The notes below the pieces were generated by a model. The model did no database searches and was not told the origin of the DNA. It saw nothing but the letters and a program-made list of their open reading frames with translations. This document shows positions 1 to 49,170 of a DNA stretch of 49,170 nucleotides, piece after piece. The stretch is from Streptacidiphilus pinicola. Its GTDB lineage: Bacteria; Actinomycetota; Actinomycetes; Streptomycetales; Streptomycetaceae. Numbering within the stretch: position 1 is the first letter of the stretch; each line of letters begins with the position of its first letter. A program made the translations under genes and the position numbers. The stretch covers positions 1 to 49,170 of the forward strand of contig NZ_QKYN01000035.1 in NCBI RefSeq assembly GCF_003258295.1, read 5' to 3'.

Positions 1-52
1 TCCTCCGGGTGGGTGGACCGGCTCGCCCCCGCCGGTCCACCCACCCGGAGGA
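1..52. repeat. Perfect 21-bp inverted repeat covering the potD-like ribosome site
   Basis: Bases 1-21 are the exact reverse complement of bases 32-52, with a 10-nt loop (22-31). The right arm contains the GGAGGA ribosome-binding site (47-52) of the gene starting at 58, so in RNA the hairpin would bury that site. It could be an RNA switch, the terminator of an upstream gene, or a fold-back artefact, since it lies at the window edge. The pairing is directly visible; the role is inference. Confidence 0.85.
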
Positions 53-57
53 CGCAG

Positions 58-1185
58 ATGCCCGACCAACTCCCCCAGCTCTCCCGCAGATCCCTGCTCC
101 GCGCCGGCGGTCTCGGCGCGCTCGGCCTCGGCCTCGCCGGCTGCGGCTTCAGCCAGCCCACGACCGTGGCCGCGGCCCAGACCGACAAGCCAATCGACAT
201 GAAGGTCGACGGCCCGCTGGTCTACTTCAACTGGGCCGACTACATCGACCCCTCCGTCTTCGCCGGCTTCCAGAAGGAGTACGGCGTCAAGATCATCCAG
301 TCCAACTTCGACTCGATGCCGAGCATGGTCGCCAAGCTGGACGCCGGGAACAAGTACGACATCATCTTCCCCTCGGCCAAGTACGCCCAGCGCCTTGCCC
401 AGGCGGGACGCCTGCACACGATCGACCACGCGAAGCTGCGCAACGCCGAGCTGGTCTTCGGCAGCTACTCCTACTTCGACGACCCCTGGTACGACCCGAA
501 GTCCGCGCACACCGTGCCGTTCACGATGTACAAGACGGGCATCGGCTGGCGCCGCGACAAGCTCGGGAACCTGACCGGCTCCTGGCAGGACCTGTGGGAC
601 GCGCAGTCCAGCGGCACCACCTTCCTCCTCGACGACGAGGACGAGGTGCTCGGTATGGCGGCCTTCAAGCTCGGCCTGGACCCGAACACCACCGCGCAGG
701 GCGACCTGGACCGGATGACCGCACTGCTGCACACCCTCCGTCCGAACCTGCGCGGCTTCTCCAGCGACGACTACAACAACCTGCTGAACGGCACCGCCAC
801 CATGACCCAGGCATGGAGCGGCGACATGGTCAGCGTGCTCAACCAGGCCAAGGACGCGACCCTGTACGGCTTCGAGGTCGCCAAGGAGGGATCGCCGATC
901 AACTCCGACTGCTTCGCGATACCCGCCAACGCCGAGCATCCGGGCACCGCGATGCTGTTCATCGACTATCTGCTGCGACCCGAGAACGCCATCAAGACCA
1001 TCCAGTACCTCGGCTACCCGATGCCGGTCCACGGCACGGAGTCGACGTACGCGGCCCTGGTCAAACAGCTGCCGCAGTGCATGATCGAGCCCGGCGACCT
1101 CAAGCCCTCGCTCTACTTCCGCAATCCGTCCGGCGCCGGCGCCCAGGCGCGCGACACGGCCTGGACCGACGTGAAGGCGGGCTGA
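58..1185 (+). CDS. potD: Polyamine ABC transporter substrate-binding lipoprotein (PotD-like)
   Basis: Extracellular spermidine/putrescine-binding component of an ABC importer, 375 aa. The N-terminus has a twin-arginine motif (SRRSLLRAGG), a short hydrophobic stretch and a lipobox (GLAGC), so it is probably a Tat-exported lipoprotein anchored through that Cys. The mature part reads like PotD/PotF (VYFNWADYIDP, then SNFDSMPSMVAKL and TQAWSGDM). The ATG at 58 has GGAGGA six bases upstream; an in-frame ATG at 13 lies inside the hairpin and lacks a ribosome site. It is followed after 1 nt by the permease gene. The family assignment is firm; the exact polyamine is not determined. Confidence 0.9.
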   Translation: MPDQLPQLSRRSLLRAGGLGALGLGLAGCGFSQPTTVAAAQTDKPIDMKVDGPLVYFNWADYIDPSVFAGFQKEYGVKIIQSNFDSMPSMVAKLDAGNKYDIIFPSAKYAQRLAQAGRLHTIDHAKLRNAELVFGSYSYFDDPWYDPKSAHTVPFTMYKTGIGWRRDKLGNLTGSWQDLWDAQSSGTTFLLDDEDEVLGMAAFKLGLDPNTTAQGDLDRMTALLHTLRPNLRGFSSDDYNNLLNGTATMTQAWSGDMVSVLNQAKDATLYGFEVAKEGSPINSDCFAIPANAEHPGTAMLFIDYLLRPENAIKTIQYLGYPMPVHGTESTYAALVKQLPQCMIEPGDLKPSLYFRNPSGAGAQARDTAWTDVKAG

Positions 1186-1186
1186 G

Positions 1187-2119
1187 ATGGCACTGCGCAC
1201 ACCCGTCCGCACCGAGGCCCCGCGCGGAGGCAGAACCGCCCGGCGGGACCGGCGGCCCAGACCGTCCGCCGCCGGGGCGCGGATCTGGACCTGGCTCACC
1301 CTGCCCGGCACCGTCTGGATGTCGGTCTTCTTCATCGCCTCGCTGCTGCTGGTCGCGGCGATCTCCTTCGGCACCACCGACCAGCTCGGCGACCCGCGGT
1401 TCGGCACCAACCTCGGCAACCTCCAGGCGCTCACCGACCCCGCCTACCGCGACGTCATGCTCCGCTCGCTCGGCTTCGCGCTGCTCACCTCGGTGATCTG
1501 CCTGCTGATCGCCTATCCCGTCGCCTACGCGGTGGCGCTGCACGCGGGCCGCTTCAAGAACGCGCTGATCGCCGCGATCGTGGTGCCCTTCTTCGCCAAC
1601 TACCTGGTGCGAATGTACGGGTGGTCCGTGCTGCTCTCCGACGACGGGCCGGTGCTGCGGCTGCTGCGGGCGGTCGGGCTCGCGGACGCACACACGAAGA
1701 TCCTCAACACCGGCTTCGGCGTCATCGCCGGCCTGGTCTACGGCTTCGTGGTCTTCATGATCATCCCGCTCTACGCCGCCATGGAACGCATGGACACCTC
1801 GCTGATCGAGGCAGGACGCGACCTGTACGGCGGGCCCCTGCGCACCTTCTGGTTCGTCACCGTCCCCGCCACCCGGCAGGGCGCCGGGGCCGGCGTGGTG
1901 CTGGTCTTCCTCCCGGCCATGGGCGACTTCGTCAGCGCGCAGTTCATGGGCGGACCGAACCAGATCATGATCGGCAACCTGATCCAGGACAAGTTCTTCG
2001 AGGGCCAGGACTGGCCCCTCGGCTCCGCGCTGACGATGGCGCTGATGGCCGTGCTGCTGATCGCGATGTTCGGCTACCTGCGGCGCGCCCGCAAGGACGA
2101 GGCGGAGGCCACCCGATGA
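1187..2119 (+). CDS. potB: Polyamine ABC transporter permease (PotB-like)
   Basis: Inner-membrane permease of the polyamine importer, 310 aa. After a basic N-terminal tail of about 35 residues come about six hydrophobic segments. The cytoplasmic EAA loop for docking the ATPase is visible near residue 205 (IEAGRDLYGGPLRTFWFVTVP). The start lies 1 nt after the potD-like stop and the stop overlaps the next start (ATGA), indicating translational coupling. The length is usual for PotB/PotH permeases. It pairs with the following permease as a heterodimer. Confidence 0.9.
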   Translation: MALRTPVRTEAPRGGRTARRDRRPRPSAAGARIWTWLTLPGTVWMSVFFIASLLLVAAISFGTTDQLGDPRFGTNLGNLQALTDPAYRDVMLRSLGFALLTSVICLLIAYPVAYAVALHAGRFKNALIAAIVVPFFANYLVRMYGWSVLLSDDGPVLRLLRAVGLADAHTKILNTGFGVIAGLVYGFVVFMIIPLYAAMERMDTSLIEAGRDLYGGPLRTFWFVTVPATRQGAGAGVVLVFLPAMGDFVSAQFMGGPNQIMIGNLIQDKFFEGQDWPLGSALTMALMAVLLIAMFGYLRRARKDEAEATR

Positions 2120-2970
2120 ACCTGCCGGCCTCCCTCCCCCCGCGCGCCCGCAGACGCCGTGGCCCGCGCCGCAAGCCGGTGTTCGCGATCGCCGTCACAG
2201 TCGTCTTCTTCGTCCTGCTCTACCTGCCGATCGCCATGGTCGTGCTCTTCTCCTTCAACGCACAGAAGTCGCTGACCATCTTCAAGGGCTTCTCACTGCG
2301 CTGGTACGAGGCGTTCTTCCACGACAACGTGCTGCTCGGCTCGCTCGGGATGAGCCTCGAGGTCTCGCTCGTCGCCATGATCGGCTCGGTCGTGCTGGGC
2401 GTGGCCCTCGCACTCGGCCTGGTGCGCCACAAGGGCCGGCTCGGCGGCTACGCCGGGCTGATCATGATGGTCCCGCTGATCACCCCCGAGATCGTCACCG
2501 GCGTCGCCTCGCTGCTGCTCTTCAAGGGCCTCGGCGTCACCCTCGACAGCGGCACGGTGATGATCGCCGAGATCACCTTCTCCATCTCCTACGTCACCGT
2601 CATCCTGCGCTCCCGCGTCGCCGCGCTGAACCCGGAGGTCGAGGAGGCGGCGATGGACCTCGGCGCGACGCGCTGGCAGGCGCTGCGCCTGGTCACCCTG
2701 CCCGCGCTGCTGCCCGCGATCCTCGCCAGCGCCGTGCTGATCTTCGCGCTCGTCTTCGACGACTTCGTGCTCGCCTACTTCACCACCGGCGTCGACCCCC
2801 AGCCGCTCGCCGTGCGCATCTACTCCGCGATCCGCTTCGGCGTCGAGCCGACGATCAACGCGGTCGGAACCCTGATGCTCGCCGGCTCGATCACCCTCAT
2901 CGGCCTCGCCCTGGCCATCCCGCGCCTCTTCGGCCGCCGCGGCGGCCTCGACCTCATCTCCGGGGAGTGA
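2116..2970 (+). CDS. potC: Polyamine ABC transporter permease (PotC-like)
   Basis: Second permease subunit, 284 aa, with a basic N-terminus, about six membrane segments and the EAA loop near residue 175 (EEAAMDLGATRWQALRLVTLP). The ATG at 2116 overlaps the preceding TGA by 4 nt. The phrase SFNAQKSLTIFKGFSLRWYE after the first segment is typical of PotC/PotI. It would form the channel with the upstream permease and be driven by the ATPase encoded immediately downstream. Confidence 0.9.
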   Translation: MNLPASLPPRARRRRGPRRKPVFAIAVTVVFFVLLYLPIAMVVLFSFNAQKSLTIFKGFSLRWYEAFFHDNVLLGSLGMSLEVSLVAMIGSVVLGVALALGLVRHKGRLGGYAGLIMMVPLITPEIVTGVASLLLFKGLGVTLDSGTVMIAEITFSISYVTVILRSRVAALNPEVEEAAMDLGATRWQALRLVTLPALLPAILASAVLIFALVFDDFVLAYFTTGVDPQPLAVRIYSAIRFGVEPTINAVGTLMLAGSITLIGLALAIPRLFGRRGGLDLISGE

Positions 2971-2975
2971 CACCC

Positions 2976-4058
2976 ATGACGCCGACCGCTGCGACCCCCG
3001 CCGTCCGACTCGACCACGTCAGCAAGGAGTTCAACGGCTCCCACGCGGTGCGGGACCTCGAGCTGGACATCGCCGCCGGCGAGTTCTTCTCCCTGCTCGG
3101 CCCCTCCGGCTGCGGCAAGACGACCACGCTGCGCATGATCGGCGGCTTCGCCGACCCGACCGAGGGCGCCGTGCTGCTCTCCGGCGAGGACGTCACCGCA
3201 CTGCCGCCGAACAAGCGCAACGTCAACACCGTCTTCCAGAGCTACGCGCTCTTCGACCATCTCAGCGTCGCCGACAACATCGGCTTCGGCCTCAAGCGCA
3301 AGGGCGTCCCGAAGCCGGAGATCCGCGAGCGGGTCGGCGCGATGATCGACCTGGTGCAGCTGGGCGGCATGGCCGAGCGCAAGCCGCGGACGCTCTCCGG
3401 AGGCCAGCGCCAGCGTGTCGCGCTGGCGCGGGCGTTGGTCAACCGGCCCGCCGTGCTGCTGCTGGACGAGCCGTTGGCCGCGCTCGACCTGAAGCTGCGT
3501 CGGCAGATGCAGGTCGAGCTCAAGCAGATCCAGCGGGAGGTCGGCATCACCTTCGTCTTCGTCACCCACGACCAGGACGAGGCGCTCACCATGTCCGACC
3601 GCGTCGCCGTGATGAACGGCGGCCGGGTGGAGCAGTGCGGCACCCCGGAGGACGTCTACGAGCGACCCGAGAGCCGGTTCGTGGCCGCGTTCATGGGCAC
3701 CTCCAACCTCGTCGGCGGCGTCTACCGCGACGGCACGGTGCAGCTCGAGGGCGGCCCGGCGCTGCCCGTGGGCCGACGGCCGGAGATCGGCGAAGGCAGC
3801 CAAGTCGACGTGTCGATCCGGCCCGAGAAGATCTGGCTCTCCGACTTCGAGCCCGGCATGCCCGTCGTCAACGGCGTCATCCGGGAAACGGTCTACTCCG
3901 GGCCCACCACGACCTACCTGATCGAGCTCGCCCCAGGCGTCACCGTCGCTGCGCTGGAACAGAACACCGCCCGTGCGCGGATGGAGGACCGCTGGGCGGG
4001 CGGCGAGACCGTCGAGCTCGGCTACGACCCCGAGCACTGCCTGGTCCTGAGCCACTGA
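2976..4058 (+). CDS. potA: Polyamine ABC transporter ATP-binding protein (PotA-like)
   Basis: ATPase that powers the importer, 360 aa. Walker A (GPSGCGKTT), the Q-loop (VFQSYALF), signature LSGGQRQRVALARAL, Walker B (VLLLDEPLAALD) and the switch His (VFVTHDQ) are all present. The C-terminal third matches the TOBE/OB-type regulatory region of the spermidine/putrescine and iron/sulfate ATPase group. I prefer the ATG at 2976, eight bases after GGGGAG; an in-frame GTG at 2967 overlaps the upstream stop and is possible. Confidence 0.9.
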   Translation: MTPTAATPAVRLDHVSKEFNGSHAVRDLELDIAAGEFFSLLGPSGCGKTTTLRMIGGFADPTEGAVLLSGEDVTALPPNKRNVNTVFQSYALFDHLSVADNIGFGLKRKGVPKPEIRERVGAMIDLVQLGGMAERKPRTLSGGQRQRVALARALVNRPAVLLLDEPLAALDLKLRRQMQVELKQIQREVGITFVFVTHDQDEALTMSDRVAVMNGGRVEQCGTPEDVYERPESRFVAAFMGTSNLVGGVYRDGTVQLEGGPALPVGRRPEIGEGSQVDVSIRPEKIWLSDFEPGMPVVNGVIRETVYSGPTTTYLIELAPGVTVAALEQNTARARMEDRWAGGETVELGYDPEHCLVLSH

Positions 4059-4089
4059 CGCCGCCGGGCCACCAAGGGGAGGCAACCAC

Positions 4090-5403
4090 ATGAACCACGA
4101 CGTCATCGTGCTCGGCGCCGGCCTGGCGGGCCTCAGCGCCGCCCGCGATCTCGCCGCCGCCGGCGTCGACGTCCTCGTCGTCGAGGCCCGCGACCGCGTC
4201 GGCGGCCGGGTCGAACAGCAGCAACTGCCCGACGGGCGTCTCGTCCAGCTCGGCGGGGAGGTCGTCGGCCGCGCCCACACCGCCTACCTCGGCCTGGTCG
4301 CCGAGCTGGGCCTGACGCTGATCCCCAGCTACGTCGCCGAACCGGGGCTGATCGCCCGCGCCACGCCCGAGGGGGTGTCCGCGGGCGATCCCCCGCACTG
4401 GTTCGGCCCCGACGACGAGACCGAACACCGGGAGGTCACCGCCGAGTTCGTCTCCCTGGCGGGGACGGTCGACCCGGACGACCCGTGGTCGCACCCCGAC
4501 GCGGCGGCGCTCGACGACCTGTCGGTCGGGGCCTGGCTGCGCTCCCGCAAGGCGCCCGGCGCCGTGGTGCGACTGTGGGAGATCGGGGCGCTCGGACTCG
4601 CCGACGGCTCGGTCGAGCGCACCTCGCTGCTGGCCGCCTTGCGCAAGCAGGCCGCCGTGCCGAGCGCGGGCCACTACGACTACGAGGACTGGGAGGGTCT
4701 GCGCGTCGCCGAGGGCTCAGCGACGGTGGCGCTGCGGATGGCCGAGGAGCTCGGCCCCCGGATCCGGCTGGGCGCGCCGGTGACCGCGCTCGACGTGCGG
4801 CCCGAACGCTGCACGGTGCGCCTGCGCGGCGGCGAGACCCTGACGGCGTCGGCGGTGGTCAGCGCGCTCCCGATCGGGCCGCTGCGGGACGTCGTCGTCA
4901 CGGGCGTCTCCGACGCGCGGTTGGCGTCCCTGCACGCGCAACGCCACGCGTTGGCGGCGAAGTTCGTGGCCGCCTACCGTCAACCATTCTGGCGAGACCG
5001 CGGGTTCAGCGGGCTCTCGGAGTGCGAGGGGGTGCTGGGCAGCACCTGGCCGCAGAGCACCGCCGTGCTCTCCGCGCTCGTCCCACCGGAACGCCTCGGC
5101 GTGCTGCTCGGCGTGCCCGCCCAGCTGCGCGAGCGCGAACTGCTCGCGCAGATCGGCGAGTTGTACGGCCCCGAGGCCGAGGAGCCGCTCTCGGCGTGGC
5201 TGCGCCTGTGGGGTACGGACCCCTGGACGCAGGGCTACGTCACCCAGTGGGTGCCGGGCGACGTGCGGCGGGTCGGTCCGCTCCACGGCACCCACGAGCC
5301 GCCGTTCTACGTCTGCGGCTCCGACCAGTGGGTGGCCGGCTACATGGAGGGCGCGGTCCGCACCGGCCGCGTCGCCGCCGAGGAGGCCCTGCGCCGTGGC
5401 TGA
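4090..5403 (+). CDS. Flavin monoamine/polyamine oxidase
   Basis: FAD-dependent amine oxidase, 437 aa, expected to oxidise putrescine or another amine to an aminoaldehyde plus ammonia and peroxide. The dinucleotide-binding motif is at the N-terminus (VLGAGLAGLSAARDLAAAGVD followed by VEARDRVGGR), and the C-terminal FAD motif is GYMEGAVRTGRVAAEEAL. The start is preceded by a strong GGGGAGG. It lies 31 nt after the transporter ATPase and overlaps the aldehyde dehydrogenase, which would remove its aldehyde product. Substrate specificity is inferred from context; putrescine oxidase is the likeliest assignment. Confidence 0.85.
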   Translation: MNHDVIVLGAGLAGLSAARDLAAAGVDVLVVEARDRVGGRVEQQQLPDGRLVQLGGEVVGRAHTAYLGLVAELGLTLIPSYVAEPGLIARATPEGVSAGDPPHWFGPDDETEHREVTAEFVSLAGTVDPDDPWSHPDAAALDDLSVGAWLRSRKAPGAVVRLWEIGALGLADGSVERTSLLAALRKQAAVPSAGHYDYEDWEGLRVAEGSATVALRMAEELGPRIRLGAPVTALDVRPERCTVRLRGGETLTASAVVSALPIGPLRDVVVTGVSDARLASLHAQRHALAAKFVAAYRQPFWRDRGFSGLSECEGVLGSTWPQSTAVLSALVPPERLGVLLGVPAQLRERELLAQIGELYGPEAEEPLSAWLRLWGTDPWTQGYVTQWVPGDVRRVGPLHGTHEPPFYVCGSDQWVAGYMEGAVRTGRVAAEEALRRG

Positions 5404-6829
5404 CTCGTCATCACTTCCCCTCGTACGCAACCACATCGGCGGCCACGACCGTCCCGCGACCTCGGGCCGGGAGACCCTCCTGCTCGATCCGGCCACCGGA
5501 CGCCCCCACGCCCGCGCCGCCTGCTCCGACGCGGCGGACGTCGCCGCGGCCTGTGTCGCCGCCGAGGCGGCGTTCGAGCGCTGGTCGCGCACCACTCCCG
5601 CCGAGCGGCAGCGCGCGCTGCTGCGCCTCGCCGACACCGTGGAGCGTCACGCCGACGCGTTCGCCGAGGCCGAGACCGCCGACACGGGCAAGCCGCGCCT
5701 CGCCTTCCTCACCGACGAACTGCTCGCCGTCATCGACACCTTGCGGTTCTTCGCGGGCGCGGCCCGCGCGCTGCCGGGCAGCGTGGCGGCCGAGTACACC
5801 GAGGACCGCACCTCGCTGCTGCGCCGCGAACCGCTCGGCGTCTGCGCGCAGATCACGCCGTGGAACTACCCGCTGATGATGGCGGTGTGGAAACTCGCGC
5901 CGGCGCTGGCGGCGGGCAACACCGTCGTCCTCAAGCCGGCCGACACCACCCCGTCGTCCACGGTGCTGCTCGCCCGGCTCGCGGCCGAGCAGCTGCCGCC
6001 GGGGGTGCTCAACGTCGTCTGCGGCGACCGGACCACGGGCGCGGCGCTGGTCGCCCACCCGGCGCCCGCGCTGGTCGCGGTCACCGGCAGCGTCCGGGCT
6101 GGACGCGAGATCGCGGCGGCCTGCGCCGCCGACCTCAAGCGCCTGCACCTCGAACTCGGCGGCAACGCACCGGTCCTGGTCCACGACGACGTGGACGTCG
6201 AGGCGACGGCTGCGGCGCTGGCGGAGGTCGCCTTCTACAACGCCGGCCAGGACTGCACCGCCGCCACGCGTCTGCTGGTGCACCAGGGCGTCCACGACGC
6301 CTTCCTCGCCGCCTTCGCCGACCACGCGGCCAAGCTGCGTCCAGGTGCGCCCGACGAACCCGACGCCGCCTTCGGCCCATTGAACAGCTCCGCCCAACTG
6401 GCCCGGGTCCAGGGCCTGCTGGACCGCCTCCCGGCCCACGCGCGGCTCGTGACGGGCGGGAGCGCGATGGCCGGAGCGGGGTACTTCCACGAGCCGACCG
6501 TGGTCGCCTCGGTCCGCCAGGAGGACGAGATCGTCCAGGAGGAGGTCTTCGGCCCGGTCGTCACCGTCCAGCCCTTCGCGGACGAGGCGGAGGCGCTGCG
6601 CCTGGCGAACGGCGTCCGCTTCGGCCTGGCCGCGAGCGTCTGGACCCGCGACGTCGACCGGGCCATGCGGGCGACGCGCGCGCTGCGGACCGGCATCGTC
6701 TGGGTCAACACCCACGGCACCACGGTCTCCGAGATGCCGCACGGCGGTCGCGGCCAGTCCGGCTACGGCAGCGACCTGTCGATGACGGGACTGCTGGAGT
6801 ACACGCAGGCGAAGCACGTCATGGTCTGA
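5396..6829 (+). CDS. Aldehyde dehydrogenase, gamma-aminobutyraldehyde type
   Basis: NAD(P)-dependent aldehyde dehydrogenase, 477 aa. The catalytic general base is in LELGGNAP and the nucleophilic Cys in FYNAGQDCTAATR, a phrase characteristic of the gamma-aminobutyraldehyde dehydrogenase group (PatD/YdcW). The nucleotide-binding turn is VTGSVRAGREI. The GTG at 5396 overlaps the end of the amine oxidase by 8 nt, so the two are probably co-translated. Together they would convert putrescine to 4-aminobutanal and then GABA. The operon ends at a bidirectional hairpin just downstream. Confidence 0.87.
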   Translation: MADSSSLPLVRNHIGGHDRPATSGRETLLLDPATGRPHARAACSDAADVAAACVAAEAAFERWSRTTPAERQRALLRLADTVERHADAFAEAETADTGKPRLAFLTDELLAVIDTLRFFAGAARALPGSVAAEYTEDRTSLLRREPLGVCAQITPWNYPLMMAVWKLAPALAAGNTVVLKPADTTPSSTVLLARLAAEQLPPGVLNVVCGDRTTGAALVAHPAPALVAVTGSVRAGREIAAACAADLKRLHLELGGNAPVLVHDDVDVEATAAALAEVAFYNAGQDCTAATRLLVHQGVHDAFLAAFADHAAKLRPGAPDEPDAAFGPLNSSAQLARVQGLLDRLPAHARLVTGGSAMAGAGYFHEPTVVASVRQEDEIVQEEVFGPVVTVQPFADEAEALRLANGVRFGLAASVWTRDVDRAMRATRALRTGIVWVNTHGTTVSEMPHGGRGQSGYGSDLSMTGLLEYTQAKHVMV

Positions 6830-6852
6830 CGCCGCGCGCGTCACCGCGGACG

Positions 6853-6889
6853 GCGAAGGCCGCCGACCGGAGGGGTCGGCGGCCTTCGC
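6853..6889. terminator. Bidirectional terminator between the aldehyde dehydrogenase gene and purB
   Basis: A perfect 16-bp stem (6853-6868 with 6874-6889) and a 5-nt loop (GGAGG) lie between two convergent genes. The stem is very GC-rich and carries AAGG/CCTT near its base, so it can stop transcripts from either side. Confidence 0.85.
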
Positions 6890-6913
6890 TTCGTGCGGAG
6901 CGGATGTCCGGGC

Positions 6914-8344
6914 TCAGAGGATGGCGCCCGGACGGTACTTGGCCGCCTCCGGGTAGCGCGCGGTGACCTCCTCCACGCGCGCGACGACCTCGCCGACCTG
7001 CGCGGCGGCGGCGCCGGTGAAGGAGAGCTTGTCGGCGAGCAGCGCGTCCAGCGCGTCACGGTCCAGCGGGATGCGCTCGTCCGCCGCGAGGCGGTCGAGC
7101 AGCTGGTTCTCGCGCACGCCCTGACGCATGGCCAGCGCGGAGCCGACCGCGTGCTCCTTGATCGCCTCGTGCGCGGTCTCGCGGCCGACACCGGCGCGCA
7201 CCGCGGCCATCAGCACCTTGGTGGTGCCGAGGAACGGCAGGTAGCGGTCCAGCTCGGCGGCGATGACGGCCGGGAAGGCGCCGAACTCGTCGAGCACGGT
7301 CAGGAAGGTCTCGACCAGCCCGTCGAAGGCGAAGAACGCGTCCGGCAGCGCGACGCGGCGCACGACAGAGCAGGAGACGTCGCCCTCGTTCCACTGGTCG
7401 CCGGAGAGCTCGGAGACCATGGAGGCGTAGCCGCGCAGGATCACCGCGAGGCCGTTGACGCGCTCGCAGGAGCGGGTGTTCATCTTGTGGGGCATCGCGG
7501 AGGAGCCGACCTGGCCCTCCTTGAAGCCCTCCGTCACCAGCTCGATGCCGGCCATCAGCCGGATCGTCTTGGCGAGGGAGCCGGGCGCGCCGGCCAGCTG
7601 GACCAGGGCGGTCAGCACGTCGTAGTCGAGCGAGCGCGGGTAGACCTGGCCGACGCTGGTGAAGCCGTGCTGGAAGCCGAGGTGACCGGCGACGCGCTGC
7701 TCCAGGTCGGCGAGCTTGGCGGCGTCGCCGCCGAGCAGGTCCAGCATGTCCTGGCTGGTGCCGACCGGGCCCTTGATCCCGCGCAGCGGGTAACGGGCGA
7801 TCAGCTCCTCCAGCCGGGTGAAGGCGACCAGCAGCTCGTCGGCTGCGGTGGCGAACCGCTTGCCCAGCGTCGTCGCCTGCGCGGCCACGTTGTGGGACCG
7901 GCCGGCCATCACGAGCTCGCCGTGCTCGGCGGCAAGCTGGGCGAGGCGGGCCAGCAGCGCGACCGTGCGGTCGCGGACGTGCTCCAGGGACTGCTTGAGC
8001 TGCAGCTGCTCGACGTTCTCGGTCAGGTCGCGGGACGTCATGCCCTTGTGGACCTGCTCGTGGCCGGCGAGGGCGTTGAACTCCTCGATCCGGGCCTTCA
8101 CGTCATGGCGGGTGACCCGCTCACGCTCAGCGATCGAGGCGAGGTCGACGTTGTCGACCACCCGCTCGTAGTCGGCGACGGCGCCCGCGGGCACCTCGAT
8201 CCCCAGGTCGGCCTGAGCCTTCAGAACGGCGAGCCACAGCTGCCGTTCGAGGACGACCTTGTGCTCGGGGGACCACAGCCGCGCCAGCTCGCCGGAGGCG
8301 TAGCGGGCGGCCAGGACATCGGGGATGAAGGGCTTGGCGCTCAC
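6914..8344 (-). CDS. purB: Adenylosuccinate lyase
   Basis: Purine-biosynthesis lyase, 476 aa, cleaving SAICAR and adenylosuccinate with release of fumarate. The fumarase/aspartase-superfamily signature is visible (GSSAMPHKMN), as are TSRDLTENVEQLQL and the catalytic-region motif GRSHNVAAQATTLGKR. The GTG start at 8344 gives the usual family length and begins VSAKPFIPDVLAARYAS; the open frame continues upstream to 9280 but reads as non-protein sequence. No ribosome site precedes the GTG; a TAGAAT box 8 nt upstream suggests a leaderless transcript. Confidence 0.93.
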   Translation of the reverse strand: MSAKPFIPDVLAARYASGELARLWSPEHKVVLERQLWLAVLKAQADLGIEVPAGAVADYERVVDNVDLASIAERERVTRHDVKARIEEFNALAGHEQVHKGMTSRDLTENVEQLQLKQSLEHVRDRTVALLARLAQLAAEHGELVMAGRSHNVAAQATTLGKRFATAADELLVAFTRLEELIARYPLRGIKGPVGTSQDMLDLLGGDAAKLADLEQRVAGHLGFQHGFTSVGQVYPRSLDYDVLTALVQLAGAPGSLAKTIRLMAGIELVTEGFKEGQVGSSAMPHKMNTRSCERVNGLAVILRGYASMVSELSGDQWNEGDVSCSVVRRVALPDAFFAFDGLVETFLTVLDEFGAFPAVIAAELDRYLPFLGTTKVLMAAVRAGVGRETAHEAIKEHAVGSALAMRQGVRENQLLDRLAADERIPLDRDALDALLADKLSFTGAAAAQVGEVVARVEEVTARYPEAAKYRPGAIL

Positions 8345-9307
8345 GCTGGGCAATTCTAACGTGCAGCTCACCGGGGCTCCGCCAAGGGATGGCCTCCGGC
8401 CACGACGAATCCCGACGTGACCGTCGGAATCAGCCTGGCCGGCATGCCGACGCAATGCGGGGACGAGACGGTGCCAGCCCTCGGATCCATCACCGGCACC
8501 GGCCCGGACATCCCGTGTGCTGCGGGCCTGCGGCCGCGCCGACGCCGCCCTCGCGCTGTGTGTGACCGGCGGACTCCGTCGGGCGCGGCGTGCCGACCGA
8601 GTTCCGACCACGCTCAGGCGCAGCCACAGGCGCCGGCGGACGCGGTGGCCCGGCCGCCGGCAGGCACACGCTCCGCACCCGCGGCCGCCCGCACAGGAGC
8701 CCAGGCAGCCGCCGGGACGGGGCGATGGTTGTGGCTGGCGCGGCCGCGGCTGCCACAACCCCACACCCGACCAGGCCAGCCCCCGACACAGACGAGCACC
8801 CCACCAGAACGAGCCGGGCCAGCAGGCTGGCCCGGCACCACCACAGCCAGGGCGGGCGTCGTCCCGCGGGGCGACCGGAGACGGCCGCTCGGAGGGACCT
8901 GGGCTGAAGAGCCTGGACCGGGGAGCCATCGAGCTGCGAGGCCGCGGCCAGGCATGCGGAGCGCGCCAGAGCGCTGGACCCGGCCCGACCGGCACAGGCC
9001 CAGCTATCGCACGATCAGTACCCAAGACCCACCCGGGGCGGCAGACGCTGGCCGGGCAGGCGGCGGGTGCCAGGGCGCGGCATGGCCGGGCAGCCCTGCG
9101 GGGCAGCAGCAGGCGCCGGCACGACAGCAGGAGAGGGGCGGAGCAGCAAAAAGCGCCGAGCCCGTGCGAGTAATCCAGACGGGCACGGGCCGGGTCCGCC
9201 CGCCACCGAACCCGAACCCGAGGAACGCACCCCCGCCCGCGGAAGGGGGCGTCAAGGCGGGGTGGGGCGATTGCCACCAAGCAACGCCGTGCTGCGGATC
9301 GTGGAAT
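8345..9307. other. Gene-free stretch upstream of purB
   Basis: About 960 bases in which every open frame translates to low-complexity Pro/Arg/Gly/Ala sequence without a recognisable fold, start site or ribosome site. It must contain the purB promoter and the 3' end of the kinase transcript. An 8-bp inverted repeat (GCCCGTGC / GCACGGGC, near 9161-9190) and a G/C-run hairpin near 9226-9252 are possible terminators for the kinase. I see no RNA gene or mobile element. Confidence 0.5.
8353..8358 (-). promoter_or_regulatory. Probable -10 box of purB
   Basis: TAGAAT on the minus strand, 8 nt before the purB GTG, fits the TANNNT spacing seen for leaderless actinobacterial genes. No convincing -35 box was found at 16-19 nt. 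Confidence 0.45.
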
Positions 9308-10864
9308 TCAGTCTCTGGACCAGCGGGCTCCCCCGTGGTTGGCGAGGGCTTGTGAGAGCTGCGTTCGTTGTTCGTGTGTCATCGGTCCGAGGACACACAC
9401 CGGGTGTCCGATGTCGTTGGCGCGCCAGACCTTCGGAACTGGCCATCCAGCGGGCGCTTGAGTGACCGCCGAGTCTCTTCTCACCGGCTTCACGAACAGT
9501 GCGGTGAACCGGTACGGGACTGCGTCTTGGAGGTCTCGGATAGTGACCTCCTTGATGTTGTCCCAGGTGAACTCGCGGCGTCCGGTTGAGCTGGTGGTCA
9601 TGATGTAGTCCGGGCCTACATACAGGGCCCAGCCCGGTCGTGCTGAGGGCACTTGGCCCAGTCGCCGGCTGTAGACGGCTGCCAAGTGGCAGCAGATCGC
9701 AAGAACGGCGAAAAGGCCGCCCCCTCCCAGGAGGCCTAGGCCGAGTTGCGAATGGGAGGTACTAATTTCGGGAAGGGCGTTGGAGAGCAGTTCAACCACG
9801 CCGACAATGACGAGTCCAAGGGATATCAGCCAGAGAGCGGGAATCAACTCTGCCACGTCTGACGAAGTGCCCGCGGGTACCTCCTCCGCGAAGCCGTGCA
9901 GGGGCTCCCTTCCGGTCCAGGCCAGCTCGAAGGAACCGCCACTCCCAGGAGGCTGCGGCTCCTGTGACTTGTTCACGGGGTGGCTTGGGGGTGGCGTCTT
10001 GACGGGCGGTGCAACGGTGACAGGGGAGTGCAGTCGCTCCGCGACGGTTTCGGCGTCGGGCCGCATTGCCGGTTCTTTGGCGAGCATGGCTGCAACGAGT
10101 TGCTCGACGTGCGGAGGAACGTCGTCTCGGACAGATCGCAGTGGCGGTGGTGTCTCCTCCAGATGGGCCACCATAAGGGCGGGCAATGACTCCTTCTCAG
10201 GCAGGAACGGTGGGTTGCCGGTGAGCAGGGCGTACAGGACGCAGCCGAGAGCGTAGATGTCCGTGGGCCTGCCGACGTCTTTGCTGCCGCGCCATTGCTC
10301 GGGAGCCATGAAGGGCGGAGTACCGATCAAAGCACCGGAAGCGGTCAGAGGCCCGGTGGCCTGGACAGTGCGAGCGACGCCGAAGTCGCAGATCTTGATC
10401 CGCCCAGTGCGGAGCAGGAACAGGTTCGCGGGCTTGAGGTCGCGGTGCACTACCTGCTGCTCGTGGGCCGCAGCCAGCGCCTCGGCAGCCTGCCCGACCA
10501 GGTCGAGAGCTTCGGCTACGGGCAGGCCTTTGACCTTGTCTGCCGGGAGCCCTTCGCGGTGCCGCTTGAGGTGGCGCGCCAGGTCGGTGCCTTCGAGCAG
10601 TTCCATCACCATGAAGTGCTGGCCCTCGTACTGCCCGAAATCGTGCACGACGGTGATCCCAGGGTGCTGCAAGCGCGCACCGACCCGGGCCTCACGCCGG
10701 AACCGCTCCATCATCTCCTGATCGATGCCGGACTCAAGCAGGACTTTCACCGCGACCGCGCGGCGAAGCGTCAGGTCGTTGGACTGCCAGACCTCTCCCA
10801 TGCCGCCCTTGCCCAGGTGCGCCCCCAGCTCGTACCTGTCGGCAAGAACGTCTCCAGGCTGCAC
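9308..10864 (-). CDS. Membrane-anchored Hanks-type serine/threonine protein kinase
   Basis: PknB-family kinase, 518 aa. The kinase domain (about residues 10-275) has the glycine loop GKGGMGEVW, the ATP-binding Lys in VAVKVL, the catalytic loop HRDLKPANL, DFGVA and an activation-segment APEQW, so it should be active. A proline-rich linker is followed by two hydrophobic segments (LIPALWLISLGLVIVGVVEL and a glycine-rich second one) and a C-terminal domain of about 90 residues that I do not recognise; no PASTA repeats are present. The GTG at 10864 (GGGAG five bases upstream) is preferred; an ATG at 10891 would add nine residues. Base composition is visibly lower in GC than the neighbours, suggesting later acquisition. 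Confidence 0.85.
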   Translation of the reverse strand: MQPGDVLADRYELGAHLGKGGMGEVWQSNDLTLRRAVAVKVLLESGIDQEMMERFRREARVGARLQHPGITVVHDFGQYEGQHFMVMELLEGTDLARHLKRHREGLPADKVKGLPVAEALDLVGQAAEALAAAHEQQVVHRDLKPANLFLLRTGRIKICDFGVARTVQATGPLTASGALIGTPPFMAPEQWRGSKDVGRPTDIYALGCVLYALLTGNPPFLPEKESLPALMVAHLEETPPPLRSVRDDVPPHVEQLVAAMLAKEPAMRPDAETVAERLHSPVTVAPPVKTPPPSHPVNKSQEPQPPGSGGSFELAWTGREPLHGFAEEVPAGTSSDVAELIPALWLISLGLVIVGVVELLSNALPEISTSHSQLGLGLLGGGGLFAVLAICCHLAAVYSRRLGQVPSARPGWALYVGPDYIMTTSSTGRREFTWDNIKEVTIRDLQDAVPYRFTALFVKPVRRDSAVTQAPAGWPVPKVWRANDIGHPVCVLGPMTHEQRTQLSQALANHGGARWSRD

Positions 10865-11337
10865 GCGAACTCCCAAGATCCCAACTGGCATGGAATATCC
10901 AATGTATGGAGCACTCCGATCACACCTCCATGGTTCCCGAATCCACTCGCGGTTCGGAAGGCTCCCTCCAACAGTCGAGCTGACGACCTGTGAGCAAGAC
11001 TGGCAGGGCAAGCGGGCCACAGGCAGGGCGGTGCTGGCCCTCACGGCGGCGGCGGTCCGGGCTGTTCAGCCTCCGGCGGGAGCTCATGCTGCCGGAGCCG
11101 GTCGTGGTGGCGAACCGTATCGGGTCCCCGTCGGGGCGAGCGGGCTCGCCGTGTTCGATGTCGTCGAGCGTGCGGACACGCGCCGCATTCAGGTCGATGG
11201 CCGGCGCGCCGCTCTCGGAGCCAAAGCCGTCCTGCGACCCCGTACTGTCGTCGCCTGCCCGGTCCTGACCTGCCGACGGAGCTGCCCGCGACCGCGCCGA
11301 AGCTCAAGGGCGGCTGACACCTCACACGACGCACTCC
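10865..11337. other. Intergenic region upstream of the kinase
   Basis: About 470 bases with no supported gene. One minus-strand frame (about 11080-11310) reads somewhat protein-like (DDIEHGEPARPDGDPIRFAT) but has no start codon or ribosome site after its upstream stop, so it may be an eroded gene remnant. The AT-richer part next to the kinase start is where its promoter should lie. Confidence 0.4.
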
Positions 11338-12111
11338 TCAGACGGCGCGCACCCGCCGGACGCGGGCTTCGATGCCGTCCAGGGCGATCTCCAGGCTGGC
11401 CGCGAAGGTGTCGTCGCGCTGGGTGGAGAGGGTTGTGCCCTCCTTGTGGGGCATGACGCGTTCGGCGTTGGTGAGGTGGCGGGGGTCGATGTCGGAGGCG
11501 AGGCCCATGACGGCCTCGTGGTAGGCCTCCTCGGTGAGACCGGATTCGCGGACACGGATCAGCTGCTGGGCTTCGGAGGTGGCGAAGCCGTAGACGAACT
11601 GGAAGAGCAGGCCGAGCGCGCCGCCGCACTGTTCGGGTGGGAGGCCGGTGCGCTCGGCGGCGGCGATGGCGCTGCTGGAGAAGAAGAGCGCGTTCGGGCC
11701 CAGCGGCAGGACCTCACCGGCGACGCGGGTGGCCCAGAGGTGGCGGCGGTAGAAGTCGCGGTACTCGTGGGCCATGACGCGCAGGTGGTCGCGCCAGTCG
11801 CCGTCCTCGGCGAGAGGCGGGATGCGCATCTCGCCGAGGGCCTCGTCGAGGGCGAGCTCGAGGAGCTCGCCCTTGTTGTCGACATACCAATAGACCGACA
11901 TGGGGGTGACCCCGAGCTCCGCGGCCAGGCGGCGCATCGAGAAGCCCTGGTCGCCCTCGGCGTCCAGCAGCTCGACGGCGGCCTGCACGATGCGCTGGCG
12001 GGAGAGCCCGCCGGGCGCGGTGCCCCGCTTGCGTTCCTTCGGGGGCCGAACCCAGACGCTGACCTGCGGCGCTGCGGCGGGGTTCGGCGGCGAGGACTTC
12101 TGCGGGGCCAT
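11338..12111 (-). CDS. TetR-family transcriptional regulator
   Basis: TetR-type DNA-binding repressor, 257 aa. The helix-turn-helix is near residues 35-80 (RIVQAAVELLDAEGDQGFSMRRLAAEL, then VTPMSVYWYVDNKGELLELALDE), followed by a helical ligand-binding C-terminal domain. It starts 50 nt downstream of the efflux pump on the same strand, so the two are probably co-transcribed and autoregulated, with the pump substrate as likely inducer. The ATG at 12111 was chosen; an in-frame GTG at 12144 is possible and neither has a strong ribosome site. Confidence 0.85.
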   Translation of the reverse strand: MAPQKSSPPNPAAAPQVSVWVRPPKERKRGTAPGGLSRQRIVQAAVELLDAEGDQGFSMRRLAAELGVTPMSVYWYVDNKGELLELALDEALGEMRIPPLAEDGDWRDHLRVMAHEYRDFYRRHLWATRVAGEVLPLGPNALFFSSSAIAAAERTGLPPEQCGGALGLLFQFVYGFATSEAQQLIRVRESGLTEEAYHEAVMGLASDIDPRHLTNAERVMPHKEGTTLSTQRDDTFAASLEIALDGIEARVRRVRAV

Positions 12112-12160
12112 GCGGCGATCGTAGTGCCGCCCGTCGGCGCTCACCTGGGTCGCCCGCCGG

Positions 12161-13705
12161 TCAGGCCGCCGTGGCGGGCTCGGGCTCGACGACGGGGCCG
12201 CCGCCCGCGGGCGTCCCGGCGACGGCGCGGCCGATCAGCCAGGCGGCCAGCAGGCCGCCGACCAGGACCGCTACGGCGCCGATCAGCTGAGCGCTGGTCA
12301 GGCTGTCCGCGAAGGCGTTCGCGACCTGGTGGGCGCGGCCGGGTCCGGCCGTGGCCAGCGCCTTGGGCAGGGAGCGCGCGGCGTCCTGCGGCACGCCGGC
12401 CGGCAGTGAGGCCGCGAAGCCTGCGGTCAGCACGGCGCCGAGGACGGCGACGCCCAGGGAGTTGCCGAGCTCGCTGAGGGTGCCCATCAGGCCCGAGCCG
12501 ACGCCGGCCTTCTCCGGCGGGATCGAGCTCATGACGGAGCCGGCCATGGCGGGCTGCGCGCAGGCGACGCCCGCGCCCATCAGCACCAGGCCGAGGAGGA
12601 TGCCCAGGTAGTCGCCGTGCCGGCCGAGCACCGCGATCGCGGCGAGGCCGCCGGCCATCAGGCTGAGGCCGCCTGCGATGGCGACCGGCGCGGGCAGCTT
12701 GGAGGTGATCCGCATGCCGGTACCGGTGAGGTTCAGCAGCACGATCGTCAGCGCCATCGGCGCTGTGCGCAGGCCGGCCTCCAGCGGGCCGTAGCCGAGG
12801 ACGAACTGCAGGTGCTGGGTGAGCAGGAAGAGGGAGCCGCCCATGCCGAAGGAGACCAGCACGCCGCCGGAGACCGCGCCGCGGAAGCGGGCGTTGTGGA
12901 AGAACGACATGTCCAGCAGCGGGTGCGGGGTGCGGCGCTCCCAGAGCACGAACAGCACGACGAAGACGACGCCGATCGCGCCGGGCGCGAGCGTGCGGCC
13001 CGAGGTCCAGCCGTAGCCGGGGCCCTGGATGATCGCGTAGACCACGGCCACCAGGCCGACGATCGACAGCAGCGCGCCGAGCAGGTCGGGGCGCTCGCCC
13101 TGCGGGTCCTTGGACTCGGGGACGAACCTGGCCACGGCCAGCAGGCCCAGCACGCACACGGGCAGGTTGACGATGAAGACCGAGCCCCACCAGAAGTGCG
13201 CCAGCAGCGCGCCGCCGATGATCGGCCCGAGGGCGAAGCCGAGCGAGCCGACGCCCATCGCGGCGCCGAGCGCCTTCGGCTGCTCCTCCGCGTCGAAGGT
13301 GCGGACGACCAGCGCGATGGTGGTGGCGAGCAGCAGGCTGCCGCCCACGCCCATCCCGAAGCGGGCGGCGATCAGTTCGCCCGGCGTGGAGGAGAGCGCG
13401 CCGCCGAGGGAGCCGACGCCGAACAGGCCGAGGCCGAGCATCTGGACGAGCTTGCGCCCGTAGCGGTCGGCGAGCCCGCCGGCGGCGATCAGCATGCCCG
13501 CCTGCGCGAGGGAGTACGCGCCGATGACCCACTGCGTCTGCGCGGTGGTGGCTCCGAGCTCCTTCGTGAGCGAGGGCACCGCCACGTTGAGCACGGTGTT
13601 GTCGAGGATCACGACGAGCTGGACGAGACAGATCACGGCGAGGATCAGCCAGCGGTCCGGTCTCCGTTCGACCGGTGTGGTCGCGGGCACGGTGGTGGCG
13701 GTCAC
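12161..13705 (-). CDS. DHA2-family MFS multidrug efflux transporter
   Basis: Drug:proton antiporter, 514 aa, with about 14 predicted membrane segments. It shows the DHA2 motif in the first segment (ILDNTVLNVAVPSL) and the cytoplasmic loop motif GLADRYGRK. The GTG at 13705 is preceded by AAGGGGG at good spacing; a longer frame to 13786 runs through the promoter and was not used. It lies upstream of, and in the same direction as, the tetR-like gene. The C-terminal tail is rich in Pro, Glu and Ala. Substrate unknown. Confidence 0.88.
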   Translation of the reverse strand: MTATTVPATTPVERRPDRWLILAVICLVQLVVILDNTVLNVAVPSLTKELGATTAQTQWVIGAYSLAQAGMLIAAGGLADRYGRKLVQMLGLGLFGVGSLGGALSSTPGELIAARFGMGVGGSLLLATTIALVVRTFDAEEQPKALGAAMGVGSLGFALGPIIGGALLAHFWWGSVFIVNLPVCVLGLLAVARFVPESKDPQGERPDLLGALLSIVGLVAVVYAIIQGPGYGWTSGRTLAPGAIGVVFVVLFVLWERRTPHPLLDMSFFHNARFRGAVSGGVLVSFGMGGSLFLLTQHLQFVLGYGPLEAGLRTAPMALTIVLLNLTGTGMRITSKLPAPVAIAGGLSLMAGGLAAIAVLGRHGDYLGILLGLVLMGAGVACAQPAMAGSVMSSIPPEKAGVGSGLMGTLSELGNSLGVAVLGAVLTAGFAASLPAGVPQDAARSLPKALATAGPGRAHQVANAFADSLTSAQLIGAVAVLVGGLLAAWLIGRAVAGTPAGGGPVVEPEPATAA

Positions 13706-13714
13706 GGGGTCCCC

Positions 13715-13745
13715 CTTGTACGGCGTATAAGGCTTGTACACTGTA
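13715..13745 (-). promoter_or_regulatory. Efflux operon promoter with repeated GTACAAG and a TACA-G-TGTA dyad
   Basis: On the minus strand the heptamer GTACAAG occurs twice with an 18-bp period (plus coordinates 13733-13739 and 13715-13721), next to a TACA-G-TGTA dyad (13737-13745). The segment between them holds TTATAC, a plausible -10. This is the obvious candidate site for the TetR-like repressor encoded downstream. The repeats are seen; binding is inference. Confidence 0.5.
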
Positions 13746-13813
13746 GAAGGACAAGCCGGGTGACCGCCACCGGTTTTTCCGTGCACGATTCTCAGGCGCC
13801 CGCTGGCCGCCCG

Positions 13814-14905
13814 TCAGACCCCCGGCAGGGTCTCCACCCAGCGCAGATGGCCCTCGACGACGGCCAGGACGCGCGCCTCGCCGTCCGGTCCGCGCAGCTG
13901 CAGCCCGGCGCCGCCGCGCGAGCGGTCGGTGCGCGGGTCCGGGTCGGGTACGTCCTCGACCGAGAGCCACCACAGCGGGCCGGTCTCACCCAGCGAGGCG
14001 ATCGCGCCGTCGAACGCGGCCCGCCGCTCCGCCGGGACGTGCATGCGCGTCGCGGAGTGGAAGACGACGCGCGGTTCGCCGTCGGGCAGGCCGGCGGCGA
14101 GGCCGGGCAGCACGTCGATCGCGTCCCCGCGCACGATCGGCGGCGGGTCGCCCGCGACCAGGTCCAGCGCGGCGGTGAGCAGGATCCGCTGGTCGTGGTG
14201 CTCCGGCCAGACCAGCGCGCGCAGCCACTGCCGGTCGTCGGGGTCGAGCACGTCGACGGGGTTCAGGTCCACACCCCGCACGCTCGCCAGGGCGGGCAGC
14301 GCGTCCAGGTCCGGCAGCTCACCGTCGCCGTGCAGCTCGGCGACGAGCTGGACCGGCGAGTCCGGTTCGCCGAAGCGCCGCCCGCCGAGCCGGTAGCCGT
14401 ACCGGTCGAACCTGAGGTTCAGGCCGGCGCTCGCGCCCACCTCGATCAGGTGGACCGGCCGGTCCCCGATCTCGTCGGCGATCGCCGCCAGCGCGAACCG
14501 CAGGCCGAGCGAGCGCTGCACCTGGTTCGTCTGCACCAGCCGCGAGCCGATGACCGCGCGCAGTGCGTCCGCGTGCCGGGCGCAGAAGGCGACGAGCGCG
14601 GGCCCGGCCTCCTCCGCGGGCCGGGCCGCCACGCCGTCGGGGAGCAGCGACGGGTAGTACGCGGCGAGCGGGTCGTCACCGGCACCGGTCAGCAGCACCT
14701 GCTGGACCGCGCCGAAGAACAGGAACGTCGGGTACTGTCCCGGCCGCCCCGCCGCGGCGAGCTCCAGCAGCGCGTCGTCGGCGGCGACGGTGCGGCTCAA
14801 CGCCTGGTACAGCGGTGAGGTCGCGAACTCCCCGGGCTCCGCGAACGCGCGCCGGACGAGGGCCCGGTGAGCATCAGTGATCTTGGATTCCATGCCGCCG
14901 AACAT
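13814..14905 (-). CDS. DUF2332 family protein
   Basis: Protein of 363 aa in a family of unknown function common in actinobacteria. The diagnostic phrase is the glycine-rich LIEVGASAGLNLRFDRYGYR near residue 150, preceded by QTNQVQRS; this resembles a Rossmann/methyltransferase-like loop, but no reaction can be assigned. The ATG at 14905 (MFGGMES) has GGGAG six bases upstream; an ATG at 14893 is the alternative. It stands alone between the efflux operon and the HipA-like pair. Confidence 0.8.
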   Translation of the reverse strand: MFGGMESKITDAHRALVRRAFAEPGEFATSPLYQALSRTVAADDALLELAAAGRPGQYPTFLFFGAVQQVLLTGAGDDPLAAYYPSLLPDGVAARPAEEAGPALVAFCARHADALRAVIGSRLVQTNQVQRSLGLRFALAAIADEIGDRPVHLIEVGASAGLNLRFDRYGYRLGGRRFGEPDSPVQLVAELHGDGELPDLDALPALASVRGVDLNPVDVLDPDDRQWLRALVWPEHHDQRILLTAALDLVAGDPPPIVRGDAIDVLPGLAAGLPDGEPRVVFHSATRMHVPAERRAAFDGAIASLGETGPLWWLSVEDVPDPDPRTDRSRGGAGLQLRGPDGEARVLAVVEGHLRWVETLPGV

Positions 14906-14958
14906 AACCGACTCCCCCGCGGCGGGGTCGCCTCCGCCGTGCCGCCGCTTCCGCCGGC

Positions 14959-15357
14959 TCAGCGCACGAGCAGGTCCAGCAGCCGGTCCGCCTCCGCCGA
15001 GGGGTCGACGGAGAGCCCGCAGTGGACCGGGCCGGGTTGGACGACGGTGCTGCGCGGCGCGGTGAGCCAGCGGAAGCGACGGCCCGGCTCCTCGTCGCGG
15101 GCCTGGCCCGCGGTCTCGCCGCCGGTGCAGACGTCGGCGACGGCGCGGAGCGCGGCGCGGACACCGGGCAGGTCGACCGCGGGGTCCAGGGCCAGCAGAC
15201 GCGCCTCGTCCAGGTGGATCGCCGCGCGCAGTACGCCCGCCTGGCGGCTGTAGACCAGCACGCCCGCGTTGATCTGCTCGCCCCGCTCCACCCGCGGGAC
15301 GACGCGCACGAGCGCGTACTCGTAGACCAGCTTCTCCGCGGCCGGAACGCTGCTCAC
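14959..15357 (-). CDS. DUF3037 family protein, partner of the HipA-like kinase
   Basis: Small protein of 132 aa starting VSSVPAAEKLVYEYALVRVV and containing ERGEQINAGVLVYS, typical of DUF3037, whose function is unknown. The GTG start at 15357 overlaps the stop of the upstream kinase gene by 4 nt (GTGA), so the two are translationally coupled and probably act together. This frame stays open beyond its start into the neighbouring gene, which is a shadow and not a longer protein. Confidence 0.8.
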   Translation of the reverse strand: MSSVPAAEKLVYEYALVRVVPRVERGEQINAGVLVYSRQAGVLRAAIHLDEARLLALDPAVDLPGVRAALRAVADVCTGGETAGQARDEEPGRRFRWLTAPRSTVVQPGPVHCGLSVDPSAEADRLLDLLVR

Positions 15358-16103
15358 AGCGACACCCACTCCCTCGGGCCGGCGGCGCGCGCCGCCAGCT
15401 GGGCCACGTACGCGGCGCGCACCGCGTCCGGATCGTCGAAGCCGGGCTCGTCGGCGAGCCAGACGTCGGGGACGAGCGCGAGGACCTCGCGCAGCAGCGC
15501 CTCCGTCACCCGAGGGCCGAGTTCCGCGTCCGCCGTCGCGACGTCGGGGGCGAAGCGCAGCAGCACGTGGTCGGAGGAGTCGAAGGGCTTGCGCGCCGAC
15601 GCGGCGGCGCGGGGCCAGTTGTGATGGAAGATCAGGCTGGCGCCGTGGTCGATCAGCCACAGCTCGCCGTCGTGGACCAGCAGGTTGGGGTTGCGCCAGG
15701 AGCGGTCGACATTGCCGATGAGGGCGTCGAACCAGACGACGCGTCCGGCCAGCTCCGGGTCCACCGGAAAGGCGAGCGGGTCGAAGCCGAGCGCGCCGCT
15801 GAGGTAGGCCATGCCGAGGTTGGTGCCGCCGGACGCCTTGACCAGGTCCTGCACCTGCTGGTCGGGCTCGCCGACGGCGATCCGCGGGTCGACCTCCAGC
15901 CGGGTCAGCTCCGGGACGCGGAAGCCGAGCCGCCGGGCCAGCTCCCCGCTCACCACCTCGGCCACCAGCGCCTTGCGGCCCTGGGCGGCGCCGACGAACT
16001 TGGCGACCCACAGCCCGCCCCGGCCCGTCTCCACCAGACCGGGCAGGGAGCCGCCCTCCCGCAGCGGCGTCACGTACCGGTCCGCCGTCACCTCGTGCAA
16101 CAT
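15354..16103 (-). CDS. HipA-like kinase-fold protein
   Basis: Protein of 249 aa resembling the HipA/PI3K-like kinase fold: FDALIGNVDRSWRNPNLLV contains the GNxDR...NPN catalytic-loop pattern, and LWLIDHGASL follows as the metal-binding segment. It lacks the N-terminal HipA_N domain of classic toxins. The ATG at 16103 is preceded by TAGGGT at 7 nt, a leaderless arrangement; a GTG at 16112 is also in frame. It forms a two-gene unit with the DUF3037 protein. A toxin-antitoxin role is possible but unproven. Confidence 0.75.
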   Translation of the reverse strand: MLHEVTADRYVTPLREGGSLPGLVETGRGGLWVAKFVGAAQGRKALVAEVVSGELARRLGFRVPELTRLEVDPRIAVGEPDQQVQDLVKASGGTNLGMAYLSGALGFDPLAFPVDPELAGRVVWFDALIGNVDRSWRNPNLLVHDGELWLIDHGASLIFHHNWPRAAASARKPFDSSDHVLLRFAPDVATADAELGPRVTEALLREVLALVPDVWLADEPGFDDPDAVRAAYVAQLAARAAGPREWVSL

Positions 16104-16110
16104 GCGCCCC

Positions 16111-16116
16111 ACCCTA
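16111..16116 (-). promoter_or_regulatory. Probable -10 box of the HipA-like gene
   Basis: TAGGGT on the minus strand lies exactly 7 nt before the ATG at 16103, which would place the transcript start at or beside the start codon. No -35 consensus is visible. Confidence 0.45.
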
Positions 16117-16194
16117 GATGACCTCGGTCCGCGGGCCGGGTCCGGCCGCTCTGCGGAGGCCCTAATTCGGTGTCCCGGCCGCGGCCCACGGAGC

Positions 16195-16200
16195 TACGCT
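16195..16200 (+). promoter_or_regulatory. Probable -10 box of a leaderless transcript upstream of tyrS
   Basis: TACGCT lies 7 nt before the ATG at 16208, the spacing expected when the transcript begins at the start codon. This ATG opens a 15-codon frame and not the synthetase itself. The -35 region is not clear. Confidence 0.45.
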
Positions 16201-16207
16201 CCCCGAC

Positions 16208-16255
16208 ATGATCCCGTCGATGGCCGAGGCAGCAGCGAAGCGATATCCGCGGTAG
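16208..16255 (+). CDS. Possible leader peptide of the tyrosyl-tRNA synthetase gene
   Basis: A 15-codon frame encoding MIPSMAEAAAKRYPR, with one Tyr written as TAT, a rare codon in this GC-rich DNA, three codons before the TAG. The stop codon sits in the loop of a small hairpin (16248-16252 with 16257-16261), which competes with a second hairpin (16260-16264 with 16271-16275). A CGGCCG hairpin (16290-16295 with 16311-16316) follows before tyrS at 16362. This resembles ribosome-mediated attenuation. The stems are short and could occur by chance in such DNA, so this remains a hypothesis. Confidence 0.35.
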   Translation: MIPSMAEAAAKRYPR

Positions 16256-16361
16256 TCCGCGCGGCCGGGCCCGCGTGACCTCCGTGGCACGGCCGGACTC
16301 CTCCGGGGGACGGCCGCCTCTGCTTCCGCTTCGCCTTCGACCCGACGGGACTCCCCTCGCC

Positions 16362-17795
16362 ATGCCCCACACCCCGCCTTCGACGACCCTCGACGCCTCC
16401 GCCGACGCCCTGCTGACGGTGCTGCGAACCCAGCCGGACCTACGGGAGGGCCCGGCGCTCGACGCGGTGCTGCGGCTGCTCGCCGAGCGTCGCACGATGG
16501 ACCTGACCGACCTCGCCCCCGCCCGCCAGGCCGAGCTCGTCCACGCCCGCGCGGTGCGGCTGCTGCCCGGCGCCGGCCGGCTCGCCGAACTGCTGGAGTC
16601 CGCCCGTGCCGCGAACCGGCCGCTGACGGTCAAGTTCGGCATCGACCCGACCGCGGCCGACGTGCATCTCGGTCACGCCGTGCCGATGATCCTGGCGAGC
16701 CGGTTCCAGCGGATGGGCCACCGGGTGGTGTTCATCGTGGGCGACGTGACCGCGCGGATCGGGGATCCGTCCGGGCGCAGCGCGGACCGGCCGGCCCTCA
16801 CGGAGGAGGACGTGCGGCGCAACCTCGCCGGCTACCGGCGGCAGGTGGCGCCGTTCTTCGACTTCGACCGGGCCGACTTCCGGTTCAACAGCGAGTGGTT
16901 GGCGACGCTGCCGCTCCCGGAGTTCCTCGGCGTGCTGCAACGGCTGCCGGTCTCGGCGGCGCTGCAGCGCGAGGACTTCCGCACGCGCCTGGCCGCGGGC
17001 GGCGGGCTGACGCTGGCGGAGCTGGTGTACTCGGTCGTGATGGCGCTCGACTCGGTCGAGGTCGCGGCCGATGTCGAACTCGGCGGCCTGGACCAGTTGC
17101 TCAACCTGCAGATGTGCCGGCGGGTGATGGAGAACGCCGGGCAGGAGCCCGAGGTCGTCGTCGCCACCGGGCTGATCGAGGGCACCGACGGCAGCGGAGC
17201 GAAGATGAGCAAGAGCCAAGGCAACTACGTCGCGCTCGGCGCGGGTCCCGACGACGTCTTCGGCAGGCTGATGTCCGCCGCGGACCGGCTGCTGCCGGAC
17301 TACCTGCGCGCGCTCACGGAACTGCTGGAGCCTGAGGTCGAGCTGCTGCTGGCCGCGGTCGCGGACCGGACCGTCCATCCGCTGGGCGTCAAGACGCTGC
17401 TCGCCTCGGACGTGACGGCCACGATCCACGGCCTCGACGCCGCCGCGGCGGCGCGCGCCGGCTTCCGGGCCCGGTTCTCCGCGCGGCGCTTCTCCGAGGC
17501 GCCCGGCCTGCCCGTCGTCGACGCCGCCGAGCACGCCACGACGACGGTCGGCGAGTTGCTGGCCCGGGTGGTGGGCGTGGTGGCGGGCCTCAAGCAGGTG
17601 CGCAGGGTGGCCGAGGCGGGCGGTCTCCGCCTGGTCGTGGAGGACGCGGCGGGCGGACAGCGGGTGACGACGCTGACGTCCGCCGACGCCGACCGCAGCG
17701 TGGGCGCGCTGCTCACCGCGCACCCGGCCGCGCCGGGCGGGACGGGGAGCCGGGTGTTCCTGCGCTGCGGCCGGAGCGTGGTCGAGTTGACCTGA
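16362..17795 (+). CDS. tyrS: Tyrosyl-tRNA synthetase, type 2 (TyrZ-like)
   Basis: Class I synthetase of 477 aa charging tRNA-Tyr. Both signatures are intact: ADVHLGHAVPMIL (HIGH) and GAKMSKSQGNY (KMSKS). The core phrase VKFGIDPTAADVHLGH and IGDPSGRSADRPALTEEDV place it in the TyrZ-like type 2 group and not the type 1 group with YCGFDPTAPSLHVGH that I associate with usual streptomycete TyrRS. There is an extra N-terminal region of about 85 residues before the catalytic fold and a divergent C-terminal S4-like part. The ATG at 16362 was chosen; a GTG at 16275 in frame would run through the leader. It may be a second TyrRS with a regulatory or resistance role. Confidence 0.85.
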   Translation: MPHTPPSTTLDASADALLTVLRTQPDLREGPALDAVLRLLAERRTMDLTDLAPARQAELVHARAVRLLPGAGRLAELLESARAANRPLTVKFGIDPTAADVHLGHAVPMILASRFQRMGHRVVFIVGDVTARIGDPSGRSADRPALTEEDVRRNLAGYRRQVAPFFDFDRADFRFNSEWLATLPLPEFLGVLQRLPVSAALQREDFRTRLAAGGGLTLAELVYSVVMALDSVEVAADVELGGLDQLLNLQMCRRVMENAGQEPEVVVATGLIEGTDGSGAKMSKSQGNYVALGAGPDDVFGRLMSAADRLLPDYLRALTELLEPEVELLLAAVADRTVHPLGVKTLLASDVTATIHGLDAAAAARAGFRARFSARRFSEAPGLPVVDAAEHATTTVGELLARVVGVVAGLKQVRRVAEAGGLRLVVEDAAGGQRVTTLTSADADRSVGALLTAHPAAPGGTGSRVFLRCGRSVVELT

Positions 17796-17860
17796 CCGCC
17801 ACCCCGGAGCCCGCGCCGTCGGCTCCGCCTCCGTTACGGCGCGTCAGTCCGCGGTGGCGG
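17796..17860. terminator. Nested hairpin between tyrS and the HAD gene
   Basis: Outer arms CCGCCACC (17796-17803) and GGTGGCGG (17853-17860) enclose inner arms GCGCCGT (17813-17819) and ACGGCGC (17836-17842). It begins directly after the tyrS stop and lies between convergent genes, so it probably terminates both. Confidence 0.5.
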
Positions 17861-17899
17861 GCCGGAGGTCGGCCGCCGGATGCCTGCCGTGGGGTCGGC

Positions 17900-18553
17900 T
17901 CAGGCCACGTGGTCGAGGACCTGCCGCAGCGTGCCGATCAGCGCGGTCGCCCCGACGGCGGCGAGGCGTTCGGCCGGCATGAGCGCGGTGTAGCCGAGCA
18001 CGTCCATGCCCGCGGCCCGCGCGGCGAGGACGCCGTTGGGGCTGTCCTCGACGACGAGGCAGTCCGCGGGCGCCACGCCCATCGCGCGGGCCGCGTGCAG
18101 GAAGAGGTCCGGGGCGGGCTTGCCGACGCCGGCGACGTCCTCGGCGCTGAAGACCACCGAGGCGGGCAGGTGCTCGCGCAGGCCGGAGCGGTCCAGGGTG
18201 AGGTCGATCCAGGCGTGGTCGGAGGAGGACGCGAGGCAGTAGCGCACCTCGCGTCGTCCCAGCTCGGCCAGCACCTCGGCCGCCCCCGGCGCGGCCACGA
18301 CGCCCCGGTCGAACGCGGCGAAGACGCGATCGTGGCAGCGCGCGGTGAAGTCCTCGGGCAGCGTGCCGCCGTAGCGGTCGGCGACGACCGTGTGCACGTT
18401 GCGTCCCGCGTTGCCGAGGAAGTAGTGGAAGGACTCCTCCAGCGTGGTGGGATAGCCCAGTTCGGTCAGAAAGCCGGAGAGCACGCGGTGCGCCGTGGTC
18501 TCGCTGTCGACGAGCGTCCCGTCGTTGTCGAAGATCACCATCTGGTAGGCCAC
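17900..18553 (-). CDS. HAD-superfamily phosphatase/phosphoglucomutase-like protein
   Basis: HAD hydrolase of 217 aa, of the beta-phosphoglucomutase/phosphoglycolate phosphatase type. Motif I is FDNDGTLVDSE (the two catalytic Asp present), motif II CLASSSDHAW, motif III Lys in GKPAPDLF, and motif IV VVEDSPNGV. The cap domain lies between motifs I and II. The GTG at 18553 or the ATG at 18541 could be the start. It ends near the tyrS terminator and starts 20 nt after the fabG-like stop on the same strand, so it may be read through from it. The substrate cannot be told from sequence. Confidence 0.85.
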   Translation of the reverse strand: MAYQMVIFDNDGTLVDSETTAHRVLSGFLTELGYPTTLEESFHYFLGNAGRNVHTVVADRYGGTLPEDFTARCHDRVFAAFDRGVVAAPGAAEVLAELGRREVRYCLASSSDHAWIDLTLDRSGLREHLPASVVFSAEDVAGVGKPAPDLFLHAARAMGVAPADCLVVEDSPNGVLAARAAGMDVLGYTALMPAERLAAVGATALIGTLRQVLDHVA

Positions 18554-18573
18554 CCCGGCATGCTAGTGCCGGG

Positions 18574-19275
18574 CTAGTGCCCCATCGCCGCGCCGCCGTC
18601 CACCGGCAGCACGGCGCCGGTGATGAAGGCCGCCTCCGGGGAGGCCAGAAACTCGACCGCGGCGGCGACCTCCTCGGGTTGGGCTAGTCGGCGCAGCGGC
18701 GTCTCGCCGGCCATCTTCTCCTTGAGTTCGTCACTGAGAACGGCTGTCATCGCCGTTTCGGTGAGGCCGGGGGAAACGACGTTCACGGTGATGGAGCGCG
18801 GGCCGAGCTCGCGGGCGAGCGAACGCGAGAAGCCGATCAGGCCCGCTTTGGACGCGGCGTAGTTGGCCTGTCCCGTCTCCCCACGAAGTGCGACCGCCGA
18901 AGAGATGATCACGATTCGTCCGGCCCGCGCGCGGATCATCCCCCGGGCCGCGCGCTTGACGACGCGGAAGACGCCGGTGAGATTCGTGTCGACGACCGTG
19001 GTGAAGTCCTCCTCGGTCATCCGCAGCAGCAACTGGTCGCGCGTCACGCCCGCGTTCGCGACCAGGATCTGGACCGGGCCGTGCGCCTGCTCGACCTCCT
19101 TGAAGGCCTGCTCGACCTGCTCGGGGTCGGCGACGTCGCAGCGTACGGCGAGCAGGCCCTCGGGCGGGTCGCTGCGATAGGTGACCGCGACCCGGTCGCC
19201 CGCCTTGGCGAAGCGACGGGCGATCGCGAGTCCTATCCCTTTGTTTCCGCCGGTGACCAGAACGGACCGGGACAT
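18574..19275 (-). CDS. fabG: 3-oxoacyl-ACP reductase (FabG) paralogue
   Basis: NADPH-dependent short-chain dehydrogenase of 233 aa, expected to reduce beta-ketoacyl-ACP. It has the cofactor motif TGGNKGIG, the NAG motif (VANAGVTRDQ) and the Ser-Tyr-Lys triad (IISSAVALRGETGQANYAASKAG). The ATG at 19275 follows GAGGGG at good spacing. It resembles streptomycete MabA/FabG1-type enzymes but differs in places, such as SSAVALRGETG where SSVVGLLG is usual, suggesting a pathway-specific copy. It is divergent from the XRE regulator and may supply reduced acyl chains to the cluster. Confidence 0.87.
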   Translation of the reverse strand: MSRSVLVTGGNKGIGLAIARRFAKAGDRVAVTYRSDPPEGLLAVRCDVADPEQVEQAFKEVEQAHGPVQILVANAGVTRDQLLLRMTEEDFTTVVDTNLTGVFRVVKRAARGMIRARAGRIVIISSAVALRGETGQANYAASKAGLIGFSRSLARELGPRSITVNVVSPGLTETAMTAVLSDELKEKMAGETPLRRLAQPEEVAAAVEFLASPEAAFITGAVLPVDGGAAMGH

Positions 19276-19400
19276 ACCGTGACCCCTCTTCCACGAAGCC
19301 TTGCGGAATTCCCGTGCATACTCCGCGATCAAGGCATCCGGGGCGGGTACTGGACGCGTCCCTCGGGGGTCTTTCAGGGGGCGCGGCGGTGACCGGATAC

Positions 19401-19434
19401 CGGACGTCCGCGTCTCATCTCTTACCGTCGGGTA
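19401..19434. promoter_or_regulatory. Palindromes in the fabG / XRE-regulator divergent promoter
   Basis: A perfect 10-bp palindrome CGGACGTCCG (19401-19410) and a dyad TACC-GTCG-GGTA (19423-19434) lie in the 218-bp divergent region, about 60-90 bp before the regulator's start. TAGGAT (19433-19438) may be its -10. These are candidate sites for the XRE protein; binding is not shown. Confidence 0.4.
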
Positions 19435-19493
19435 GGATAATTCTCCCGTGTCCTCGGCGGCCGCGTTCGCCCGCGTGAAGGTTTGGAGCAGGG

Positions 19494-20744
19494 TTGCTCG
19501 ACCAGCCTGCGTTCGGACGTCGCCTTCGGAATCTGCGTCGTCAACGCGAGATGTCCCAGTCGGAATTGGCCGGCGGCGAGGTGTCGCCGAGCTATATCTC
19601 GCTGATCGAGTCCGGCCGCCGCATGCCGAGCGAGGAGATCGCCCAGGCCATCGCCGAACGCCTCGGTGTACCGCTGAGCGAGTTCGGCGTCGTCCCGCCC
19701 GCGCAGGCGAACGCCGACGAGCGCGCGGATCTGGTGCGCCGGCTGGTGGTCGCGCGCAGCGCCCGCGCCGAGGGCGGTTCCGCGTTCGCGGCCGAGGAGC
19801 TGGTGACGCTGGTCGACGAAGCGGACTCGCTGGGCGAGGACGACGTCGCCTGGGAGGCCTCCTGGGAGCTGGCCGAGACCTACGGCGACCTGGACCAGCC
19901 GGTGGACCGGGACGCGGTGCTGCGACGCCTGCTCGACGACCCGCTCACCAACAGCTCGATCCGGCTGCGCGCGCGGGTCGCGGCCGCGATCGCGGAGCTG
20001 GCGCAGAGCCGCGGGCGACTGCCGGAGGCGGTGCGCGCGGCGGAGCAGGCGGTCGCCGCGGCGGCCGAGCTCGACGCCAGCGCGCTCGAGTGGTGCCGCG
20101 CCAGGCTGGCGCTGATCGCCGCGTACACGGCCTGCGACGACCTGGACCGGGCGGGCGACGCGCTGCACGACATCCTGGACCGGCTGGACGAGCTGCCCAC
20201 CGACCGGCTGCGCGGCCTGGCCTGCTGGGCCGCCGCCGACCTGCACGTCGCCACCGGCCACCCCGCCGACGCCGTCCCACTGCTGGAGCGCGCCGCGGAG
20301 CTGCTGCCGCCGCGCACCGACCTGCGGCAGTCGGCGCGGCTCGCGCTGACGACGGTGCGGGTCTGGCTGGCCACCGACCGACCGGCGGACGCGGTCGACG
20401 AGCGGCTGGGCTGGACCCGGCACGCGTTCTCGATGGTGGGTACCGAGGCGGACCGGGTCCAACTGGCCGCGGTGGAGGCGACGGTGCTGGCCCGCAAGGG
20501 GCTGTTCGAGGAGGCCCTGTCCCGCGCCGACGACGTCCGCCCGGCCCCCGGGCTGCCCCCGCACGAGCTGGCCGAGAGCCTGCTGGCCGCCGCGGAGGTC
20601 CAGATGGCGGGTGGACGCGCCGCGGACGGCGAGAAGTCCTGCCGCCGCGCCGCCGAACTCTTCGACGAGACCGGCACCCACCGCAGGGCCGCGCGCGCCT
20701 GGCGGACCCTGGTCGGCCTCGTGGCCGAACGCGGCGAGCGCTGA
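19494..20744 (+). CDS. XRE-family regulator with TPR-like C-terminal domain
   Basis: Predicted DNA-binding regulator of 416 aa. The N-terminal helix-turn-helix (about residues 8-62) reads FGRRLRNLRRQREMSQSELA then SPSYISLIESGRRMPS. The remaining 330 residues are Ala/Leu/Glu-rich helical repeats resembling TPRs, a layout common in streptomycete pathway regulators. The start is TTG, with GGAG five bases upstream; the next in-frame Met (QREMSQSELAGG) falls inside the HTH. It stands between fabG and the desaturase, convergent with the latter by 21 nt, and is the only regulator within the cluster. Confidence 0.82.
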   Translation: MLDQPAFGRRLRNLRRQREMSQSELAGGEVSPSYISLIESGRRMPSEEIAQAIAERLGVPLSEFGVVPPAQANADERADLVRRLVVARSARAEGGSAFAAEELVTLVDEADSLGEDDVAWEASWELAETYGDLDQPVDRDAVLRRLLDDPLTNSSIRLRARVAAAIAELAQSRGRLPEAVRAAEQAVAAAAELDASALEWCRARLALIAAYTACDDLDRAGDALHDILDRLDELPTDRLRGLACWAAADLHVATGHPADAVPLLERAAELLPPRTDLRQSARLALTTVRVWLATDRPADAVDERLGWTRHAFSMVGTEADRVQLAAVEATVLARKGLFEEALSRADDVRPAPGLPPHELAESLLAAAEVQMAGGRAADGEKSCRRAAELFDETGTHRRAARAWRTLVGLVAERGER

Positions 20745-20765
20745 CCACGCGGAACGCGGTCCCGT

Positions 20766-21722
20766 TCAGCCCGCGAGCCGCTCCCGCTGAGCGGCCTGGC
20801 GGGCGAGCAGACGGTCGCGCTGTTCGACGAAGCGGTCGGCCTTGTGGTCCAACAGGGCAAGGAACTCAGCGAGTTCCTCGCGGGCCCGCTCGCCCTCGGC
20901 GGAGAGGCTGGCCAGTTCGAAGACCCGCCAGAAGCGCAGCACCGGTGTGACGACCTCGTCGTGATGGAGCCTCAGGTCGTAGATGCCGGCCTTGGCGATG
21001 GCCACCGAGCTGCGCGCGAAGTCGGGTTCCGCGCTGCCGGGCATCTCGAATCCGATCACCTCGTCCCGGATCGCCTGCAGGGTCTCGTTCGGCTGGATCT
21101 CCAACGCGGCCTGGAGCAGGTTGCGGTAGAAGACCATGTGCAGGTTCTCGTCGGTGGAGATCCGGGTCAGCAGGCGGTCCGCGACCGGGCAGCCGGTGGC
21201 GCGGCCGGTGTTGCGGTGCGAGACGCGGGTGGCGAGCTCCTGGAAGGAGACGTAGGCGAGGTCGCGGACGACCGAGTCCGTCGTGCCGGCGTAGCCGGTC
21301 TGCATGTGCGCCATCCGGCGCCTTTCCAGCTCGACCGGGTCGACGCCGCGGGTGACCACCAGGTAGTCGCGCAGCGCGATGCTGTGACGGGCCTCCTCCG
21401 CGGTCCAGCGGTTGACCCACTCGCCCCACGCGCCGCCGCGGCCGAAGGCGACGGCCACCTCCCGGTGGTAGGAGGGCAGGTTGTCCTCGGTCAGCAGGTT
21501 GATGATCATCGCGGCCTTGGCCACCGGATCGAGGCGGGAGTCCTCCGGCCGCCAGTCCTCGCCGCCGAGGAAGGCGAAGTCGCGCCCCTCGCTCCACGGC
21601 ACGTAGTCGTGCGGCATCCACTCCTTGGCGGCCGCCAGATGGCGTTCGAGATTGGTCTCGACCACCGATTCCAAAGAGTGCAGGAGTTCGAGGTCACGCG
21701 TTCGCACAGAGTCCGTGGTCAT
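20766..21722 (-). CDS. Acyl-ACP desaturase (diiron, DesA-like)
   Basis: Soluble diiron desaturase of 318 aa, introducing a cis double bond into a fatty acyl-ACP. The two iron-binding motifs are WTAEEARHS (EExxH) and STDENLHM (DExxH), and the outer ligand region is LLTEDNLPSYH, as in plant stearoyl-ACP and mycobacterial DesA enzymes. The ATG at 21722 is preceded by GGGGGA. The same frame is open far upstream but reads as non-coding. Its divergence from fabI across a shared 509-bp promoter region suggests a role in making an unsaturated acyl starter. Confidence 0.88.
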   Translation of the reverse strand: MTTDSVRTRDLELLHSLESVVETNLERHLAAAKEWMPHDYVPWSEGRDFAFLGGEDWRPEDSRLDPVAKAAMIINLLTEDNLPSYHREVAVAFGRGGAWGEWVNRWTAEEARHSIALRDYLVVTRGVDPVELERRRMAHMQTGYAGTTDSVVRDLAYVSFQELATRVSHRNTGRATGCPVADRLLTRISTDENLHMVFYRNLLQAALEIQPNETLQAIRDEVIGFEMPGSAEPDFARSSVAIAKAGIYDLRLHHDEVVTPVLRFWRVFELASLSAEGERAREELAEFLALLDHKADRFVEQRDRLLARQAAQRERLAG

Positions 21723-22231
21723 CCGTCCCCCAGGTAATGGAGAGCGCTCCAATTCAGTGGGCGCACGCAGCGCCTCACCATTTAATCGACAAGGCCCGTG
21801 GCGGTCGCCTCCGGGCGCCGATCTTGTTGTGGTGTTCACAGCTCGTTCGTCCCGTCGTCGTACCACTGCGGGGCGGCGTACGCCTTCGGACCTTTGGATG
21901 CGGAGAAAGCGGACAGGGCGGTGGACCCTTGCCCGATGCTCGATCATGCTGCTAGCTTCGCAACCGAGTTGGGATCGGCACGCGACCGCCCAGGTCGCAC
22001 GGGAACTGCCCCGAACCAGAGGGCAAGTCGCGTTACACGCCGGTGATTGCCGATCCATGAACGCTTGGCACGTTCTTCCCGCGAGGCATTTTCTGCCGAT
22101 TCACCACGCGTTCCCGCACCTGATCCACGGGCGGCCGAAAATCGGTAGCGGTCCACCCCGTCCCGGGGAGTAATTCAATACCGAATTCGCGGGCGCCGGA
22201 GAGCGCGTTCTCGCACAGAATTGGGGTTTCC
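21723..22231. other. Divergent promoter region between desaturase and fabI
   Basis: About 509 bases without a supported gene, noticeably AT-richer than the flanks. It must drive the desaturase leftward and fabI rightward. A TGGAG-AGCG-CTCCA dyad (21735-21748) lies close to the desaturase start, and TAATTC about 60 nt before fabI could be a -10. The fabI ribosome site is weak (TGGGG). Confidence 0.5.
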
Positions 22232-22996
22232 ATGGGCATTCTGGCCGGCAAGCGCATCCTGGTCACGGGCGTGTTGACCAGTGATTCCATCGCCTTCCAC
22301 GTGGCTCGGCTGGCGCAGGAGGAAGGCGCGCAGGTGGTGCTCACCGGCTTCGGGCGGCTGAGCCTGGTCGAGCGGATCGCCAAGCGGCTGCCCACGCCGG
22401 CGCCGGTGCTGGAGCTGGACGTGACCGACGACGACCAGCTCGCCTCACTGGCCGACCGGGTGCGCGAGCACGTGGACGGGCTCGACGGCGTGGTGCACGC
22501 GATCGGCTTCGCCCCCGCCGAGGCGCTGGGCGGCAACTTCCTCAACACCGGCTGGTCGGACGTCTCGACGGCGCTGCAGGTCTCCACCTACTCGCTCAAG
22601 GCGCTCGCCACCGCCACCCTGCCGCTGATGCACGACGGCGGCTCCATCGTCGGCCTGGACTTCGACGCCACGGTCGCCTGGTCCTCCTACGACTGGATGG
22701 GCGTCGCCAAGGCCGGTCTGGAGTCCTGCTCCCGCTACCTGGCCCGGCACCTGGGCCCGAAGGGGATCCGGGTGAACCTGGTCGCGGCCGGCCCGCTGCG
22801 CACCATCGCGGCCAAGAACATCCCCGGCTTCGAGGAGTTCGAGTCCACCTGGGACGCGCGCTCGCCGCTGGGCTGGAAGGCCGACGACATCGAGCCGGCC
22901 GCGCGCGCGGCGGTGGGCCTGCTCTCGGACTGGTTCCCGGCGACCACGGGCGAGATCGTCCACGCCGACGGCGGCTTCCACGCCATGGGTGACTGA
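22232..22996 (+). CDS. fabI: Enoyl-ACP reductase (InhA-type FabI)
   Basis: NADH-dependent enoyl-ACP reductase of 254 aa performing the last reduction of each fatty-acid cycle. It aligns well by eye with mycobacterial InhA: GKRILVTGVLTSDSIAFHVA, then HAIGF, the catalytic Tyr-x6-Lys in YDWMGVAKAG, and NLVAAGPLRTIAAKNIPG. The C-terminal part is DWFPATTGEIVHADGG. As far as I recall, this gene usually lies next to fabG in streptomycetes; here the two are separated by 3 kb holding a regulator and a desaturase. It could serve primary metabolism, be dedicated to the cluster, or be a resistant copy of a target. Confidence 0.9.
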   Translation: MGILAGKRILVTGVLTSDSIAFHVARLAQEEGAQVVLTGFGRLSLVERIAKRLPTPAPVLELDVTDDDQLASLADRVREHVDGLDGVVHAIGFAPAEALGGNFLNTGWSDVSTALQVSTYSLKALATATLPLMHDGGSIVGLDFDATVAWSSYDWMGVAKAGLESCSRYLARHLGPKGIRVNLVAAGPLRTIAAKNIPGFEEFESTWDARSPLGWKADDIEPAARAAVGLLSDWFPATTGEIVHADGGFHAMGD

Positions 22997-23093
22997 CAAG
23001 CACGGCGGTCCCGGCGGAACCCCGCCGGGACCGGACCCGGCCGACCGAGCTCGACCACAACACGAAGCACGCGTGTACGGGGGCGTCTCGCTC

Positions 23094-23747
23094 ATGTCAG
23101 ATCAGTCATGCACGCGTTGCGGTGAGCCGGACCACGGCTGCCGCACGGAATCGGAGTACGAAAGACCGCCGCGACAGCGACCGCACGTGCCGTTGCCCCC
23201 GCCGGGGCGGCCCGGTGAGCCGTTGCCGTCTCCTGACGCACGGCTCGGCGCTCCGGTCGAGGCGGCCCAACTCGCCACGCTGCTGGCCGCGGTGGCGCAT
23301 CTCGGTGCCGCGGACCGGGCCTGCCCCGGCGCGCTGGGGCTGTACGTGGTGGCGAACCGGATCACCGGGCTGGCCTCCGGGATCTACCGCTACCGGCCGC
23401 GGACGAACGCACTGGCCCCGGTCGAGGCGGCCCAGTCCGCGCGGCGGCTCGCGAGCTGCGCCGCCGAGCCGGCTGCACTGCTCGCGGCGGACGCGGTGCT
23501 GGGCTTCGCGGCGGGTGCCGCACGGGGCGGTCCGCCACGGCATGCGCTGCCGCGCGCCGCCACGGACGGGCTCGGCCCGGTGAAGTCCGCGTACCGGGCG
23601 GTCCGGTCCGCGGGCGCACTGGGGCTGACGGGCACCGTGGTCGCCGGGTTCGTCGACGCCATCGGCGACCTGCTCGCGCTGCCCGCGGGCAATCCGTCCT
23701 GCGTCCTGGTCGCCCTGACCCGGACTCAGGCGCGGCTCCACCGTTGA
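23094..23747 (+). CDS. Degenerate SagB/nitroreductase-like protein
   Basis: Protein of about 217 aa. The central part (ALGLYVVANRITGLASGIYRYR) and the end (VVAGFVDAIGDLLALPAGNPSCVLVAL) match the pattern of SagB-type FMN oxidoreductases, but the N-terminal FMN-binding arginine region is missing or replaced by a Cys-rich start (SCTRCGEPDHGC) and a proline-rich linker. It may be a decayed or repurposed oxidoreductase. The start is uncertain: ATG 23094 is preferred, GTG 23073 or 22989 possible. It lies 97 nt downstream of fabI on the same strand and ends before a strong terminator. Confidence 0.55.
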   Translation: MSDQSCTRCGEPDHGCRTESEYERPPRQRPHVPLPPPGRPGEPLPSPDARLGAPVEAAQLATLLAAVAHLGAADRACPGALGLYVVANRITGLASGIYRYRPRTNALAPVEAAQSARRLASCAAEPAALLAADAVLGFAAGAARGGPPRHALPRAATDGLGPVKSAYRAVRSAGALGLTGTVVAGFVDAIGDLLALPAGNPSCVLVALTRTQARLHR

Positions 23748-23770
23748 CCGGAGAATGTCACCGGAGAACC

Positions 23771-23813
23771 GGCAGGGCCGGCACCGCTCACGGTGCCGGC
23801 CCTGCCCCGTTTT
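23771..23813 (+). terminator. Strong intrinsic terminator after fabI and the SagB-like gene
   Basis: A perfect 16-bp stem (23771-23786 with 23791-23806), a CTCA loop and a following TTTT (23810-23813). It insulates the fabI unit from the PKS operon. Confidence 0.9.
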
Positions 23814-23842
23814 CGCGCCCGGCATGCATCCGACCCGTCGAA

Positions 23843-24028
23843 TGTCACAGAACCTTACGGTGAACGTCGGTCGACGCGCGAAGTCCACGGCATTGCTGTC
23901 ATAAAACGTTACGGCCAACAGTGGTGGGCCAGTCGCTGGCCACTGCCCCAACGGCCGCTCTGACCAGGTGAAATGACAGCACTCAGAGCTGTCACAGATG
24001 TTGACTCCTGCCTCGAACACATGACAGC
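23843..24028 (+). promoter_or_regulatory. PKS operon control region with repeated TGACAGC heptamers
   Basis: The heptamer TGACAGC or its complement occurs four times: GCTGTCA 23895-23901, TGACAGC 23974-23980, GCTGTCA 23988-23994 and TGACAGC 24022-24028. The middle two form a dyad with a 7-nt centre. Two related 18-mers, TGTCACAGAACCTTACGG (23843-23860) and TGTCATAAAACGTTACGG (23897-23914), match at 15 of 18 positions with a 54-bp period. A bulged hairpin (about 23919-23945) lies between. This looks like a multi-site operator for the main operon. Confidence 0.6.
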
Positions 24029-24087
24029 GTTCGCGACGGCTGGCCGCAAGCCAGTCTTGGACCACCGATCTGACGGCGAGGTACCTG

Positions 24088-27000
24088 GTGCGCGACATCG
24101 CGATCGTTGGAATGAGCTGCCGCTTCCCAGGGGCACGGAACCTGCAGGAGTACTGGCGTCTGCTGCTCGGCGGGCAGCGGCAGTTCCGCTCGGTCCCCGC
24201 GGAGCGCTGGGACCACGCGGAGTACTTCGACCCGACCGACAAGCGCGGCTCCAAGGCCTCCTACACCGACAAGATCGCGGTGATCGACGAGGTCGACCAG
24301 TTCGACGCCGCGCACTTCCGGATGTCGCCGCGCCGCGTGCAGAACATGGACCCGCAGCACCGACTGCTGCTCCAGGTCTCCCGCGAGGCCCTGCAGGACG
24401 CCGGCTGGGAGCGCCGCCCGTTCGACCGGGCCACGACCGGTGTCTTCTTCGGGCTGAGCAGCTCGGAGTACGCCGAGTACAGCCCCGACGTCAAGCAGAT
24501 CCAGCCGTTCACCGTGCCCGGTGTGCTGCTGAACATGGCCGCCGCCACCGTCAGCCAGTACTACGACCTCGGCGGGCCCAGCTTCACCGTCGACGCCGCG
24601 TGTTCCTCCAGCCTGGTGGCGCTCTACGAGGCGGTCACCCACCTGCGCGCCGGGCACTGCCGCGAGGCCGTGGTCGGCGGCGCCTACCTGGCGCTGGCGC
24701 CGAACGGCCTGGTCGGCTTCGCGAAGGTCGGCGCGCTGTCCCAGGCGGGGGTCTGCCGCCCGTTCGACCGGCGCGCGGACGGCTTCGTGCTCGGCGAGGG
24801 CATCGGCGCCGTCGTCCTGCGGCCGCTGGACGAGGCCCTCGCCGCCGGCGACCGGGTCTACGCCGTGGTGCGCGGCGTCGGCTCCTCCAACGACGGTGTC
24901 ACGGACGGTCCGATGACGCCGCGTCAGGAGGGACAGGAGGTCGCGCTGCGCCGGGCCTACGCCGACGCGGAGTGCACCATGGACTCCGTCGGCTTCATCG
25001 AGGCGCACGGCACCGCGACCGTCGTCGGCGACCGGACCGAGCTGGACGCCATCAAGGCGGTGCGGACCGCCGACCTGATGGGCAGACCGGACCGCGGCGC
25101 CTACCTCTCCTCCGTCAAGAGCCTGATCGGGCACGGCCTCAGCGCGGCCGGCATGGCCAGCGTGATCAAGGCCGCCCTGGTGCTGCACCACGGCACGGTC
25201 GTGCCGCAGCCGGAGACCGAGGTGGACCCGGCGGTCGGCATGGCCGAGGCGGGCCTGCGGATCGCCGACGCCCCTGTGCCGTGGCCCGCCGAGGACGCGC
25301 CGCGCCGCGTCGGGGTCAACGGCTTCGGGTTCGGCGGCACCAACGTCCACGTGGTGCTCCAGGACGCGCCGGACAACCCGGCCACCACGCCCGCCCCGGA
25401 CGAGCCCGAGCGCCCCGAGCTGTTCCTGCTGTCGGCCGGGACCCCGGCCCTGCTGGCCGACCACATCGGCGCGGTGCTCGACGAGCTCGCCACACAGCCC
25501 CACGCCACCGCACGCGAGTTGGCCTGGACGCTGGCCCAGCGCACCCCGCTGCCCGCCCGCCTGGCCGTCGTCGCGAGCGACCTCGCCGAGCTGCGCGAGA
25601 AACTGACGCAGGCTCAACAACAGCTGGCCGACGGCAGGCTGGGCGTGCTGGGCGACGCCGGGTTCGCGGGCAGGACGCCACTGCCGGCCAAGAAGCGCCA
25701 GGTCGCCTTCCTCTTCCCCGGCCAGGGCAGTCAGCGCCCCGGCATGCTGGGCGACCTGGTCGAACGCTTCGGGGCGCTGCGCGGACGGGCCGAGGCGCTG
25801 GACGCGGGTCTGCGGGAGCAGGCCGGGTTCTCCGCGCTCGACGCGCTCTACGGTCCGGAAGCCGCGAGCGACGCGGGCCGCGCCCGACTGACGGGCACCG
25901 ACGTCTGCCAGCCCGCGCTCGGCCTGCTCGGGCTGTCCATGGCCCGCCTGCTCGCGGAGTGCGGGGTGCGGGCCGACCTCACGCTCGGACACAGCGTGGG
26001 CGAGTTCCCGGCCGCGGCGATCGCCGGAGCGATGACCGACGAGGCCGCCCTGGGACTGCTCGCGACCCGGGGCCGCCGGATGCGGGACGCCGAGGCCGAG
26101 GTCCGCGGCGGGATGCTTGCGGTCCGCGGCGACGCCGAGCGCGTCGAGGCCCTGCTGCACGGCGTCGACGGGGCCTGGCCGAGCTGCTACAACCACCCCG
26201 GCCAGACCGTGGTGAGCGGCACCGAGGCCGGGCTCGCCGAGACCGGGCGGCGCTGCGCCGCCGAGGGCCTCCCGGCGGTGCGGCTGGAGGTGTCCAACGC
26301 CTTCCACTCCCCGCTGCTCGCCGGCGCGCGCGAGGGCATCGAGAGCGACCTCGCCGACGCACCGATCGGCGCGCCGGGGCTGACCTTCGTCTCCTCGGTG
26401 AGCGGCGCGGCCTGCGCCGCCCCGGAGCGGCTGCGGGTGCTGTGGGCCGAGCACGCGCTCGCCCCGGTCCGCTTCGCCGACGCCGCGAGAGCCGCGCACG
26501 ACGCGGACGCCCGGATCTTCGTGCAACTCGCGGGCGGCAGAGGCCTGCTGTCCACCGTCCGGCAGAACCTCCGCGAGGAGGAGGGGCTCCACTACGTCGC
26601 GCTGACCGGCGAGAAGCCGGACGACGCGCGCACCTTCCTCGCCGGGCTCGGCCAACTGGCCGTCCTCGGACTGCCCGTCGGCCTCACCCCACTGTTCGAG
26701 GGCACGCCCCGGCTGCTCTCACTGCCGCCGTCGCCGCTGCGCACCCGGCGCTACTGGGTCGACGCACAGAAGCCGCGGGACACCTCCGCCTTCCTGGCGC
26801 CCCGGCCGGTCCCGGCGGCGACGGCCGGCACGGCCGAAGCGACCGCCCCGGCCGAACCGCCCGCCATCGCCGCGAGGGCCGTGCTGCCCCAACCCCCCGT
26901 GAAGGAGCATCCCGTGAACGAGGTCGTGTCCCTGCTGCGCGAGCAGCTCGCGACGTTGCGCAGTCTCGGCGTCGCCGAACTCGCCGAGTTCGCCCCCGCG

Positions 27001-28617
27001 CCGACGACGGTGGTGACGGCGGAGGCCGTGGTGCGGACTCCGGCCGCGCTCCCCCCGGCGGCACGGCCCGCGCCCACCGCGACGGCGGGCGCCGCCGAGC
27101 GGCTTGCGGTGCGCGGCACGGTCGTCGGGCACATCTCCCGGATCAGCGCCTTCCCGGCCGACCAGCTGCACGACGACCACCTGGTGGTCCAGGAGCTCGG
27201 CTTCGACTCACTGATGCTGACCGAGCTGATGGCCTCGGTGCGCAACACCTGGCCGCACCTGGCCGAGCAGCTCGCGGGCGGAGTCATCGCGACCCGGCCG
27301 ACCATCCGTGAGATCGTCGACGCCGTCGCCGGCCTGCTCGGTGTCCCGGCGGCGGCGGCCGCACCGCAGGCCACCGCACCCGCCGTCCCCGACGAACCGG
27401 CCGACGCCGTCGCGCAGGAGCGCAGGATCGAGGACTTCCCCGAAGCGCTGGCGCTCGCGGCGCAGATCGACGAACCCGGCACCCGCAACCCGTACTTCCT
27501 GCTGCACGAGGGCACCGCGACCGACACCTCCCGGATCGAGGGCCGCGAGCTGGTCTGCTTCTCCAGCTACAACTACCTCGGCCTGTCCGGCCACCCGGCG
27601 ATCAAGCAGGCCGTCGGCGAGGCGCTGGACACCTACGGCAGCTCCGTCTCGGCCAGCCGCTTCCTCTCCGGCGACCGGCCGGTGCACCGGGAGCTGGAGG
27701 CCGAACTCTCCACGCTGCTGGGCACCGAGGACGCCATCGTCATGGTCAGCGGCCACGCGACCAACGTGTCGGTGATCGGGCACCTGCTCGGCGCGGAGGA
27801 CCTCGTCGTTCACGACGAACTCGCGCACGACAGCATCCTGCAGGGCTGCAAGCTCTCCGGCGCCCGGCGACTGCCGTTCCCGCACAACGACATGACCGCG
27901 CTCGACGAGCTGCTGACCCGGGCTCGGCCGCGCTACCGCCGCTGCCTGATCGTGGTCGAGGGCGTCTACAGCATGGACGGCGACCTGGTGGACCTGCCCA
28001 GGCTGATCGAGGTCAAGGAGAAGCACGGCGCGATCGTGCTGGTCGACGAGGCGCACAGCATCGGCACCATCGGCAAGAACGGCGGCGGCGTCGGCGACCA
28101 CTTCGGCGTGGACCGCTCCCGGATCGACCTGTGGGCCGGGACCCTGTCCAAGTCGCTGTCCAGCTGCGGCGGTTACGTCGGCGGTTCGGCGGACGTGGTG
28201 CGCTACCTCAAGTACAGCGTGCCGGGCTTCGTCTACAGCGTCGGCATGACGCCGCCGAACACCGCCGCCGCGCTGGCCGCGATCCGGGCGATGCGCGACG
28301 AGCCGGAGCGCCTGGAGCGGCTGCGCGGCAACGCGGAGCTGTTCCTCGCCGAGGCCCGCAAGGCCGGTCTGGACACCGGGCCGAGCTCCGACTCCCCCGT
28401 GGTGCCCTGCATCGTCGGCGACTCCGCGATGACGCTCAAGCTCGCCGAGGTGCTGTTCGACCGCGGCATCAGCGTCAACCCGATCATGTACCCGGCGGTA
28501 CCGGAGGCCGAGGCCCGGCTGCGCTTCTTCATCACCTCGGAGCACACCGAGAAGCAGATCCGCGCCTCCGTCGCCACCGTGGCCGAGGAACTCCGGCTGC
28601 TGCGCGCCGGCGCCTGA
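24088..28617 (+). CDS. Hybrid PKS / alpha-oxoamine synthase (KS-AT-ACP-AOS)
   Basis: Megasynthase of 1509 aa. KS (about 1-430): active Cys172 in VDAACSSSL, first His in EAHGTAT, second in VKSLIGHG (Leu where Asn is usual). AT (about 540-890): Ser636 in GHSVGE and NAFHS, suggesting malonyl-CoA. ACP: Ser1041 in LGFDSLML. C-terminal PLP-dependent AOS (about 1110-1505): SSYNYLGLSGHP, DEAHSIG and PLP Lys1355 in GTLSKSLSS. It should extend an acyl chain by one malonate, then couple it decarboxylatively to an amino acid, as RedL does with glycine to form an alkyl-pyrrolinone precursor. There is no ketoreductase or thioesterase. The GTG at 24088 follows GAGG. An internal ribosome site plus GTG occurs at 26902-26916. 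Confidence 0.92.
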   Translation: MRDIAIVGMSCRFPGARNLQEYWRLLLGGQRQFRSVPAERWDHAEYFDPTDKRGSKASYTDKIAVIDEVDQFDAAHFRMSPRRVQNMDPQHRLLLQVSREALQDAGWERRPFDRATTGVFFGLSSSEYAEYSPDVKQIQPFTVPGVLLNMAAATVSQYYDLGGPSFTVDAACSSSLVALYEAVTHLRAGHCREAVVGGAYLALAPNGLVGFAKVGALSQAGVCRPFDRRADGFVLGEGIGAVVLRPLDEALAAGDRVYAVVRGVGSSNDGVTDGPMTPRQEGQEVALRRAYADAECTMDSVGFIEAHGTATVVGDRTELDAIKAVRTADLMGRPDRGAYLSSVKSLIGHGLSAAGMASVIKAALVLHHGTVVPQPETEVDPAVGMAEAGLRIADAPVPWPAEDAPRRVGVNGFGFGGTNVHVVLQDAPDNPATTPAPDEPERPELFLLSAGTPALLADHIGAVLDELATQPHATARELAWTLAQRTPLPARLAVVASDLAELREKLTQAQQQLADGRLGVLGDAGFAGRTPLPAKKRQVAFLFPGQGSQRPGMLGDLVERFGALRGRAEALDAGLREQAGFSALDALYGPEAASDAGRARLTGTDVCQPALGLLGLSMARLLAECGVRADLTLGHSVGEFPAAAIAGAMTDEAALGLLATRGRRMRDAEAEVRGGMLAVRGDAERVEALLHGVDGAWPSCYNHPGQTVVSGTEAGLAETGRRCAAEGLPAVRLEVSNAFHSPLLAGAREGIESDLADAPIGAPGLTFVSSVSGAACAAPERLRVLWAEHALAPVRFADAARAAHDADARIFVQLAGGRGLLSTVRQNLREEEGLHYVALTGEKPDDARTFLAGLGQLAVLGLPVGLTPLFEGTPRLLSLPPSPLRTRRYWVDAQKPRDTSAFLAPRPVPAATAGTAEATAPAEPPAIAARAVLPQPPVKEHPVNEVVSLLREQLATLRSLGVAELAEFAPAPTTVVTAEAVVRTPAALPPAARPAPTATAGAAERLAVRGTVVGHISRISAFPADQLHDDHLVVQELGFDSLMLTELMASVRNTWPHLAEQLAGGVIATRPTIREIVDAVAGLLGVPAAAAAPQATAPAVPDEPADAVAQERRIEDFPEALALAAQIDEPGTRNPYFLLHEGTATDTSRIEGRELVCFSSYNYLGLSGHPAIKQAVGEALDTYGSSVSASRFLSGDRPVHRELEAELSTLLGTEDAIVMVSGHATNVSVIGHLLGAEDLVVHDELAHDSILQGCKLSGARRLPFPHNDMTALDELLTRARPRYRRCLIVVEGVYSMDGDLVDLPRLIEVKEKHGAIVLVDEAHSIGTIGKNGGGVGDHFGVDRSRIDLWAGTLSKSLSSCGGYVGGSADVVRYLKYSVPGFVYSVGMTPPNTAAALAAIRAMRDEPERLERLRGNAELFLAEARKAGLDTGPSSDSPVVPCIVGDSAMTLKLAEVLFDRGISVNPIMYPAVPEAEARLRFFITSEHTEKQIRASVATVAEELRLLRAGA
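26902..26916 (+). promoter_or_regulatory. Internal ribosome site and GTG inside the PKS gene
   Basis: AAGGAG (26902-26907) is followed after 6 nt by an in-frame GTG (26914), at codon 943, in the linker between AT and ACP. Initiation here would yield a separate 567-residue ACP-AOS protein beginning VNEVVSLLREQLATL. The sequence is a textbook start signal; its use is inference. Confidence 0.5.
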
Positions 28618-28673
28618 CACCACCCCGAACCCCCGCCGCTCGACCGTCCGCTCGACCCCAGGAGCTGGTTCCC

Positions 28674-30920
28674 GTGTCCTCCATGCCCACGTCGCCGGTC
28701 GCCGCCCCGGCGCCCCCCGGCCCAGGTACGGCCGAGCACGCCCGCCGGCTGCCGCTCGCGCTGCGCCGGCCGCGCTGGGTGCTCTGGATCAGCGTGCTGT
28801 TCCTGGTGCTGACCGGGGTGCTGGCGGGCGGCGCGTCGGCGGCGATGAAGAACGGCGGGTTCGACGACCCGGCGTCGGACTCCTCGCAGGCGACGCAGCT
28901 GCTCGCGGCCAAGTTCCCGGCGAGCCAGGCGAACCTGGTGCTGCTGGTGCAGAGCCACGCGGGCGTGGACGCGCCGCAGGCCACCGCGACCGGCAAGCGG
29001 CTGCTGGCCACGCTGACGTCGACACCCGGGGTCCACGTCGTGGACAGCTACTTCGCCACGGGCGACCCCGGGCTGCGCTCCCGCGACGGGCACAGCGCGC
29101 TGACCACGGTGAACGTCAGCGGCGACGAGGACGCGGTGGCGCGCACCACGACGAAGCTGCACGACGAGCTGGCCCGGGCCTCCGGGCCGGTCGCCGTGCG
29201 GTTCGGCGGCATCGCGCAGGTCACCAACGACCTGACCGACCAGACCAACAACGACCTGGCGACCTCCGAGGGCATCGCGCTGCCGCTGACGCTGATCCTG
29301 CTGTTCTTCGTCTTCCGGGGGGTGGTCGCCGCGCTGCTGCCGCTGTTCATCGGGGTCCTGTCGATCTCCGGCTCGCTGGCGGTCCTCTACGGGCTGGGCC
29401 AGGCCACCTCGGTGTCGGTGTTCGCGGTCAACCTGACCACCGCGCTGGGCCTGGGACTGGCCGTCGACTACAGCCTGCTGATCGTCTCCCGCTACCGGGA
29501 GGAACGCGCGGGCGGCCTGGAGGCGCGCCCGGCCCTGGCGGCCACGCTGCGGACGGCCGGACGCACGGTGGTCTTCAGCGGAGCGATCGTTGCCGCGGTG
29601 CTCAGCACGCTGGTGGTGTTCAAACAGTACTTCCTCAGCTCCTTCGCCTACGCCGGGGTCGCGGTCGTCGCCATCACGGTGCTGTGCGCGCTGCTGCCGC
29701 TGCCCGCCGCGCTGCTGCTGGTGGGCGACCGGATCGACTCCCGCGCCGTCCGGCGCAAGCGCGCCGCCGGGACGGCGGCCGAGGCGAAGGCTCCGCAGGA
29801 CCGGCTCTGGGGCCGGATCGCCGGTGGCGTGATGCGCCGCCCGCTGGTGGCCGGGCTGCTGGTGGCCGGGTTGCTGGTGGTGGTGGCCGCGCCGCTGACG
29901 GGAGCCCAGTTCGGCGTCCCGGACGAGCGGGCGCTGCCCAAGGGCACCGAGAGCCGGGTGGTGGCCGACCTCGCCCGCACCCAGTTCAGCGGCGACGACG
30001 AGAACGCCCTGTCGCTGGTCGGCCAGGACTGGCCGGACGGCTCGCCCACCGATCTGGCCGCCTACGCGCAGCGCCTGTCCGCCCTGCCGCACGTGACCTC
30101 GGTGACCAGCGCCGCCGGACGGTTCCAGCAGGGCCGGCCGGTCGGCGGGCCGGTCCCCGGCCTCACCGCGGGCGCGGCGACGGTGCTGCAGGTCGCCGAC
30201 GACGTGGTGCCCTACTCCCCCGCGGGCGAGCAGCTGGTGACGAGCGTGCGGGCGGTCCCCGTGCCCGGCGGGCACCGGGTGTACGTCGGCGGCCTCGCCG
30301 CCCAGTACGTGGACGTGACGGCGTCGATCGGCGCGCGACTGCCGCTCGCGATCGGGCTGGCCACACTGCTCACCCTGGTGCTGCTGAGCCTGGCGACCGG
30401 CAGTGTGCTGCTGCCGCTCAAGGCGGTGCTGTTCAACGCGCTCGGCCTGGGCGCGGTGCTCGGCGCGATGATCTGGATCTTCCAGGACGGGCACCTGGCC
30501 GGCCTGCTCGACGTCACCCCCGCGCCGATCGCGGTCACCATGCCGGTCCTGCTGCTCTGCATCGCCTACGCGCTCTCGATGGACTACGAGATGTTCGTGC
30601 TCTCGCGGATCAAGGAGCGCTACACGAAGTCCGGCGACCCGATCGGCGCGGTGCGCGAGGGGCTCGGCGGCTCCGGCCCGATCATCACCGCGGCGGCGGC
30701 GATCCTGGCCGTCTCCTTCTTCTCGACGGCGATCTCCGGGGTGTCGCTGGCCAAGCTCTTCGGCATCGGCACCGGGCTCGCGGTGATCCTCGACGCGGTG
30801 CTGGTGCGCGGCGTGCTGGTGCCCGCCTTCCTCAAGATCTTCGGTGCCGCCGCCTGGTGGGCGCCGGCCCCGATGAAGCGCCTCACCGGCCGGATATCCG
30901 GCGCCGTGGGCGAGCACTGA
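28674..30920 (+). CDS. MMPL/RND-family lipid exporter
   Basis: Large membrane transporter of 748 aa. One N-terminal segment (WVLWISVLFLVLTGVL) precedes an extracellular domain, and two clusters of membrane helices each carry an MMPL-type Asp-Tyr pair: ALGLGLAVDYSLLIVSRYREE and ALSMDYEMFVLSRIKE. Proteins of this family export lipids and lipid-like metabolites using proton motive force. The GTG at 28674 has GGAG nine bases upstream. It lies 56 nt after the megasynthase, suggesting export of a lipophilic product. Confidence 0.88.
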   Translation: MSSMPTSPVAAPAPPGPGTAEHARRLPLALRRPRWVLWISVLFLVLTGVLAGGASAAMKNGGFDDPASDSSQATQLLAAKFPASQANLVLLVQSHAGVDAPQATATGKRLLATLTSTPGVHVVDSYFATGDPGLRSRDGHSALTTVNVSGDEDAVARTTTKLHDELARASGPVAVRFGGIAQVTNDLTDQTNNDLATSEGIALPLTLILLFFVFRGVVAALLPLFIGVLSISGSLAVLYGLGQATSVSVFAVNLTTALGLGLAVDYSLLIVSRYREERAGGLEARPALAATLRTAGRTVVFSGAIVAAVLSTLVVFKQYFLSSFAYAGVAVVAITVLCALLPLPAALLLVGDRIDSRAVRRKRAAGTAAEAKAPQDRLWGRIAGGVMRRPLVAGLLVAGLLVVVAAPLTGAQFGVPDERALPKGTESRVVADLARTQFSGDDENALSLVGQDWPDGSPTDLAAYAQRLSALPHVTSVTSAAGRFQQGRPVGGPVPGLTAGAATVLQVADDVVPYSPAGEQLVTSVRAVPVPGGHRVYVGGLAAQYVDVTASIGARLPLAIGLATLLTLVLLSLATGSVLLPLKAVLFNALGLGAVLGAMIWIFQDGHLAGLLDVTPAPIAVTMPVLLLCIAYALSMDYEMFVLSRIKERYTKSGDPIGAVREGLGGSGPIITAAAAILAVSFFSTAISGVSLAKLFGIGTGLAVILDAVLVRGVLVPAFLKIFGAAAWWAPAPMKRLTGRISGAVGEH

Positions 30921-30952
30921 CACGGCCTCACAACGACGACTGAGGAGAGATC

Positions 30953-33604
30953 GTGGAACTTCCCCAGGCGACCCTGGTCACCGGGTCCGGCACCCGTACG
31001 GCGCAGGACATCGCCGGTGCGGCGCTGAGACTGGCGGCGGTGCTGCGCCGGACCGGCGTGAGAACCGGTGAGCGGGTGCTGCTCAAGGCCGACAACTCAC
31101 CCTCGATGGTGACGGCGCTGCTGGCCCTGATGCACCTCGACGTCTCCGTCGTGCTGCTCGACGACCGGCAGACCGACCAGGAGTGCACCCGGGCGGCCAC
31201 GCTGACGAAGGCCCCGTGGGCGGTCTCGCACCGGGGCGAGGAGATCGCCCCGCACGTGCGGACCATCCCGCTCGACGCCGTCGAGGCCGAGCCGGCCGAG
31301 ACCGAGCTCGACGCCGAGCTGGACTTCTCCGCGTGGGAGCGGCGCGAGGACGCACTGATCACCTGGTCCTCCGGTTCGACCGGACTGCCCAAGGGCATCG
31401 TCCGCTCCGGCCGGGCACTCCTGGACGACCTGGAGCGCTCCCGCGAACGGATGGGCTACCAGGCGAGCGACGTGCTGCTGCCGCTGGTGCCGTTCTCGCA
31501 CTTCTACGGCCTGACCCTGGTGCTGATCTGGTGGCGGCTCGGCTGCACCCTGATCGTCACCCCGACCAACCGCCTCGACCAGGCGCTCAAGGTGGGCTCG
31601 GAGGCGGGCGCGACGGTGGTGGACGCCACCCCGTCGACGCTGCACAGCATCCTGAACCTGACCGAGCGTCGCCCGCAGCTGCTGGTGGAGCTGGCCACGG
31701 TGCGGATGTGGTGCGTCGGCGGCGCGCCGATGAGCAGCACCTTCGCCGCGCGGTTCGCCGCCACCTTCGGGGTGCCGGTGCTCGACGGCTACGGCAGCAA
31801 CGAGGCCGGCAACATCGCGCTGGCGAGCGTGGACAACCCGGAGGGCTGCGGCCGTCCGCTGGACGGCGTCGAGGTCACCATCGTCGACGCCGACGGCAGC
31901 CCGGTGCCGATCGGCAGCACCGGCGAGATCATCGTGCGCAGCCCGGCCATGATGGTCGGTTACCTGGACGAGGCCGGCGAGGTCGCCCCGCTCGGGTCCG
32001 AGGCTTACCACACGCAGGACCTCGGCTACTGGGACACCCACGGCAACCTGTACGTGGTGGGCCGCAAGTACGCGGTGCACCGCCTGGGCCACACCCTCTA
32101 CCCGGAGTCGATCGAGCGGCGCGCGGAGGCCTGCGGGCGCCCGGTCAAGATCGTCGCGCTGGACGACGAACGGCGCGGCTGCCAGCTGGTGTTCGTGGTG
32201 GCCGACCCGGACGGGTCGAGCGCCCAGCTGTGGCGCCGCGAGATCGACGCGCTGCTGCCCTCCTACGAGCAGCCGAACCGGGTGATCGTGGTCGAGCAGT
32301 TCCCGCTGAACGCCAACGGCAAGCCGGACATGGTGGAGCTGCGGCGGCAGGCGCAGGACGCCATCGGCGACCGGGCGGCCCGCCCGGTGGTGCCGGTCGC
32401 CGCGCTGGCCTCGGCCAACGTGCCGCTGCCCGACCGCCTGCACGCGGTGCACGACATGGTCGCCTTCCTGCGCGAGCAGCCGGAGCAGATCGCGGAGATC
32501 CTCACCGAGATCTCGGTGCGCCGGGCGGTCGACGAGGAGATCGAGGACTCGATCGTCACCCTGGAGGGCGCCGTCGAGGAGATCGACCGCTACCGGCCCG
32601 GGCGGGTCTCCCGGCTGGCCGGCTTCATGTCCTCGAACGTGGTGCTCTACTCCTACGTGCTGCACGCGGTGCTGCCCTCGCTGTTCGTCGAGCGGATCTC
32701 GATGCGGCCCTCCAGCCAGGTGGCCGCGCAGACACGCCGGCTGCACGAGCTGTTCGCCCCGGTGCACGGCCTGCCGATCGAGATGTCGACGCTGAACCAG
32801 CGTCAGTTCGTCTCCGGCCCGGCCGCCGAGGCGGACGTGGTGGTCTTCACCGGCGCCTACAACAACGCCGAGGAACTGCGCGGCAAGCTGCGCCGCGACC
32901 AGCTGATGGTCTTCTTCGGCCAGGGCATCAACCCGTTCGTGGTGGGCCCGGACGCGGACGGCGAGCGGGCGGTCGAGGACGCGATCCGGATCCGGCTGCA
33001 CAACTCCGGCCAGGACTGCTTCGGGCCGGACGTGTTCTTCGTCCACGCCTCCCTGCAGGATCGTTTCGTCGGGGGCCTCACCAAGCGCCTCGCCGAACAG
33101 CGCCACGGCGCCTACACCGACCCGGACGCGGACTACGGCGCGGTCTACTACGACTCCGCGATCCGTGCCACCACCGAGTTCCTGCTGCGCAACCGGGAGC
33201 ACGTGGTGCACGGCGGCGAGGTCGACTTCCGCACCGGCCTGGTCCGCCCGACGGTGCTGGTGCGGAACATCGAAGACCAGCTGGACATCAGCGAGTTCTT
33301 CTCGCCGATCTTCAACGTCGTGGTCTACGACGACCCGGAGCGGCTGGAGAAGGTGCTCTTCTCGCCCTACTTCGCCGAGCGGTCGATGGGCGCGATGGTC
33401 TACGGCACCGAGGACGCCCTGGTCGAGAAGCTGCGCGAGCGGCACACCGTCGGCGTCAACCGCACCCTGCTGGACGTCGACAACGGCAACCACCCCTTCG
33501 GCGGCCGTGGCGTCATGGCCAACTACGCCGCCTACCGGGGCAGGCGCACCGCCGAGCCGCTGCTGCTGTCCAAGTCCGTTGCCCAGTACGGAATCGGAGT
33601 CTGA
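30953..33604 (+). CDS. Acyl-adenylating ligase fused to an aldehyde-dehydrogenase-like domain
   Basis: Fusion of 883 aa. The N-terminal AMP-binding domain (about 1-460) has ITWSSGSTGLPKGIV, the adenine site GYGSNEAG, the hinge region VVGRKYAVHRLGHTLYPESIE and the catalytic Lys in FPLNANGKPD, so it should adenylate a carboxylic acid. The C-terminal domain (about 500-883) is ALDH-like, with nucleophile Cys689 in NSGQDCFGP and the turn FTGAYNN. The usual general-base Glu (ELGG) is absent: the region reads FFGQGINPF. Loss of that Glu is known in acylating ALDHs and acyl reductases, so it may reduce an activated acyl group to an aldehyde. GTG start with GAGGAGAG upstream. Confidence 0.85.
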   Translation: MELPQATLVTGSGTRTAQDIAGAALRLAAVLRRTGVRTGERVLLKADNSPSMVTALLALMHLDVSVVLLDDRQTDQECTRAATLTKAPWAVSHRGEEIAPHVRTIPLDAVEAEPAETELDAELDFSAWERREDALITWSSGSTGLPKGIVRSGRALLDDLERSRERMGYQASDVLLPLVPFSHFYGLTLVLIWWRLGCTLIVTPTNRLDQALKVGSEAGATVVDATPSTLHSILNLTERRPQLLVELATVRMWCVGGAPMSSTFAARFAATFGVPVLDGYGSNEAGNIALASVDNPEGCGRPLDGVEVTIVDADGSPVPIGSTGEIIVRSPAMMVGYLDEAGEVAPLGSEAYHTQDLGYWDTHGNLYVVGRKYAVHRLGHTLYPESIERRAEACGRPVKIVALDDERRGCQLVFVVADPDGSSAQLWRREIDALLPSYEQPNRVIVVEQFPLNANGKPDMVELRRQAQDAIGDRAARPVVPVAALASANVPLPDRLHAVHDMVAFLREQPEQIAEILTEISVRRAVDEEIEDSIVTLEGAVEEIDRYRPGRVSRLAGFMSSNVVLYSYVLHAVLPSLFVERISMRPSSQVAAQTRRLHELFAPVHGLPIEMSTLNQRQFVSGPAAEADVVVFTGAYNNAEELRGKLRRDQLMVFFGQGINPFVVGPDADGERAVEDAIRIRLHNSGQDCFGPDVFFVHASLQDRFVGGLTKRLAEQRHGAYTDPDADYGAVYYDSAIRATTEFLLRNREHVVHGGEVDFRTGLVRPTVLVRNIEDQLDISEFFSPIFNVVVYDDPERLEKVLFSPYFAERSMGAMVYGTEDALVEKLRERHTVGVNRTLLDVDNGNHPFGGRGVMANYAAYRGRRTAEPLLLSKSVAQYGIGV

Positions 33605-33610
33605 GAGCTG

Positions 33611-35386
33611 ATGGCGGAGACCACCTACCCCAGTCCGTGGCACGCCGTGGTGGACGCGCTCGTCCACCACGGGGTCGACACGGTGTTCGGTCTGCCCGGT
33701 GACGACCTCGGCGCGCTGCACGCGCTGGAGGACGCGCCGGTGCGGATGCTGCTCTGCCGTGACCAGCGCAGCGCGCTGTTCCTGGCCACCGGCCACGCGC
33801 TGCAGTCCGGGCGCACCGCCGTCTGCGTCGTCGGCAAGGGCCCGGCCGTGGCCAACGCGGTCACCGGGCTGCTGGAGGCGCACACCTCCGGCGTGCCGCT
33901 GGTCGTGCTGGCGGGCGGCACCGCGACCAAGCGCCGCGACTCCGGCGCCTTCCAGGAGGTCGACCAACTCGCCCTGGTCCGCCCGCTGGTGAAGTGGGCC
34001 GCGCGGATCGACCACCCGGACCGGCTGGTTCCGGCGCTGGACAAGGCGTTCCTGCTCGCCGCGTCGGGCGCGCCCGGCCCCGTCTACGTCGAGCTGCCGG
34101 ACGACCTGCTGGACCTGGAGATCGTCCGCACCCGCCCGTGGGCGGACGCCCCGGAGGTCGCGACCGCGGTCACCGCGGACGGCGTCGACTCGCGGGCCCT
34201 GGCGCTGGTCCGGGCCGCGCGGCGACCGGTGCTGCTGGTCGGCGGCGGCATGCGCGGCCGTAACGGGGAGCGCCGCATCGAGGCCCTCGCGGACCGGCTC
34301 GGCGCGGCGGTCTTCGCCACCGCCTCCGGGCGCGGCGTCGTCGACGAGACGCACCCGCACTTCGCCGGCCTGGCCGGTCTGTACTCCCCGGCCGAGCTGG
34401 CGCCGGTCTGGTCCGAGGCCGACCTGCTGATCACGCTCGGCAGCCGGCTGGAGGAGACCGCGACCTTCAACGGCTTCGTCGGCCCCGGGGTACCGGTGCT
34501 GCAGGTCAACCTCGACCCGGCCGGGCTGTCCACGGAGTTCCCGGGCCTCGGCCTGCTGGGCGAGGGCGCGGCGGTCGTCGCGCACTGGCTGCGCGAGCTC
34601 GGCCCCCACCCCACGGAGGCCGAGGCTGACGCCACCTGGCCGGACACCGTGACCGAGTGCCGCGCCGCCGCCCACGCCGCCGTCGCCGCCCGGCTGGCCG
34701 AGATGGCCGCGGGCGACACCCTGCACGTCGCGGAGGTCCTCGCCGCGCTGGACCGGCTCGCGCCCGCCGACCGGATCCTGGTGCAGGAGAACGGCCTGCA
34801 GGACATGTGGTCCTACTTCTTCCCGCACTGGACCGTCGGCGCCGAGGCGGGCTCGGTGGTCCCCTCCGAGCAGACCACGCTGGGCTTCGGCACCGCCGCC
34901 GCGGGCGGCGTCAAGCTCGCCGCCGGGGACCGGCCGGTGATCGCCTTCGTCGGCGACGGCGCGTTCGCGATGGTCGCGAACGACATCGCGACGCTGGCCC
35001 GCGAGGGCGTCGGCGTCACCTACGTGGTGCTGCGCAACAGCGGCTACGGCTGGCTGCAGTGCCAACTCGACCAACACGGCGCCGAGTCGACGCGCTTCGC
35101 CTTCTTGGGCGAGGAGATGGGGAGCACCCTCCCGGTCCACCCCGCCGCCTGGCACGCGGTGGTGCGCGACAAGTCCGCGCTGGCCGACCTGCTCGGCGAG
35201 GCGCTGCTGAACAGCTCCAAGGGCCGCGTCGCCGTCCTCGAAATCCCGGTGACCATCGCCGACGCCCCGCCCGGGATCACCGAGCTCGACGGCGACTTCC
35301 CCGGCGCCGCCACCGACTCCGCCCCGAACCCCGCCTCCAAGAACGTCAGCAAGAACGAAGAGGAGAGACCCACTGATGAGCAGTGA
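33611..35386 (+). CDS. Thiamine-diphosphate-dependent decarboxylase/carboligase
   Basis: ThDP enzyme of 591 aa with the three-domain layout of the acetolactate synthase / phosphonopyruvate decarboxylase group. The N-terminal pyrimidine domain starts WHAVVDALVHHGVDTVFGLPGD; the cofactor motif is VGDGAFAMVANDIATL ending about 25 residues on in RNSGYG. The usual Glu that activates thiamine (RHEQ in relatives) appears as LLCRDQRS, apparently Asp, by hand alignment. It starts 6 nt after the ligase-ALDH gene and overlaps the KS gene by 11 nt. It could decarboxylate a 2-oxo acid or join it to an aldehyde as an acyloin. Substrate unknown. Confidence 0.83.
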   Translation: MAETTYPSPWHAVVDALVHHGVDTVFGLPGDDLGALHALEDAPVRMLLCRDQRSALFLATGHALQSGRTAVCVVGKGPAVANAVTGLLEAHTSGVPLVVLAGGTATKRRDSGAFQEVDQLALVRPLVKWAARIDHPDRLVPALDKAFLLAASGAPGPVYVELPDDLLDLEIVRTRPWADAPEVATAVTADGVDSRALALVRAARRPVLLVGGGMRGRNGERRIEALADRLGAAVFATASGRGVVDETHPHFAGLAGLYSPAELAPVWSEADLLITLGSRLEETATFNGFVGPGVPVLQVNLDPAGLSTEFPGLGLLGEGAAVVAHWLRELGPHPTEAEADATWPDTVTECRAAAHAAVAARLAEMAAGDTLHVAEVLAALDRLAPADRILVQENGLQDMWSYFFPHWTVGAEAGSVVPSEQTTLGFGTAAAGGVKLAAGDRPVIAFVGDGAFAMVANDIATLAREGVGVTYVVLRNSGYGWLQCQLDQHGAESTRFAFLGEEMGSTLPVHPAAWHAVVRDKSALADLLGEALLNSSKGRVAVLEIPVTIADAPPGITELDGDFPGAATDSAPNPASKNVSKNEEERPTDEQ

Positions 35387-36632
35387 GCACGCACCGCGCC
35401 GCCGGGTGGTCATCACCGGCTGCGGGGTCATCTCGCCGATCGGCCTGAGCTCCGCGGCGTTCTGGGACTCGCTGCTCGCGGGCCGCAGCGGCATCGCCCG
35501 GATCGAGGACTTCGACGTCTCCGACCTGCCGACCCAGATCGCGGCCCAGGTCAAGGGCTTCGACCCGGAGCAGTACATGCCGCGCAAGGTGTGGCGGCGG
35601 ATCGACCCGTTCGCGCAGTACGCGCTGGCCGCCGCCGTCGAGGCGGTCGACATGGCCAAGATCGAGATCGACGAGGAGCTGGCGCCGCGGGTCGGCGTGC
35701 AGATCGGCTCCGGCTACGGCCCCAGCACGATCCAGTCCCAGGTGACCCTCGGCCTGCAGGAGAAGGGCGCGCGCAGCATCGGCCCGTTCACCTCGGCGGC
35801 CTCGGCCATCGACAACGCGGCGGGCGAGATCGCGATCCGCTTCGGCGCCAAGGGCCCCTCCGGCGCGATCAGCACCGCCTGCGCCAGCGGCACCTCCGCG
35901 ATCGGCGAGGCGATGCGCTGGATCCAGTACGGCGCCTGCGACGTGGTGCTGGCCGGCGGCGCGGACCAGTCGGTGACCCGCTCGGACATCGCCTCGGCCT
36001 GCTCGGCGCGCGCGCTGTCGCGCCGCAACGACGACCCGGAGCACGCCTGCCGCCCGTTCGACAACGAGCGCGACGGCTTCATCATGGCCTCCGGCGCCGG
36101 CGTGCTGGTGCTGGAGGAGGCGGAGCGGGCGATGCGCCGCGGCGCGCCGATCCTCGCCGAACTGGTCGGCTACGGGGCGAGCACCGACGCCTACCACCCC
36201 ACCGCCCCGCACCCGGAGGGCGCCGGCGCCCAGCAGGCGATGCGCGGCGCGCTCACGGACGCCCGGATCGACGCGTCCGAGGTGGACTACATCAACGCCC
36301 ACGGCACCAGCACCAAGCTGAACGACCGGATCGAGACCCTGGCGATCCGTCAGGTCCTGGGCGCACACGCGCTGCGGGTGCCGATCAGCTCCACCAAGTC
36401 GATGACCGGCCACATGATCGGCGCGGCCGGCGCGGTCGAGGCCATCGTGGCCCTGCACACGATCCGCGACGGCGTCGTCCCACCGACCGTCAACTGCTTC
36501 GACCCGGAGGACACCGAGGTCAACTACGTGCCCCACACCGCGCAGGAGCACAAGGTCGACGTCGCGATGAGCAACTCCTTCGGCTTCGCCGGCCACAACG
36601 CCGTCGCGATCCTGCGCGCGTGGAAGCCGTGA
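35376..36632 (+). CDS. fabF: 3-oxoacyl-ACP synthase II (FabF-like KS)
   Basis: Discrete condensing enzyme of 418 aa. The Cys-His-His triad is complete: Cys169 in STACASGTS, His in NAHGTST and His in KSMTGHMIGAAGA, with GFAGHNAVAIL at the end (GFGGHNA in most relatives). It extends acyl-ACP chains with malonyl units. The ATG at 35376 overlaps the ThDP gene by 11 nt, and an ACP follows after 56 nt. With this ACP, the hotdog protein and the FabG/FabI/desaturase set nearby, it could build the acyl starter for the megasynthase, as RedR and RedQ do in prodiginine clusters. Confidence 0.9.
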   Translation: MSSEHAPRRRVVITGCGVISPIGLSSAAFWDSLLAGRSGIARIEDFDVSDLPTQIAAQVKGFDPEQYMPRKVWRRIDPFAQYALAAAVEAVDMAKIEIDEELAPRVGVQIGSGYGPSTIQSQVTLGLQEKGARSIGPFTSAASAIDNAAGEIAIRFGAKGPSGAISTACASGTSAIGEAMRWIQYGACDVVLAGGADQSVTRSDIASACSARALSRRNDDPEHACRPFDNERDGFIMASGAGVLVLEEAERAMRRGAPILAELVGYGASTDAYHPTAPHPEGAGAQQAMRGALTDARIDASEVDYINAHGTSTKLNDRIETLAIRQVLGAHALRVPISSTKSMTGHMIGAAGAVEAIVALHTIRDGVVPPTVNCFDPEDTEVNYVPHTAQEHKVDVAMSNSFGFAGHNAVAILRAWKP

Positions 36633-36688
36633 CCCCCGCTCTTTCCGAAGCCAGCCGAAAGACACACACCCAACCGAAGGGAACCGCC

Positions 36689-36940
36689 ATGAACGACGAA
36701 GAGATCCGCGAGGGCCTGGCCGCCATCCTCCAGGAGGTCGCCGGTACCGACCCGGCCGAGGTCGAGATGGACAAGTCCTTTGTCAACGACCTCGACGTCG
36801 ACTCGCTGCTGATGGTCGAGGTCGTCGTGGCCGCCGAGGAGCGGTTCGAGGTGAGCATCTCCGAGGACGACCTCAAGGAGGGCAGCACCGTCGGCGACCT
36901 GGTCCGCAGCATCCAGGGCGTGCTCGCCGCCGCGGTCTGA
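36689..36940 (+). CDS. Acyl carrier protein
   Basis: Free-standing ACP of 83 aa. The phosphopantetheine attachment site is Ser39 in LDVDSLLMVEVV, followed by the acidic recognition helix. The ATG at 36689 is preceded by GAAGGGA. Its position directly after the KS gene indicates a dedicated type II carrier protein for the cluster. No phosphopantetheinyl transferase is encoded in the window, so activation must come from elsewhere in the genome. Confidence 0.92.
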   Translation: MNDEEIREGLAAILQEVAGTDPAEVEMDKSFVNDLDVDSLLMVEVVVAAEERFEVSISEDDLKEGSTVGDLVRSIQGVLAAAV

Positions 36941-36968
36941 CCCGGACCGGTGTGTGGAAGGAACTGTG

Positions 36969-37775
36969 GTGAACGCAGCAGGGCACAACCCCTTCGCGCC
37001 CGCCTCGGCCGAGGTCGCGCGCTCGTATCACGGATTTCTCGACAACCGCCTGGTCAAGCTGGCGCCCGAGGCGGCGCCCGCGGATCCGGAGGCGGAGGTC
37101 GCGCACGAGTCGTTCCGCGCCATGGTGATGGACGACCCCTACCCCTGCGTGGTCGGCCGGGGCCTGCTGCGCCGCGGCGACTACCGGTTCGGCGCCTACC
37201 CGGAACTCGGCACGCCCGCGAGCGCGCGGGCGGTGGCGGCGGACCTGTGGCAGTTCATCCAGGACTTCCCGATCCGGCAGGAGACCTTCGCCTCCTTCGT
37301 CGCCTGCTACGCCGGTCCCGACTGCGCGGACGAGCGGCAGTTCGAGGAACTGCTTTGGCAGCAGCTGCAGTTGCTGCACGACTTGGACCGCGAGCACCAC
37401 CACTGGAACCCGATCGTCGGCGCCGACCCCAACACCAAGGGCTTCTCCTTCAGCTTCGCCGGGCGGCCGTTCTTCATCGTCGGCATGCACCCGGCGTCCT
37501 CCCGCCTCGCGCGGCGGCCGGGCCGGCCGACGATGGTGTTCAACGCGCACGAGCAGTTCAACATCCTGCGCGAGAACGGGCTGATGCCCCGCATCACGCA
37601 GACCATCCGCACCCGCGACCGCAAGCTGCAGGGCTACGTCAACCCGGCGCTGGAGTTCTTCGACGGCGACCACCCGGAGACGGTGATGTACTCGGGCCGT
37701 GTCCCCGACGACAGTTGGACGTGCCCGGTCCACATCGCCGCCCGCACGGCGGTCGCCGAGGGGACGGAGCGATGA
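36969..37775 (+). CDS. YqcI/YcgG-family protein, candidate haem-dependent N-hydroxylase
   Basis: Protein of 268 aa in the YqcI/YcgG family, recognised from DDPYPCVVGRGLLRRGDYRFG, DREHHHWNPIVGADPNTKGF, the His-rich FIVGMHPASSRLARR and the closing EQFNILRENGLMPRI. A characterised relative, GntA of guanitoxin biosynthesis, is a haem-dependent N-hydroxylase acting on a guanidine-bearing amino acid; most members are uncharacterised. Several conserved His residues could bind haem. The GTG at 36969 is spaced six bases from GGAAGGA; GTG 36966 and 36954 are alternatives. It overlaps the MaoC gene by 4 nt. N-hydroxylation of the cluster's amino-acid-derived nitrogen is inference. Confidence 0.78.
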   Translation: MNAAGHNPFAPASAEVARSYHGFLDNRLVKLAPEAAPADPEAEVAHESFRAMVMDDPYPCVVGRGLLRRGDYRFGAYPELGTPASARAVAADLWQFIQDFPIRQETFASFVACYAGPDCADERQFEELLWQQLQLLHDLDREHHHWNPIVGADPNTKGFSFSFAGRPFFIVGMHPASSRLARRPGRPTMVFNAHEQFNILRENGLMPRITQTIRTRDRKLQGYVNPALEFFDGDHPETVMYSGRVPDDSWTCPVHIAARTAVAEGTER

Positions 37776-38227
37776 GACGGCCCGCGGTCCTGGACGCGGT
37801 CGGCCGGGTCTACCCGCCCACGGAGCCCTACGAGATCGGCCGGGAGCACATCCGCGCCTTCGCCCGCGCCATCGGCGACGACTCGCCGATCTACCGCGAC
37901 GCCGCGATGGCACGGGCGTTGGGCCACGCCGACGTGCTCGCGCCGCCGACCTTCCCCGTGGTCTTCACCCAGCAGGCCGCCGAACAGGTCACCGGCGACC
38001 CGGAGTTGGGCATCGACTTCGCCCGCGTGGTGCACAGCGGCCAGCGCTTCGTCTACCAGCGGCCGATACTCGCGGGTGACCGGCTCTCCTGCGTGGTGCT
38101 GATCGAGGAGGCCAAGTCCCTGGCCGGCAACCTGTCGCTGACCCTGCGTACCGAGGTGCTGGACGCCACGGGCGCCACGGTGCTGACGGAGTGGTCCACC
38201 CTGGTCGTCCGCGCGGACGACACGTGA
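37772..38227 (+). CDS. MaoC-like hotdog protein (HadA/FAS1-dehydratase type)
   Basis: Hotdog-fold protein of 151 aa resembling the HadA/HadC subunits and FAS1-type dehydratase domain: PYEIGREHIRAFARAIGDDSPIYRD, APPTFPVVF, and RVVHSGQRFVYQRPILAGDRL. Catalytic MaoC/HadB enzymes carry an Asp-x4-His motif (as in DWNPIH); here the position reads DDSPIY, with Tyr for His, as in the non-catalytic partner subunits. A true HadB-like partner is not encoded nearby, so it may pair with a housekeeping one or have another role. ATG overlapping the previous stop (ATGA); its own stop overlaps the MFS start (GTGA). Confidence 0.82.
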   Translation: MRRPAVLDAVGRVYPPTEPYEIGREHIRAFARAIGDDSPIYRDAAMARALGHADVLAPPTFPVVFTQQAAEQVTGDPELGIDFARVVHSGQRFVYQRPILAGDRLSCVVLIEEAKSLAGNLSLTLRTEVLDATGATVLTEWSTLVVRADDT

Positions 38228-39765
38228 ACCGGCCCGCGACAGACCGCCGTTGGGCGACGCTGGCCGTCTGCTGCCTGGCCGCGCTGCTGCTGGCGATCGA
38301 CGCCACGGTGGTCACGTTGGCCGTCCCGGCGCTGACCCGGGCGCTGCGGCCGTCGGCCAACCAGATCCTGTGGATCGCCGACGTCTACGGCTTCGTGCTC
38401 GGCGGGCTGCTGGTGACCATGGGCAACCTGGGCGACCGGATCGGCCGCAGGCGCCTGCTGCTGCTCGGCGTGGCCCTCTTCGGTCTCGCCTCCGCCGCGA
38501 CGGCCTTCGCGCCGAGCCCCGCGCTGCTGATCGCCGCCCGCGCGGCGCTGGGGGCGGCCGGGGCCACCATCATGCCGTCGACGCTGTCGATCCTGCGCGG
38601 CGTGTTCACCGACCCCCGCGAACGGACCTGGGCGATCAGCCTGTGGAGCAGCACCTCGGTGGCGGGCTTCGCCCTCGGACCGGTCCTCGGCGGACTGCTG
38701 CTCGGTCACTTCTGGTGGGGCTCGGTCTTCCTGGTCAACGTCCCGGTCTGCGCCCTGGTGCTGGCGGCCGGCCTGCTGGTGCTGCCCGAGTCCCGCGCCC
38801 CCCAACCGGGACGGCTGGACGCGCCGAGCGCGGCACTGTCGGTGGTCGGCATGGTGACGGCCGTCTACGCCGTCAAGGAGGCCGCCCGCAGTGGCCCGCT
38901 GCACCCCGGTGTCGCGGTCACGGCGCTGCTCGGGATCGGCGCCCTCACCGCGTTCGTGCGGCGGCAGCGGCGACTGGCCGAGCCGCTGATCGACCTGCGG
39001 CTGTTCCGGCGCCGCGCGTACGGCGTGTCGGTGGCCGCGGCACTGGTCGCCATGTTCGTGACGGCCGCGCTGTCGCTGCTCTTCGCCCAGTACTTCCAAC
39101 TCGTGCTGGGCTGGTCGCAGTTGCGTTCCGGACTGGCCGGGCTGCCGGGCGCGCTGACGGCGGTGCTGGGCGGGGGCGCGGCGGCGCCCGCGGTCGCGGC
39201 GTGGGGCCGTCGCCGGGTCGTCCCCCTCGGCCTGGCGCTGATGGGGCTGGGCTGCCTGCTCTACCTGCCGGTGGGCACGGCGGCCGACTACCCGCTGGTG
39301 CTGCTGCCGATGGCCGTCTTCGGCGCGGGCGCCGGGCTGAGCGTCGCGGTCACCAACCACACCGTGGTCGAGGCCTTTCCGCCGGACCGCGCGGGGGCGG
39401 CCGCCGCGGTGTCCGAGACCGCCTTCGAGGTCGGCGCCGCGCTCGGCATCGCGTTGATCGGCACCCTGCAGGCCGCCGTCTACCGGGCCCGGCTCACCCT
39501 GCCCGCCGGGCTGACGGGCGACCAGGCCGCCCGGCTGCGCGAGTCGTTGGGCGACGCCCTGACGGGATCCACATCCACCGCGCTCGCGGCCGCGCGGCGG
39601 TCCTTCGTCGCCGGCGTCCACATCGCCACGCTCACCTGCGCCGCCGTGGCCCTGGCGGCGGCCGCGGCCGCACTGCTCGTACTGCGCGCCCGGCCCCGCA
39701 CCCGCACCGGCGGACCGACCGAGTTCGACCCAGACCAGGAGGTCATGACCAGTGGTGCACGGTAA
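38224..39765 (+). CDS. DHA2-family MFS efflux transporter of the cluster
   Basis: Drug:proton antiporter of 513 aa with about 14 membrane helices. It shows the first-segment motif IDATVVTLAVPALTRAL and the loop motif GNLGDRIGRRR. The GTG start overlaps the hotdog gene (GTGA) and the 3' end overlaps the arginyl-tRNA synthetase gene by 14 nt, so it is firmly within the operon. It probably exports the product or an intermediate and so contributes to self-protection, alongside the MMPL pump. Confidence 0.88.
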   Translation: MNRPATDRRWATLAVCCLAALLLAIDATVVTLAVPALTRALRPSANQILWIADVYGFVLGGLLVTMGNLGDRIGRRRLLLLGVALFGLASAATAFAPSPALLIAARAALGAAGATIMPSTLSILRGVFTDPRERTWAISLWSSTSVAGFALGPVLGGLLLGHFWWGSVFLVNVPVCALVLAAGLLVLPESRAPQPGRLDAPSAALSVVGMVTAVYAVKEAARSGPLHPGVAVTALLGIGALTAFVRRQRRLAEPLIDLRLFRRRAYGVSVAAALVAMFVTAALSLLFAQYFQLVLGWSQLRSGLAGLPGALTAVLGGGAAAPAVAAWGRRRVVPLGLALMGLGCLLYLPVGTAADYPLVLLPMAVFGAGAGLSVAVTNHTVVEAFPPDRAGAAAAVSETAFEVGAALGIALIGTLQAAVYRARLTLPAGLTGDQAARLRESLGDALTGSTSTALAAARRSFVAGVHIATLTCAAVALAAAAAALLVLRARPRTRTGGPTEFDPDQEVMTSGAR

Positions 39766-41515
39766 CCTGAGCGTCGAGCTGGGACAGCGGGTGGCCACGG
39801 CGGTGCAGGCCGCGCTGGATCTCCCGATCACCCCGGCCGAGGCGGTGATCCGGCCGTCCCGGCAGCCCGGCGTGGACTACCAGAGCAACGTCGCGATGGG
39901 CCTGGCCGCCCGCGCCGGCCGCGACCCACGCGAGGTCGCCGCGGACATCGTGGCCCACCTGGACGCCGCCGACCTGGTCGAGCCGCCACGGATCGCCCGC
40001 GCCGGGTTCATCGACCTGGTGCTCACCCCCGCCTGCCTCGCCCAGCGGGCGCGCGCCCTGGCGGCCGACGAGCGGCTCGGCTTCCCGCAGGTCGAGGGAT
40101 CCCGACGGATCGCCATCGACTACTCCAGCCCCAACGTCGCCAAGGAGATGCACGTCGGCCACCTGCGCTCGACGGTGCTCGGCGACGCGATCAGCAGGCT
40201 GCTGCGGTTCGCCGGACACGAGGTCGTACCGCACAACCACATCGGCGACTGGGGCACGCCCTTCGGCATGCTCATCGAGCACCTGGTGGACGAGGGCCTG
40301 ACCGGCCCCGCGGCGGCCTCCTCGCGGGGCGGCCTCTCACTCGGCGACCTCAACGGCTTCTACCAGGAGGCCCGCAAGAAGTTCGACACCGAGCCGGACT
40401 TCGCCAACCGCGCGCGCCGCCGCGTGGTGCTGCTGCAGGGCGGCCACCAGGAGACGCGGGAGCTGTGGCAGCAGCTCGTCGAGGAGTCGGCCACGCACTT
40501 CGAGCAGGTCTACCAGCTGCTAGGGATCCAGCTCACCCCCGCCGACGTCTACGGCGAGAGCTTCTACAACCCGTTCCTGGCCGACGTCGTCAAGCAACTC
40601 AGCGCCAAGCGGCTGGTCAAGGTCAGCGGCGGCGCGATCTGCGCCTTCCCCGAGGGCTTCACCAACCGCGAGGGCGAGCCGCTGGCCGTCATCGTCCGCA
40701 AGAAGGGCGGCGGCTACGGCTACGCCTCCACCGATCTGGCCACCGCCCGGTACTGGATCGAGGACCGCGGCGCCGACGACCTGCTCTACGTCGTCGGCAG
40801 CCCGCAGGCACAGCACTTCGCCGTCGTCTTCGCGGTGCTGCGCGAGGCCGGCTGGCTCACCGACGACCACCACGCCGAGCACATCGGCTTCGGCTCCATC
40901 CTCGGCTCCGACGGCCGGACCATCCGCACCCGCGCGGGCGGCTCGGTCAAGCTCGTCGACCTGCTGGTCGAGGCGATCGACCGGGCCGCGACCATCGCCG
41001 AACAGCGGGGCGAGCTGCCGGAGGAGCAGTGGGGGACGGTGGCGCGCGCGGTGGGCATCGGCGCGGTCAAGTACGCGGACCTCGCCCACGACCGCCGCAA
41101 GGACTACGTCTTCGACTGGGACCGGATGCTGGCGATGACCGGCAACACCGCCGCCTACCTCCAGTACGCCCACTGCCGGATCCGCTCGGTGCTGCGCCGC
41201 GCGGGCGTGACCGAGGAAGCGGCCACCGAGGCCCCGGTGCTGCTCGCGGACCCGCGCGAGCGGGAGCTGCTGGTCCGGATCCTGCGCTTCCCCGAGGCCT
41301 GCGCGGCGGCGACCCGGGCGTACGCGCCGCACAAGCTCTGCACCTACCTCTACGAGACGGCGAGCGCCTTCTCCTCCTTCTATGCGACCTGCCCCGTCCT
41401 GACCGCGGCCACGCCCGAGCTGCGCGACTCGCGGCTGGCCCTGGCCGCGCTCACCTCGCGCGTGCTGACGCTCGGCCTCTCGCTGCTCGGCATCGAGTCC
41501 CCGGAGCGGATCTAG
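39752..41515 (+). CDS. argS: Arginyl-tRNA synthetase in the biosynthetic operon
   Basis: Class I synthetase of 587 aa charging tRNA-Arg. The N-terminal Add1 domain (about 1-100) precedes YSSPNVAKEMHVGHLRST (HIGH signature) and HNHIGDWGTPFGMLIEHL. The KMSKS region is the degenerate type usual in this family (GSDGRTIRTRAGGSVKLVDLL), and the C-terminal DALR domain ends at LGIESPERI. It looks fully functional. The GTG at 39752 is nine bases after AGGAGG and lies inside the end of the MFS gene, giving translational coupling. As the last gene of a biosynthetic operon it is probably a second ArgRS acting as a resistant target copy or as a supplier of Arg-tRNA. Confidence 0.93.
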   Translation: MVHGNLSVELGQRVATAVQAALDLPITPAEAVIRPSRQPGVDYQSNVAMGLAARAGRDPREVAADIVAHLDAADLVEPPRIARAGFIDLVLTPACLAQRARALAADERLGFPQVEGSRRIAIDYSSPNVAKEMHVGHLRSTVLGDAISRLLRFAGHEVVPHNHIGDWGTPFGMLIEHLVDEGLTGPAAASSRGGLSLGDLNGFYQEARKKFDTEPDFANRARRRVVLLQGGHQETRELWQQLVEESATHFEQVYQLLGIQLTPADVYGESFYNPFLADVVKQLSAKRLVKVSGGAICAFPEGFTNREGEPLAVIVRKKGGGYGYASTDLATARYWIEDRGADDLLYVVGSPQAQHFAVVFAVLREAGWLTDDHHAEHIGFGSILGSDGRTIRTRAGGSVKLVDLLVEAIDRAATIAEQRGELPEEQWGTVARAVGIGAVKYADLAHDRRKDYVFDWDRMLAMTGNTAAYLQYAHCRIRSVLRRAGVTEEAATEAPVLLADPRERELLVRILRFPEACAAATRAYAPHKLCTYLYETASAFSSFYATCPVLTAATPELRDSRLALAALTSRVLTLGLSLLGIESPERI

Positions 41516-41561
41516 TGCCGTGGCCGATCCGACGGAGTACCGCCCGCGACACGCGGCGGGG

Positions 41562-41581
41562 CCGTCCGGTCCGTCGGACGG
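41562..41581 (+). terminator. Hairpin after the cluster operon
   Basis: CCGTCCG (41562-41568) pairs with CGGACGG (41575-41581) around a 6-nt loop, about 50 nt after argS. A few T residues follow. It is a plausible end of the 17.4-kb operon. Confidence 0.55.
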
Positions 41582-41660
41582 TCTTGCGCGGTGGCGGGGG
41601 ATCCGGGAGCGTGCCAGTGTGGCGAGGAGTGGTGACACCTGGTGCTTCCTGGTGCTCGCC

Positions 41661-41674
41661 GGTCTCCTGAGACC
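41661..41674. promoter_or_regulatory. GGTCTC-CT-GAGACC dyad upstream of ndh
   Basis: A perfect 6+6 inverted repeat with a CT centre, about 40 bp before the ndh start, placed like an operator. It is unlike the Rex consensus, so the regulator is unknown. Confidence 0.4.
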
Positions 41675-41712
41675 ACGCATGACAGTGACCACGACCGTGA
41701 GGGATGGGCACG

Positions 41713-43074
41713 ATGGAACGACCCCGGATCCTGGTGGTCGGCGGAGGCTTCGCCGGCGTCGAGTGCGCGCGGCGGCTGGAACGCGAGCTCGCGCCGAGCG
41801 AGGCAGAGATCGCGATGATCGCGCCGTTCAGCTACGAGCTCTACCTCCCGCTGCTGCCGCAGGTCGCGGCCGGCGTGCTGACGCCGCAGTCGGTCGCCGT
41901 CTCGCTGCGCCGGATGCTCCGCCGGACCCGGATCGTCCCGGGCGGGGCGATCGGCATCGACGCCAAGGCGAAGATGGTGATCGCCCGCAAGATCACCGAC
42001 GAGCTGATCGCCGAGCCGTACGACTACCTGGTGCTCGCCCCGGGCAGCGTGACCCGCACCTTCGACATCCCCGGCCTGGCCGACTACGGGCGCGGTATGA
42101 AGACGCTGGCCGAGGCCGCCTACGTGCGCGACCACGTGCTGGCGCAGCTCGACCTCGCCGACGCGGCCACCACCCAGCAGGAGCGGATCTCCCGCCTCGG
42201 CTTCGTCGTCGTCGGCGGCGGCTACGCCGGCACCGAGACGGCGGCCTGCCTGCAGCGTGTCACCGCCAACGCGGTGCGCCGCTACCCGCGGCTGAACCCG
42301 AACCTGATCAAGTGGCACCTGGTCGACATCGCCCCGAAGCTGATGCCGGAACTGGGCGACGTGCTCGGCACCACGGCCATGGACCTGCTGCGCAAGCGCG
42401 GCATCGACATCTCGCTGGGCGTCTCCGTGGCCGAGGCGAGCGAGGAGTCGGTCAAGCTGACCGACGGCCGGCTGATCCCCGCGCGGACCCTGATCTGGAC
42501 GGCCGGCGTGGCCGCCAGCCCGCTGGTCAACACCCTGGACGCGGAGACGGTGCGCGGTCGCCTCGCGGTGACGTCGGAGATGCGCGTCCCGCAGTGCGAG
42601 GGCGTCTTCGCGCTCGGCGACGCGGCCGCTGTACCGGACCTGGCCAGTGGCGACGGCGCGGTCTGCCCGCCCACCGCGCAGCACGCGCAGCGGCAGGGCA
42701 AGGCGGTGGCCGACAACGTCATCGCCTCGCTCCGGGGCCGGCAGCTGAAGCCGTACTTCCACAAGGACCTCGGCCTGGTCGTCGACCTCGGCGGCGCTGA
42801 CGCCGTCTCCAAGCCGATGGGCGTGGAACTGCACGGCCTCGCCGCGCAGGGCGTGGCCCGCGGCTACCACCTGATGGCGCTGCGCACCAACGTCGCCAAG
42901 GTCCGGGTGATGACCAACTGGCTGCTGAACGCCGTGGCCGGGGACGACTACGTGCGCACCGGATTCCAGGCCCGCCGCCCGGCCCGGCTGCGCGACTTCG
43001 AGTACACGGACTCGTACCTGACGAAGGAGCAGATCAAGCAGCACACCGCCGCCCTGCACGCGCGGCACCAGTAG
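41713..43074 (+). CDS. ndh: Type II NADH dehydrogenase
   Basis: Membrane-associated FAD enzyme of 453 aa that passes electrons from NADH to quinone without pumping protons. Two Rossmann motifs are visible: ILVVGGGFAGVECARRL for FAD and FVVVGGGYAGTETAACL for NADH. QHAQRQGKAVADNV, FALGDAAAVPD and a C-terminal membrane-binding region follow the NDH-2 pattern. The ATG at 41713 has GAGGG at nine bases; an ATG at 41704 is in frame but too close to that site. It stands alone after the cluster and is probably housekeeping. Confidence 0.87.
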   Translation: MERPRILVVGGGFAGVECARRLERELAPSEAEIAMIAPFSYELYLPLLPQVAAGVLTPQSVAVSLRRMLRRTRIVPGGAIGIDAKAKMVIARKITDELIAEPYDYLVLAPGSVTRTFDIPGLADYGRGMKTLAEAAYVRDHVLAQLDLADAATTQQERISRLGFVVVGGGYAGTETAACLQRVTANAVRRYPRLNPNLIKWHLVDIAPKLMPELGDVLGTTAMDLLRKRGIDISLGVSVAEASEESVKLTDGRLIPARTLIWTAGVAASPLVNTLDAETVRGRLAVTSEMRVPQCEGVFALGDAAAVPDLASGDGAVCPPTAQHAQRQGKAVADNVIASLRGRQLKPYFHKDLGLVVDLGGADAVSKPMGVELHGLAAQGVARGYHLMALRTNVAKVRVMTNWLLNAVAGDDYVRTGFQARRPARLRDFEYTDSYLTKEQIKQHTAALHARHQ

Positions 43075-43096
43075 TCCCCTGGATAGCGATATCTGA

Positions 43097-43136
43097 CGCC
43101 CTGGGCGGCGGGTTGCGACCGGCGCCGCCCGGGGCG
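43097..43136 (+). terminator. Terminator hairpin after ndh
   Basis: A 14-bp GC-rich stem with one G-T pair (43097-43110 with 43123-43136) and a 12-nt loop, 23 nt after the ndh stop. Confidence 0.7.
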
Positions 43137-43233
43137 CGTTGATTCTGGCATGCACTCGCCAGGCGTGTCACCCCTCCGTGTGGTATTCACGACGACACGA
43201 TGATCCTGCGGATTGAGGCGGAGGCGGCGGCCC

Positions 43234-43239
43234 TAGCTT
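43234..43239 (+). promoter_or_regulatory. Probable -10 box of the GH47 gene
   Basis: TAGCTT lies 7 nt before the ATG at 43247, and no ribosome site is present at normal spacing, so the mRNA is probably leaderless. TTGAGG (43213-43218) could be the -35, with a short 15-nt spacer. Confidence 0.5.
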
Positions 43240-43246
43240 TGCGTGC

Positions 43247-44725
43247 ATGCTCGAACACCCCGCGTCGCCCCAGCTGCCCCGCCCCTCCCGCCGTCTGGTC
43301 CTCGGCTCCGCCGCCGGCTCGGCCCTGCTGACGACGGCCGCCGCCGTCTCAGGAACGCGGCCGGCCGCGGCTGCCGTGAATCCCGCGTACGCGGCGGACG
43401 ACGCCGAGGGCCGGCGGCTTCCGAGCGACGCCGACGCCGCCGCCGCGATCCGTGCCGAGTTCCTGCACGGCTGGTACGGCTACACCGCGAAGGCCTGGGG
43501 CTATGACGAGGTGCGCCCGCTCAGCGGCGGACACAACGACTTCTTCGCCTCCGGCCACAGCTTCGGCCTGTCCATCGTCGAGGCCCTGGACACGCTCTAC
43601 CTGATGGGCTGCGACAACGAGTTGACGCAGGCCCGGGACTGGGTCGAGAACAACTTCGACCCGACCCAGGACGTCGACATGCACGTCTTCGAGGCGATCA
43701 TCCGCCTCGTCGGCGGCCTGATCGCCGGTCACCTGACGACGGGCAGCGCCGCGTTGCTCTCCCTGGCACAGAACGTCGCCGACAGGCTGCTGCCCGCCTT
43801 CACCTCCTCGCCCACCGGCATTCCCTACACCCACGTCAACCTGCGCACCGGTCAGGTGTCCGGACACGAGGTCGCCCTCGCGGAGGCCGGCACCAACGTG
43901 ATGGAGTTCGGCGTCCTGTCCCAGCTCGTGGGCGACTCGCGCTACTACGACGCCGCGATGGGCTGCTACTCGGCAGTGCTCGCCCGGCGCAGCTCGCTGG
44001 ACCTGCTGGGCACCCGCATCAACGTCGAGTCCGGCCGCTGGGTCGACCACAGCTCGACCGCGCCCAACCCGCCGGTCGACTCCTTCTACGAGTACCTGTG
44101 GGGCGGCGGCCGGCTCCTCGGCAACGCTCAACTGACGAGCTGGTACCACCAGTTGACCAATGCGATCGTGGCGCACCAGACCGACGAGCGTCACGGCCGC
44201 CTCTGGTTCCACAACGTCGACCACGCGACGGGCCGCCGCACCGGCCCCACCCACCAGTCCGAACTCGCCGCCTTCTACGCGGGCCTGCTCGGCAAGGGCG
44301 GCGACCTCGGCCGCGCGGCCTCCTACTTCCGCTCGTGGAGCGCGGTCCTGGACCGGTACCCGGTACTGCCCGAGACCATCGACTACAGCGACTTCTCCAT
44401 CGTCGACCAGGGCAGCCAACTGCGGCCCGAGTACGCCAACTCGGCGTTCGACCTGTGGCGCCTCACCGGCCACACCACCTACAAGAGCGGTGCCTGGCGC
44501 TGGTTCCAGAACATGCGCACCCACCAGCGCGTCGGCGGCGGCTACACCGTCGCCGACGAGGTGGGCTCCTCGTCCGTGCGGCTGGGCGATCTGACGCCGG
44601 GTTACTGGTTCGCGGAGAACCTCAAGTACCTGTGGCTGATCTTCTCCCACACCCCGCGCTTCGACTACACCAACGGGATCCTGTCCACGGAGGGCAAGGT
44701 CCTCGCGGGGGCACTGGCTGGTTGA
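43247..44725 (+). CDS. Secreted glycoside hydrolase family 47 alpha-mannosidase
   Basis: Exported protein of 492 aa resembling GH47, the inverting, calcium-dependent alpha-1,2-mannosidases known mainly from the eukaryotic ER/Golgi. A Tat-type signal (SRRLVLGSAAGSALLTTAAA, then an Ala-rich cleavage region) occupies the first 45 or so residues. GH47-like phrases are AWGYDEVRPLSGGHNDFF, GLSIVEALDTLYLMG, DSFYEYLWGGGRLL, LRPEYANSAFDLWR and, near the C-terminus, ILSTEGKVL, where the Thr matches the calcium ligand in the eukaryotic TEAH motif. It probably trims mannose-containing glycans outside the cell. Start supported by a leaderless -10. Confidence 0.85.
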   Translation: MLEHPASPQLPRPSRRLVLGSAAGSALLTTAAAVSGTRPAAAAVNPAYAADDAEGRRLPSDADAAAAIRAEFLHGWYGYTAKAWGYDEVRPLSGGHNDFFASGHSFGLSIVEALDTLYLMGCDNELTQARDWVENNFDPTQDVDMHVFEAIIRLVGGLIAGHLTTGSAALLSLAQNVADRLLPAFTSSPTGIPYTHVNLRTGQVSGHEVALAEAGTNVMEFGVLSQLVGDSRYYDAAMGCYSAVLARRSSLDLLGTRINVESGRWVDHSSTAPNPPVDSFYEYLWGGGRLLGNAQLTSWYHQLTNAIVAHQTDERHGRLWFHNVDHATGRRTGPTHQSELAAFYAGLLGKGGDLGRAASYFRSWSAVLDRYPVLPETIDYSDFSIVDQGSQLRPEYANSAFDLWRLTGHTTYKSGAWRWFQNMRTHQRVGGGYTVADEVGSSSVRLGDLTPGYWFAENLKYLWLIFSHTPRFDYTNGILSTEGKVLAGALAG

Positions 44726-44749
44726 CGCCCGCGCCCCGCGAGAGCCGCG

Positions 44750-45433
44750 CTACTTGAGCCCGAGCCGCGATTCGGCCGTGAACCAGTCCGTGGCGATGGC
44801 CTCCTGGGCCTGGGCCAGGGTCACCTGGCCGCCGCAGACGGCCGTGTGGAGACGGGTCTCGACGGCGTCCTTGGGGTTGTTCGGTCCGGCGCCCGCCGCG
44901 TGCCCCGGGGACGGCGGCTCGACCCAGAGGTTGCGCGGGTCGTTCGGGTCGCCGCCCAGCTCCAGGCTCACCAGGTGGTCGTACTCGGCATCGTGGAGCT
45001 GGCCGGTATAGCCGTAGGAGGCGGCGTTCTTGCGCTTCTCGGCGTCCGTCACCGACGCCGGCGGCCGGATCCCGCCGGTGTAGCCGCCCTTGCGGCAGAT
45101 CGTGGACGCGAGGTTCGCCTGCGTCACCGCGGGCGAGAGCGCGCCAGGGGTGCACGTGGCGTCCGGCAGCGGCTGACCGCTGTCGCTCCGGTAGTGGCAG
45201 CTGTCTGCCGCCGGTTGCGCGGCGACGGCGTAGTGGGACTGCGGGCCGGGGCCCTCGGCGAGCGGACCGGCGGCGTCGCCGGCCGGCTGCGAACTGCCGG
45301 CGGAGGCACCGGCGGAGGCGCGGTCGCCGGAGGAGGAGTGGGATCCGGTGGAGTGGGAGCAGCCCGCGACGGCGGCGGCGAGCAGCACGGAGGCCAGGGC
45401 CAGGACGGGGCGGGCCAGGGCAGAACGGCGCAC
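44750..45433 (-). CDS. Lipoprotein with an HNH-like motif
   Basis: Protein of 227 aa. The N-terminus is a lipoprotein signal (VLALASVLLAAAVAGCS) with lipobox Cys, followed by a Ser/Gly/Ala-rich spacer. The C-terminal 130 residues contain YDHLVSLELGGDPNDPRNLWVEP, which matches the DHxxPLxxGG...NL pattern of HNH/GmrSD-C-like nuclease domains common in exported actinobacterial proteins. Paired Cys residues suggest a disulfide. The GTG at 45433 has GAGGA seven bases upstream. It converges with the GH47 gene. Nuclease activity is not established; it could be a wall-associated or toxin-like nuclease. Confidence 0.75.
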   Translation of the reverse strand: MRRSALARPVLALASVLLAAAVAGCSHSTGSHSSSGDRASAGASAGSSQPAGDAAGPLAEGPGPQSHYAVAAQPAADSCHYRSDSGQPLPDATCTPGALSPAVTQANLASTICRKGGYTGGIRPPASVTDAEKRKNAASYGYTGQLHDAEYDHLVSLELGGDPNDPRNLWVEPPSPGHAAGAGPNNPKDAVETRLHTAVCGGQVTLAQAQEAIATDWFTAESRLGLK

Positions 45434-45499
45434 GGTGATTCCTCGGGACGTTGCGGCGAGGGCTTGGATGAGGGCTTGGTTGCCGCGTAGCAGCCTCCC

Positions 45500-45515
45500 A
45501 GATCCGGCGATCTGC
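45500..45515. promoter_or_regulatory. CAGATC-CGGC-GATCTG dyad upstream of the lipoprotein gene
   Basis: A perfect 6+6 inverted repeat with a 4-nt centre, about 70 bp before the lipoprotein start; candidate operator only. Confidence 0.35.
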
Positions 45516-45558
45516 CACAGGCTATTCCGCTTCTGACGGCGAGTCGCCCGAATGGCCG

Positions 45559-46047
45559 CTATTCTCCCGTGCGGGCCGCGCCCTCCGGCCAGACCCGCAC
45601 CACCTCGACGCCCGCGTCGCGACTGCGCTGCACCAGCTCGCCGGTGCCGCCCGGCCCGGCCGGCGGCCGGCCGTCCCAGACCGCGACGACCACGTCCGCG
45701 CGCGCCAACAGCACCTCGTTCGCGGCCTGGTAGGCCTCCTGCGAGACCTCGCTGAACTGCAGCTCGTGCACCTCGACGGCGGCCCGGACCAGACGCTCGA
45801 AGGTGGGCGCGCGCTCGGTGTGGACACGCTCGTGTCGGTAGCCGCGCGCCGGGAAGACCACGACGAGCTCCCCGCCCGCCTCCACCAGCTCCTCCGCGAA
45901 GATCGTGTCCGCCCCCGCCGCCAGGCAGCTGAGACCGACCAGCGGTCCCTCCACCGCACGTGCGGCGATGAGTTTGCGCAGCTCCGCCCGGACCAGCTCG
46001 GCGGTCTGATCTGTCAGGTCCCGGTGTCCTGTCACCGCGAGCGTCAC
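45559..46047 (-). CDS. SLOG-like nucleotide-binding family protein
   Basis: Rossmann-type protein of 162 aa beginning VTLAVTGHRDLTDQTAELV, with LVGLSCLAAGADTIFAEEL and a later ADVVVAVWDGRPPAGPGGTGELV, a pattern like YpsA/DprA-like SLOG proteins that may bind nucleotides or related ligands. There are no extra domains. The GTG at 46047 lies six bases from GGGAG; the adjacent GTG at 46050 is equally in frame. Function unknown; some SLOG proteins sense nucleotide second messengers in defence systems, but nothing nearby supports that here. Confidence 0.7.
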   Translation of the reverse strand: MTLAVTGHRDLTDQTAELVRAELRKLIAARAVEGPLVGLSCLAAGADTIFAEELVEAGGELVVVFPARGYRHERVHTERAPTFERLVRAAVEVHELQFSEVSQEAYQAANEVLLARADVVVAVWDGRPPAGPGGTGELVQRSRDAGVEVVRVWPEGAARTGE

Positions 46048-46237
46048 CACAGTCTCCCCTTCTCCGCAGCAGGCTCCCCCCTGTCGTATGCCCGTCCGCG
46101 CGGGGCGCGATACGACGGGAACCGGGCACTCCGCGGACGGCCCGTGGGACGGCCCGCGGGCACTCCGCCGACAGGACCTTGGTCCCGGCAAGTGGGGCCC
46201 AACGCCGCGGTCCCGGCCCCACGCGCCGGAGCACGCT

Positions 46238-46612
46238 TACGACATCTACCTGGTCCTCCTCGACATCAAGTCCTGGGACCGGGAGGTCTACCAGCGCGTG
46301 ACGGGCCGTCCGCTCCAGCCCACCCTCGACTTCGCCCGCCACCTGGCCGACCTGGGCAAGGACGTGTGGGTGCGCTTCGTCCTGGTCCCGGGACTGACCG
46401 ACGGCGAGGAGAACGTGGCCGGGGTCGCGTCGTTCGCCGCCTCGCTGGGCAACGTCTCGCGCGTGGACGTCCTGCCGTTCCACAAGCTCGGCGCGGCGAA
46501 GTACGAGGCCCTCGGCGAGCGCTTCGAGCTCACCGACACCCCCACCCCCACGAGGGAGCAGGTCGCGACAGCCCGCGCGATCTTCGCCGCCGAAGGGCTC
46601 CACGCCGTCTGA
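46238..46612 (+). pseudogene. pflA: 5'-truncated pyruvate formate-lyase activating enzyme
   Basis: About 124 residues match the C-terminal half of PflA radical-SAM activases (DIYLVLLDIKSWDREVYQRV, WVRFVLVPGLTDGEENV, VDVLPFHKLGAAKYEALG). The N-terminal half with the CxxxCxxC iron-sulfur site is absent: upstream sequence is unrelated Arg/Gly/Pro-rich translation. An ATG at 46088 keeps the frame open, so a chimeric peptide could be made, but the enzyme cannot work. No pfl gene is nearby. It looks like a deletion remnant. Confidence 0.8.
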
Positions 46613-46636
46613 ACGTATTGACGGCGTCCCGTGGGG

Positions 46637-47209
46637 TCAACGCTGCTCCCACCGCTCCTTGGTGATCTCGTACCGCACACCGCCGTGCTCGGCGCCTTCG
46701 ACCGTCATCATGTCGTCAGGGGTGGGGAGAGTGCCTGTGAGACTCATGGACAGCTTCTCCATGACACGACGCGACCCGCTGTTCATGGCCATCGTCGCGG
46801 CCCAGATCGCACACAGTCCGAGCTCGGCGAACCCCTTCTGCAGCAGGGCCTGTGAGCCCTCGGTGGCATAACCCTTGCCCCAGGACGCCTGGCGCAGCCG
46901 GTAACCGAGCTCGGCCTCGTCGAGCGGTCCGTCCGGCTCGGGACGCAGATGGAACCAGCCCACGAACGCTCCGCCGTCCCGCTCGTGTGCGGCGAACAGG
47001 CCGAGGCCCGGGTGCTTCTCGTAGCCGGCGATGATGTACGGCAGGTGGCGGTCGCGGACCACCTCCGGGGCGGTCGCCTCGCCGCCGGACAGGTAGCGCA
47101 TCACCGCCGGGTCGCTGTCCAGCTCGATCAGCAGGTCCGCGTCGTCGGCCGTGAAACGGCGCAGGACAAGACGCTCGGTCTCCAGGTAGATCTCCACGGC
47201 GTGGATCAT
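46637..47209 (-). CDS. GNAT-family N-acetyltransferase (RimJ/RimL-like)
   Basis: Acetyltransferase of 190 aa. It opens ETERLVLRRFTADDADLLIELD, the usual RimJ-type start, and the acetyl-CoA motif is YRLRQASWGKGYATEGSQALL. MNSGSRRVMEKLSM is the typical motif B. The start is uncertain: ATG 47209 is used, with GTG 47227 and GTG 47197 also in frame. It is divergent from the RraA-like gene. The acceptor may be a protein N-terminus or a small amine. Confidence 0.82.
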   Translation of the reverse strand: MIHAVEIYLETERLVLRRFTADDADLLIELDSDPAVMRYLSGGEATAPEVVRDRHLPYIIAGYEKHPGLGLFAAHERDGGAFVGWFHLRPEPDGPLDEAELGYRLRQASWGKGYATEGSQALLQKGFAELGLCAIWAATMAMNSGSRRVMEKLSMSLTGTLPTPDDMMTVEGAEHGGVRYEITKERWEQR

Positions 47210-47338
47210 TCCCGAGGAAGGCAGCACCGTCCAACGGCTTTTCCCGGAGGCTGTCTGCGACGCTGACCGATGAGACGCTTACGAACGCCGCCCGGAGCAG
47301 ACCGCTCCTCGGACGACCGACCCCACGGAGGAGTGTCC

Positions 47339-47953
47339 ATGGCTGAGAAGTCCGCCGTCCCGACCACCGCGCTCTGCGACTTCCTGGGCCGGGAGCAGGT
47401 CATGGACCTGGGCGTGCGGTCGCTGTGGACGCCGGCCCCGCACGTCGCCGGTCCAGCCTTCACCGTACGGTGCCCACCCGGCGACAACCTGATGCTGCAC
47501 GCTGCCATCCACCGGGCCGAGCCCGGCTCCGTGGTCGTCGTCGAGTCCGGCGACCTCGACTACGCGCTCGCCGGAGGCAACGTCTGCGCCGTCGCCCAGC
47601 TCCGCGGGATCGCGGCGTTCGTCCTGGACGGGGTGATCCGCGACCTGGCGGAGGTGCGGGCGGCGGGCTTCCCGGTGTACGCCCGTGGCACCATGCCGAT
47701 CCCGGGCGGCAAGAAGGTCGTCACGCCCCTGGGCGAGCCGGTGCGCTGCGGCGGCGTGCTGGTGAACCCCGGCGACCTCGTGGTGGCGGACGGGGAGGGC
47801 GTCGTGGTGCTCCCCGCCGCCCGGCAACAGGAGCTGCTGCGCGATGCCCGGGCCAAGCAGGAGCGGGAGGAGGCGCAGTCCCTCGACGACTGGGCGGCGG
47901 AGCACCGCGCCCGCATCGACAAGGCCCTCGCTGCGGGTGGCTTCCAGGACTGA
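47339..47953 (+). CDS. RraA-like family protein (HMG/CHA aldolase type)
   Basis: RraA-like protein of 204 aa, a group that includes class II 4-hydroxy-4-methyl-2-oxoglutarate aldolases and oxaloacetate decarboxylases. The family core is GNVCAVAQLRGIAAFVLDGV followed by IRDLAEVRAAGFPVYARG, with the metal-linked Arg-Asp pair, and a later NPGDLVVADGEGVVVLP. The ATG at 47339 has GGAGGAG upstream. It stands alone. Lyase activity is more likely than RNase E regulation in an actinomycete. Confidence 0.83.
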   Translation: MAEKSAVPTTALCDFLGREQVMDLGVRSLWTPAPHVAGPAFTVRCPPGDNLMLHAAIHRAEPGSVVVVESGDLDYALAGGNVCAVAQLRGIAAFVLDGVIRDLAEVRAAGFPVYARGTMPIPGGKKVVTPLGEPVRCGGVLVNPGDLVVADGEGVVVLPAARQQELLRDARAKQEREEAQSLDDWAAEHRARIDKALAAGGFQD

Positions 47954-48047
47954 CTCCGCGTCCTGCTCGGCGTCGCCCGACCGCTGACGGGTAGGAAGCC
48001 GGGGCAGGCCGTCTCAGCTGATCCGTCGTCACCGTGGGGAGCCGCGC

Positions 48048-48248
48048 ATGGCATCCGAGGAGTACTGCGAGAGCCCCGACGTCGCGGCCCTGCCACCGCA
48101 GGAGCGGTGGCAGGCGGCGCCGGGCGACGCCGTCGCCGCCTGCACGCAGTGCGACGAGCCCACCCGCTTCCGGGCCGACGCACCGGGGGCGGTGCTGTGC
48201 CCGCGGTGCGAGTGGCAGCAGGCCCAGCGCGGCGCCTGCTCCGGATGA
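48048..48248 (+). CDS. Small zinc-ribbon-like protein
   Basis: A 66-residue protein with two CxxC pairs, CTQC and CPRC, spaced about 20 residues apart, the arrangement of a small zinc ribbon. The ATG is preceded by GGGGAG at good spacing. No family is recognised and no function can be given. Confidence 0.6.
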   Translation: MASEEYCESPDVAALPPQERWQAAPGDAVAACTQCDEPTRFRADAPGAVLCPRCEWQQAQRGACSG

Positions 48249-48270
48249 ACCCTGGCGCGGCGAGCAGGCC

Positions 48271-48666
48271 TCACGCCGTGGGGTGCAGCGGGAACGCCAA
48301 GTGCAGACCGCCGAGGACGAGGATGCGGGCGACCGGGCCGGGCGGCTCCGTCAGCGAGACGGGCACTGCGGCGGCGTCGGCCAGGCGGCCGGCCCGCAGC
48401 AGGCCGGTGAGTCCGGCGGCGTCACAGAAGCTGAGCGCGCCGAGGTCCAGGACCAGGCCCCGCGGGCCGTCGCGGCCCGGGGGCAGGTCGAGTGTGCGGC
48501 CGACCGCGACGAGCAGGGACGGCGTGGCCGCCAGGTCCAGCTCCCCGGTCAGGTGCAGGACGTGGCAGCAGGCGAGGCGCTGCAGCCGGTTCTGGCAGCC
48601 GCGGGCCCGGAAGGCGCGGCGGCGCGGGCCGAGGGTGCCGCAGGGGCGGATCGGGTGGTGGCGCAT
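48271..48666 (-). CDS. STAS-domain protein without the phospho-serine
   Basis: Protein of 131 aa resembling anti-sigma-factor antagonists. The STAS fold is visible (VLHLTGELDLAATPSLL, then GLVLDLGALSFCDAAGLTGLLRAGR). In SpoIIAA-type proteins the phosphorylated Ser lies in a DSSG motif; here the position is DAAG, so both Ser residues are Ala and the kinase switch should be lost. The N-terminal 30 residues are basic with extra Cys. It may be constitutively active or regulated differently. Partner sigma and kinase genes are not in the window. Confidence 0.78.
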   Translation of the reverse strand: MRHHPIRPCGTLGPRRRAFRARGCQNRLQRLACCHVLHLTGELDLAATPSLLVAVGRTLDLPPGRDGPRGLVLDLGALSFCDAAGLTGLLRAGRLADAAAVPVSLTEPPGPVARILVLGGLHLAFPLHPTA

Positions 48667-48690
48667 GGCAGAGGTCTCCGGTCGGGCGGA

Positions 48691-49170
48691 TCAGGCGCCG
48701 TGGCTGGTGGAGCCGGTCAGCACGGCGGTGACGACGAGGTTGTCGGGATAGGTGTGGGTGGCCGGATCCGGCGTACCCGCGCAGGTGACCAGGCGCAGCA
48801 CCGGCTGGGGGTCGGGGCCGTAGACCTGCTGGTCGGGGAAGGACGACTTCGGGTAGGAGTCCGCGCGGGTGACCGTGAAGTCGGCGGTGCTGCCGTCCGC
48901 GCGGGTGACCTCGATGCGGTCCCCGGGGTGCAGCCGGCCGAGCTGGAGGAACACGCCGTTGCCGTACTGGCCGACGGTGACGTGGCCGAGGATCACGGAG
49001 GAGCCGCGCTGGCCGGGGGTGACGGAGCCGTCGTACCAGCCGGCCGGGGAGTTCGCCGCGATCGGCGGGACCTGGACGGTCCCGTCCGCGGCCAGCCCCA
49101 GGCGCTGTACCGAGGTGTCCACACCGATGGCGGGGATCTTCAGGCGTTCCGGCGTCGACGCCGGAACGCC
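48691..49170 (-). CDS. Sortase (class E/F-like), 5' end outside the window
   Basis: C-terminal 159 residues of a sortase whose frame stays open to the window end. The sequence ERLKIPAIGVDTSVQRLGL, VILGHVTVGQYGNGVFLQLGRL (His), and VLRLVTCAG (catalytic Cys) fit class E/F sortases of actinobacteria. The usual catalytic Arg near the C-terminus is not obvious: that segment reads THTYPDNLVV. The N-terminal membrane segment lies beyond 49170. It would attach surface proteins or act as a housekeeping sortase. Confidence 0.8.
   Translation of the reverse strand, partial: GVPASTPERLKIPAIGVDTSVQRLGLAADGTVQVPPIAANSPAGWYDGSVTPGQRGSSVILGHVTVGQYGNGVFLQLGRLHPGDRIEVTRADGSTADFTVTRADSYPKSSFPDQQVYGPDPQPVLRLVTCAGTPDPATHTYPDNLVVTAVLTGSTSHGA

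Follow-up and report, generated by a model that had tools for sequence, protein, structure and literature searches.

The window, the whole stretch of 49,170 nucleotides from Streptacidiphilus pinicola analysed here, contains a run of biosynthetic genes that ends in a gene for an arginyl-tRNA synthetase (ArgRS). This raises the question of what such a locus makes, and why an extra argS is part of it. From the gene content, the catalytic motifs, the conserved linkage and the extra argS in the operon, we infer a route, from starter unit and guanidine entry point through each chemical step to a product, and a role for the ArgRS. The reading favoured here, tentatively, is that the cluster may make and export an amphiphilic, sphingoid-like amino-ketone lipid with an N-hydroxylated guanidine, the extra ArgRS protecting the producer.

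Gene content and boundaries

Open reading frame and profile analysis found ten genes on the + strand between 24088 and 41515, at the positions and with the domains given in the preliminary description. These genes, and those considered to their left, are:

18574..19332, − strand: SDR ketoreductase, possible trans-acting KR; membership in the unit uncertain
20766..22058, − strand: FA_desaturase_2 fatty-acid desaturase (Pfam 231.8 bits), oriented away from the operon; starts at either 22058 or 21665
22232..22996, + strand: FabI/InhA-like enoyl-ACP reductase, SDR family (Pfam adh_short_C2 241.8 bits)
22989..23747, + strand: open frame with no assigned function, coding possibly from about 23292
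24088..28617, + strand: polyketide synthase (PKS) KS-AT-ACP-AOS, 1509 aa, without cis KR, DH or ER
28674..30920, + strand: MMPL exporter, start 28674 (GTG) or 28683 (ATG) (Pfam MMPL 234.6 bits on an over-long frame)
30953..33604, + strand: AMP-ligase/ALDH-like reductase fusion; in the ALDH part the Cys is kept and the usual Glu base is missing
33611..35386, + strand: ThDP enzyme of acetolactate-synthase fold, with Gln in place of the catalytic Glu
35376..36632, + strand: FabF-type ketosynthase (passes TIGR03150, 548 bits against a cut-off of 493.75)
36689..36940, + strand: acyl carrier protein (Pfam 53 bits; NF002147 94.5 bits, cut-off 84)
36954..37775, + strand: YqcI/YcgG heme protein, probable guanidine N-hydroxylase (Pfam PF08892; GntA model)
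37772..38227, + strand: HadA-like hotdog dehydratase (Pfam FAS1_DH_region 102.7 bits; HadA model 121.5, under its cut-off of 180)
38191..39765, + strand: MFS exporter, start 38191 or 38224 (Pfam 168.6 bits)
39752..41515, + strand: extra ArgRS (TIGR00456 482.6 bits), catalytic motifs intact

The ten genes had been described as co-directional with near-touching or overlapping ends, and this is borne out: no intergenic gap exceeds 56 bases, and there are overlaps of 11 bases between the ThDP and FabF genes, 4 between YqcI and HadA, and 14 between MFS and ArgRS. A codon-position filter accepted seven of the ten as intact frames, their third-position GC being 0.94–0.98, and returned MMPL as an over-long frame (third-position GC 0.89). 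ACP and HadA are absent from the filter list; their calls are based on Pfam matches and on relatives. The MMPL gene reaches 351 bits with the MmpL3 model, under the model cut-off. Both exporters and the N-hydroxylase noted earlier are supported by the predicted functions of their genes, and the MMPL and MFS proteins would export the product.

The PKS had been proposed as the first gene, but the unit extends further left: the FabI-like reductase and the divergent desaturase belong to it too. The frame at 22989–23747 had no Pfam match at E 0.1, and among the three other copies of the cluster it was matched in S. anmyonensis only (67% identical over 65%). The SDR ketoreductase is 79% identical in genome G170, where it adjoins the desaturase; stretches L001 and L002 end short of its position. 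The right boundary is placed at the ArgRS gene. The relatives' sequence past this gene spans only 1.8–4 kb, within which the sole match to a window gene is a GNAT gene (46640–47227 in the window) in S. anmyonensis.

Distribution of the cluster

The cluster was found in the same order in 4 of the 394 Streptomycetaceae genomes searched – the window, S. anmyonensis, G170 and Kitasatospora MAA4. Conserved linkage in close relatives, rather than scattered genes, was thus confirmed, with gene order identical in all four except that MFS is missing from G170. The FabI-like gene is in place and 91–94% identical in the three other copies. Relatives of the desaturase are found in S. anmyonensis (69% over 71%, the stretch being cut there) and G170 (83% over 74% of the window frame), and in Kitasatospora MAA4 as two short fragments only.

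A divergent version without ArgRS is found in Planobispora and Streptosporangium. The core shared with it consists of FabI (75% identical in both), PKS-AOS, ligase, ALDH, ThDP enzyme, FabF, ACP, desaturase and YqcI. The cluster is conserved, actinobacterial and apparently undescribed. Among the papers listed by a literature search, no published cluster had the same gene set, in agreement with the earlier impression that the gene combination was new.

Starter unit and the ligase-ALDH/ThDP cassette

In the favoured route, the ligase-ALDH fusion and the ThDP enzyme would make the acyl starter unit, whose source may be a basic amino acid such as arginine, and FabF, ACP, HadA, FabI and the desaturase would convert it to an unsaturated acyl-ACP. 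A domain search of the unit found no amidinotransferase or arginine transaminase domain, which counts against this route.

The ligase-ALDH and ThDP pair recurs in other cluster types, some of them lipolanthine-like, and the cassette with FabF, ACP and FabI as further genes also recurs in other kinds of cluster. Gln replaces the catalytic Glu of the ThDP enzyme in 20 of 20 sequences. Whatever the role of the ArgRS, this exposes a conserved pair, with a ThDP enzyme that lacks the usual catalytic Glu, recurring across lipid-bearing clusters of several kinds. With the model for 2-ketoarginine decarboxylase the ThDP enzyme scores 190 bits, under the cut-off of 500 and under the 254.6 bits of the acetolactate-synthase model, so this activity is not claimed.

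The likeness to the lipolanthines (microvionin, nocavionin, goadvionin, nocaviogua) lies in this cassette, which is common to lipolanthine-like loci from genome scans. The loci were defined by stricter precursor scans; a loose scan gave mostly noise. One lipolanthine, nocaviogua, bears a guanidino fatty acid (PMC10435860). The shared cassette and this precedent both speak for the favoured reading. The window cluster differs in having no lanthipeptide precursor, LanKC or GNAT acyltransferase, and no class III lanthipeptide precursor or LanKC enzyme was found at 18001–44000 in the window. YqcI was found in none of six lipolanthine-like genomes with the cassette, a set without a positive control, so the cassette alone does not imply a guanidine. 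A precursor end of the nocaviogua type was matched in 2 of 397 genomes, one with Cys for the second Ser; these matches looked like chance and were set aside.

The PKS and the amino acid used by its AOS domain

Catalytic motifs present in the PKS are the KS Cys and His, GHSVG and AFHS in the AT, DSL in the ACP, and SK in the AOS. The AT motifs are presumably of the malonyl type. The KS-AT-ACP module would add malonate. Chain release would follow at the AOS, which would condense the acyl group decarboxylatively with a small amino acid, serine being the likeliest. The amino ketone predicted earlier for an AOS-terminated PKS is consistent with this domain order; a pyrrolinone, also suggested earlier, is retained as no more than a possibility.

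The nearest solved relative of the AOS is a serine palmitoyltransferase (262.2 bits). Among NCBIfam models bioF is best (355.8 bits, below cut-off), above serine palmitoyltransferase (330.9), and this ranking counts against the favoured reading. The AOS is 52.8% identical to the AOS of a two-gene PKS and AOS pair on a Pseudomonas plasmid. In Pseudomonas fluorescens MYb115, the SgaAB system likewise has a type I PKS whose product passes to a serine-palmitoyltransferase-like AOS, and the available text indicates that PfSgaB favours serine (PMC12134224). The window enzyme resembles the SgaAB type in having a serine-palmitoyltransferase-type AOS with the PLP lysine, bioF being nonetheless its best NCBIfam model. 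It differs in arrangement: the SgaAB AOS is described there as a protein of its own, next to a large PKS, while here KS, AT, ACP and AOS are fused in one protein, with a short non-reducing KS-AT-ACP part. The ligase-ALDH/ThDP/FabF/FabI/HadA set, YqcI and ArgRS beside the PKS-AOS are a further difference. In Streptomyces anthocyanicus (L131) and in a second Kitasatospora MAA4 copy (G396:C32), the same KS-AT-ACP-AOS order adjoins an MMPL gene, and the cassette, YqcI and ArgRS were not found in the respective stretches of 33 kb and 40 kb.

AOS reactions using arginine are reported for SxtA and the ketomemicin enzyme. The AOS here could accordingly take arginine or N-hydroxyarginine and give an arginyl ketone that mimics arginyl-adenylate, with ArgRS as the protected target. 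Within the unit, only the AOS has an evident role in amino acid incorporation, and its operon also holds genes for a guanidine hydroxylase and an ArgRS. However, the AOS keeps the motif YG(S/T)SVSA(S/A)R (10 of 10 aligned) found in PKS-linked AOS enzymes whose neighbouring genes are not arginine-linked, and is 70.4% identical to one of these; YqcI with the cassette is also found where the AOS is absent. We consider arginine as the AOS substrate decidedly unlikely. Grouping with PKS-linked, serine-palmitoyltransferase-like enzymes makes serine the likelier substrate.

A probable guanidine N-hydroxylase

The YqcI protein matches PF08892 over its full length (171.2 bits, profile 1–211 of 211) and passes the GntA model widely (241.4 bits, cut-off 145). 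Residues counted on a pairwise alignment place its Cys65 opposite Cys44, the heme thiolate ligand of AglA, and Cys65 is invariant in the six YqcI sequences aligned. The similarity to AglA is remote (34.9 bits). As far as the available texts go, characterised YqcI/YcgG enzymes hydroxylate the guanidine N-H of arginine derivatives (PMC12866846, PMC11177257). On this family evidence the window protein is a probable guanidine N-hydroxylase, and in the favoured route it would hydroxylate the guanidine. The product had earlier been called possibly N-hydroxylated; the hydroxylase family was correct, and the guanidine N-H activity of that family had gone unused.

Likeness to AglA, GntA, DcsA, ChmN, AmbT and Mhr24 consists of the Pfam family, the GntA model and the heme Cys. 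The described pathways use arginine-type substrates; here the gene lies within a fatty-acyl/PKS operon. YqcI occurs with the cassette and without AOS in three other Streptomycetaceae genomes, in one of which (G312) it forms a single protein with a HadA domain, and this ties the hydroxylase to acyl-chain assembly. The window protein is only 35–36% identical to cassette-linked YqcI of other lineages, which counts against the favoured reading. A guanidine N-hydroxylase tied to fatty-acyl and polyketide assembly would be of interest independently of the ArgRS.

It is also conceivable, though unlikely, that the substrate of YqcI is not a guanidine and that no atom of the product comes from arginine, the compound being an amino-ketone lipid of sphingoid-like or other type. 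Only six bacterial family members have been characterised so far, according to the available text of PMC12866846; the distance from AglA and the occurrence of the cassette without YqcI also fit this alternative. The GntA score, the retained heme Cys and an ArgRS in the same operon speak against it.

The extra ArgRS

The argS gene lies inside the operon, in the same place, in all four Streptomycetaceae copies, even in G170, where MFS has been lost, and it is the third argS in those genomes. The four cluster ArgRS form their own clade in the tree (support 1.000). They keep all 49 columns that are invariant over 27 ArgRS, HVGH is present, and the match to a solved ArgRS is full-length, so by its motifs the enzyme appears catalytically intact.

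Self-resistance copies of aminoacyl-tRNA synthetases occur in antibiotic clusters, including those of mupirocin, indolmycin and others. The likeness here is an extra, divergent, motif-intact synthetase within a biosynthetic operon. We know of no ArgRS example among such copies, and among the papers searched none combined ArgRS with both self-resistance and a biosynthetic gene cluster. An extra, clade-specific argS inside the operon points to self-protection: the additional ArgRS of Streptacidiphilus and Kitasatospora would be a back-up for the target enzyme that shields the producer.

The alternative that an accessory argS unrelated to the product landed by chance at the operon end is a real one, if on the unlikely side. 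Both Streptosporangium and Planobispora versions are free of ArgRS, and genomes without the cluster often hold extra copies: among 21 comparison genomes, a single argS is present in 15, two are present in 5, and three in one (G186). The ArgRS-free versions and the three copies of G186, which lacks this cluster, also count against self-protection. Chance insertion fits poorly with the constant position in all four copies, the single clade and the 14-base overlap with MFS in the window.

A role for the ArgRS as source of the arginyl-tRNA from which arginine is passed to the lipid, in a tRNA-dependent step, is very improbable. A seryl-tRNA synthetase serves tRNA-dependent transfer in valanimycin biosynthesis, and here too a synthetase lies within a biosynthetic operon, beside a YqcI gene that suggests arginine-linked chemistry. 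Against this, the Pfam matches obtained for the unit include no recognised tRNA-dependent transferase, and the only unassigned frame, 22989–23747, has a counterpart in just one of the three other copies.

If the self-protection reading is true, the locus would offer a chemical class against ArgRS together with a gene for testing it; to our knowledge, no natural ArgRS inhibitor with a resistance copy is known. A bolder extension, which we regard as doubtful, is that the resistance gene reveals a natural ArgRS-directed antibiotic, an N-hydroxyguanidine amino-ketone lipid. In that case the ArgRS of the cluster type, and the related one that Streptosporangiaceae hosts have as their sole ArgRS, would be insensitive, and the housekeeping type of Kitasatospora and Streptacidiphilus sensitive. 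The extension also takes the ligase-ALDH and Gln-type ThDP enzymes as a new, mobile module for starter units, which lipolanthine-like clusters would share.

Residue 319 of ArgRS is Gly in the four cluster copies and Asp in the other 23; it was dropped as a resistance mark because Gly is likewise found at this position in the solved ArgRS 6ao8.

Extent and distribution of the cluster

All ten co-directional genes of the preliminary description were found on the + strand, tightly packed and with the domains assigned to them. The ten-gene limits did not hold, as a FabI-like reductase and a divergent desaturase also travel with the unit. Three features lie to the left of the core genes:

20766–22058, divergent: fatty-acid desaturase, accompanying the cluster
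22232–22996: FabI-like reductase, 91–94% identical to its counterparts in the three other Streptomycetaceae copies
22989–23747: frame without a Pfam match, recurring in S. anmyonensis only among the three other Streptomycetaceae copies compared

In Kitasatospora MAA4 the desaturase is represented merely by two short matching fragments. The right boundary is likely, not certainly, at the arginyl-tRNA synthetase (ArgRS) gene, because coverage of the three relatives extends only 1.8–4 kb past it. A family 47 glycosyl hydrolase gene (43247–44725, +; Pfam 313 bits) lies immediately to the right of the cluster. Another aminoacyl-tRNA synthetase gene, of the class I Trp/Tyr type (16275–17795, +; 506 aa; Pfam 188.7 bits), has no counterpart in the G170 stretch, which extends that far.

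The ligase-ALDH was found at 84–100% identity in 4 of 394 Streptomycetaceae genomes sampled from a larger group, one of the four being the window's own 8.43 Mb host genome. The other three carriers are S. anmyonensis (G062), a congener of the host, Kitasatospora MAA4 (G196) and G170, a congener of MAA4, and gene order is identical in all four, the sole exception being the MFS gene missing from G170. Eight more Streptomycetaceae genomes have a fused ligase-ALDH at 43–51% identity, within different clusters.

Two Streptosporangiaceae, Planobispora takensis and Streptosporangium sp. KLBMP 9127, carry a second family of the cluster. Their KS-AT-ACP-AOS protein (59% identity over residues 1–1505) is accompanied by ligase, ALDH, ThDP enzyme, FabF, ACP, desaturase, FabI and YqcI (stretches L133 and L134, assigned to the contigs of L021 and L020 by equal length). 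In these four stretches nothing matched MMPL, HadA, MFS or ArgRS of the window; a different MFS gene is near the cluster in L021. One argS was found per genome, on a different contig from the cluster. Next to these clusters (L021 2478–14530; L020) are a flavin halogenase-like gene, a second ligase, a carboxyltransferase and genes for both subunits (I and II) of a cytochrome bd oxidase, which may confer resistance at the level of respiration.

The ligase-ALDH/ThDP cassette

Comparison of the cassette covered the window and G170 together with 29 stretches from a contig collection and 20 of Streptomycetaceae genomes, 51 in all (L030 and L031 were omitted, and L133 and L134 are also outside the set). 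The stretches were picked by ligase-ALDH match and so give no estimate of cassette frequency, and gene presence was scored by our own bit-score thresholds. ALDH and ThDP enzyme were both present in 43. Among these, 40 had the ligase, 27 FabF, 20 FabI, 18 ACP, 12 HadA, 12 LanKC, 7 YqcI, 4 AOS and 4 ArgRS.

At the site of the Glu that is the catalytic residue of acetolactate synthase and oxalyl-CoA decarboxylase, the ThDP enzyme has Gln in 20 of 20 sequences whose alignment extends over it (of 21 aligned, one has a gap there; first locus set only). The subfamily motif, in the window (33611–35386) and its relatives, is D-Q-(R/S) in place of the usual Glu (20/20). The ALDH retains Cys, and Gly replaces Glu in all 17 rows, as in acyl-thioester reductases.

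The probable amino acid partner and the proposed guanidine

The solved structures closest to the window AOS are serine palmitoyltransferases (262.2 bits), then an AONS/KBL enzyme (236.5). NCBIfam places bioF (355.8 bits) ahead of serine palmitoyltransferase (330.9), each under its own cut-off. The domain is 70.4% identical to that of a second PKS-AOS of Kitasatospora MAA4, which has MMPL and neither YqcI nor the cassette within the 40 kb read; 60.1% identical to a plasmid PKS-AOS of S. anthocyanicus, likewise adjoining MMPL; and 52.8% identical to a Pseudomonas plasmid AOS adjoining a 7.5-kb PKS. The motif YG(S/T)SVSA(S/A)R is common to all ten AOS sequences aligned. Of the SgaAB pair, PfSgaB has a strong preference for serine over alanine and glycine (PMC12134224). 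The AOS might instead use arginine; the relatives, the motif and the PfSgaB preference make serine the likelier partner, with the guanidine probably introduced through the acyl chain. Stand-alone KS-AT-ACP-AOS and MMPL pairs (L131 9740–17182; G396:C32:13398–20317) are likely a simpler lipid-making unit.

The window YqcI/YcgG protein is above the GntA model cut-off (241.4 vs 145 bits), and its Cys65 aligns with Cys44, the heme ligand of AglA. That ligand, the family activity of guanidine N-hydroxylation of arginine derivatives, and the six bacterial members characterised at the time are given in PMC12866846, the activity also in the chalkophomycin paper (PMC11177257). Three Streptomycetaceae genomes (G312, G189 and G387) have YqcI together with the cassette and FabI, and AOS and ArgRS are absent from the stretches read. 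In G312, HadA and YqcI are fused in a single 415-aa protein with both Pfam domains matched; a 373-aa frame in G387 matches the fusion over 93%, and both domains were hit at that locus. Such fusion suggests that the hydroxylase acts on the acyl chain. The window YqcI may have been recruited separately, because it is merely 35–36% identical to the cassette-linked YqcI of other lineages. The G312-type cluster (L103 14514–20000; L088 1–17805; related loci in G189 and G387) is different, with the ligase-ALDH/ThDP/FabF/FabI cassette, the HadA-YqcI fusion, an NRPS, MbtH, a PALP and ornithine-cyclodeaminase pair, an AurF-type oxygenase, two ATP-grasp enzymes and an MFS exporter.

The additional arginyl-tRNA synthetase

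All four cluster carriers have three argS genes. In 21 comparison genomes of our choice (11 + 10; copies counted above the family cut-off), 15 had one, five had two and one (G186) had three; three copies are thus unusual yet not exclusive to cluster genomes. The four cluster ArgRS form one clade (support 1.000), in which the window copy is 76–81% identical to the others. Identity is 42–53% to accessory and Streptomyces-type copies and 26–28% to the Kitasatospora/Streptacidiphilus housekeeping type. Streptomycetaceae hold two deeply different ArgRS types (~26% identity): the common copy in Kitasatospora and Streptacidiphilus is one, and most Streptomyces-type genomes tested have the other only. 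For most Streptomyces-type genomes tested, and for the Planobispora and Streptosporangium genomes, the sole argS groups in the tree on the same side as the cluster copies.

The cluster ArgRS retains HVGH and 49 columns invariant across 27 sequences, and solved ArgRS structures match it over its full length (up to 544 bits). The simplest reading of these sequences is a spare copy of the target, presumably insensitive to the product. That the gene is incidental to the product is somewhat unlikely; in its favour, additional argS copies exist also in genomes lacking the cluster, and the cluster of the Streptosporangiaceae does not include an argS. We would guess that the Streptosporangiaceae ArgRS type is already insensitive, which would fit that absence under the spare-target reading.

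Proposed pathway

From the observed gene content, motifs and linkage we infer a pathway in which a starter would be prepared, the chain built in fatty-acid manner, extended by the PKS and released by the AOS, the guanidine hydroxylated and the product exported, with ArgRS serving as protection. The PKS has no cis reductive domains, and therefore reduction would have to come from FabI, HadA and perhaps an SDR (18574–19332), a counterpart of which adjoins the G170 cluster too. The Pfam matches in the cluster unit included neither an amidinotransferase nor an arginine transaminase domain.

Taken singly, PKS-AOS lipids, YqcI hydroxylases and resistance copies of synthetases all have precedents. 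Neither their combination nor an ArgRS as cluster resistance copy was reported in the literature searched, a scope without subscription papers or MIBiG, and no paper in that literature paired YqcI with an alpha-oxoamine synthase; provisionally, the cluster is undescribed. It is quite unlikely that every part of the joint reading holds, namely an ArgRS-directed N-hydroxyguanidine amino-ketone lipid antibiotic, an insensitive cluster-type ArgRS and a ligase-ALDH/ThDP pair acting as a mobile starter module.

The cassette in lipolanthine-like and Firmicutes loci

Of the 51 stretches, 13 contained short frames that combine a class III leader motif with a Ser/Thr-Ser/Thr-Cys end; 10 of these belong to the 43 with ALDH and ThDP enzyme. 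Many of the frames terminate in xSxxSxxC. The core of nocaviogua has this spacing, and the acyl chain of nocaviogua is a bismethylated guanidino fatty acid (PMC10435860). YqcI was found in none of the six lipolanthine-like genomes searched. The lipolanthine-like loci (L005, L008–L015, L017, L090, L097 and L098) encode precursors of class III lanthipeptides that end in or near SxxSxxC, several of them as tandem copies, and most of the loci also have LanKC and a GNAT gene.

Firmicutes loci (L027 408–15579; similarly L019, L022, L024 and L025) have ligase, ALDH, ThDP enzyme, KASIII, ACP and a GNAT gene, with a beta-eliminating lyase, PALP, GHMP kinase and L-amino-acid ligase nearby, and possibly make acylated dipeptides.
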